This document shows positions 1-34,510 of a stretch of DNA of 34,510 nucleotides, piece by piece; within the stretch, counting starts at the first letter, position 1; each line of letters begins with the position of its first letter. Source of the stretch: a virus. The notes beneath the pieces were generated by a model. That model worked only from the letters and a program-made list of their open reading frames with translations. It did not search any database and had not been told where the DNA came from. The translations under genes were made by a program, and so were the position numbers. Location of the stretch: the IMG/VR virus record IMGVR_UViG_3300032132_000026, positions 1 to 34,510 of that record. One strand, given 5' to 3'.

Positions 1-40
1 AATAAACGCCCTCGGATCACCCCCCCCCGAAAAGTCGATT

Positions 41-49
41 TGATACAAT
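41..49 (+). promoter_or_regulatory. Candidate extended -10 promoter
   Basis: The sequence TGATACAAT matches the extended -10 form TGnTAnAAT and lies about 50 bases before the first plus-strand gene. No good -35 is seen upstream, where a run of nine C (20-28) sits; extended -10 promoters can work without one. It would drive the short plus-strand operon at 98-1205. This is inference from a motif only. Confidence 0.35.
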
Positions 50-97
50 GGCTCTGATGGTTGGAATGAGTCCGACCAAAAACGCGAGGAGACTGAG

Positions 98-358
98 ATG
101 AAAATTGGCGATAGAGTGACGCAATTACTCCCTGATGTGATCCCGCACAACGAGGGGGGCGTTCTGCCCTCTGGGGCGCGGGTGGTGGTTAAGAGAGTCA
201 GACGTCCAACACGCGACACGGGCTACGACGAGCCGATGTACCGCCTCAACACTGCGGCGTATATGGATGGCGGCTGGTCGATGCCAGCGTCATGTGGTGG
301 TAAGGAATGGACTCGGGAGGAGTTGCAGGACGCAGGGTTGCGGATGTATAAGGGCTAA
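98..358 (+). CDS. Hypothetical protein, 86 aa
   Basis: This is the first gene of the plus-strand operon. The ATG is preceded by GAGGAGACTGAG, a good Shine-Dalgarno site. The product is small, soluble and has no transmembrane segment. It starts MKIGDRVTQLLPD and has a short basic stretch (VVVKRVRRPTR) near residue 30. The opening is reminiscent of small SH3-like or KOW-like barrel proteins (G-D-x-V), but the match is too weak to name. Its stop lies three bases before the next gene, so the two are co-transcribed. I do not recognise its function; the opposite orientation to the structural genes suggests an accessory or early role. Confidence 0.7.
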   Translation: MKIGDRVTQLLPDVIPHNEGGVLPSGARVVVKRVRRPTRDTGYDEPMYRLNTAAYMDGGWSMPASCGGKEWTREELQDAGLRMYKG

Positions 359-361
359 GAT

Positions 362-483
362 ATGAAGTTATCAGTAAAGACATTCAGAGCAGAGGGAATG
401 GAAGCTCGGTGGGGCAAGACGAGAAAAGGCGCACCGTGCATATTCGCCAGAGACCCGCAGGCGAAGGCCAAGCACCAGCGTAG
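362..483 (+). repeat. Direct repeat, copy 1 of duplicated gene 5' half
   Basis: About 122 bases are almost identical (four differences by eye) to 972-1093. Homology stops abruptly after the codons for KAKHQR. Together with the matching leader sequences this marks a duplicated gene cassette. Confidence 0.8.
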
Positions 484-490
484 GCAATGA
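362..490 (+). CDS. Short truncated copy of the 972-1205 gene, 42 aa
   Basis: Direct reading gives a 42-codon frame, MKLSVKTFRAEGMEARWGKT..., ending in RRQ and TGA. Its first 40 codons are nearly identical to the start of the gene at 972-1205: in the 122-base homologous block only about four bases differ. After the shared CAPCIF/AKAKHQR region the frame ends, whereas the other copy continues for about 37 residues. AAGGG lies about nine bases before the ATG. It is either a 3'-truncated pseudogene or a functional short form; the intact frame and near-identity suggest a recent duplication. It is followed at once by a hairpin leader. Function unknown. Confidence 0.6.
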   Translation: MKLSVKTFRAEGMEARWGKTRKGAPCIFARDPQAKAKHQRRQ

Positions 491-493
491 AAC

Positions 494-529
494 AGGGGAG
501 GACCGCTAACTCCCCTAAAGGAGAGACGA
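494..529 (+). promoter_or_regulatory. Hairpin plus Shine-Dalgarno leader, copy 1
   Basis: An inverted repeat AGGGGAG/CTCCCCT (494-500 and 510-516, nine-base loop) is followed directly by AAAGGAGAGACGA and the ATG at 530. A nearly identical element lies before the ATG at 972. It could be a translation-control or RNA-processing element; there is no U-tract, so it is not a typical terminator. Confidence 0.5.
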
Positions 530-916
530 ATGAGAGTAGTATACTTAGTATGTAAATGTGGCGAGTCCAAGGAGTTTAGATGTGAGAACGCTCATAGGTT
601 GATTGTTGAAATAGATTGTTCTGGGTGGAAGGAGGGAGTGGACGAATATGACCTCTGCCCCGATTGTGCTAAAGGAGAGACGATGGATAAGGCGCAAGAC
701 CTTAGAGCGGGTGATGTCTTTGAACTGGCTAATGGATCAGCCATAGCACGGCGGCCACGTACCGTGCGTCAAACGGAGAGTACGGACAACCCGAATGAGA
801 TTCGAGTTGTAACGATGCCATGTGAAACCAACAGCGGTGAGTCCTATACTATGGACAATGAGGTGGAAGTTATCATCCTAGAGCATGATGCCCACTGGAA
901 TCCGCTGGGAAGCTAG
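530..916 (+). CDS. Zinc-ribbon-like protein, possible two-gene fusion, 128 aa
   Basis: The N-terminal ~50 residues carry paired cysteines (C8-x-C10, C18, C30, C43-x2-C46), as in a small zinc ribbon. The C-terminal part (from M52) is a different, cysteine-poor module starting MDKAQDLRAGDVFEL. Codons 47-51 are read through the sequence AAAGGAGAGACG directly before ATG 683, which is exactly the leader Shine-Dalgarno found before 530 and 972. The frame therefore looks like two genes joined in frame, and the second half (683-916, 77 aa) may also be made alone. The 530 ATG has its own leader. No known family recognised. Confidence 0.65.
   Translation: MRVVYLVCKCGESKEFRCENAHRLIVEIDCSGWKEGVDEYDLCPDCAKGETMDKAQDLRAGDVFELANGSAIARRPRTVRQTESTDNPNEIRVVTMPCETNSGESYTMDNEVEVIILEHDAHWNPLGS
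671..685 (+). promoter_or_regulatory. Internal Shine-Dalgarno and in-frame start
   Basis: AAAGGAGAGACG followed by ATG at 683 repeats the leader used at 517-532 and 961-974, but here it lies inside an open reading frame. It would allow a separate 77-residue product ending at 916. Confidence 0.55.
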
Positions 917-935
917 GTCTAGGTAAGGATGGAAC

Positions 936-971
936 GGGGAGGACCGCCAACTCCCCCACAAAGGAGAGACG
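936..971 (+). promoter_or_regulatory. Hairpin plus Shine-Dalgarno leader, copy 2
   Basis: GGGGAG (936-941) and CTCCCC (951-956) flank a loop GACCGCCAA, followed by AAAGGAGAGACG and the ATG at 972. It is the sister of the 494-529 element; the loop differs by one base. Confidence 0.5.
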
Positions 972-1093
972 ATGAAGTTATCAGTAAAGACATTCAGAGC
1001 AGAGGGAATGGAAGCCCAGTGGGGCAAGACGAGAAACGGCGCACCGTGCATATTCGCCAGAGACCCGCTGGCGAAGGCCAAGCACCAGCGCGA
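972..1093 (+). repeat. Direct repeat, copy 2 of duplicated gene 5' half
   Basis: Partner of 362-483. Beyond it the two genes are unrelated. Confidence 0.8.
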
Positions 1094-1205
1094 AACGTGG
1101 TGGATGGTGGATGCGCGGATGTGGGATCAGGCTCAGGAGATAGGCGTTAGGGAGGCGTTCAAGAACTCGACCATGCTGGGTGACTTCTTTAGTATCTCAG
1201 CCTGA
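972..1205 (+). CDS. Hypothetical protein, 77 aa, full-length copy
   Basis: The product starts MKLSVKTFRAEGMEAQWGKT and has a helical, charged C-terminal half (WWMVDARMWDQAQEIGVREAF). It is the intact version of the truncated copy at 362-490. The hairpin leader and AAAGGAGAGACG lie directly before the ATG. No family is recognised, and no signal or membrane segment is seen. It is the last plus-strand gene: its stop is one base from the stop of the convergent DUF1353 gene, so the two opposed transcription units meet tail to tail with no spacer. Confidence 0.7.
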   Translation: MKLSVKTFRAEGMEAQWGKTRNGAPCIFARDPLAKAKHQRETWWMVDARMWDQAQEIGVREAFKNSTMLGDFFSISA

Positions 1206-1206
1206 C

Positions 1207-1890
1207 CTAAGCCAAGCCAGAATGCGAGCCAACACCGTGCCTTTTGAGCGCAGACCTGAGTTTGCCACCCAATACACCCGTCCCGCCTCCACCGACCAAG
1301 ATCCACGGAGACCATTTAAGCACCCAGTCCGTAGCGTTCTCCTTGAGTTTGCTAATGGCCTTCTCGGTCTCCTCTTGGGCAATGGGTCTGGCAACTTTTG
1401 CAATCTTGCGCTCTGCCTCACGACGCACCGTCCTCTCTACCGTTGAACATCCAGACACAAACAACATAACCATCAAGCAAGCCAACGAACCAATACGTAC
1501 TGCCGTGAACATTGCGCGGGTCTTGATCTGGCCTACGCCCAGGTGCTCAAGCATCTCGTAGAATACGGTGTCGGCTTCATGTCGGTAGTGCTTTCTCAGC
1601 TTTCTCGTTTGCATCTGGGCGGCACTCCCGCACAGGGCATCATGGATCGGGGCAGACTTGCGACCCTTGCCCGTATAGGGCGACCCGCCAAGGTATGTCC
1701 ACCAGAGCAATCGGGGAACCGACTTGCCGTTGAACCTCTGCCCCTTGTTGATCGTGTAGTTCTTTCCGTTGACAGAATAGAACGTCAGGTCAGACAGCAT
1801 CACCATGTCCCTGCTAGAATCGTCGCACCATCTGGTGTCTACGGGGCCAGAGAAGTAGGGTCGGCTCTTGGGGATTGGATCAGCCACCAC
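1207..1890 (-). CDS. DUF1353-like protein with C-terminal lipobox and membrane segment, 227 aa
   Basis: Residues 1-135 resemble the phage DUF1353 family: a small beta region, then G-K-S-V-P-R-L-L-W-W (55-64), and the conserved IHDALC (82-87), followed by a helix with ADTVFYEML. In many phages such proteins sit near lysis genes. What follows is unusual: a hydrophobic run ending in the lipobox-like FVSGC (Cys148), a charged helix (150-185), then a second hydrophobic stretch (WILVGGGGTGVLGG, 196-209). A lipobox followed by a C-terminal membrane segment is the plan of a unimolecular spanin. ATG at 1512 (M127) could start a separate lipoprotein, but no Shine-Dalgarno is seen there. The start is GTG, overlapping the previous gene by 11 bases. 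DUF1353 is fairly sure; the spanin reading is inference. Confidence 0.7.
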   Translation of the reverse strand: MVADPIPKSRPYFSGPVDTRWCDDSSRDMVMLSDLTFYSVNGKNYTINKGQRFNGKSVPRLLWWTYLGGSPYTGKGRKSAPIHDALCGSAAQMQTRKLRKHYRHEADTVFYEMLEHLGVGQIKTRAMFTAVRIGSLACLMVMLFVSGCSTVERTVRREAERKIAKVARPIAQEETEKAISKLKENATDWVLKWSPWILVGGGGTGVLGGKLRSALKRHGVGSHSGLA

Positions 1891-2110
1891 TCAGACCAGA
1901 AATTAACGACATCGCAACCGCCCCCGCCGCTCCAGCCACCGCACCAAACAAGGCCGCAGCACCCTTAACCTTGGCGTGGGTTTCCTCTAGCTGCCCGAGT
2001 CTCCTCTCCAGTTTCTCAACGGCCTGACTTGTCCTGCGGAGTTCGCTCAGAACGAGGAGCCTGAACTCGTCCCATGTCCCGTGATGATCGTCGTACTCTG
2101 GCGGCGTCAT
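1880..2110 (-). CDS. Holin-like small membrane protein, 76 aa
   Basis: The ATG at 2110 follows the upstream stop by one base, with GAGG just before it; the longer frame overlapping the upstream gene is rejected. The protein has an acidic N-terminus, an amphipathic coiled-coil-like helix (LRRTSQAVEKLERRLGQLEETHAK, about 27-50) and one C-terminal transmembrane segment rich in Ala and Gly (52-75). This plan resembles small phage holin-associated proteins of the XhlA type. It lies just before the DUF1353/spanin-like gene, supporting a lysis or membrane role. The holin call rests on topology and context only. Confidence 0.6.
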   Translation of the reverse strand: MTPPEYDDHHGTWDEFRLLVLSELRRTSQAVEKLERRLGQLEETHAKVKGAAALFGAVAGAAGAVAMSLISGLSGG

Positions 2111-2111
2111 C

Positions 2112-2738
2112 TTAATCCTCGTCGTCGTGGGCTGAGTTGTGGATTGAGCAATGCGTCTCCCCGTTCGGCCCACCCGTGGTGAAGGTAACGGTTGTGTCTG
2201 AGTGTGGAGATGTGACCGCCCCGCAATGGCTGTCTGTCGCAACGAACTGCTGCTGAAGCGCACTGCCCGAGCGTGACCCATCTGGTAGTTCCTGCGGCGT
2301 CAGACCGACTTGGTTCTGATTCTTCTTGCTAGAACCCGAGTCGCTTGTCAGGGCGTCGTATGCAAAGTATCCACCAACAGCCGTGGCCGCGACGGTTACC
2401 CACTCTCCCCATGTGTACTTTTTGGGGTTCTGGAATATCGAGTACACATCAGCCAGTATCGACGTAGTATGTCCACCCCCGCTAGACGACCCCCTGACCT
2501 CGACGGGCGGCGTGTTGTTGGCCATCAGCATCTCTCCTGGTTCAATATCGTAGACATCATTGCGGATCAACCGCGACGGCTCGACCGATGCAAGGGTCAT
2601 TGCTTCATCGCTTAATGGCCCGTGCGCTATAACATCTTGTGCCATTGTCCGCACGGTCACACCAACGCAAATCGTGGCCGCAAGAATTAGTGCGAGCCAG
2701 TGGCGGTTGCGATCCTCTATGGTATGTGAGTACGTCAT
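2112..2738 (-). CDS. Membrane protein with two hydrophobic segments, 208 aa
   Basis: The ATG at 2738 has a near-perfect AGGAGGT site; the frame is open further upstream but overlaps the small lipoprotein gene. An N-terminal membrane segment (about 14-32, WLALILAATICVGVTV) may be a signal anchor. A second hydrophobic stretch (about 115-132, WVTVAATAVGGYFAYDAL) is flanked by Ser/Gly-rich sequence. The C-terminal ~60 residues are hydrophilic, with two Cys and several His. No family recognised. Its place between a small lipoprotein and a holin-like gene suggests an envelope or lysis function; a minor virion membrane protein is the alternative. Confidence 0.6.
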   Translation of the reverse strand: MTYSHTIEDRNRHWLALILAATICVGVTVRTMAQDVIAHGPLSDEAMTLASVEPSRLIRNDVYDIEPGEMLMANNTPPVEVRGSSSGGGHTTSILADVYSIFQNPKKYTWGEWVTVAATAVGGYFAYDALTSDSGSSKKNQNQVGLTPQELPDGSRSGSALQQQFVATDSHCGAVTSPHSDTTVTFTTGGPNGETHCSIHNSAHDDED

Positions 2739-2739
2739 A

Positions 2740-2856
2740 TCATCTACCTCCTGTTTGGTCTGCCTCAGTCCATGCCGGCGGCGTGATCTCTGCATCGTGC
2801 GTCGAGCAGCCAACTGCGGCCAGCGCGAGAAATATCAGTATCAGCAACCGCTTCAT
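2740..2856 (-). CDS. Small lipoprotein, 38 aa
   Basis: Read directly: MKRLLILIFLALAAVGCSTH... ending TGGR. The first 16 residues form a lipoprotein signal with the lipobox A-A-V-G-C; the mature peptide would be about 22 residues. The ATG overlaps the upstream stop as ATGA, so translation is probably coupled. The stop lies one base before the next ATG, and the Shine-Dalgarno of the next gene lies inside this frame. Such tiny lipoproteins can be outer-membrane spanin subunits (Rz1 type), but no inner-membrane partner with a long periplasmic coil is obvious. The lipoprotein call is good; the role is open. Confidence 0.65.
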   Translation of the reverse strand: MKRLLILIFLALAAVGCSTHDAEITPPAWTEADQTGGR

Positions 2857-3251
2857 GGCAGGTCTTCCACCTCTGGCGGCTCAAGGCCCAGCCCGTGCAA
2901 TGATCCAATCGGACTGTCCGTCAATATCATATGCAGGTCACTGTCTGCCATTGCGGTGTCCCACTCTGAAACCGTGTTCTCATCCACGGCGTCATCCCCG
3001 TCAATCAACGCCTCGATGAATACCTCCATCGCTGCCTCATTCGCTGCGTACTTTGATGCTGGCAATGCGATGATGCAATGCGTATTCGTTGCGGATGATG
3101 TGTCTGCAAACTGCTCCATCCAGTAGCACGACACGCTCCAGTCGTTGGTCGTGGCAGTCTCGATCCAGCGGGTATCGCCCAGCACCTTGATGCCGTGGAT
3201 GCCGAAGCAGGTTGTCGTCATTATCAGTAGCGTTGCCAGTATCGTTTTCAT
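2853..3251 (-). CDS. Secreted hypothetical protein, 132 aa
   Basis: The ATG at 3251 is preceded by AGGAGACAC and lies eight bases after the stop of the LamG gene. It encodes a clear Sec signal peptide (MKTILATLLIMTTTCFG) and then an acidic mature protein with two or three cysteines (SVSCYWMEQF, NTHCIIAL). The C-terminus is Pro/Glu-rich. The frame is open further upstream but overlaps the preceding gene. No domain recognised. It belongs to the chain of signal-bearing genes at this end of the operon, coupled by ATGA to the small lipoprotein. Confidence 0.65.
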   Translation of the reverse strand: MKTILATLLIMTTTCFGIHGIKVLGDTRWIETATTNDWSVSCYWMEQFADTSSATNTHCIIALPASKYAANEAAMEVFIEALIDGDDAVDENTVSEWDTAMADSDLHMILTDSPIGSLHGLGLEPPEVEDLP

Positions 3252-3258
3252 GTGTCTC

Positions 3259-5472
3259 CTATAACCCGTAGGTTGCTTTAGTGTTGTTGTAGATTGCCAG
3301 CACCTCTGCTGCGGTGATGCCCCTATCATAAATCCTCACATCGTCCAAAAACCCATCAATGAATGAGGTTCCTGCAACCACATTAGCACCTAGCCCCAAG
3401 GTTTCTGTGTCTGTATCTACAGCCGTAGCTGGGGTGGCGTCTGTATCAGCCTGAACAGCATTGATATATACAAACGCATCCGAACCATCATTAACAGCCG
3501 CAACAAACGTCCACTGGTTTGTAGGCACAGGCACAGTTCCTGCAATAGCAGTAACAAATGCGCCACCCTCGCTTTGATAGAAGTTCAAATCGCCATCGGG
3601 GTTAAAGCTAAACTGAAACGGAATAGGATGTGCCGCCCCTGTTCCTTTAATCAGGATCATCTGCCACCCATGCGCGTCCAGTTTTAACCATGCAGTAATA
3701 GTCATAAGGTTGCCAATAGCATTCAGCGACGTACTTGCCGCAATACTAATGGAATCATCAACCCCGTCGAAGCTATACACGCCTCCGTTGTCGCTTGAAA
3801 ACGTCGGCTGATCTGACGCCGTCGCTTGCGATCCGTCATTGCCTATTGGCCCCTTGTCTATATAGTCAGGCGTTTCGTCTGTGTCGAACGGAAGCCATAA
3901 AGCCAAATCCATGTAGTCATCAAAGTCGTAGTCGTCGGTGCTAAAATACGGGTAGTAAGTTGATCCTGTTCTATTGCCGATTGCGAGAATCTCTGCTGCT
4001 GACAAGGCGCGGTCATAGATGCGGGTGTCGTCAAGCTGTCCGTCGAAATAATTGTCTGAATATTTCTCCCTAAACCCGACACCCAGCGGGGCGGTGCTTG
4101 CATATATGGAACCCTGCGCCGTCCCCAATACCGTCCCTGCTGACTCTGAACCGTTAACGTAAATCTTAAAGTCTCGCGTTGATGCCGTGAGCGTGACTGC
4201 AACGTAGTGCCATAATCCAATTGCTATAGACGATGCATCTTCACGGTAATAGTCGTAATTAGTAGGCGCACTTGAGCCAGTGGCAGAAATCCACAATGTT
4301 ATCAGGTCTGTTGCGCCTATCTCAAACCAGAAGTCTATGTCATCACCCTTGCTGAATATGTAATCCCTCGTCCCTGCGCTTGATCGGTTGAGCCAGCACG
4401 ACAATGTAAGCGTATCGGTGATTCTAAGCGATGCGTCGTCTGCCACTACGAAACTATCGTCAACCCCGTCGAAGCTATAGACGCCTCCGTTGTCGCTACT
4501 GAACGTGGGCTGTTCTGACGCCGTCGCCTGAGTGCCGTCATTTCCAATCGGCCCTTTGTCGATGTAGTCAGGTGTCTCGTCGCTATCAAAGGGTAGCCAT
4601 AACGCTAAGTCCACATAGTCGGCCAGATCATAGTCATTCGTCGAAAAGTAAGGGTAGTATGTAGCAGCACCCGCAAGTGCTATGGCGAGCACCTCTGCCG
4701 CTGTGATGCTGCGATCATAGATGCGGATGTCATCCAGCAGACCGTCATAAAAGTTGTCGTAGGGCGTATTGAATTTCCCCATAAATAAATTGTATGTGGC
4801 GCTTGATACTTCCGTTGAATCTGCTGTCTCGGAATCATCTTCTGCTCCGTCTACATACAGCTTTGCCATATCTGCGTCCGTTGTGCCGTCCCATGCCGCA
4901 ACGACATGATGCCAGTTGCCATCGCTCAAGTCGCCCGTTCCCGTCACGACAAATCGCGAGTCCCCAGCAGACCCTTTAGTGCTGAGAAACTTTATCAACC
5001 CCGCCGAAGTGAGATATATTGATGTCCCGTTATTCGCGGTTTTAGATGCGCTGTTGTCGAAGATGGAAACCGTGCTGGACGTTGTAGAGTCAAACCAGAA
5101 TGCAATCGTTTTTGCTCCCAGCGGTATTACTTGAGCGGCATAGATGAAATAATCATCCACCCCGTCAAGGTCATAGTGTCCCCCGTCCGTGGTCTGATGG
5201 CTGGGCTGCTGAGACGCCGTGGTCTGCGCTCCGTCATTTCCGCTTGTACTCAGGTCGTAGAAGTTAGCATCCGAATTGTCTGAGTAGCTGAACATCTGCC
5301 ACAGTACCAGGTCATCATGCAGCGACTTAGGCATCACGGACAGCACGCCAGCAGTGTTGGCATCAACCCGATGCCCTGTGCCGACATTGGTCTTTGTCTT
5401 ACCTACCACGTTCTGCGCCTCCGCGAGTCCCGCCGCAGCGCACAGGGCGACCATGACGAGCAATAGCTTCAC
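3259..5472 (-). CDS. Secreted triple LamG-like (concanavalin A-like) protein, 737 aa
   Basis: A GTG start overlaps the previous stop (GTGA) and has GGAG before it. Residues 1-19 form a Sec signal peptide (MKLLLVMVALCAAAGLAEA). Three tandem domains of about 200-220 residues follow (roughly 50-265, 290-500, 515-735). Each contains FDGVDD-type and GNDG motifs early and L-D-D-x-R-I-Y-D-R followed by AAEVLAI at its end, the hallmark of LamG/concanavalin A-like jelly rolls that bind sugars or surfaces. Domains 2 and 3 share near-identical linkers (YYPYFSTxDYD). In a phage it would be a host-binding spike or decoration, but a signal peptide is odd for a virion protein; it may instead coat the host cell. 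The fold call is strong, the role is inferred. Confidence 0.8.
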   Translation of the reverse strand: MKLLLVMVALCAAAGLAEAQNVVGKTKTNVGTGHRVDANTAGVLSVMPKSLHDDLVLWQMFSYSDNSDANFYDLSTSGNDGAQTTASQQPSHQTTDGGHYDLDGVDDYFIYAAQVIPLGAKTIAFWFDSTTSSTVSIFDNSASKTANNGTSIYLTSAGLIKFLSTKGSAGDSRFVVTGTGDLSDGNWHHVVAAWDGTTDADMAKLYVDGAEDDSETADSTEVSSATYNLFMGKFNTPYDNFYDGLLDDIRIYDRSITAAEVLAIALAGAATYYPYFSTNDYDLADYVDLALWLPFDSDETPDYIDKGPIGNDGTQATASEQPTFSSDNGGVYSFDGVDDSFVVADDASLRITDTLTLSCWLNRSSAGTRDYIFSKGDDIDFWFEIGATDLITLWISATGSSAPTNYDYYREDASSIAIGLWHYVAVTLTASTRDFKIYVNGSESAGTVLGTAQGSIYASTAPLGVGFREKYSDNYFDGQLDDTRIYDRALSAAEILAIGNRTGSTYYPYFSTDDYDFDDYMDLALWLPFDTDETPDYIDKGPIGNDGSQATASDQPTFSSDNGGVYSFDGVDDSISIAASTSLNAIGNLMTITAWLKLDAHGWQMILIKGTGAAHPIPFQFSFNPDGDLNFYQSEGGAFVTAIAGTVPVPTNQWTFVAAVNDGSDAFVYINAVQADTDATPATAVDTDTETLGLGANVVAGTSFIDGFLDDVRIYDRGITAAEVLAIYNNTKATYGL

Positions 5473-7259
5473 AGCAACTCCAGATAGTTCGTAACTGAGT
5501 TATATATCCAGTAGAATCTGTTATCAGCAACCGAGGTACGGCACTTGTTCGCCGTGGCTGCAACGGGTGCGCCGTTTGTTGAGTACTCAGCGGAGAGCAA
5601 TCCTGTAATGTCATCATCGCCCATCGCAATGTCGCCCGTCATCGTCCCGCCAGCCAGTGGCAGGTAACTCGACGCAGTGATGCTATCAGCAACTTCATTG
5701 TCAGCCCACGGGTTCGCCGTGTTGACCCAGTTTCCTGCAATGGTTTCAGCAGAACCCAGCGCACCATAGGCTGAGTGGTCGTCGTCACCAAGTCCACCGA
5801 TGCTTCCGTGGTCGGCAAATAGCCAGTTCGTCTGGCTTCCCGCAATGCTTATCACCACAGCGTCACCGTGCGCGGGTGCATCATCTGTACCTGCCCATGT
5901 GATTCCAGAGTTGTTCGTCAGCGCACCATTGCCGCCACCACCACCACCTGCGCTTGCAGACCACACCGCAGTCGTGACGCTTGCGGTTACGTCAACCGTC
6001 AGTACTTGCCCATCGGCTGGTGCAAGGTCGTTCAGCAGCAGCGTGGATTGGTTCATGTTCGTGAATGCGGGATACAGGTCATTGGACAACTCGCTGTCCC
6101 GCGCAATGGTAGCTGCGATTCTGGCGTCCGCAACCGTACCCGCAGATATGCTCGACCCGTTAAGCGCAGTCAAGCCTACTCCGCTGCCGTAGTACGCAAC
6201 GATGTTGGTCAAGATGCGATTATCCACATCGAAAATTATGGTTGTATCGGCGGTCGGATCATACAGCCCTTGGACAACGATCTGATTGGCACGAAGAGTA
6301 TCTATGTTGGTCACGGCATTTGCACCCATGTCCAGATTGCCAGACATCCTACGCGCTCCCGTAGCCAGTACCGCCAGCGGATCGCTCTCTGCATATACTA
6401 CAGAACCCGATGCGGCGACCCATATCGGATCGCTCTCCGTGTAGCTGGTCAGATACCCGTTCGTCTGGCCCTCAAGCTGACCCATGCGCGTGTTCAGGTT
6501 CGTCGCCGTTAGAGTCACCCCACCCGACAAGCCACCACCCTCTAGCCCCGTCCCAGCCGTGACGCCCGTTATGTCTCCGCTGCCTGTTGGTGCAGCCCAA
6601 GTCCCGTCCGCCTTGAGGAAGTTGCCAGCATCACCTGCTGCGCTCGTAACCGCACCCGTAGTTGACGCCCCAGAAAACATAGTGGTTATGTGACCAGACC
6701 ATACGGCCCCACTGATTGTGTACCCGCCGCCAGCCATGTTGCCCTCTAGCGTGTCGCCAGATACGGAGTAAAAATCTGCCGCAGACAAGCTGGCTGGAAA
6801 CGAGAACACCCCGTCACCGTCGTCATACAGGGACTCGCGTACCTGCCAAGTCCCACGCCCCGCAGTCCTCGCCGTGCCTGAGTCGGTCAGATACAACTCA
6901 CAATTATAGGCGTTATCGGGAGGTACGTTGGTGTACGCTATAGTAAACGTGACATTGGATGTACTCTTGGTAATCGCAGAATTGGCAACCGCCACGTAAA
7001 TTAGATTAGAGCCGCCCGATACCCGACGAGAAGCCTTGAACTGCCATGTGTAACTAGAGGCAGTCAATGCTCCAGAGTTGTTGGCCAGGTCAAACGAAAA
7101 CACGGCGTCCTCGTAGCCATGAGAGTTGAACTTGAAATCCCTGAAGTCGGTTTTTAGATTGTCGATGTTAATGCTCTTATACACCGTCCTCTGTGGTACG
7201 GCGGCAAAAGCGGACACCGCTAGGCTCAACGCCAGTAATATAGATGCTACTCGTTTCAT
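5469..7259 (-). CDS. Tail-fibre-like protein with signal peptide, 596 aa
   Basis: Residues 1-19 are a Sec signal peptide (MKRVASILLALSLAVSAFA). The N-terminal part (20-150) is a beta-rich domain reminiscent of baseplate upper-protein N-domains. The rest is typical fibre material: GNFLKADGTWAAP, GDITGVTAGTGL, SGNLDMGANAVTNIDTL, YLPLAGGTMTGDIAMG, with low-complexity Gly/Ser/Thr stretches, and a short aromatic C-terminus (RFYWIYNSVTNYLELL). Such sequences form trimeric fibres that end in a receptor-binding tip. The start overlaps the zinc-finger gene stop as ATGA. The combination of fibre repeats with a signal peptide is unusual. Fibre character is well supported; attachment to the virion is inferred. 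Confidence 0.7.
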   Translation of the reverse strand: MKRVASILLALSLAVSAFAAVPQRTVYKSINIDNLKTDFRDFKFNSHGYEDAVFSFDLANNSGALTASSYTWQFKASRRVSGGSNLIYVAVANSAITKSTSNVTFTIAYTNVPPDNAYNCELYLTDSGTARTAGRGTWQVRESLYDDGDGVFSFPASLSAADFYSVSGDTLEGNMAGGGYTISGAVWSGHITTMFSGASTTGAVTSAAGDAGNFLKADGTWAAPTGSGDITGVTAGTGLEGGGLSGGVTLTATNLNTRMGQLEGQTNGYLTSYTESDPIWVAASGSVVYAESDPLAVLATGARRMSGNLDMGANAVTNIDTLRANQIVVQGLYDPTADTTIIFDVDNRILTNIVAYYGSGVGLTALNGSSISAGTVADARIAATIARDSELSNDLYPAFTNMNQSTLLLNDLAPADGQVLTVDVTASVTTAVWSASAGGGGGGNGALTNNSGITWAGTDDAPAHGDAVVISIAGSQTNWLFADHGSIGGLGDDDHSAYGALGSAETIAGNWVNTANPWADNEVADSITASSYLPLAGGTMTGDIAMGDDDITGLLSAEYSTNGAPVAATANKCRTSVADNRFYWIYNSVTNYLELL

Positions 7260-7504
7260 TGTCCTGCCTTTTGCTTGTCTCTCCAGCGTTTTTGTTTAGC
7301 CCGTGTCCGTTCCGGGAATTGTGAACGATAATACTTCCCGTAGGACTTTATGACACCCCGGTTGGCCTCGCGCCAAAGATACTGCTTCTCGCCAAAGCAG
7401 TCCTTGCACTGTCGCCGGGGTTTGCCTGTGTCAGCCCGTATAGCGAACTCGGTCTCGTCCTTTTTCGCTTGACATTTACTGCACTTCTTCATGCAATCCG
7501 CCAT
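7256..7504 (-). CDS. Zinc-finger protein, 82 aa
   Basis: The product carries C8-x2-C11 and C33-x2-C36, separated by K-x-E-F-x-I-R-x-D-T-G-K-P, followed by a basic helical tail (EKQYLWREANRG...YYRSQFPERTRAKQKRWRDKQ). This is the common phage small zinc-binding type related to the N-terminal finger of HNH/endonuclease-VII-like proteins (C-x2-C...F...C-x2-C), but no HNH catalytic residues follow. The start at 7504 has GGAGAG eight bases before it. ATG at 7492 is an alternative. It sits inside the fibre region, coupled by ATGA to the fibre-like gene. It probably binds nucleic acid; the exact role is unknown. Confidence 0.65.
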   Translation of the reverse strand: MADCMKKCSKCQAKKDETEFAIRADTGKPRRQCKDCFGEKQYLWREANRGVIKSYGKYYRSQFPERTRAKQKRWRDKQKAGQ

Positions 7505-7548
7505 CCTCCGATCTCTCTCCCAAATTGTCAACATTTTACTGTTCATAT

Positions 7549-7746
7549 TCAGTTCCAGAAAGCACCCATCATTATAGTGACCGCCCTGCCGCAACCCAAC
7601 CCAGCCACCCCTATTTCTGTGACAAACGGATAATCCGACGGCGTTACCCGCATATATGCCGCACCCGATAAACCCATAGTTCCGTCCAATGATACACGAA
7701 CCATCAAGATCCTGCCGGGTGGGGTTTGGCTCTTATCTGCGACCAT
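7549..7746 (-). CDS. Small hypothetical protein, 65 aa
   Basis: The ATG at 7746 lies ten bases after the giant-gene stop and has AGGGA eight bases upstream; the longer frame inside the giant gene is rejected. The product (MVADKSQTPPGRILMVRVSL...) is beta-rich, with no signal and a C-terminus ending VTIMMGAFWN. Its G-A-A-Y-M-R-V-T segment may be part of a small barrel. No family recognised. Its place between the giant protein and the fibre genes suggests a minor structural or chaperone role. Confidence 0.5.
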   Translation of the reverse strand: MVADKSQTPPGRILMVRVSLDGTMGLSGAAYMRVTPSDYPFVTEIGVAGLGCGRAVTIMMGAFWN

Positions 7747-7756
7747 TTGTGGTTCC

Positions 7757-10700
7757 CTAAAAGTGCCTTTTGTTGGGGTCAATTTTTTTGAACCGCAATT
7801 TACTGCCGCCGCCTGTGCTTTTCTTGGGTTTGTTCTCAAACGACATGGCCCCCCACCCGACCACGGACGCTCCTCCGGCTCCGAGCAACCCCGTAGTTCC
7901 GTCAACCTTAGCCCCATCGTAAGCCTCCTGCCACGACAGCGGTATCACCAAGTTTAGGGAAGCCTCCCTCGCCATATCCAAGCTAAAGCGTTTAACGTAA
8001 TCCCCCATATAGGTTTCCGAGGTGTGGAAGGTGGCGAGGGTCTGGAGGGCCGGATTCAGCTTTGAGCGCAAAAACCGCGCCCAAACCTCAGACATATCGG
8101 TGTCTGCATAGCCGCCGCCAGCCAGCTTAACCACCCTCCCCGTCCCCGTTGTTTTCTCCAGCGTTACGACTCTTGCAGCCAGCACTAGCCACGGGCGCAG
8201 ACCCATAGTGAAATCTATATATACATTGCCCCACCGAGCCGTAAGAAACTTGGATGATCTTGGGTCATCTTCTACTTCAGCCCCCATTAGAACCGCAAGT
8301 GCGTAGATCGACGGGATTAAGGCGAATATCTTGGCGTCTTGCTTCAGTAGAAACAGTTGGGTTTCCCGCGATGCAGAATAAATACCCTTTCCTGGTGCTA
8401 CGGCCCGGACGCCGTGGACAAGCGGGTTTGCCATTGCTTGTAGTCTGCTAATGTTGAGTCGCGGAGAGAAGAAAATAGAAGTACCCGCTTGCATAAGTTG
8501 TTGCTGCTTGTGGTTGGTGATAGAGCCTCGACCAGAGAGCACGTTTATGTCGGCGGCAAGGGCTAACTTATCCCCGATAGGCAGTTCTCCGTGCTGGTCG
8601 GATAAGGCGTCCCGCCACTTCGTATAGACCTCCATTCTCAGGACGTTCAAGTAGAAAGAGAAAGCCCTGCCAGACCCCTTGGTTGCTGACGCTAAGTGTC
8701 CCCACACGCCCTTCCAGCCCTTATCTTTTGTGCTGGCCTCATTGATCCACCGGGACTGAAGTTCCTCCTCTGCCTTCAATAGAGACCCGTCGTTTATGTC
8801 CGAGATAAACAACCCAGCGTCGGCTGTCGCCTCGTCGTAATAGCGGCTCTCTTGTAACTCTATCATCTTTTTGTCGTAATAGGACTGCGATCGACCCGCC
8901 CTAATCATCCCTGGTATGATTTTGAGCGCGGTGACGGGGTTGGTCAGGAATAGCATCCCCCCTTGTCGGCCAACGGCAGAATAGTCCGACGACGTAACTG
9001 TAGCCCGACTGGTGTGTGATAGGGTGGCAAGTATGTCCCCCGTCCTTTCCAGCGCACCTTGCAGTGATCGTTGGTGCTTTGCGTGAGCCCTGGAATAGAC
9101 CCGCTTGGCGTCTTGTAGTTTTTTGCGAGCCTCAATGGTTTTTTCGTCTGGTTTGTATTCCGGGGTCTCCCGCTTTGAGAAGTCTCCCTCGGCCAACCTG
9201 CGTTCCATGTCTGCTATCTGTCGCGCTGCCCTTTTCTGGAATTGAACATTCCACGCTTCTTCTGGAGTCGGCTTGGGGTTGGCGAGTAGTTGGAGTTCCT
9301 TGAGTTCTGCCTTTAATGCGTCTCGCTCGGCTTTGGCCGCTTGCAGTTCCTTTGTGTTCGGGGTCTTGCTTTTCTTTTTCTCTGGAAATAGGTCTCTATT
9401 GTCGATCCGTCGCTGCAACTCCGCTGTTGACTTCTCTACGGCGGCAATGGCACGGGATACCCTTTGTTCGTCGGTTAACTCTTTCTTGCCAAATATAGCC
9501 GTGAATTGCTCCCGGAGTTCGTCTCTACGCGCCCGTAGTACCATCGCTTCTTCGTCTAACTGTACGTCCGACGGTTTTTTGACGATAGGGCCGTGTTCAA
9601 TCTGGTGCTCAAGCGACTTAATCTGGTTGTTTAGCCGTGTCTTTACGGCGGCGAGTGCAGACTTGAGGTTATTTGCTGCGTTTGTCCCGAGGAACCCTCC
9701 CTTGCGCTTCAGTTCGTTTACCTTTGCGATCAGACGCAGTTCTTCTGACTCCTTTTCTCGTTGCTCTAACCCTGTTAACTTGGCTTGCCTTCCGGGAATG
9801 GCCGCGCCCGTGTCCGATGTTTTTGACTGCATATCTTGTAGCTTTGCCACGTTCTGCAACTCGCCCCTGATGCGCCCCAACTCACGGTTGATTTCCTTCT
9901 TAGATCGCTGCCGGAATCTGCCGTACCCCGATATGGCGTCCATTGTGTCCCGTCGAGTGATCTCAGGCACAACCTCGCGCAACATCTCATGCACCCTGTC
10001 TACCACGGCGTCACGATCCTTTACGCCCTCCCCTATGACGGATTTGGCGAGGGCTTGTGCCGCGCCGTGAATGTCGTCAACAGCACCCTCGTCAACCTTG
10101 TCCGACACCCGCTGTAACGCCGCGTCCCTGACTTCTGCTACGGTTTTGCCCGTGATCGCGCCCTTGACGGATGCTCTGTTGCGCTTTGCCAGCCTACCCC
10201 CGCCCTGATCTATCATGGCGTCTATGGCGTTATCCAAGCCGTCCCTAACAACCTTATACAACTCGTCAAGATGCGGCTTTACCGTGTCCCCCAGTAGCCT
10301 GATCATTTCAGCCGACCACAGAGCAAAGTCCCGGCCAGTTGTGGCGGCGGCGGCTACTGCTATGTCCGTGTAATCGGCCACGTCGGACAAGTCGATGCCC
10401 GCATGGAACCTATACCCCTTTTTCTTCAATCGCTCTATAGCTGCGTCTCTACGCTTGTTCAGACGCCCTATGATTCTTTCTGCGACAGCCTGTACCTCTG
10501 GGCTTATCGCCGGGGCGTCGGCGTCTGGGCCAGCCAATTTCCTATGCACCCGCTTTGATTGTTTAGTGGCGGCTCGCTCGTCTGCGGTGTCTATGGCCTC
10601 AACCTCTTTTTGGGCTAGGGCTTGAATCTCCGCGTGTTGAGTGCGAACCTCCTCTAATTCGGCGTTCCTCTGTTCGGGCGTCATTTCGCCCTGTTCTACC

Positions 10701-13700
10701 AACTCGGCGGTTATTTGAGACCGCCTAGATGTCATTGTTGTGATTGAGAAGTCCGACTGCACCCACAGTTTTCTCAGGTGCATCGAGTGGGACGCTGCTG
10801 TTCCCGCTAGATGATAGGCGCGATGAGCGTCGTTCATCCTTAGTTCCAGTCCCCGCAGACGCGCCTCTGCGTTAGATTCTGCCTCGGCGTCTCCCGTCTC
10901 CCGCGCAGCCTCGCGCTCCCGGAACACCGACTCGTATTCTGTTTCTAGGGTGACGTTGTGGTGCAGCAACAGGGCTTGTTCTTTCGCGCTTACCGCCACT
11001 GATTCGGAGCCTCCAACCAACGACTTCAGGTTCGTCGGCGCGTCCCTTTTCTGTGCTTCCGACTGAATCCTCGATACTACTCGCTCCGGGGCTGTCGGGT
11101 CAGCCTCTGCTGTTTCCATTGCCTCGCCCCAGACTCGCTCTCCAAAGCCATGCTGCGCCTCCTTGTAGACTGGCGGCAGACCCATTTCTTCTCTGCGAGC
11201 ATCCGTGGCCTCGTTCTTTATGCTGTATGCTTTCCCCTCTGGGTCTACGCGGGGCTCCTGTTCGGGTTCTGCCTGTGCCTGTTCCCCCGCGAGTGGATCT
11301 ATGACCGGAGGGGCGTCGGGCATCGAGTCGAGCATAGGGGTTTCAGACTCAACCCCAGACTCCGACTGCGAGACCTGAGCCTCCAGCGCGTCCAGCATGG
11401 GCGTTTCGGATTCTGCCTGTGCCTGTTCCCCCGTGAGTGGGTCTATGACCGGGGGGGCGTCGGGCTGGGCGTCGGGCTTGCGAGGCGAAATCGGAACGTC
11501 AGAACTTACAATAGTTTCTTGTGCGAGGCCCACTGGATCGTTCCGTATAAGGGCGGCGTCGGGTATGTCTCTAGCGCGAACCTCCACAATACCTATATCC
11601 TGTGGGTCTACTGCCGCCCATGTGTCCCTGCTCCCGAAAATTATTGGGTCTTCTACTCCCGTGGCAGACTCTCTAGCCCCCCTATATGTCACCATACCAT
11701 CAAAAACGGTTCCGTGAAAGTTGGCTTGTTTGACCGCCTGACGGACAGCCCCGTCAAGATCACCGCGCTTTGCGCCAGATAGCACCTCGTCTTCTCTCGC
11801 TATCCGCTTGAAAAACGACTCTATAGGTTCTTGCGTCCTCGCCGCTTCGACGTTTCGGGTCAACTCCCTCTGCATATGTATCGCAGAATCGCGTGATCGA
11901 GTAAGACTAACCCCGCGATGCGTAATGCTGGTTCCCTTCCCTAGACCAGCCTGTTCGCCTTGCGCCACATCTTGCAAAACCCCACTAGACACAACGGCTC
12001 CACTCTTTGTTGTAACGTGAAAAAGAACAGGCGGCAGGTCGTCCTTGGTGACAACTTTTCCATTCAGAATCTCACCAGTCTCCGTTACCTGTAGTCTAGA
12101 TTCTCCAAACGCGGGTTTGAAATCGGAAACTTCTTCCCGTGTCAAAAAAACCCTCGGCGCATCCGTCCGGGCGTCGGGCTGGGCGTCGGGCTGGGCGGGT
12201 TCCCCTGCGAGTGGGTCTATGACGGGAGGGGCGTCGGGTTGGGCCTCTTGGAACAGGGCTATGTTTTCGGCGGTCTGCCGTCCAGTTCCCGTAGGTCGAA
12301 TATCTTGGTCTATAAATCTGACACCCGTAAATCCTTGCTCCACCATTGACGCACGGAACGTATCTACGTTTTCGTCCCCAATGTATTGCTCAAACGCTGG
12401 GTCTAGGAGTTCGTACAAACTGCTCTCATCTAAAGACCATTCCGCATCGGCTGGCGAGATATTAAGGTCACTCATTGTCTGCTTTGCGGTAGATTCGGAG
12501 GCGATAGTCTTTGGATCAATCTGAATGCTCTGAATCGGAAGGGCGGCAAACATCGACGGCGACGAACGCTCCTCTCGTCGGGCAGTCGCATACGCCTCTG
12601 CTTGCTCCCTGTCGGCAGAGGTGAACAGCAGACCTCTCTGACGGGCGGGCGAGCGCATACCCCCGCCGTGATACACGGTCTCCGTCTGGGCGTCGGGCTG
12701 GGCGGCGGGGGCTAGGTCGGGGTCAGCAAACACATCTGACCCAACCACCTCACCAGACCTAACGCTTATTTCAGGCTCCGCGTCTGCCAAGCGTCCAGAG
12801 GTAATTTCCTCGCGTGAAAACGCGACACGCTGCACAGCGTTTGCGTCATGTACCCCGTAGTGGGTCTTGGCATATTCCAAATCTCTCGTAACGAAAACAC
12901 CATCCCCCTTAAATTCCACCTGTGCGCCTGGTTCCATTGACGATGATTGCCGACTGTCTGCACCCGAAACCGCTCGCCCACCGTCGCTGCGCGATACGCG
13001 ATAACCGACAAGCCTCCCGTCTGGCAGTTGCTCCCAATTATCCGCCGCCCTTGGCAACTCCTCCCAGTTCCCTACACGCGCCACCGACCCCCCCATCTGC
13101 ACGGCGTCGGGACTAGAATCAAAACTCACCGTCGGGCCTTCTTCGGCCTCAACCAGCCTAGCCGCAGAACCAGGTTCGCCCACGGTCTCTGGCCCTGCAC
13201 CTTCCGTCGGGGGCGCACCAAGAGCCTCCAGCCCAGCCTTGTCTCTCGCCAACTGCTCAGGCGTCCTTCCGCTTAGAACGTCGTCCAACGTGGGTCTGGC
13301 TTGTGGGGTGTCGGGAATGGCCCCTTCCGGTTGTGCATCCGGGGTCTGTTGCCCTTGGGTAAGCGCACTGATCGTCCCCATTCCCTTGCCTATTACGCCA
13401 CCCATCGCAGCCGCCTCGCCTACCCCGTCCCACACCCCATCAAAAGACCAATCCTTCACACCCGTCGCCATGTCCGTAAGGTTCTCCCACGCCTGAGTGA
13501 CACCCTCCTCTGTGGATTCGGTTCCAGCAGATGTTAAGACATCCTTTATCTTCTCCATACCCGACCGCTTGAACTCCGAGTTTCCAAACAACTTCTTAAC
13601 CAATTTCCCCGTACCCAACTGCTCGGCAATCCTCTCCATCAAGGCGGTTGACAGGATGTTCGCGGCACGCTTGGTTGGCTCCATATCCGGGTGGTTCTCG

Positions 13701-14608
13701 TCTAACTCAAAGGCCTTGTTGCCAGCCGCGCTCATGCCCATCATGCCCCCGGCTTGGCCCTTGGTGGCTAACATTGCCGCCAACTGGGGAACGAACTCCA
13801 GGAACCCGAAAACCGCCATTTTCGCAGCCTCGTCGTAATCCTTTTTCTGCACCGCATCTACCAAACCGCCGTACCCGCCCCTGTCCACGGGGATTTTCTT
13901 GGCGAGCCTTCTCAACTTGCGAGCCGACCACTTGGCGGGGTCTCCCACCAAATCCTCTAGTAGGGTTTTCGGTGGGCCGTCTTTTCCCCACGCTGCCTCC
14001 ACGTCTTGCTCGTATTTCTGCCTATCTGCGTCGGAAAAGAAAATAGGCCGCTGCTGGCTACCAAACTGCTCCAGCGTCTCCGCAATTCCTGCGAGAACGC
14101 CAGAGGACAGGTTGAGCAATCCGACCCCCAAAGCCTTTGGAGCCTCAGTCAATAGCGACCCGGACGGCGTGGTAGATGTCTGTACGGGTGTGGGTTGCCC
14201 TGCATCCCGCTCATACGGCTCACTGGGTCTGTCTATTCCAGGTGGGCTATATTCGGGTAGGTCTCCGAATTGTGTTGGCCCAACAGGGGCATCGAGTTGA
14301 CCCCCGACACCAGCATCGGAAGCAACAGGAGCGGGTGTGAGCGAGGAGGAGTTGCCGCTGTCCCGTGATGTTTCCGCACCAGCATCAGGGGTCAACCCGA
14401 TGCTCTTGTTAAACTCTTGTAACTGGGGCGATGGGCCGTCTGCGGTCTCTTGCTGCGAGTACCTCTCAAACGGGTCAATAGAGCCTTCGGCTAATCTCCT
14501 CTCCCTTGCCCTCTTGTATTTGGAGAAAGGGTCTGTCTGTCCCTGTTCGTCCGTTTCCGGCTCGGGTCGGCCCCGGCGTCTCAGGTACAACTCAAACGGG
14601 TCTGACAT
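7757..14608 (-). CDS. Giant polyvalent-type protein with ART-like segments, probable internal virion protein, 2283 aa
   Basis: This is the largest gene, about 20% of the window. Three DPFxxY repeats open it (residues 3-8, 26-31, 45-50). A hydrophobic segment follows near 160-180, then a helical region (270-420). Three segments resemble ADP-ribosyltransferase-type folds: about 530-600 (VGYRVSR...GDGVFVTRDLEYAKTHYG), 643-700 (TVYHGGG...GLLFTSADREQAEAYA) and 858-1010 (LFHVTT...GVSLTRS...GIVEV). Between and after them run acidic Pro-rich linkers with three copies of DAPPVIDPL[AT]GE. A long coiled-coil region (1180-1900) precedes a conserved helical C-terminal part (about 1900-2283) ending in a basic tail. 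The design matches phage polyvalent proteins, thought to be injected with DNA to act on the host. Catalysis is not proven. Confidence 0.75.
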   Translation of the reverse strand: MSDPFELYLRRRGRPEPETDEQGQTDPFSKYKRARERRLAEGSIDPFERYSQQETADGPSPQLQEFNKSIGLTPDAGAETSRDSGNSSSLTPAPVASDAGVGGQLDAPVGPTQFGDLPEYSPPGIDRPSEPYERDAGQPTPVQTSTTPSGSLLTEAPKALGVGLLNLSSGVLAGIAETLEQFGSQQRPIFFSDADRQKYEQDVEAAWGKDGPPKTLLEDLVGDPAKWSARKLRRLAKKIPVDRGGYGGLVDAVQKKDYDEAAKMAVFGFLEFVPQLAAMLATKGQAGGMMGMSAAGNKAFELDENHPDMEPTKRAANILSTALMERIAEQLGTGKLVKKLFGNSEFKRSGMEKIKDVLTSAGTESTEEGVTQAWENLTDMATGVKDWSFDGVWDGVGEAAAMGGVIGKGMGTISALTQGQQTPDAQPEGAIPDTPQARPTLDDVLSGRTPEQLARDKAGLEALGAPPTEGAGPETVGEPGSAARLVEAEEGPTVSFDSSPDAVQMGGSVARVGNWEELPRAADNWEQLPDGRLVGYRVSRSDGGRAVSGADSRQSSSMEPGAQVEFKGDGVFVTRDLEYAKTHYGVHDANAVQRVAFSREEITSGRLADAEPEISVRSGEVVGSDVFADPDLAPAAQPDAQTETVYHGGGMRSPARQRGLLFTSADREQAEAYATARREERSSPSMFAALPIQSIQIDPKTIASESTAKQTMSDLNISPADAEWSLDESSLYELLDPAFEQYIGDENVDTFRASMVEQGFTGVRFIDQDIRPTGTGRQTAENIALFQEAQPDAPPVIDPLAGEPAQPDAQPDARTDAPRVFLTREEVSDFKPAFGESRLQVTETGEILNGKVVTKDDLPPVLFHVTTKSGAVVSSGVLQDVAQGEQAGLGKGTSITHRGVSLTRSRDSAIHMQRELTRNVEAARTQEPIESFFKRIAREDEVLSGAKRGDLDGAVRQAVKQANFHGTVFDGMVTYRGARESATGVEDPIIFGSRDTWAAVDPQDIGIVEVRARDIPDAALIRNDPVGLAQETIVSSDVPISPRKPDAQPDAPPVIDPLTGEQAQAESETPMLDALEAQVSQSESGVESETPMLDSMPDAPPVIDPLAGEQAQAEPEQEPRVDPEGKAYSIKNEATDARREEMGLPPVYKEAQHGFGERVWGEAMETAEADPTAPERVVSRIQSEAQKRDAPTNLKSLVGGSESVAVSAKEQALLLHHNVTLETEYESVFREREAARETGDAEAESNAEARLRGLELRMNDAHRAYHLAGTAASHSMHLRKLWVQSDFSITTMTSRRSQITAELVEQGEMTPEQRNAELEEVRTQHAEIQALAQKEVEAIDTADERAATKQSKRVHRKLAGPDADAPAISPEVQAVAERIIGRLNKRRDAAIERLKKKGYRFHAGIDLSDVADYTDIAVAAAATTGRDFALWSAEMIRLLGDTVKPHLDELYKVVRDGLDNAIDAMIDQGGGRLAKRNRASVKGAITGKTVAEVRDAALQRVSDKVDEGAVDDIHGAAQALAKSVIGEGVKDRDAVVDRVHEMLREVVPEITRRDTMDAISGYGRFRQRSKKEINRELGRIRGELQNVAKLQDMQSKTSDTGAAIPGRQAKLTGLEQREKESEELRLIAKVNELKRKGGFLGTNAANNLKSALAAVKTRLNNQIKSLEHQIEHGPIVKKPSDVQLDEEAMVLRARRDELREQFTAIFGKKELTDEQRVSRAIAAVEKSTAELQRRIDNRDLFPEKKKSKTPNTKELQAAKAERDALKAELKELQLLANPKPTPEEAWNVQFQKRAARQIADMERRLAEGDFSKRETPEYKPDEKTIEARKKLQDAKRVYSRAHAKHQRSLQGALERTGDILATLSHTSRATVTSSDYSAVGRQGGMLFLTNPVTALKIIPGMIRAGRSQSYYDKKMIELQESRYYDEATADAGLFISDINDGSLLKAEEELQSRWINEASTKDKGWKGVWGHLASATKGSGRAFSFYLNVLRMEVYTKWRDALSDQHGELPIGDKLALAADINVLSGRGSITNHKQQQLMQAGTSIFFSPRLNISRLQAMANPLVHGVRAVAPGKGIYSASRETQLFLLKQDAKIFALIPSIYALAVLMGAEVEDDPRSSKFLTARWGNVYIDFTMGLRPWLVLAARVVTLEKTTGTGRVVKLAGGGYADTDMSEVWARFLRSKLNPALQTLATFHTSETYMGDYVKRFSLDMAREASLNLVIPLSWQEAYDGAKVDGTTGLLGAGGASVVGWGAMSFENKPKKSTGGGSKLRFKKIDPNKRHF

Positions 14609-14613
14609 TAGAA

Positions 14614-15822
14614 CTACGCCCCGGAGCCATATATGTCCTCAAAAAACGAGGATACCGTATTGTCTAGTTCTTCGTCTGGAACATCCTTCGCCGCCGCTTG
14701 TCCGCGAGCAACTTGCTGCTTTAGTGCGTCTATGACTTTCTGTGGGACTTTATTGTATAGGTCTGAGTTCGGGTCTTTTAGTGCGTCGTGCAGCGTCAGT
14801 GCGGCATTGTGACCCCTTTCAACAGCTTGCGTTTGTCGCCTCGCCTTCACCGCCGCTTCTGCATTTGGTGAATGCGTCTTCATCTCCGTTGTCCTTTTCA
14901 GGTTAGTATCGGGGTCAAAGTATGTCTCCGTCTGAAGCGTCGGCATCCCCTTTAGTTGTATCTCTGAATTTAGACGCCTCACATCAGCCGCCTGTTCGTT
15001 TCTTCCCGCCGCTTCGTAGGTCGCTGCTATCTCGTTGAGCGAGTCAACATATTTCTGCTTGTACTCATCGGTTCCGGGGTGCAGACCCTTTAGTTCGTCC
15101 GACTCACTCAGCGCAGCGTGTGTCAAGTATAGATTCTGAATGGTGTGTTCTTGGCGTTGTCGCGCCGACAACATACTATACTCTTGGGTGTTCATTGCGC
15201 TAATTTCGTTGTACTGCGCCCTGAAATTATCCCTCAGTAGATCTTGATACCCGCCCTGAGCAACAACGTCCAGCTTTCCGGATATATCCATTTTCTGTCG
15301 CTCTGCGAGTGACTTGTTGTCAATGCCCCTGCCTATGTTTCGCACTTCTCCGGGTGCTCTGGCGAGGTTGACTTCGTGCTCTCGCTTTGCCGCAAGTTCT
15401 AGCTTGGCTTCTCCCTTTACCCGCTCTGCCTCTTGCATACGGCGCAACTTACCAGTCTCAGAAGGCTTCAACCCAAAACGCCGGGCATCCTCTCTGTCCT
15501 TAGTCAACCCTGCGCCTTGAGCCAAAGCCGCAGCGGTATGCCCAATCCGAGGTTGCCGAGTAGCCCTAATGCCGGACGCCTGACCAGTGGGTCGGATGTT
15601 AAACTGCGGAGCCGCAGCCGCAGCCGGAGCCGGGGTTGGGTCGCTCAATAAATCGGGTTTCTTGATGCTTTCGTTAAGGCTGGCAACCGAGTTATCCTCG
15701 ATTGGCTTAACCAAGTCATCGTCAGCCTGAGTCTGAACGTCAGGAATTTCCTTTTGGGTACGCGGGGTTCTGGTTATCCCTCTACCACTACCCGATGACC
15801 CTATCTCGCGTATAATCGCCAT
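14614..15822 (-). CDS. Helical internal virion-like protein, 402 aa
   Basis: The start at 15822 (MAIIREIGSSGSGRG) has AAGGGG before it and lies ten bases after the upstream stop. The protein is soluble. An N-terminal disordered stretch holds a Pro/Ala linker (PTPAPAAAAAPQFNIRP, about 75-90), followed by long charged helices (110-330) and an acidic C-terminus. No signal, no membrane segment and no known catalytic motif. Its place directly before the giant polyvalent gene, and its helical make-up, recall the medium-sized internal core proteins of podoviruses that travel with the ejected DNA. That assignment is by context, not by sequence similarity. Confidence 0.6.
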   Translation of the reverse strand: MAIIREIGSSGSGRGITRTPRTQKEIPDVQTQADDDLVKPIEDNSVASLNESIKKPDLLSDPTPAPAAAAAPQFNIRPTGQASGIRATRQPRIGHTAAALAQGAGLTKDREDARRFGLKPSETGKLRRMQEAERVKGEAKLELAAKREHEVNLARAPGEVRNIGRGIDNKSLAERQKMDISGKLDVVAQGGYQDLLRDNFRAQYNEISAMNTQEYSMLSARQRQEHTIQNLYLTHAALSESDELKGLHPGTDEYKQKYVDSLNEIAATYEAAGRNEQAADVRRLNSEIQLKGMPTLQTETYFDPDTNLKRTTEMKTHSPNAEAAVKARRQTQAVERGHNAALTLHDALKDPNSDLYNKVPQKVIDALKQQVARGQAAAKDVPDEELDNTVSSFFEDIYGSGA

Positions 15823-15832
15823 GATATACCCC

Positions 15833-16279
15833 TTACTCTGCGACGACGGTACTGCCGTCAATGCTCTTGACCGTCTGGATTCCGTGGTTGATCGTAACCG
15901 TTGCTGCCGCCCCGCCCTGTATGGTCTCGTTAGGAATCATCTTGGTAGTTCGGTTCGTGCTGGCTAAAGCCTCGTAATCGTCAACAACGTGCGAGTTAAA
16001 CGAGTACACAATCTGCTTCCAACTGGCTGTATTTCCAGTGTTTGTGCTAATCTCAGCCTGTGTTTCCGTCAGGTTCGGGAAATTAGTGACAACAAAGCAC
16101 ATATACGCCACACCAGCGCGAATGCCGCCGACCAGGTTAGTCGAGTTGGCTGAGTCAATCAGCGCGTAATCCGTGAAGTGCGCTCCGGGACTGTCGTTCC
16201 ACTGTGCATTCGCAGTTGTGAGAATACCCATATATACCCCCAATGCCGCGCCTAATACCGTCATTCCTGCCTTACTCAT
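15833..16279 (-). CDS. Secreted hypothetical protein, 148 aa
   Basis: The start at 16279 has AGGAGACAGGC directly upstream. The first 25 residues (MSKAGMTVLGAALGVYMGILTTANA) look like a Sec signal peptide with an A-x-A cleavage site. The mature part is beta-rich, with ISTNTGNTASWKQIVYSF in the middle and a C-terminal VTINHGIQTVKSIDGSTVV strand pattern, like a small jelly-roll or fibre-head domain. It is placed among tail genes, between two paralogous adhesin-like genes and an internal-protein gene. A secreted product here is unexpected. Role unknown; possibly a virion spike or a surface decoration. Confidence 0.6.
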   Translation of the reverse strand: MSKAGMTVLGAALGVYMGILTTANAQWNDSPGAHFTDYALIDSANSTNLVGGIRAGVAYMCFVVTNFPNLTETQAEISTNTGNTASWKQIVYSFNSHVVDDYEALASTNRTTKMIPNETIQGGAAATVTINHGIQTVKSIDGSTVVAE

Positions 16280-16340
16280 GCCTGTCTCCTTTTGTTGCTT
16301 GTTACATCTACTATCATTATTGAGAATGATCAAGTTATTA

Positions 16341-17246
16341 TTAAATCTCATTATACTCTTGTGCCAAAGTTACCAGCTTTGCGCTAAACTGCATCAGGCG
16401 CAGAGTCACGGAACCACCAACACCCCCGGTGGTATACATATCATAATCCACCGTTAGGGCGACATCAGCCGCCGATGCATCAATATATATCATCTTGGAG
16501 GATGTGCTGCTGTTTTCATAATCGGTTCCGGTAGACGATGCGGCGTTTGTTCCGATAAGAAAACTCCACTCAAAAGCCAAAACCCCGTCTTGCTTGACTC
16601 CAGCCTTTGTCTGTCCCGCAGACGCACCCGAGGATGCGGAGGTGATTTCTCCTTCACACGTAATAGACACCTTGTAAACCCCGGAGCAATACTGCTTAAT
16701 GATTATCTTGTCGTTGGCCAAGTCTACATCGGAAACATCGGTGTTTATCTCAACATTAACCGCATTCAGGTCGAATGTTCCGGCGTGGCCCGTGGTTGCA
16801 GTGGTTTCCTCAGCCCCCGTGGACGCCCCGACTATACCCTTCCCGATGTCGTAGCCTCGCTCCGCAACGCTGGCCCCCGTCGTGTCTAGTGACTGTAAGA
16901 TTACCCGTCCGGCGTCAGCATCCTCTAGTGCCTGAATACGAGCCTCAAGCAGCAATAGGTCTAACTCCCGCTTAACCGGGGGCGGCGGTATTGGATCATC
17001 CACCTCCGGGGCCATAAACGCCTCGGCATCCTCTCGCAACTTGCGATCCTCGTCGCTCTCTGCGCCCCGCTCTCGTATCCCACGAACCGTCCGTCGCATA
17101 CTCTCGTCGTCTTCCGCGACCTCCTCTGGAGGCGGGGGGACAACCCGGATAACCTCGTCCCGGCGGTCAAGAGCCTGATCGTGCTCAAACCTCCCGTCGT
17201 CGATCCTTTGCTGAAACTCTAGTCTGGCTTGTTGAAATTTATCCAT
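16341..17246 (-). CDS. Adhesin-like structural protein, paralogue B, 301 aa
   Basis: The start at 17246 (MDKFQQARLEFQQRIDDG) follows the upstream stop by one base; the longer frame is rejected. It is a paralogue of the upstream 348-residue protein: both share FQQARL-FQ-RIDD, DHDQALDRRDE, ESDEDRKLREDAEAFMAP, a poly-Pro linker, DTTGASxAERGYxIGKG and the C-terminal half. The C-terminal ~150 residues (AGTFDLN... to the end) follow a C1q/TNF-like jelly-roll pattern, with YSGVYKV-type and KMIYIDASAADV strands. The N-terminal part is an acidic coiled coil. The pair probably forms a hetero- or homotrimeric tail appendage. Structural role inferred from context and shape. Confidence 0.65.
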   Translation of the reverse strand: MDKFQQARLEFQQRIDDGRFEHDQALDRRDEVIRVVPPPPEEVAEDDESMRRTVRGIRERGAESDEDRKLREDAEAFMAPEVDDPIPPPPVKRELDLLLLEARIQALEDADAGRVILQSLDTTGASVAERGYDIGKGIVGASTGAEETTATTGHAGTFDLNAVNVEINTDVSDVDLANDKIIIKQYCSGVYKVSITCEGEITSASSGASAGQTKAGVKQDGVLAFEWSFLIGTNAASSTGTDYENSSTSSKMIYIDASAADVALTVDYDMYTTGGVGGSVTLRLMQFSAKLVTLAQEYNEI

Positions 17247-17247
17247 G

Positions 17248-18294
17248 CTAAATCTCCGTGGCAGACTGCGCCAGATGTAACAACTCAACGCTTAGTTGCT
17301 TCAGCCTTATTACTTGGGGGCCACCCGCAACCGTAGCCACCGACCAGTCGGCAGTAAAATCAACATCTGCCGCAGACGCATCCACATATATCATTTTAGA
17401 CGCACCGCTACTGTGTTTGTGATACGTTGCACTCGTCGCCGCAGAGTTTGACCCGATCATAAAACTCCACTCAAAAGCCGACACCCCATCCTTCTTTACC
17501 GCCACCTTTGCCTGTCCCGACCCTGCGCCGGACGATGGCAGGTTTATCTCTGCCTCACACAGCATAGACACGTTATACACCCCGGAGTAATACCGCTTGA
17601 CGATGATCCTATCGTTGGCGAGGTCTACGTCTATAATGTCCTCGTTCATCTCAGCGTCAAGCACGTCAAGATCAAAGGTTCCGGTGGCGTTATAACCACC
17701 CATCGAGGCACTATAGTTTGCCGCGCCAACCGTCCCCTTGCCGATGTTGTAGCCTCGCTCCGCAATGCTGGCCCCTGTCGTGTCCAAGTCCTCTAGGGTA
17801 ACATTCTTCTCCTCTAAGTCCTCTAGTGCATTGATCCGTCCCTCCATAGAGGCTAGTTCTGAGTCTAGTTCTGGTGGCGGGGGCGGGATTGGGGCTTCAA
17901 CCTCGGCTGGCTTCCCCGGAGCCATAAATGCCTCAGCATCCTCGCGTAGCTTGCGGTCTTCATCGCTCTCGGCGTTCCGGTCTCGTATCCCCTGGAGTGT
18001 TCTCTCCATGCTATCGGCGTCATCCTCAACCTGCTCCAGATTCGGGGGGATAACATTAACAATCTCGTCCCGTCGATCAAGGGCTTGGTCGTGATCAAAC
18101 TGCCTGTCGTCAATTCTGGCTTGGAAGTCCAGTCTGGCTTGCTGAAACTTGTCCGCAACCTCCGGTTCGGCGGCGTGTTCGCCTCCACCACGGACGATTT
18201 GTCCGCGCCCGACGTTCGGGATGTCAGCCCGAATCTCGTCGTTAATTTCGTCCAGACCCCGATGATCACCGCCAAATATGACTTCTTCTTCCAT
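17248..18294 (-). CDS. Adhesin-like structural protein, paralogue A, 348 aa
   Basis: The ATG at 18294 is preceded by AAGGGG. It has an extra ~45 residues at the N-terminus (MEEEVIFGGDHRGLDEIND...) compared with its tandem paralogue, then the same plan: FQQARLDFQARIDD, charged helix, IPPPPPELD linker, a short coiled coil (ELASMEGRINALEDLEEK), DTTGASIAERGYNIGKG, and a C-terminal jelly-roll-like domain with YYSGVYNVSM and KMIYVDASAADV. The extra N-terminus may dock onto the preceding 965-residue repeat protein or the tail. The duplication looks old: the two proteins are clearly related, but their DNA is well diverged. Confidence 0.65.
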   Translation of the reverse strand: MEEEVIFGGDHRGLDEINDEIRADIPNVGRGQIVRGGGEHAAEPEVADKFQQARLDFQARIDDRQFDHDQALDRRDEIVNVIPPNLEQVEDDADSMERTLQGIRDRNAESDEDRKLREDAEAFMAPGKPAEVEAPIPPPPPELDSELASMEGRINALEDLEEKNVTLEDLDTTGASIAERGYNIGKGTVGAANYSASMGGYNATGTFDLDVLDAEMNEDIIDVDLANDRIIVKRYYSGVYNVSMLCEAEINLPSSGAGSGQAKVAVKKDGVSAFEWSFMIGSNSAATSATYHKHSSGASKMIYVDASAADVDFTADWSVATVAGGPQVIRLKQLSVELLHLAQSATEI

Positions 18295-18316
18295 TGTTAA
18301 ACCCCTTTAACTCCGA

Positions 18317-21214
18317 CTAGAAGTTAGGGGTGTCCACGTCTGGGACTGAAACGCGACAACCAGCCCTTAATCCGTTTGACATCAGCTTAACCCCTGTGGT
18401 GTGGCCGCCGTACCCACCTATCGTTTTGCCAGACCCCGCTGTGGCATACCCCGCTGCCGTAGTCATATAGCGAGAGAATTTATACGTCACGGTTACATCC
18501 CACCACTTGTCTCCAATCTTTTTGTAGAGATCCAGCGTGTAAGACGCATAGCTATCGGTGTCTATGTCGGCGTCGTCTCCCGGACTCGCAGAGGACGCGG
18601 AGTAGTTGATCAACCCGTACTTGTTTATGTTGGCAGAGAAACTGTTTGTGACCCCAGTTAATCCCGACGCTACGCCTTGGGCGGCTCCGGCTGTTGCGTT
18701 GACCCCGGCTTCAAAATACTTGCTGCCATTGTCCGACGAGTAGGATGCTGAAAAAGTTGCGGCAACGCCGCTCTCTGTTGTCTCTCGCCTGGTAAACCGT
18801 CCAAACTCGTCGGGGGTAGACTCGTCCGTGACAACCGATCCAGTGGATGCGGATGCCGAGCCACCCCCGGTCGCCGAGTGAACGGTGGTCGTTGTTGTAG
18901 AACTTAACAACGGGCTGGCGGTGGAGGACGTTGCAGACATTGCTTTTGATGTCCTCGTCTGTATAAGTTCATCAAACCGACCGAACCTGTTAACTACGGA
19001 TCGCGTCTCCGTTATCACCCCGTCAGACGATCCCGTGGCAGAAGTGCGACCGACTGTGTTCGCGCTAGTGGTAGAGTCTAGGGTCTCAAACGCAGATTCC
19101 CTGTCGTGTTTGGTTGCGATTGCCACAGCCGAGGCAACCGTTGTCGTCTCCGTTTCATCAACCAACCCAAAGTCATTGGTCACGGTGTCTATCTCCGTGA
19201 TAGTTCCCGCAGAGAAACTACCCGCTGTGGTTGCCTCATCGGCGTTTCGGGTCGTCTCGACGCTAACTGTCTTGAAATTGTCCTTGGAGTCGTAGTCTCT
19301 GCGCTTACCTTCCACGGCAACGGTTGTGTCCTTGTAGGTGTCGAGGCTACCAAAGTCGTTCCTGACGTTCCTGATTCGCTCCATCGTACCCGCAGCAAAG
19401 GTCGTGGCCGGGGAAACCGGGGTTGTCTGATAACGCCCGTACTCTGACGTAGTGCTTGCCCAGTACCCCGTGGCGTTGCCGGAGCCGCCGTCAGTTGGCG
19501 TGGCGGTTTCTGTCCATGAGTTTGTGTCGAATCGGCCAAACCTGTTGACGATTGATCGGTGTCCGGTCTTGGAGTTCGTTCCCGCAGAAGCGGTGGGTGG
19601 GTTTACAGATGAGTTGCGCTCAGATGTCCCCGACCTGGAAACCATCGCTGCGTTATCTTCGGCGGTTCCACCCGTCAATGCGCTGGCAGCCTCCGTTATG
19701 TTCTCGGTATCATATAGCCCAAACCTGTTTACCCTGTTTCTTACGTGGCTCAGAGTCCCGGAAGAATAACCCGACGCCTCAGCCTCCACGCTTGCGTTTA
19801 TGTTTTTAGCCGTAGTTGTAGTAGATAGAGCGTCCTTGGTAATGTCGGTTCCGTTGCCCACCTCTGTCCCAGTTTCCACGGTTCGGGCTGTCTCTGATAA
19901 GCCGTATTGGTTCGCCGTTTCCCGCGTCGAAACGATTACGCCCCCACTCGGGGCGGCGGGGGCGGGTGTGCTGCTATTGTTTATATATTTAGTGGTGGTG
20001 CGGGTGGAGAACGCATCCCTCGCATCATCCGTGCCGCCAGCGACGTTCTGTACCGCACTCTCGGTTCGCAGGGAATTGTCGTACTGGCCAAATTCGTTCT
20101 TTTCGCTCGACGTTGTTTTTATTGAACCAACCGAAAACGAGGTTGTCTCGGCCTCCCGACTCGACTCATTTCGAGCGGTTACCAAGTCCACGCTCTCAAA
20201 GTTATTTAGCGAGTAGTCGTTTCTTACGTCTGCTACGGGTATTGCGGTCTCTGTCGTCACCGAGTTGTCGTATAAGCCAAAGTCGTTTTTTACGCTTCTG
20301 GTGGATACTATATCCAACCCTGTCTGTGTGGCCGTCTCAGACTCCCTGCCCGTCTCGTTACGGGCGGTTAGAACATCCTCCTTCTTAAACTGGTCTGCCA
20401 CAAACCTGTTCTCAACATCTGCTACAGCCTGAGCCTCTCGATCTGACGAAACAATGTCCCAAGAATCGTCGGCGTTCACCCTTACGTTCTGGCTCTTGAT
20501 GTACCCAGCGGCAGCAGTGACTACATGAACCGATCCAGTGTCGGGGTCTACGCCAAGTTCCTTCCACTCCTTTTGCTTCTCAAATTCCGTCTCAGTAGAA
20601 AACTGACCAGTCGCCGCAAATGAGCCAGCCGCCGTGTTTATGTCTCGGGCCTGTCTCGTCTCAACTCGTATCGTGAAATTACCCGCCCCATCCCTGTCAA
20701 CGCTATACGGGCTGGGCGTTACCGTAACCAGGTCGGCGGTCTCAGCGTCGGCGTGAGTGTCCCAGTTCGCCAAGGCAGCTTCGTACTGATCAACGGTCTG
20801 ACCCCAATAATAATACAGGTCAACAATCGTCTCGGCGTCCTCGCGCCACCTAGCCTTCAGCGCGGAATTAAGAGTGCCACCCGTGTCTGCCAGAGTAAGT
20901 GTTTGACGGATAGTTACCGCCCTGTCGCCCTGCGCGATGTTCTCAACCTTCTGCGATGTGAACGTCCCCGTGTACGACTGACCGTCTGCCTGTGGGTTTT
21001 CTATCGTATCGGTAAGGGCGTCAATAAAGGTGTCGGCTGATTGCGTATCGTAGTCCCGCCACTCACGCACAAGCACAACCAACCCATTACCCGTCTGTAA
21101 ATCAGATTTGTTCTTCTCGTAGGTCAGGCTGACCAAGCGAGCCTCAACCTCACCACGGTTGCCAGTACCGTCACCCCAGTTGCCCCCGTATGCGTATGTG
21201 AATAGCTGACCCAT
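18317..21214 (-). CDS. Large repeat-containing tail protein, 965 aa
   Basis: The start overlaps the upstream stop as TAATG. The N-terminal ~210 residues are a beta/alpha domain with aromatic motifs (VVLVREWRDYDT, IVDLYYYWGQTVDQYEAAL). From about residue 300 to 870 an array repeats the core N-x-[FY]-G-x-[YF]-D followed by T-E-T/S-A. Cores fall near residues 310, 375, 435, 497, 559, 619, 683, 744, 805 and 865, a period of 60-65, with an extra core near 592. The spacers are Ser/Thr/Ala-rich and beta-prone. The C-terminus (870-965) is a different domain (YTLDLYKKIGDKWWDVTVTYKFSRY). There is no coiled coil, so it is not a tape measure; a long beta-solenoid stalk or tail needle is more likely. I know no family with this repeat. 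Confidence 0.75.
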   Translation of the reverse strand: MGQLFTYAYGGNWGDGTGNRGEVEARLVSLTYEKNKSDLQTGNGLVVLVREWRDYDTQSADTFIDALTDTIENPQADGQSYTGTFTSQKVENIAQGDRAVTIRQTLTLADTGGTLNSALKARWREDAETIVDLYYYWGQTVDQYEAALANWDTHADAETADLVTVTPSPYSVDRDGAGNFTIRVETRQARDINTAAGSFAATGQFSTETEFEKQKEWKELGVDPDTGSVHVVTAAAGYIKSQNVRVNADDSWDIVSSDREAQAVADVENRFVADQFKKEDVLTARNETGRESETATQTGLDIVSTRSVKNDFGLYDNSVTTETAIPVADVRNDYSLNNFESVDLVTARNESSREAETTSFSVGSIKTTSSEKNEFGQYDNSLRTESAVQNVAGGTDDARDAFSTRTTTKYINNSSTPAPAAPSGGVIVSTRETANQYGLSETARTVETGTEVGNGTDITKDALSTTTTAKNINASVEAEASGYSSGTLSHVRNRVNRFGLYDTENITEAASALTGGTAEDNAAMVSRSGTSERNSSVNPPTASAGTNSKTGHRSIVNRFGRFDTNSWTETATPTDGGSGNATGYWASTTSEYGRYQTTPVSPATTFAAGTMERIRNVRNDFGSLDTYKDTTVAVEGKRRDYDSKDNFKTVSVETTRNADEATTAGSFSAGTITEIDTVTNDFGLVDETETTTVASAVAIATKHDRESAFETLDSTTSANTVGRTSATGSSDGVITETRSVVNRFGRFDELIQTRTSKAMSATSSTASPLLSSTTTTTVHSATGGGSASASTGSVVTDESTPDEFGRFTRRETTESGVAATFSASYSSDNGSKYFEAGVNATAGAAQGVASGLTGVTNSFSANINKYGLINYSASSASPGDDADIDTDSYASYTLDLYKKIGDKWWDVTVTYKFSRYMTTAAGYATAGSGKTIGGYGGHTTGVKLMSNGLRAGCRVSVPDVDTPNF

Positions 21215-22293
21215 TATGACGGCTCCGAATCAAATTGGAAGTTCTGCACGTCAAGCAATATCTCCCGAATAGAGACACCCGCGTCCATGCCCGTAATCTC
21301 TAACTGAAAACGCCTACCAGCCCGACGAATATCCAGCGTCTCGGAAACCGTAGTCAACGTCCCCTCCTCGTACAGAACATCTGCCGTGTACTCGTCGCTC
21401 CAGTCATCATCATCAAACTTATACTTGTACGTGATCTGTGCGTCATCCTCGCCCGTGTTCTTCACAACAAAAATAATCCTATCTACATCAAACGGCGACC
21501 AGTCGGGATTCCTGACAACCCTCGTCTTAAACGAAAACGCAGACCCAGAGTATTCAAACCACTTGTCGTTTGCCGCATCATAAACATGGGTAGACCCCAG
21601 AATCACATACTTCTGTCCGTGATCCACAGTGATCGCCAACCCACTCAGGTCAACGCCACGTATCTTCTGGCTGACCTCCCGCGTCTGGCCGTTCTGGTAG
21701 GCCATCAACCCCTGAGCATTCGTCACATACAAAACCGAATCCAACTCCGCAACCTGGTTTGCGGCTGGCAACGCCAACTCCTGAATCAAGTCTGTGCGCT
21801 GGAAAAACCCGCGAGTGTCCGACAGGTTTCTAAGAACGTATCCGCCCGTTGTCTTGCCGATATAAAACGAGTCCGGCTCGAGGGGTAGTATCTTCAAAAT
21901 GGTTTGGGAGTCCTCGTCAAAAGGAATCGGCTCTCGCCCGTTGGTGTGATAAAACTGGTCGTTGTAACCCAAAGCCCCCACTTGCAGTAAATTAGAAGCC
22001 GTGCTCAAGGTTCGGTTGGTTATGTTCCACAGACGCTCTGAATGCCACAAGTACGGCACATTGTCCACGTTCTCGCCACCAGTAGCAGACTTATCAAGCG
22101 TGATGGTCTTCTCTACGGCAGCAGTCCCGGACGGAATTGTACCCTTGGTGATCAGGCGATCAACGCTAAGATCAAACCCAGTACCAGACGCAATCTCATT
22201 CTCGGCTAAATCCTCCGGCTCCAACAGACTGTTGAGTCCGGGCGGCGTCTCTGCCAGCAGTCGAACAAACTGGTATGGTTGAGGCAGGGCCAC
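21214..22293 (-). CDS. Putative tail hub / DNA-stabilisation-like beta protein, 359 aa
   Basis: The start is GTG, four bases after the upstream stop. The protein is beta-rich, with repeated blades of the type YVLRNLSDTRGFFQ, SVLYVTNAQGLMAYQNG and KYVILGSTHVYDAANDKWFEY. It ends with a strand-rich domain (RRFQLEITGMDAGVSIREILLDVQ) of the type seen at the end of tail-tubular and P22 gp10-like stabilisation proteins. The position right after the small adaptor gene and before the large tail protein fits a short-tail hub that plugs the portal. Supported by pattern and order only. Confidence 0.5.
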   Translation of the reverse strand: MALPQPYQFVRLLAETPPGLNSLLEPEDLAENEIASGTGFDLSVDRLITKGTIPSGTAAVEKTITLDKSATGGENVDNVPYLWHSERLWNITNRTLSTASNLLQVGALGYNDQFYHTNGREPIPFDEDSQTILKILPLEPDSFYIGKTTGGYVLRNLSDTRGFFQRTDLIQELALPAANQVAELDSVLYVTNAQGLMAYQNGQTREVSQKIRGVDLSGLAITVDHGQKYVILGSTHVYDAANDKWFEYSGSAFSFKTRVVRNPDWSPFDVDRIIFVVKNTGEDDAQITYKYKFDDDDWSDEYTADVLYEEGTLTTVSETLDIRRAGRRFQLEITGMDAGVSIREILLDVQNFQFDSEPS

Positions 22294-22297
22294 AAGC

Positions 22298-22705
22298 CTA
22301 GCCCAACCCGCCTAAGCCCACAAAGTTGCTTGTGTCGTTCGTATCGTCCTCTTGGGCCTGATTCTGTATGTCAGTAGCAATCTGATCCACCAACCTCGGT
22401 ATGCGGCGTCTCAGGATCTCATACGTCTCCTCTTGTCCACGCGAGGGTCGCTGCCCGTCGTCTATCAACGTAACGGACACCATAGCATCCAGTACGTGCA
22501 GGTACTCATCGCTCAGTGCAACCTCGTCCTCCGGGCTATTGATCTTGGAGATTCGGTCTTCCAGATCACAGCGAGTGTTTATCTCGGATGTGCTTTGATT
22601 TACCGCGTCAACGAAAGACTGGGTAAAGTTTTCGGCTCCCTGTCCCTGCGTTCGGAAGACGCGCTTCATCTTGGTGTGAAGTGCGGTCAGGTCGATGTTG
22701 GCCAT
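22298..22705 (-). CDS. Putative head-tail adaptor, 135 aa
   Basis: A small, acidic, almost entirely helical protein (MANIDLTALHTKMKRVFRTQG...) with a disordered Gly-rich tail (FVGLGGLG). It contains DEYLHVLDAMVSVTLIDDGQRPS and ILRRRIPRLVDQIATDI helices. Size, helical content and position between the capsid group and the tail-hub gene fit a head completion or adaptor protein that binds the portal ring. No sequence match to a named family can be claimed. Confidence 0.5.
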   Translation of the reverse strand: MANIDLTALHTKMKRVFRTQGQGAENFTQSFVDAVNQSTSEINTRCDLEDRISKINSPEDEVALSDEYLHVLDAMVSVTLIDDGQRPSRGQEETYEILRRRIPRLVDQIATDIQNQAQEDDTNDTSNFVGLGGLG

Positions 22706-22720
22706 GACAGACCCCCTTGC

Positions 22721-23164
22721 TTAGTCGATCAAGATGTACGTAGTCACATCCAAGGTGTCAACGTCCTGCGTCGAAACGCCAGAGATAGTCACCGTGATGT
22801 TGTCCTGCAACAGCGGCAGTCGAGCATCCTCGTTAGCCGTGATAGCCGTAGCATCTGTCTTGGTAGGGATAAGCCTAATCGGGTAGTAAGCGTCAGCCGT
22901 CAAGCCAGCCTTGCTCAGAATCGTTCGACTTGGCATTCCACCAGTACCGCCAGCGGTCACGATAGATACCGTCCCGGTAAAGCTGGCAGAACCAGTCCAA
23001 TCCAAGTAAACGCCCTCAACAAATCCGCTCAGGAATGCGGCGTGGTCGTTGGTCTGCACCTCTGAACCACTACCTACGTCCGTATGCACGGTCTTAATCA
23101 TGCCAGCCATGCACAGTGCGGCAGTCAAGAACGTACTCAAAAAACCTATGATTCCCTTTTTCAT
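22721..23164 (-). CDS. Secreted beta-rich protein next to the capsid genes, 147 aa
   Basis: ATG 23164 is chosen because GGAG lies eight bases before it; ATG 23176 would give four more residues. The first ~20 residues (MKKGIIGFLSTFLTAALCMAG) form a Sec signal or lipoprotein-like leader containing one Cys. The mature part is rich in Thr, Ser, Val and Gly and strand-prone (VYLDWTGSASFTGTVSIVTAG, DNITVTISGVSTQDVDTLDVTTYILID), like a small jelly roll. Its position between capsid and adaptor genes would suggest a decoration or spike protein, yet the leader predicts export. A possible attenuator hairpin precedes it. Confidence 0.6.
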   Translation of the reverse strand: MKKGIIGFLSTFLTAALCMAGMIKTVHTDVGSGSEVQTNDHAAFLSGFVEGVYLDWTGSASFTGTVSIVTAGGTGGMPSRTILSKAGLTADAYYPIRLIPTKTDATAITANEDARLPLLQDNITVTISGVSTQDVDTLDVTTYILID

Positions 23165-23191
23165 CTTAAACTCCATGTAAAGAAAAGGATC

Positions 23192-23212
23192 GGGGGTGGT
23201 ATTAGCACCCCT
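23192..23212 (-). terminator. Possible attenuator hairpin
   Basis: GGGGTG (193-198) and CACCCC (206-211 of the 23 kb block) form a six-pair stem with a seven-base loop, in the gap between the 120- and 147-residue genes. On the minus strand it is followed by CGATCCTTTTCTTT, a broken U-tract. It may be a weak terminator or a processing site. Confidence 0.35.
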
Positions 23213-23242
23213 GTCACCAGCAACTTCATTTTCGTCTTGGTC

Positions 23243-23605
23243 TTAGAACCGCTTCAGTGCGCCCGAGTCAACCCAGACATCGCCAACGGTCAAGCCGTTA
23301 GTGGTAGTGGGGAGGCTCGCGGCATTCAGCCGCAGACTCGAAATGGTGGTTACGTCATTGGTGGCGTCACCGAGCGTCACGTTTCCGTTAAGCGTAGTAA
23401 CATCCGCAACCGTCAAGTCGTCTTCTGCGGTCAGGTCGTCAGCGGTGTAAAACCCCTGAAGCGTGGATGAATTGCCACCGTACTTAACAGTGCCATACGC
23501 ATCCTCGTCTAGCTTTTCAACACTAATGCTTTCCGCAAAGACATACGCCGCGCAAGCAATAACCAGAACCGCAATCCATCCAACTATTTTTCTTGTGTCA
23601 ATCAT
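23243..23605 (-). CDS. Signal-anchored mini fibre protein, 120 aa
   Basis: The ATG at 23605 has AGGAGACTGAG before it. A membrane or signal segment (VGWIAVLVIACAAYVFA, about 8-24) leads into YTADDLTAEDDLTVADVTTLNGNVTLGDATNDVTTISSLRL and the terminal LPTTTNGLTVGDVWVDSGALKRF. The latter two are classic phage tail-fibre beta-solenoid and fibre-cap motifs (N-G-N-V-T-L-G-D; L-P-x-x-x-x-G-L-x-x-G-x-x-W). The gene is the first after the capsid terminator. A fibre cap carrying an export signal, this close to the capsid gene, is odd. Fibre similarity is visible; function unknown. Confidence 0.65.
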   Translation of the reverse strand: MIDTRKIVGWIAVLVIACAAYVFAESISVEKLDEDAYGTVKYGGNSSTLQGFYTADDLTAEDDLTVADVTTLNGNVTLGDATNDVTTISSLRLNAASLPTTTNGLTVGDVWVDSGALKRF

Positions 23606-23619
23606 CTCAGTCTCCTTTC

Positions 23620-23657
23620 GAGAGAAAGACGCCAAGGGGGGAGAACCCCCCGAGGCG
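23620..23657 (-). terminator. Intrinsic terminator after the capsid gene
   Basis: CGCC/GGCG (630-633, 654-657 of the 23 kb block) closes an inner stem of six G-C pairs with an AGAA tetraloop (minus strand TTCT), with two-base internal loops between. On the minus strand TCTTTCTCTC follows. This strong hairpin sits 11 bases after the capsid stop and probably reduces read-through into the tail genes while allowing high capsid expression. Confidence 0.7.
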
Positions 23658-23668
23658 AATAGTTAGAC

Positions 23669-24604
23669 TTACGTTCCGTCGGAACCAAACGTGTTCTTGG
23701 AGGTGGTGAAACCAAACACCTTTACTCCGCGAATGCGCTTGTCAATAACGATGTCCGCGTTGGCGGGGGCGTTATCGGCTAGGCTCCAGTCACTCAGCAC
23801 GACCTCATGCAGACCCTTGTTCGGCCCCTGACGATCTCCGATAAGGAAATACGCCGTAGCTGAACTCAGGTAATCGTTGACCTTTACGTCAAGACCAGGA
23901 ATCAACACGTTAGGCTCATTCAGCGAACCTTCGGGTTTTCCCTGACCAACGCTGGTCAATTCAAGTGCTTTCTGCTCCAGTGCGTTCGGAACAAATAGCG
24001 TCTGCGGGATAACCGGGTCTGGATGTCCCTGCTCGTTCGTCATCTGGCGTGACACCAAACGGAGAGCTTGCAGGTTCGGGCCAGTTAAGGCTCCAGTACC
24101 GAGGTTGTCCCATAACGCGATCTCTGGGTTTTCGTGTGGGTGACTGTTGCTGAACAGACTCAAGGAGTCAGCTCCGTCAGTACCCGAGAAACCATTATCA
24201 AACAGCGAGATGCGTTCGTATTCGTCCGACTGCATTGCGCTCTTGATATGGCCCGTCGTCATTCCGACAACAACGTCAAATCGGTCGGATTCAAGGCCCA
24301 AGCGCGTAACGCGAATGCCCTGTCTGCGACTGATAACGGTGAATGTCTTCTTGTAACCACCAGCGGGGGTAACGTAGGGAAGTGCATCCGTATCGTTGTT
24401 CCTCTGGGGAAGCGGTAAGGCTGAACCGACGTTAGTGATAACGTGGGTCAATCCACCCGACTTATTGTCTACGTCAAAGAACTGCGCTGAATTACCAGCG
24501 AACTCGTTCCGACGCATCCACATCAGGTCTACCGACTTATTGATAGCTTCAATCGGATGATCTTCCGAAAGAAAACTCTGTGAACTGTCTTGGAGTGTTG
24601 CCAT
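23669..24604 (-). CDS. Major capsid protein (HK97 fold), 311 aa
   Basis: A protein of typical capsid size with AAGGGAG before its ATG. Features include a long N-terminal helix region (VDLMWMRRNEFAG), GLESDRFDVVVGMTTGHIKSAMQSDEYERISLFDNG, and the segment SLFSNSHPHENPEIALWDNLGTGALTG. The last resembles the F-S-x-x-H-P region of the Mu gpT-like head family. QTLFVPNALEQKALEL and the C-terminal DKRIRGVKVFGFTTSKNTFG are typical P-domain and A-domain pieces. It follows scaffold and head genes and is followed by a strong terminator. Forms the icosahedral shell. Confidence 0.8.
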   Translation of the reverse strand: MATLQDSSQSFLSEDHPIEAINKSVDLMWMRRNEFAGNSAQFFDVDNKSGGLTHVITNVGSALPLPQRNNDTDALPYVTPAGGYKKTFTVISRRQGIRVTRLGLESDRFDVVVGMTTGHIKSAMQSDEYERISLFDNGFSGTDGADSLSLFSNSHPHENPEIALWDNLGTGALTGPNLQALRLVSRQMTNEQGHPDPVIPQTLFVPNALEQKALELTSVGQGKPEGSLNEPNVLIPGLDVKVNDYLSSATAYFLIGDRQGPNKGLHEVVLSDWSLADNAPANADIVIDKRIRGVKVFGFTTSKNTFGSDGT

Positions 24605-24618
24605 TTTCTATTACTCCC

Positions 24619-25170
24619 TTACGCTCTTACGGCGTCAATTACGGCTGGCAAGAACTGAACAACAACTCGACCTGGACTCGTAGACGTAGTTTCCGTCTCT
24701 GGATCAAGGTCACTGTATATGCCCACAACTTGTACGGCCACATCAGCGGCTTCGTTGAAGTCAACGGTGGTATAACCGATCTCGCCAGCGGAGGTCGAAA
24801 CCACCAAGCCGTATTGATCGCCAACAACTGACGTAGCAACAGCAGAGTCACTGCCATTGTTTTCCGCAAAACAGACGAAACGGTCTGTGGCGCGAATCAC
24901 AAGGACTCGTACTTTGTCGTTAACTGACAGTTCCGCAGTCAGGGGCCACGCGATACTCTTGTCTTCAACACCGACAATAAGACCGTGGTTTGTGTCCCCA
25001 CTGGCATCGGACGTGTCACTCAGTTTAACCGTACCCGCAGTACTGAAGTAGCACGGAGCGTTGGGCATAAAAATGCCTTGGCTCGCGGCTATTCGCCGCG
25101 TTACGATCTCAGGAGCAACACCGTCTCCAGCGGACAGCGGATATATATTTTTCTTTTCCGTAGCTGCCAT
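24619..25170 (-). CDS. Putative head decoration / capsid-associated protein, 183 aa
   Basis: AAGGAAAAGCTA precedes the ATG. The protein is beta-rich and soluble (MAATEKKNIYPLSAGDG...), with KVRVLVIRATDRFVCFAENNG and GRVVVQFLPAVIDAVRA strands, and it resembles the DUF2190-like or gpD-like decoration proteins that sit just before the capsid gene in many phages. Position between scaffold and major capsid protein supports this. No further function visible. Confidence 0.55.
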   Translation of the reverse strand: MAATEKKNIYPLSAGDGVAPEIVTRRIAASQGIFMPNAPCYFSTAGTVKLSDTSDASGDTNHGLIVGVEDKSIAWPLTAELSVNDKVRVLVIRATDRFVCFAENNGSDSAVATSVVGDQYGLVVSTSAGEIGYTTVDFNEAADVAVQVVGIYSDLDPETETTSTSPGRVVVQFLPAVIDAVRA

Positions 25171-25196
25171 TAGCTTTTCCTTCGTTTAATTTCAGT

Positions 25197-25679
25197 TTAT
25201 TCAGGCGAGGTAAACGTATCCATTTTCACGTTCCCTTCACCATCCGTCACTTTCGTTTCGGTAGTACCCCTAACTTCTGCGGAATCAGGCGAGGCTGTTC
25301 GCTTTGCATCCCGAATCCTGTTGGATTGGGCGGCAATCGAGTCCAAGTCTTCCTGATGGATGTCGGCGGGGATCTTCCACATCGGGTCACCATCTATGTG
25401 ATAGTGCATCCCCTGATGCAAAACGGGCTCGTAACCGTGGTCTGCGTAGAAATCGGATTTCTCCCGGTCTCCAAACATCCAGTGGAACGTGCCATCCTGA
25501 CCGCCTGAGTCCTTACTGAATCGCGCAATCGCCTCTTTCTGGGGAATCCTAATCGCCCCCTTCAGTGACGTTACTGGAGCCGCTTTACGTAACTCCCGCG
25601 CTACTTTTGCACGGGCCATGTAATCGGCCAGCTTCGGATCAATCTTCGTTGGTGCTTCTATTGTTGTTGACTTAGCCAT
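25197..25679 (-). CDS. Hypothetical head-region protein, 160 aa
   Basis: Its ATG overlaps the scaffold stop by one base (TAATG). The protein is hydrophilic; the middle (FHWMFGDREKSDFYADHGYEPVL...MHYHIDGDPMWKIPADIHQEDLDSI) is rich in His, Asp and aromatic residues and looks like a conserved small phage domain describing a payload or peptide-binding barrel. The C-terminus (TETKVTDGEGNVKMDTFTSPE) is disordered. Located between scaffold and decoration genes. I do not recognise a family. Confidence 0.55.
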   Translation of the reverse strand: MAKSTTIEAPTKIDPKLADYMARAKVARELRKAAPVTSLKGAIRIPQKEAIARFSKDSGGQDGTFHWMFGDREKSDFYADHGYEPVLHQGMHYHIDGDPMWKIPADIHQEDLDSIAAQSNRIRDAKRTASPDSAEVRGTTETKVTDGEGNVKMDTFTSPE

Positions 25680-26416
25680 TATCGACTACCTCTCTCTGCC
25701 GCCAGCCTTTTGAGCGCGGCCTTTTCCTCATCCGTAATGTTTCCGACAACCGTTCCTGACAACAATGCTTCAGCTTGCGCTGATATTGCCGGACTATCAT
25801 CGGACGCAACAACACGCGTCGAACCAACCCCGGCTGGCAAATCACCTCTTTCGGGGTGATGCGTGATGTTCATTGACTTAGCAAACTTCAACAGCATCTC
25901 TCGATTACCGTCGTTCACCTCAATGTCCATCTGTTCTGCCAACTGAGCGACCTCATCCCTATGCACTACCCATTCAGGGTCTCGTTCTCGTAGGTTGCGT
26001 TCCATCTCTGCCACCGCTGCATTGACTTTCTCATCGACTGCCGAGATACCCTCGTTCAGCTTCCGTTCTGCCTCTGCCTCGATGTCATTGGCGTAAGACG
26101 ATAATACCTGGAGCGTCTTACGTGCGCCTTCTTCTTCGCCGTTCTCCCAAGCCGTCTTCATTTCCGAGACCATCTCGTCCACTCGTCCGGCTCCGTCGTC
26201 GGCTGGCACGTTCTGTGCCACCTGCGCCTCTGCCAATTTAGCCAGCACTTGATTGTTCAGCGTGTCGGCCTGAGCCTTCGCGCTGGCAACTTCATTCGCC
26301 AACCGTGAAATGGTCGCATCCTTCTCGGACAGACCCTTTTCCGCATCTTGCTTGGACTTGTAAGTCCCGAGATACGCACCGTCATCGTTGAGTCCCGATC
26401 CGGGTGTCTCAGCCAT
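25679..26416 (-). CDS. Scaffolding protein, 245 aa
   Basis: GGAGGGAACAGC precedes the ATG. The protein is acidic and highly helical: a coiled coil from about residue 18 to 75 (KQDAEKGLSEKDATISRLANEVASAKAQADTLNNQ), another from about 85 to 150, then a short globular helical region and a basic C-terminal helix (EEKAALKRLAAERGSR). The basic end is the usual capsid-binding element of scaffolds. It lies upstream of the capsid gene and is the first gene of its own operon, behind the promoter at 26483-26510. Confidence 0.7.
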   Translation of the reverse strand: MAETPGSGLNDDGAYLGTYKSKQDAEKGLSEKDATISRLANEVASAKAQADTLNNQVLAKLAEAQVAQNVPADDGAGRVDEMVSEMKTAWENGEEEGARKTLQVLSSYANDIEAEAERKLNEGISAVDEKVNAAVAEMERNLRERDPEWVVHRDEVAQLAEQMDIEVNDGNREMLLKFAKSMNITHHPERGDLPAGVGSTRVVASDDSPAISAQAEALLSGTVVGNITDEEKAALKRLAAERGSR

Positions 26417-26470
26417 GCTGTTCCCTCCGTTGAGTTCGGCTCCTTGCGGTGTACCGGACTGGTTTTTCCT

Positions 26471-26494
26471 GTTTGATTGTGGAAATTATCAAAC
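26471..26494 (-). promoter_or_regulatory. Palindrome overlapping the -10 region, possible operator
   Basis: GTTTGAT (26471-26477), a ten-base spacer and ATCAAAC (26488-26494) form a perfect seven-base inverted repeat. It overlaps the -10 of the capsid-operon promoter, a usual place for a repressor to bind. Inference only. Confidence 0.4.
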
Positions 26495-26510
26495 ATGAGA
26501 GAGAAGTCAA
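26483..26510 (-). promoter_or_regulatory. Sigma-70-like promoter of the capsid operon
   Basis: On the minus strand TTGACT (26510-26505), a 16-base spacer and TAATTT (26488-26483) are preceded by an A/T-rich stretch (TTTTCAAAAAAGTGAGAAAAATATA) like an UP element. GATAAT at 26490-26485 is an alternative -10 with a 14-base spacer. It sits between the upstream terminator and the scaffold gene, about 70 bases before its ATG. Confidence 0.6.
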
Positions 26511-26616
26511 TATATTTTTCTCACTTTTTTGAAAATGAGAATCTATGGGCGCAGTTTACCCCCGTTTCGCATGATTGACAATTAGTCGAATATGGTAGGC
26601 GGGGTTGAACTAGACG

Positions 26617-26658
26617 AAAAAAGGGGCCATGCAGGATGGGGGATCGCTGCACAGCCCC
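26617..26658 (-). terminator. Intrinsic terminator of the packaging operon
   Basis: The arms 26647-26658 and 26623-26634 pair over 12 positions (two G-U wobbles) around a 12-base loop. On the minus strand six T follow directly (26622-26617). It ends transcription of the terminase-portal group 20 bases after the 98-residue gene. Confidence 0.85.
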
Positions 26659-26678
26659 TAGGGGTGTAAAAATTATTA

Positions 26679-26975
26679 CTACTTATCGTCGGACATCTGA
26701 GACAAGTATGTGTCTACCACCGCTGGCATCAACTCCAGATACCGCAAGCCGCGTACATACCCACGAATCTCACGTAACTCAGTGTCGCTGAGATCGCGGC
26801 CCAGCATTTCATCAATCGCATTGGATTGTTCGGCTCGCTGTAAATCCACCAAGAGTTTATACAGGTGGGTCTTGGTCATGTTACGAATTGCTTGCAACTC
26901 GCATCTATACCAGGTGTCGCCGTAAATCTCTATCGTGGGGTCATCTGGCAACATCTCGCTCTCTGGTAGCCTCAT
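26679..26975 (-). CDS. Hypothetical helical protein, 98 aa
   Basis: AGGAGGATCGAG precedes the ATG. The product (MRLPESEMLPDDPTIEIYGDTWYRCELQAIRN...) is helical and acidic, with a DLSDTELREIRGYVRGLRYLELMPAVV segment; no motif is recognised. It is the last gene before the packaging-operon terminator and lies right after the portal gene. A head-assembly helper or a small regulatory protein are both possible. Confidence 0.6.
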   Translation of the reverse strand: MRLPESEMLPDDPTIEIYGDTWYRCELQAIRNMTKTHLYKLLVDLQRAEQSNAIDEMLGRDLSDTELREIRGYVRGLRYLELMPAVVDTYLSQMSDDK

Positions 26976-27010
26976 CTCGATCCTCCTGTTTGTTCAGCTA
27001 CGAACGTACA

Positions 27011-29296
27011 CTATGTCAGATTGGCTTGTGCTCCACCTTCAGCTTCAAGCGGATTCCCGGCGATCTCTCCCGGTAAACCCTCTGGCGGCGTACCCCCCGG
27101 TGCTTGCTGCCCACCTGCCGCCGCCTGTGCTGCTTGCGCTTTCTCTTGCGCCAGCATATCGCGCCTCATTTGAATGTGAAACAGTATCATCTGGTGATTG
27201 TTAGGTCTAAATTCACCCTCGGGCAAGAGTTTGTACTGTGACGCCGCCCTCTCCAATACTGGCAACCAAGCCGCATGGTTCTCGCCCGACTGCGGCTCAA
27301 CGTACTCTCCAGCCACCAGCATCGCCTGTACCGCCTGTTGCGCCCGCGCCTCGGCATCGACGTTTTGACCGACAGGGAAAATTTCATCTACCTTCTCAAA
27401 CCCGAATTGCCTCAGCGTTTGTCGGCCAAGGATCTTAACGCCCTCCGGTTCTAGGTGCGGCAGGAACATCGGCAAGATATTCTGAAGAAAATTGTTCTTC
27501 TCTTGCGTCCTAATATTGTTGTTCTTGAAGCGAGTCATTGCCGTGATCTGGGTGCGAATCGGCCCCCACAAATTACCGGGGTTAATATCCAGTATCGTGT
27601 CGTTGTGAGTCACCCGCAACACTGTGTTGGGGTCGCCGTACTGACGCCACGCCTCGGCATCCAAGCGGAACATCCACTCAAACAACTGTGCGGCCATGTA
27701 TGACGCCCTCTCGTCCAGAGGTTGCATCGCCTGATCAAACACGTTCTTGGCTTCTGTTGCGCTCGTCCGACTTCCCAACGCCTCAGCCCTCAACGGCTTG
27801 TCTGCGCCCGTTAGCTTGTTGGCTTGCTCCTCAATTATGCTGTGCATTGTCATCGTGAGTTGAGTCGTGTCGGGAATATCCAACGTCGTCAACTCCGTGC
27901 TGCGGTCAATCTTGATTAGCTTGTTGGCTTTGTATGTCAAGTCCCGCGTATGGATCGGCCCGTTAGCCACCATCGGCGCACTGTTACGCTTTGTGATATT
28001 GTCGATTGCCTGGTTCAAGTTTGTCGTGGACTGGTAGTACAACGACTGAATCATCTCAGCATCGCCCTTGTGGTAGGCTCCTTTATTGTCCTGATGCGAA
28101 TGAATCAGCGTTATCGGCATCTCTCCGTGCCAATGGGGGTTCTCGCACAGTTTCAGGCATACCGGGCTTTGGTGTATGTTGCCAGCGAATATAGCCTGAT
28201 AAATAGTGGGTGCTTGCTTCGACTCGTCCCAGACAGCCTTAACAGATTTTCGCTTTGGTGTTTCGTTCTGGCTTATCGGCACTCGCGCCCAAATTTCCCA
28301 AATCTCGATTTCTCCCGTCTCCTCTGATATGTCGTTCTCTCCGGCATTAACCATGCGCTGCTCTAGGGGTTGCTGCGCTTCGTGCTCGCCCTTGTACTTC
28401 TGTGACGCCGTGAGTTCGCCAAGGTTGTCGATAACGCCGTCAGCATACCATTGCGCCAACTGGCCATATCCAACCTTGGTCTTGTATCCAAAACAAATCT
28501 GATCCTTAGCCTCTGGAATGTGGCTGTCAAAGTAGCAGTTCTCAATGGGCCATCGCTCGATTGTCGGCCAGTCCTTTGTCACACGCTTCTTGGTCGTCGT
28601 CTTAAACTTCTTGAACGTCCCGTTCTCGTTGATTCCCGCTCCCCTGTCCGGTTCGTGCTGCGTCACCTCTCTCGTCTCACGCGCCCAGCCATGCTTAACG
28701 ACCTGATTCCCGTAAATGTTCGTCCAATGTATAATATCCCTGATCTTCTCTTTACGACCGTCCTCGTCAAACGTGAGTTGCTGCAACGCATTCTGGTGCT
28801 CTGCAATCTTGCGCCCATCATCGGCGGTGTACTCATTCGTATTGATCTCCGGGCTATACTCTGCCGGGAGCCTCTCATCGTCCGAGAAGTATATTGCCAT
28901 CTCGCTTGCCGTTATCGCTCGCATTTGTACGAGGAACATCGGGCTTGTAACGTCCGATAAAGTATCTCTGGTCTGCGTGTTGGTCGAATCCTGGTTGAGA
29001 GACACGCGGCTCATTCGATCCGCAATGTCCATGACGCCGCCATTCTCCGTGAACTTCTCACGCTGGCTCTGACCCTCAAACCGACGAATGTTCTTACTCG
29101 TCCACGCACGGAACATATCAACCACGGGAATGTTCTTCTTGTCGCCAACTAGATTAACAGACTTACCGTACCGGGACGGCAGCTTGCCCCCGTCGGGGAC
29201 GTTGGACTTGTCAGGAAAACTGGAGATTCCAGTGCCAGTATCAGAGTTGTTAGCTGAGTTTAAGTCACGCTTGGCTTTAGCCTTGTCTTCGGGCAT
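27011..29296 (-). CDS. Portal protein, 761 aa
   Basis: AAGGTAATTACTG precedes the ATG. Length and composition fit the large portals of podoviruses (P22 type). Seen features: a charged N-terminus, a core with IIHWTNIYGNQVVKHGWARETREV and WPTIERWPIENCYFD (clip/wing strands), PITLIHSHQDNKGAYHKGDAEMIQSLYYQSTTNLNQAIDNITKR and ATEAKNVFDQAMQPLDERASYMAAQLFEWMF, the long helices around the channel. The C-terminus is a Gln/Ala/Pro-rich helix, as in barrel-bearing portals. It forms the twelve-fold ring at one capsid vertex and binds terminase. The gene lies next to the large terminase with only the GroES-like gene between. Confidence 0.85.
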   Translation of the reverse strand: MPEDKAKAKRDLNSANNSDTGTGISSFPDKSNVPDGGKLPSRYGKSVNLVGDKKNIPVVDMFRAWTSKNIRRFEGQSQREKFTENGGVMDIADRMSRVSLNQDSTNTQTRDTLSDVTSPMFLVQMRAITASEMAIYFSDDERLPAEYSPEINTNEYTADDGRKIAEHQNALQQLTFDEDGRKEKIRDIIHWTNIYGNQVVKHGWARETREVTQHEPDRGAGINENGTFKKFKTTTKKRVTKDWPTIERWPIENCYFDSHIPEAKDQICFGYKTKVGYGQLAQWYADGVIDNLGELTASQKYKGEHEAQQPLEQRMVNAGENDISEETGEIEIWEIWARVPISQNETPKRKSVKAVWDESKQAPTIYQAIFAGNIHQSPVCLKLCENPHWHGEMPITLIHSHQDNKGAYHKGDAEMIQSLYYQSTTNLNQAIDNITKRNSAPMVANGPIHTRDLTYKANKLIKIDRSTELTTLDIPDTTQLTMTMHSIIEEQANKLTGADKPLRAEALGSRTSATEAKNVFDQAMQPLDERASYMAAQLFEWMFRLDAEAWRQYGDPNTVLRVTHNDTILDINPGNLWGPIRTQITAMTRFKNNNIRTQEKNNFLQNILPMFLPHLEPEGVKILGRQTLRQFGFEKVDEIFPVGQNVDAEARAQQAVQAMLVAGEYVEPQSGENHAAWLPVLERAASQYKLLPEGEFRPNNHQMILFHIQMRRDMLAQEKAQAAQAAAGGQQAPGGTPPEGLPGEIAGNPLEAEGGAQANLT

Positions 29297-29307
29297 CAGT
29301 AATTACC

Positions 29308-29697
29308 TTATGTTTGCAGGGCAGAGAACGCCTCGGCCCAGTCTTCTTTCTTTACAACAGCGTAGGGTAAGTCCGCTTTCACAACAAACTCCCAGTCGCA
29401 TAATTGAGAACGCTTAATCCCCTCGTCAAAGTCGGGGCATAATAGAAAATCCCCAGCCTCAGCCACATCAACGCGCTTATTGGTTCCTACACTCGGCCCA
29501 GCACCTATGCACTCGACCCAATTCGTGTTATCTCTCGACGCATCACACAACGCAATGCCGCCAACCTCCTCCGGCAACTCCAGCTTACGAACGTAATAGC
29601 AGTCACCACCAAAATACATGGGCAACAGGTCAATATCTGCCGTCTCACCACAGTTTTCAGCCACAAACCCGCCTCTGCCTGACAATTTCTGGTTCAT
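29308..29697 (-). CDS. GroES-like co-chaperonin, 129 aa
   Basis: The core (residues 34-118) follows the GroES plan: YYVRKLELPEEVGGIALCD at 34-52, where GGIAL (46-50) matches the GroES mobile-loop GGIVL that docks onto GroEL. Then VECIGAGPSVG (E-V-x-x-V-G-x-G), V-D-V-A-E-A-G-D before a strand, and EFVVKADLPYAVV at the C-terminus, like the GroES end. It is longer than host GroES (about 97 aa) by an N-terminal extension and an insertion. Phage co-chaperonins such as T4 gp31 help GroEL fold the capsid protein; the position between terminase and portal fits. ATG 29697 with AAGGA 13 bases upstream is chosen; GTG 29775 would add 26 residues but has no Shine-Dalgarno. Confidence 0.7.
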   Translation of the reverse strand: MNQKLSGRGGFVAENCGETADIDLLPMYFGGDCYYVRKLELPEEVGGIALCDASRDNTNWVECIGAGPSVGTNKRVDVAEAGDFLLCPDFDEGIKRSQLCDWEFVVKADLPYAVVKKEDWAEAFSALQT

Positions 29698-29783
29698 TTG
29701 CGCGAATTTATCCTTTTTAGCCGCCGTCTGCAAGAATTTTAAGGAATATTTTGCCGATAGACCGGAAATCTGCACATTTTTTT

Positions 29784-31553
29784 CTAATAGCCCGTGAACT
29801 TTGTCCCCGTGGCCGTAGTTGCGGGGCTGGCGTCGTCCGTATCAAAGTCTCCCAAGTACCTCGGACTCTCAGATGCCAGATATTTCAATGCGTCAATAGC
29901 GTGTTGAGCGTCCTTGGCGTTGATATAACCCTTGCGCCCGTCGTCAGGCAACCGCGCCTTCTCAATTTCACGAATAACATTCCACGAAATCGTATCAAAA
30001 AAGTACAATGCTGGCGCACCTGGTTCTCCCGTCACCACATGATTGCGGCTGTAATCAATACGCATCAAATCCTTCAAGCGAGGTATCTGTATGTCGTCCT
30101 TCTGACCGCGACCCGGAAACACACCCAACAAACCATATCTCCTGAATATGTCCTCCAGAGTCTCACCCTGCTGGCTCTGGGCCGCACTCCGAGGATCTAG
30201 CACCGTCCCATAGAACGACTCAGACTTGGGACGCTCCTCAAAACGCTGATATATATTACCCGTCTTGCCGTCACGCTCCTCACCCAACAAAATCCGATCA
30301 TTGTGCGACAAGTCAATGATCATCGCCACAAACTCAGCAATCTCCAACCCCGTCTCATACAACGCCCGATATATATACGTGTCATTGTTCTCGTCCGTCG
30401 CCGCCCACAAACACACGTTTATACCCCTAGCACTACCGTAATCAATCGCCCTCATCTTGGTCAGACGCCGTGGAATCTTATCGTCCTCCCAGATCGGGGG
30501 AATCACATGGATGTCACGCTGGTACACATCCCCACCAAACACCATGCCAGAACCCTCCTCCCAGCCACCATAGTAACGCGCAACCGCCTCCCTCTGCTCC
30601 TTCTTGGAACGAACCACGTCGGGGTCAACCCAACGACCCCACAACTCTTTCTTCTTCTTCGGGCCAATAATCTCATTAGGAGTCGTGTCAATCGAATAGT
30701 GATAGAAACTCACCACACTCCCACTCGGATTGTCCCCGTCGTAAAGATCAGTCTTGATCCAACCAGCACTACCCGTGTCGGGCCTACCGTCAAGCACATG
30801 ACCCGTCAGGGCCATCCCACAGGGCGTGTAGTCACCCCTAGTCGTCGTAGATCGTACCCAACCAATGTACTTCTCCTTGGGACACTGCTCATCCAAACTA
30901 GCCCCGTCAGAATCAAACGACTCCCATGCGTGTTGCGCCTGACCATAACACAAAAATAATATCTCACTCCCACACATCAAACTCAAACGACGAGTACGGC
31001 CACCATCAAAAGTCAACGTCTTACGACCACCAGGAGCGTACTGACCCAACTCCTCCCTCGGAAACACGTACTTTATACGCTGAAACAACGTGTCCACATT
31101 ACCCCAGCTATACGACGCAACCACCCAACGCTTCGGCCCCTCCCACTCAGGACACTTAATCCCGTTCTCAGAAAATACAGGCCAATGGGGTTGACAGGGC
31201 AATATCCGCAACCCCGTCCACGCCGCCAAAGAAAAGGTCTTACCACACTGATTCGGAGCCAACACAGCGCATATATCACTCGTATAGTCATTCAAAAACG
31301 CTACACCATCGTTCTTGTAGCCCTCAGAATACTTACTGGCAGGAATTACAAAACCCGTCTCGCCCACGGCAACCTCGCTCTCGCGGCGAGCCACTCCATG
31401 AGGTAAAAAACACGACAACGGGTTGGACTTCTGCAACTCAACCCGCTCCAAAAGAAAATCAGCCGCCCCATCACTCCCGTCAACCCGCAACTTCTCTAAC
31501 GCAGCATCGTCAAAGGAATACCAGGAACCCTCAAGCGGAATAGAATACTTCAC
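29784..31553 (-). CDS. Terminase large subunit, 589 aa
   Basis: ATPase and nuclease of the packaging motor. The Walker A-type motif APNQCGKT lies at about 99-106 and a Walker B-like ASLDEQ at about 218-223. The nuclease half shows RAIDYGSARG (D near 371) and TVLDPRS (D near 453), followed by a C-terminal DAQHAIDALKYLA helix with acidic residues, as in RNase H-like terminases. The start is a GTG overlapping the preceding stop (GTGA), with GGGGGA upstream; the frame extends five more codons without support. No small terminase subunit is recognised next to it, though one of the small upstream genes could fill that role. Confidence 0.9.
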   Translation of the reverse strand: MKYSIPLEGSWYSFDDAALEKLRVDGSDGAADFLLERVELQKSNPLSCFLPHGVARRESEVAVGETGFVIPASKYSEGYKNDGVAFLNDYTSDICAVLAPNQCGKTFSLAAWTGLRILPCQPHWPVFSENGIKCPEWEGPKRWVVASYSWGNVDTLFQRIKYVFPREELGQYAPGGRKTLTFDGGRTRRLSLMCGSEILFLCYGQAQHAWESFDSDGASLDEQCPKEKYIGWVRSTTTRGDYTPCGMALTGHVLDGRPDTGSAGWIKTDLYDGDNPSGSVVSFYHYSIDTTPNEIIGPKKKKELWGRWVDPDVVRSKKEQREAVARYYGGWEEGSGMVFGGDVYQRDIHVIPPIWEDDKIPRRLTKMRAIDYGSARGINVCLWAATDENNDTYIYRALYETGLEIAEFVAMIIDLSHNDRILLGEERDGKTGNIYQRFEERPKSESFYGTVLDPRSAAQSQQGETLEDIFRRYGLLGVFPGRGQKDDIQIPRLKDLMRIDYSRNHVVTGEPGAPALYFFDTISWNVIREIEKARLPDDGRKGYINAKDAQHAIDALKYLASESPRYLGDFDTDDASPATTATGTKFTGY

Positions 31554-31909
31554 CAGCCATCCCCCCACTCGTCAGGGTCAAATATCCACAAACGATACAA
31601 CCCATTGTTCAACTTGCGCTGACGTACCTTCAAACCCGCCGCCCTCACAGCACGATCAAAGGCGTTACGCTGACTGCGGGTATAAACCACAATCGAATCA
31701 CCACTGTCCATAGACGCCACCTTAGCCGTCCAGTAACCATTCACCATCCTAGGGAAAGGTATTGGCTGCTCAACCGGGGTTGACGCCGGAAACGGGTCGG
31801 CAGCACCCCCAACCATCCCGTCCGGCTCACCCTCAGACCTAGACACCCAACCATAGATGTCGGCCTCGTACTCCTTACCATCCCGCGATCCTGTGTCCAA
31901 ATCCCCCAC
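31550..31909 (-). CDS. Hypothetical protein, 119 aa
   Basis: GTG 31909 is the first start after the upstream stop (four bases away); the frame is open further but overlaps the previous gene. The N-terminal half is acidic and Pro-rich (FPASTPVEQPIPFPRM). The C-terminal ~60 residues (GYWTAKVASMDSGDSIVVYTRSQRNAFDRAVRAAGLKVRQRKLNNGLYRLWIFDP) form a compact beta-alpha unit with a basic helix, like a small DNA- or RNA-binding domain. Its stop overlaps the terminase start, so the two are coupled; a small packaging subunit is possible but unproven. Confidence 0.55.
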   Translation of the reverse strand: MGDLDTGSRDGKEYEADIYGWVSRSEGEPDGMVGGAADPFPASTPVEQPIPFPRMVNGYWTAKVASMDSGDSIVVYTRSQRNAFDRAVRAAGLKVRQRKLNNGLYRLWIFDPDEWGDGW

Positions 31910-31913
31910 GAAA

Positions 31914-32156
31914 TCAGGTCTCAATCTCCACAGCACCCTCAGAATCATCCGCAGAATCACCCGCAACGGGCTCCTCCAACGCAACCGCACCCATAGGCAA
32001 CAGAGAATCTGCCGTCCATGTCACATACGTAACCTCACCACCCTCCTCAAACACAATCCTATCTCGATCACCAACAGTACGAATCTCATACTTGTCAGCC
32101 CGAAACCGATTGGAACCGTTCACATCATTCACCAAATATACCTTAACCTCAGCCAT
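31914..32156 (-). CDS. Small acidic hypothetical protein, 80 aa
   Basis: AGGGAGGTTAGTT precedes the ATG. The N-terminal 50 residues are a beta unit (MAEVKVYLVNDVNG...DRIVFEEGGEVTYVTWTADS); the end is acidic (SADDSEGAVEIET). No family recognised. It is tightly packed between neighbours (two and four bases), so it belongs to the terminase operon. Confidence 0.6.
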   Translation of the reverse strand: MAEVKVYLVNDVNGSNRFRADKYEIRTVGDRDRIVFEEGGEVTYVTWTADSLLPMGAVALEEPVAGDSADDSEGAVEIET

Positions 32157-32158
32157 AA

Positions 32159-32419
32159 CTAACCTCCCTGTGCACCGCCAGCTAAACGCCGACCCTCATT
32201 CTCATCAGCGGCGAAACCACAAAAGCCCCACCGTACTCGCATACCTCCCGTCACGGAGTCCTCCATCACCATGCACTTACCCTGCATCACATACACAGCC
32301 AACATACCGTTGGCAGCACTAAACATCGACGGCTCCGCACGCTCCCCGTAGGTCACATGACCATCAACAGGCCCACCACAGAACTCCTGTGCATCGTCTC
32401 TACGGTAACCAGCGTCCAC
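32159..32419 (-). CDS. Small Cys/Met-rich hypothetical protein, 86 aa
   Basis: GTG 32419 is chosen because GGAG lies six bases before it; the longer TTG start at 32431 has none. The protein has a hydrophobic mid-part rich in Met and Cys (MFSAANGMLAVYVMQGKCMVMEDSVTGGMRVRWGFCGF) and a Gly-rich end. No known motif. It stands at the head of the group that leads to terminase, behind a possible promoter at 32436-32461. Confidence 0.5.
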   Translation of the reverse strand: MDAGYRRDDAQEFCGGPVDGHVTYGERAEPSMFSAANGMLAVYVMQGKCMVMEDSVTGGMRVRWGFCGFAADENEGRRLAGGAQGG

Positions 32420-32435
32420 AACGAACTCCAACGCT

Positions 32436-32461
32436 AGTATAGGGACAAAAACTTATTCCAA
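32436..32461 (-). promoter_or_regulatory. Weak promoter candidate before the terminase group
   Basis: On the minus strand TTGGAA, a 14-base spacer and TATACT lie in the 67-base gap after ssb. The -10 is good but the spacer is short. It could add transcription for the terminase-portal genes. Confidence 0.3.
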
Positions 32462-32486
32462 CAGCCTGAGCGCAGACGCCCATACC

Positions 32487-32939
32487 TCAGAACGGCAAAT
32501 CATCGTCCTTGGCAGAACCACCCGCCGCGACCGCCGGAGTAGTCGGGAAACCCTCATCCTTAGCCTCTGGACGACCATTGGAATCACGCTTAACCCCGCC
32601 CCCATTGTCCACACGCTCACCCCCAACACTCTTGACCGTCATAGCCTTAATCGTATGACGAGAACGCTTTTTCCCATCCTTGTCATCCCACTGCTCCAAC
32701 TGCAATGTGCCATCCACCAGGATACTATCACCCTTCTTGAAACGACCACTCACACCCTCCGCACTCTTGCCCCATAAGGTGACATCCACAAAACAAGTCT
32801 TCTCCTGCCAATCTCCAGAACGATCCTTCCAACTCTCATTGATCGCCAAACCCAACTTACACAAACCAGAACCAACCTCCGTGTACTCAGGGTCTCTCGT
32901 CAAGTTACCCACCGCTATTACCTTTGAATATCCAGCCAT
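32487..32939 (-). CDS. ssb: Single-stranded DNA-binding protein, 150 aa
   Basis: A clear bacterial/phage SSB. The OB-fold core is at 1-105: YSKVIAVGNLTRDPE at the start, KLGLAINESWKD, FVDVTLWGKSAEGV, FKKGDSILVDGTLQLEQWDD. A disordered Gly/Lys/Asp linker leads to the acidic tip DDDLPF, the standard partner-binding tail. It forms tetramers on single-stranded DNA and recruits replication and repair proteins. GGAGG precedes the ATG, inside the end of the small upstream gene. It is the only replication gene in the window. Confidence 0.95.
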   Translation of the reverse strand: MAGYSKVIAVGNLTRDPEYTEVGSGLCKLGLAINESWKDRSGDWQEKTCFVDVTLWGKSAEGVSGRFKKGDSILVDGTLQLEQWDDKDGKKRSRHTIKAMTVKSVGGERVDNGGGVKRDSNGRPEAKDEGFPTTPAVAAGGSAKDDDLPF

Positions 32940-32943
32940 CTAA

Positions 32944-33066
32944 CTACTCCTCCTTGCTTTTCTCGCTGTTACGACGCCAGTGCCTCATGGCCCACCGACC
33001 CACCTTCTTCAAGTGACGCTTCCAACATCGCGTCACGTTCCCGTCCTTGTCGAACTTACGCATCAT
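32944..33066 (-). CDS. Small basic protein, 40 aa
   Basis: Read directly between the zinc-ribbon gene and ssb: MMRKFDKDGNVTRCWKRHLKK... ending SEKSKEE. It is strongly basic (many Arg, Lys, Trp) and helical. The start overlaps the end of the upstream gene by 11 bases, with AGGAGG close to the first ATG; the second ATG at 33063 gives better spacing. Its end carries the Shine-Dalgarno of ssb. It may bind DNA. Small size limits certainty. Confidence 0.55.
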   Translation of the reverse strand: MMRKFDKDGNVTRCWKRHLKKVGRWAMRHWRRNSEKSKEE

Positions 33067-33223
33067 CCTCCTGTTTGGTTACTTTGTCTGGATTGGCCCT
33101 AGCCCACGCTCGGTTCCGATGTGCAATAAAATCCCCGATTCTAACACACTGGCGGCACAGTCGATAGGGGTACAACAAGCCCAAGCCCCTCACGAACCCA
33201 CACCTGTCGCAAGCCGCAGTCAT
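33056..33223 (-). CDS. Zinc-ribbon protein, 55 aa
   Basis: The ATG at 33223 has GGTAGGAGCACT upstream. C5-x2-C8 and C23-x2-C26 form a compact zinc ribbon (ACDRCGF...RLCRQCVR), followed by a basic helix (FIAHRNRAWARANPDKVTK). Similar small zinc-binding proteins are common in phage genomes and may contact nucleic acid or host transcription factors. The function of this one is unknown. Confidence 0.65.
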   Translation of the reverse strand: MTAACDRCGFVRGLGLLYPYRLCRQCVRIGDFIAHRNRAWARANPDKVTKQEDDA

Positions 33224-33230
33224 AGTGCTC

Positions 33231-33353
33231 CTACCTCGCCTTCTTGCATCTACCCTTCTTCCCCCTCCGACCACCTGCCGCCTTCGCCGCCTTCTCCCCC
33301 GCCGCCGTATACGGATAATGCTTCACCTTACCATCTACCTTACGCTTCGGCAT
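33231..33353 (-). CDS. Small Lys/Arg/Ala-rich protein, 40 aa
   Basis: Read directly: MPKRKVDGKVKHYPYTAAGE... ending KGRCKKAR. The pattern MPK...G-K...Y-P-Y-T-x-x-G-x-x-A-x-x-A, followed by a very basic tail, recalls a small phage protein often seen near packaging genes. The Shine-Dalgarno is AAGGGAGACAGTT. It is likely a nucleic-acid-binding or capsid-internal peptide. Seen: the frame, ribosome site and composition; the role is inferred. Confidence 0.65.
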   Translation of the reverse strand: MPKRKVDGKVKHYPYTAAGEKAAKAAGGRRGKKGRCKKAR

Positions 33354-33369
33354 AACTGTCTCCCTTACC

Positions 33370-33474
33370 CTAATCAAACATCAAACAACACACCAGCAAC
33401 GCACCTGCCGCACCACCTACCAACCCCACCAATAACACCGTGCAAACATCCAACAACCAATCAAATAAACCCAT
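33370..33474 (-). CDS. Small single-pass membrane protein, 34 aa
   Basis: Read directly: MGLFDWLLDVCTVLLVGLVG... ending CCLMFD. Nearly all of it is one hydrophobic helix with Gly and Cys. GAGAGGTG lies before the ATG. The next gene follows after 16 bases. It could act as a holin-like or membrane regulator; there is no stronger evidence. Confidence 0.55.
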   Translation of the reverse strand: MGLFDWLLDVCTVLLVGLVGGAAGALLVCCLMFD

Positions 33475-33494
33475 GAACACCTCTCATATACACC

Positions 33495-33704
33495 CTACTC
33501 AGGAACCACTGACGGCTCCATCTCATCAAAACCATCGAAAACCTGGTCGGATATGTCGTACACACCACCGCACCTGCCGCAACGAAACACGGCAACCGTA
33601 ATGCTGTGCAGAGTACCCGTACCAACCTCCACCAAATCTCCACCACAACCGCGATGGGTCGAACACACGCCAGACCCAACAACATCACTCTGGGACAACG
33701 CCAT
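33495..33704 (-). CDS. Zinc-ribbon protein, 69 aa
   Basis: The ATG at 33704 is inside the end of the upstream gene (20-base overlap) with GGAGGAGGAAC before it. C14, C20, C42 and C45 form a ribbon (VCSTHRGCGGDL...FRCGRCGGVYD), with an acidic C-terminus. No enzyme motif is seen. It belongs to the cluster of small zinc proteins upstream of ssb; probably nucleic-acid- or protein-binding. Confidence 0.65.
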   Translation of the reverse strand: MALSQSDVVGSGVCSTHRGCGGDLVEVGTGTLHSITVAVFRCGRCGGVYDISDQVFDGFDEMEPSVVPE

Positions 33705-33957
33705 GTTCCTCCTCCTCACAATCCTCGTCCAAATCACTCACCAACGCACTGTCACTAATACCAGACAATATAGCAATCAAAACCCCCAACACAGCACCAG
33801 CATCATCGTCACGACCAGACGAACGCAAACCCTCTATGCGATCAATAAACTCCAAACCAACACCCCAACCCACCAATACAGACGCCAATCCATGCTGCTC
33901 AACCAACGAATCCAGGTCAGGCACTAACTCACGCATATACTCAGGCGTAGTCGTCAT
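33685..33957 (-). CDS. Hypothetical acidic protein, 90 aa
   Basis: A strong AGGAGGTATAT precedes the ATG. It is the first gene of the minus-strand series in this window. The product has helices with PDLDSLVEQHGLASVLVGWGVGLEFIDRI, a hydrophobic patch (VLGVLIAILSGISD) and a very acidic end (DLDEDCEEEEHG) encoded by GAG-rich sequence that doubles as the Shine-Dalgarno of the next gene. No family recognised. Confidence 0.65.
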   Translation of the reverse strand: MTTTPEYMRELVPDLDSLVEQHGLASVLVGWGVGLEFIDRIEGLRSSGRDDDAGAVLGVLIAILSGISDSALVSDLDEDCEEEEHGVVPE

Positions 33958-34025
33958 ATATACCTCCTAGTATCCCCATATACAGAAACCCTTATGTTGG
34001 CGGGAACTCTCACACTCACTCAACG

Positions 34026-34098
34026 TGGACTCGGGGGGAGTCGAACCCCCATCCGTGCGCGACAATATAGCCGCCAGCGTCGATACCACGTCAAGCCC
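34026..34098 (-). tRNA. tRNA- or tmRNA-like 3' end, degenerate
   Basis: On the minus strand GGGGG-TTCGACT-CCCCC is a perfect T-arm with the standard TTCGA loop. It is followed by CGAGTCC and A, an acceptor strand and discriminator. GGGCTTG lies at exactly the right distance (73-base total) and pairs with CGAGTCC over seven positions, two of them wobbles. The middle is poor: GCGGC/GTCGC makes a stem with only a six-base loop, and no normal D-arm is seen. There is no encoded CCA. It may be a decayed tRNA gene, a tRNA mimic, or the tRNA/tmRNA 3' end copied into an attP site; no integrase is visible. Confidence 0.35.
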
Positions 34099-34423
34099 AG
34101 TCATCAAAAAATCCCTCCACATAATCCCAACTATACGATTCATCACTCATCATTAGCACACGTTATACTGACGGGCGGGGTACGTCCAGCACTTTATACA
34201 ACACTCATACGAAATGTCTACCCGCAAACAGGAGTGGTAGCTAAAAGGTAAATATAACCCCCATTCACGCACTTCAGACCAGAGTAGATATACCCCCCCA
34301 AAATATGCAAATTCGCGCAAACTATAATAACTCCCCAAAATCCAATGAGCCTATGGTGTCTAAAAAATTGCGGGAGCGGGACTCCTTACGTAACACGAAG
34401 GTGGCCGGGCGGGTGTAGGGTAG

Positions 34424-34504
34424 CCCCCGCCCCCCGTACCCCCTGCCCGTTCAAGCCGCACCCCCCCGCCGCAAGTCGCGCCCCCCCGTACACCTTGCGC
34501 CCCC
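34424..34504 (-). repeat. C-tract array (G-rich on the minus strand), possible G-quadruplex region
   Basis: C-runs of 5-7 start at 34424, 34430, 34439, 34461, 34481 and 34500. The last four are spaced close to 20 bases. The minus strand therefore has several G5-G7 runs that could form quadruplexes. The array reaches the window edge. A run of nine C lies at 20-28 at the other edge. Confidence 0.5.
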
Positions 34505-34510
34505 TGCCCT

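Follow-up and report, generated by a model that had tools for sequence, protein, structure and literature searches.

Why should a tailed phage place secretion signals on proteins encoded within its structural operon? Assembly of tailed phages is taught as a cytoplasmic process, with fibres added inside the cell. The DNA analysed here, referred to below as the window, is a linear IMG/VR record of 34.5 kb, in which a first-pass annotation had pointed to seven proteins beginning with such signals. We asked whether these leaders are real, whether similar ones occur in other phages, and what purpose they might serve.

Organization of the structural operon

The window, which belongs to a podovirus-type phage, carries a single long structural operon, encoded by the minus strand. 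Its genes follow the order terminase, portal, scaffold- and decoration-type genes, likely capsid, tail genes, internal-type proteins (one of 415 aa and one of 2,283 aa), fibre block and an end-of-operon group. Promoter-like and terminator-like sequences were found in the window in numbers equal to the shuffled expectation. The features relevant to this work are listed below in the direction of transcription; a slash within a sequence marks the predicted cleavage site, and SD denotes a Shine-Dalgarno sequence.

29784..31568, minus strand: terminase large subunit, without a leader (PHROG 5653; tblastn to HMO-2011-like phages)
27011..29296, minus strand: portal, without a leader (PHROG 1216, E 1e-15)
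23669..24604, minus strand: likely major capsid protein, without a leader (PHROG 371 major head protein, E 0.002, and position)
23243..23605, minus strand: small, predicted secreted fibre- or decoration-like protein, 120 aa, fibre-tip-like, directly after the capsid gene
23534..23605, minus strand: leader of the preceding protein, MIDTRKIVGWIAVLVIACAAYVFA/ES; strict rule match; SD AAAGGAGAC
22721..23164, minus strand: second capsid-adjacent protein; leader 23105-23164, MKKGIIGFLSTFLTAALCMA/GM; strict rule match; SD GGAG
15833..16279, minus strand: leader protein; leader 16205-16279, MSKAGMTVLGAALGVYMGILTTANA/QW, site ANA/QW; SD AAAAGGAGAC
7757..14608, minus strand: internal/ejection-type protein of 2,283 aa, just upstream of the fibre block, without a leader
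5469..7259, minus strand: fibre-like protein, 596 aa; leader 7203-7259, MKRVASILLALSLAVSAFA/AV, site AFA/AV
3259..5472, minus strand: triple LamG protein, 737 aa, GTG start; leader 5416-5472, MKLLLVMVALCAAAGLAEA/QN, site AEA/QN
2853..3251, minus strand: predicted secreted protein, 132 aa; leader 3201-3251, MKTILATLLIMTTTCFG/IH, site CFG/IH; strict rule match; SD TAGGAGAC
2740..2856, minus strand: predicted lipoprotein, 38 aa; lipobox MKRLLILIFLALAAVG/C, AVGC
1207..2281, minus strand: operon end, with a holin-like protein (1880-2281; PHROG 1103, E 0.0014) and a DUF1353 protein (1207-1890; PF07087, E 5e-14)

Leader-bearing genes of the window

All seven open reading frames singled out by the first-pass annotation are present with the starts it had given them, and each opens with an N-terminal signal of the Sec or lipoprotein type. 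Every leader combines a positively charged n-region with a hydrophobic core, and ends in a lipobox or signal-peptidase site, that of 15833 being weaker. That of 23243-23605 is ambiguous, as it offers both a signal peptidase I site (VFA/ES) and a lipobox (VIAC); a lipobox is present in 2740 only, perhaps also in 23243. In addition to the SD sequences with their own entry in the list, GGAG precedes the starts at 5472 and 23164, and weaker sites precede those at 2856 and 7259, while the genes starting at 7259, 5472 and 2856 overlap the preceding gene by 4 bases. Strong SD sequences at most starts, together with these overlaps, indicate that the leader-containing starts are likely the true ones. 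The leader genes lie within the structural operon and are translationally linked, with gaps to neighbouring genes of -4 to 78 bases. Inspection of 5469, and of three leader fibres from other phages (L004, L078 and L093), revealed no internal methionine directly after the leader that could provide a dual start.

The leaders fall on proteins expected to be peripheral, namely the two encoded directly downstream of the likely capsid gene, the fibre-like 5469 and the triple-LamG 3259, and also on 15833, 2853 and 2740. No leader is present on the terminase, portal, scaffold-type, capsid, tail or internal proteins. The gene at 15833..16279 is flanked by a tandem pair of tail-type genes on one side and by the internal-protein genes on the other. 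The small lipoprotein 2740-2856 may belong to a lysis/envelope group rather than to the fibres, and it is possible that it represents an o-spanin or an exclusion lipoprotein; the gene overlapping it (2112-2753) has an N-terminal transmembrane-like segment and no spanin family match.

Leaders were called by a set of rules demanding n-region charge, a charge-free core of 11 residues, and a small-x-small site or lipobox. Six of the 26 operon genes passed under the strict setting; 15833, whose site (ANA/Q) is good, did so only at the relaxed setting with its lower hydrophobicity threshold. As a background we used open reading frames no shorter than 100 aa from 80 viral loci, which had been chosen for their tail-collar similarity, irrespective of leaders. 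There the same caller accepted 15 of 742 (2.0%; binomial p about 1e-5), several of these being short proteins near operon ends, many being small and close to lysis genes, and four falling in two of the leader-fibre comparison phages described below. The earlier premise that phage proteins rarely carry leaders is therefore borne out, such an N-terminus being found on about 2% of the surveyed viral reading frames. The caller is crude: with the relaxed threshold it accepts 2-10% of shuffled N-termini, sequences of this kind being hydrophobic from the outset.

The suggestion that some of the seven proteins are jelly-roll-like was confirmed for 3259-5472, which contains three LamG_3 domains (PF13385, E 1.1e-73) and matches a virion structural protein family (PHROG 8510, 9e-59); low-confidence all-beta models were the only ones obtained for 22721 and the 5469 N-terminal domain (AlphaFold pLDDT of 46-47 for the latter domain and for mature 22721), and fold searches with the 5469 model returned nothing. 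Fibre motifs (MSGNLDMG and LPLAGGTMTGDI) are present in 5469 and are its only virion feature; 22721, 23243, 15833 and 2853 have no virion domain match in PHROGs or Pfam. Likewise, 23243-23605 has no family match, and the 2,283-aa internal protein has no Pfam match. Among the window leader genes only 3259 matches PHROGs, its matches not being exclusion families, and none matches an exclusion family in Pfam.

No close relative of the window emerged when its portal, capsid, terminase, LamG and 22721 proteins were used as queries, and the collections searched contained no close relatives of its leader proteins. Short stretches of 5469..7259 are shared with reading frames on other viral contigs; the sole lead is a 59-bp segment, 97% identical to the window fibre gene, at the end of contig L004. 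Since the window has no close relative, the idea of exported virion proteins was tested in other phages.

Leader-bearing fibres in other phages

Fibre- or virion-type proteins with leaders recur in unrelated phages and prophages of T7-like, Mu-like and P22-like types, Desulfobacterota being among the hosts. The fibres of the window have no homology to these comparison families. Contig L004 comes from a T7-like phage unrelated to the window, with a connector (PF12236) on the same contig; three leader proteins follow its T7-type fibre gene, the first being a collar fibre (PF07484) with the leader MKKLLYLLLLIATPVFG. In the survey with collar-domain bait, a fibre with a leader was found in 3 of 80 viral loci (L025, L078 and L093), that of L093 having been recognized by eye after the strict rule missed it. 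The contigs of L025 and L093 carry portal or head genes, and the L078 fibre directly follows Mu-type baseplate and tail genes. Near-identical leader fibres, 61% identical to that of L078, are encoded by Geomonas sp. Red32, one of them directly after baseplate genes (PHROG 6 and 203); a second pair in this genome (L108) has no tail genes upstream. A Desulfobacterota prophage (L254, genome G584) encodes a leader fibre with Mtd_N and Collar domains between an internal protein of 4,951 aa and lysis-type genes, and no other obvious fibre gene occupies that slot. The order of giant internal protein, leader fibre and lysis-type genes in this prophage matches that of the window, and the position of the 2,283-aa protein upstream of the fibre block has its equivalent in both L254 and L093. 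Another Desulfobacterota genome, G1110 (L285), also encodes a leader fibre.

No leader was seen in sixty-odd collar loci of Proteobacteria, counted by eye in a scan of bacterial genomes. Collar proteins with leaders from Bacteroidetes (L176, L177 and L187), Bacteriovoracaceae (L149) and a Geobacter MAG (L111) seem to be cellular and were left out of the count; such cases show that a leader on a collar-domain protein does not, taken alone, prove it to be a virion component. In Desulfuromonadia, PF07484 occurs mostly in short proteins of the microcystin-dependent type.

Predicted cleavage sites coincide with the starts of leaderless homologues

Were the leaders modules added on for export, one would expect leaderless homologues to start at the cut site of their leader-bearing relatives. 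In six families the initiator methionine of the leaderless protein lies no more than one residue away from the predicted site of cleavage; five of these (families 1-4 and 6) are identified as tail fibres by their domains, and the remaining one is a virion-cluster protein without a named domain (family 5, L107). In family 1, ten leaderless fibres begin with methionine followed by AVVTPTAKAQF, aligned to mature residue 1 of L093. Family 2 sets the Geomonas and L078 fibres against a protein of an Elusimicrobia MAG (AMA/GKTVF versus M-GKTVF), which has the SD sequence AGGAGATAAACATATG at its leaderless start. Family 3 pairs G584 with the leaderless L062, with Mtd_N, and family 4 pairs L025 with the leaderless L034 and L036. 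The L107 family reads A/AGQFP or AGYFT where the leaderless L282 has M-SGMFT, and in family 6 L285 (TATA/TIQWANN) corresponds to MMA-LKFSNN of L030, at 49% identity. Some of the cleavage sites (L093 and G584) had been placed by eye before the comparison, so that this boundary test is strong, but not blind.

Selection on the leader could be followed in the L107 family, which is present on 26 viral contigs and for which a search for hosts found none. The pattern MKK...AxA or AxG is kept in all 14 aligned leader-bearing members, among which pN/pS is 0.35 for the leader and 0.39 for the mature part, and three members (L279, L280 and L281) place dissimilar leaders before the same mature start. These data fit a working leader under purifying selection, not a chance hydrophobic N-terminus. 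A conserved cysteine pair in the mature L107 protein, considered as support for a periplasmic disulphide, was dropped, as the leaderless L278 shares the domain with both cysteines.

Discussion

As judged from its sequence, the window phage seems to send fibres and decorations across the host inner membrane by means of ordinary bacterial export signals. The leaders, their start sites, operon membership and recurrence elsewhere support the view of the first-pass annotation that these genes specify an exported set of phage surface proteins, and the predicted export and cleavage are well supported at the sequence level. Three uses had been proposed for such a set: coating the infected cell, blocking superinfection, or addition to virions outside the cell or in the periplasm. 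It is the last that the comparison favours, since in unrelated phages leaders occur on true tail fibres and the predicted mature N-terminus is that of leaderless fibres.

The balance tips slightly towards a scheme in which fibres and decorations would be exported, trimmed to the normal fibre N-terminus, and docked on particles outside the cytoplasm. The peripheral proteins (capsid-adjacent decoration- or head-fibre-like proteins, tail fibre and LamG protein) would be made as Sec precursors and cross the inner membrane late in infection, where signal peptidase I would trim them to the normal fibre N-terminal end. The trimmed proteins could then dock on cytoplasm-assembled particles when the compartments mix, which would happen on lysis by holin and endolysin, or sooner should particles enter the periplasm; docking would probably take place at lysis. 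We infer docking outside the cytoplasm from the fibre N-terminal region retained by the mature proteins, and from the single obvious fibre gene of L254 being the one with a leader. Attachment of fibres to fibreless particles in vitro is classical for T4 and P22, which makes docking after lysis chemically reasonable. Such docking is unusual for tailed phages, and this counts against the scheme. More tentatively, and short of an even chance, unrelated tailed phages may have gained Sec leaders independently, their particles being completed outside the cytoplasm and their receptor-binding proteins stored in the periplasm until lysis.

A different, rather unlikely explanation would be that the infected or lysogenic cell is the target of the exported proteins, which would not be virion parts and would occupy receptors, block superinfection or shield progeny from debris; their location, just as doubtful, would be the cell surface or the medium into which they are released. 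Precedent exists in secreted phage lipoproteins serving superinfection exclusion, Ltp of TP-J34 (PMC3952083) and the T5 lipoprotein (PMC9586334), and both the lipoprotein 2740 in the same block and the Geomonas Red32 pair lacking upstream tail genes would agree with it. However, leader fibres retain a virion-fibre N-terminal region that a free blocker would not need, the leader gene of L254 has no obvious alternative as the fibre of its slot, and no exclusion family was matched in PHROGs or Pfam. The two roles might also be combined, exported fibres being virion parts that also cover receptors during their stay in the periplasm or medium; this would follow if export is efficient and lysis late, and we regard it as distinctly unlikely.

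We give little credence to the proposal that the hydrophobic segments do not serve export and remain as uncleaved tails, anchoring the proteins in the virion or inner membrane during assembly. Imperfect leaders, such as the weak one of 15833 and the ambiguous one of 23243, would suit it, but the signal-peptidase motifs conserved throughout the aligned L107 members, the agreement of cleavage sites with homologue starts in six families, and the dissimilar leaders serving the same mature protein all count against it. Equally improbable is that the genes are host-derived cargo (moron genes) for secreted surface proteins, for instance the LamG protein: LamG and collar proteins with leaders do occur in cells, but the leader genes are scattered along the structural operon with short gaps or overlaps, even between capsid and tail genes, and related phage fibres without leaders exist.

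Should some phages indeed export their fibres first, fibre folding (with periplasmic chaperones and disulphides), the timing of particle completion, superinfection behaviour and the rules for engineering would all differ, and annotators should not dismiss signal peptides of fibre genes as errors. Pairs of homologues with and without a leader, including one from a named Geomonas genome, provide direct experimental handles.

Full-text term matching in the open-access literature revealed no account of Sec leaders on the fibres of tailed phages. HMO-2011-like podoviruses share distant terminase similarity with it (25-33% identity), whereas searches with its leader genes 22721 and 5469 found no similarity in isolate phages. 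Ltp and the T5 lipoprotein are, like the predicted set of the window, phage-encoded and exported, and some members of that set would share the lipobox; however, the two are small and stand-alone, while the window proteins are mostly large, of fibre or LamG type, and encoded inside a structural operon. In filamentous (Ff) phages coat proteins carry signal peptides and the virion is assembled beyond the cytoplasm. They thus also make virion proteins with leaders, but an inovirus is extruded through the membrane and has no icosahedral particle, holin or tail. A parallel to the leader proteins of the comparison phages is offered by Phage Tail Collar (PF07484) and Mtd_N (PF18454) fibres, which they resemble in domain, gene position and N-terminal region; the window's own fibre differs in lacking both domains. 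Known fibres of this kind start directly at the fibre N-terminal region, whereas in the comparison phages a signal peptide comes first.

Fibre and collar genes at other loci

Over 59 bp, at 6014-6072, the fibre gene of the window is 97% identical to positions 10006-10064 of L004, a T7-like viral contig otherwise unrelated to the window, and the matching segment forms the very end of that contig. Either a piece of the fibre gene was exchanged recently, or the identity is an artefact of assembly.

A second pair of leader-bearing genes was found in Geomonas sp. Red32:

L108, 7950-11212: second leader-fibre gene and second leader protein

This fibre gene is near-identical to the other copy and is followed by the second leader protein, of 657 aa; tail genes are absent upstream of the pair, and a transposase-like gene lies downstream. 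In a Bacteriovoracaceae MAG (L149, 637-12006), three giant collar-type proteins, all with leaders, are encoded in tandem by genes which adjoin housekeeping genes. These are probably cellular surface proteins.

Other features of the window

Three further features lie on the minus strand:

7256-7594 (-): HNH/endonuclease VII-like gene (PHROG 2340, E 1e-6)
16341-18294 (-): tandem genes for mutually similar proteins of 315 and 348 aa
1207-1512 (-): possible nested lipoprotein-type ORF, in frame within the DUF1353 gene, Met at 1512

The endonuclease-like gene is inserted between the fibre block and the gene for the 2,283-aa protein (7757-14608, -), for which no Pfam or PHROG match was found, and whose N-terminus carries three near-repeats (DPFELYLRRR, DPFSKYKRAR and DPFERYSQQ). 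The tandem genes overlap by 41 bases, and neither product gave a family match.

GC skew turns strongly negative (-0.32 to -0.46 at 30001-34000) from about 30 kb onward to the contig end, a stretch where SSB and early-type genes are located.

No clear SD was found at the possible nested start at 1512, from which a lipoprotein-type product (MFTAVRIGSLACLMVMLFVSGC...) would be made. With a hydrophobic segment close to its C-terminus, this putative product would resemble a unimolecular spanin.
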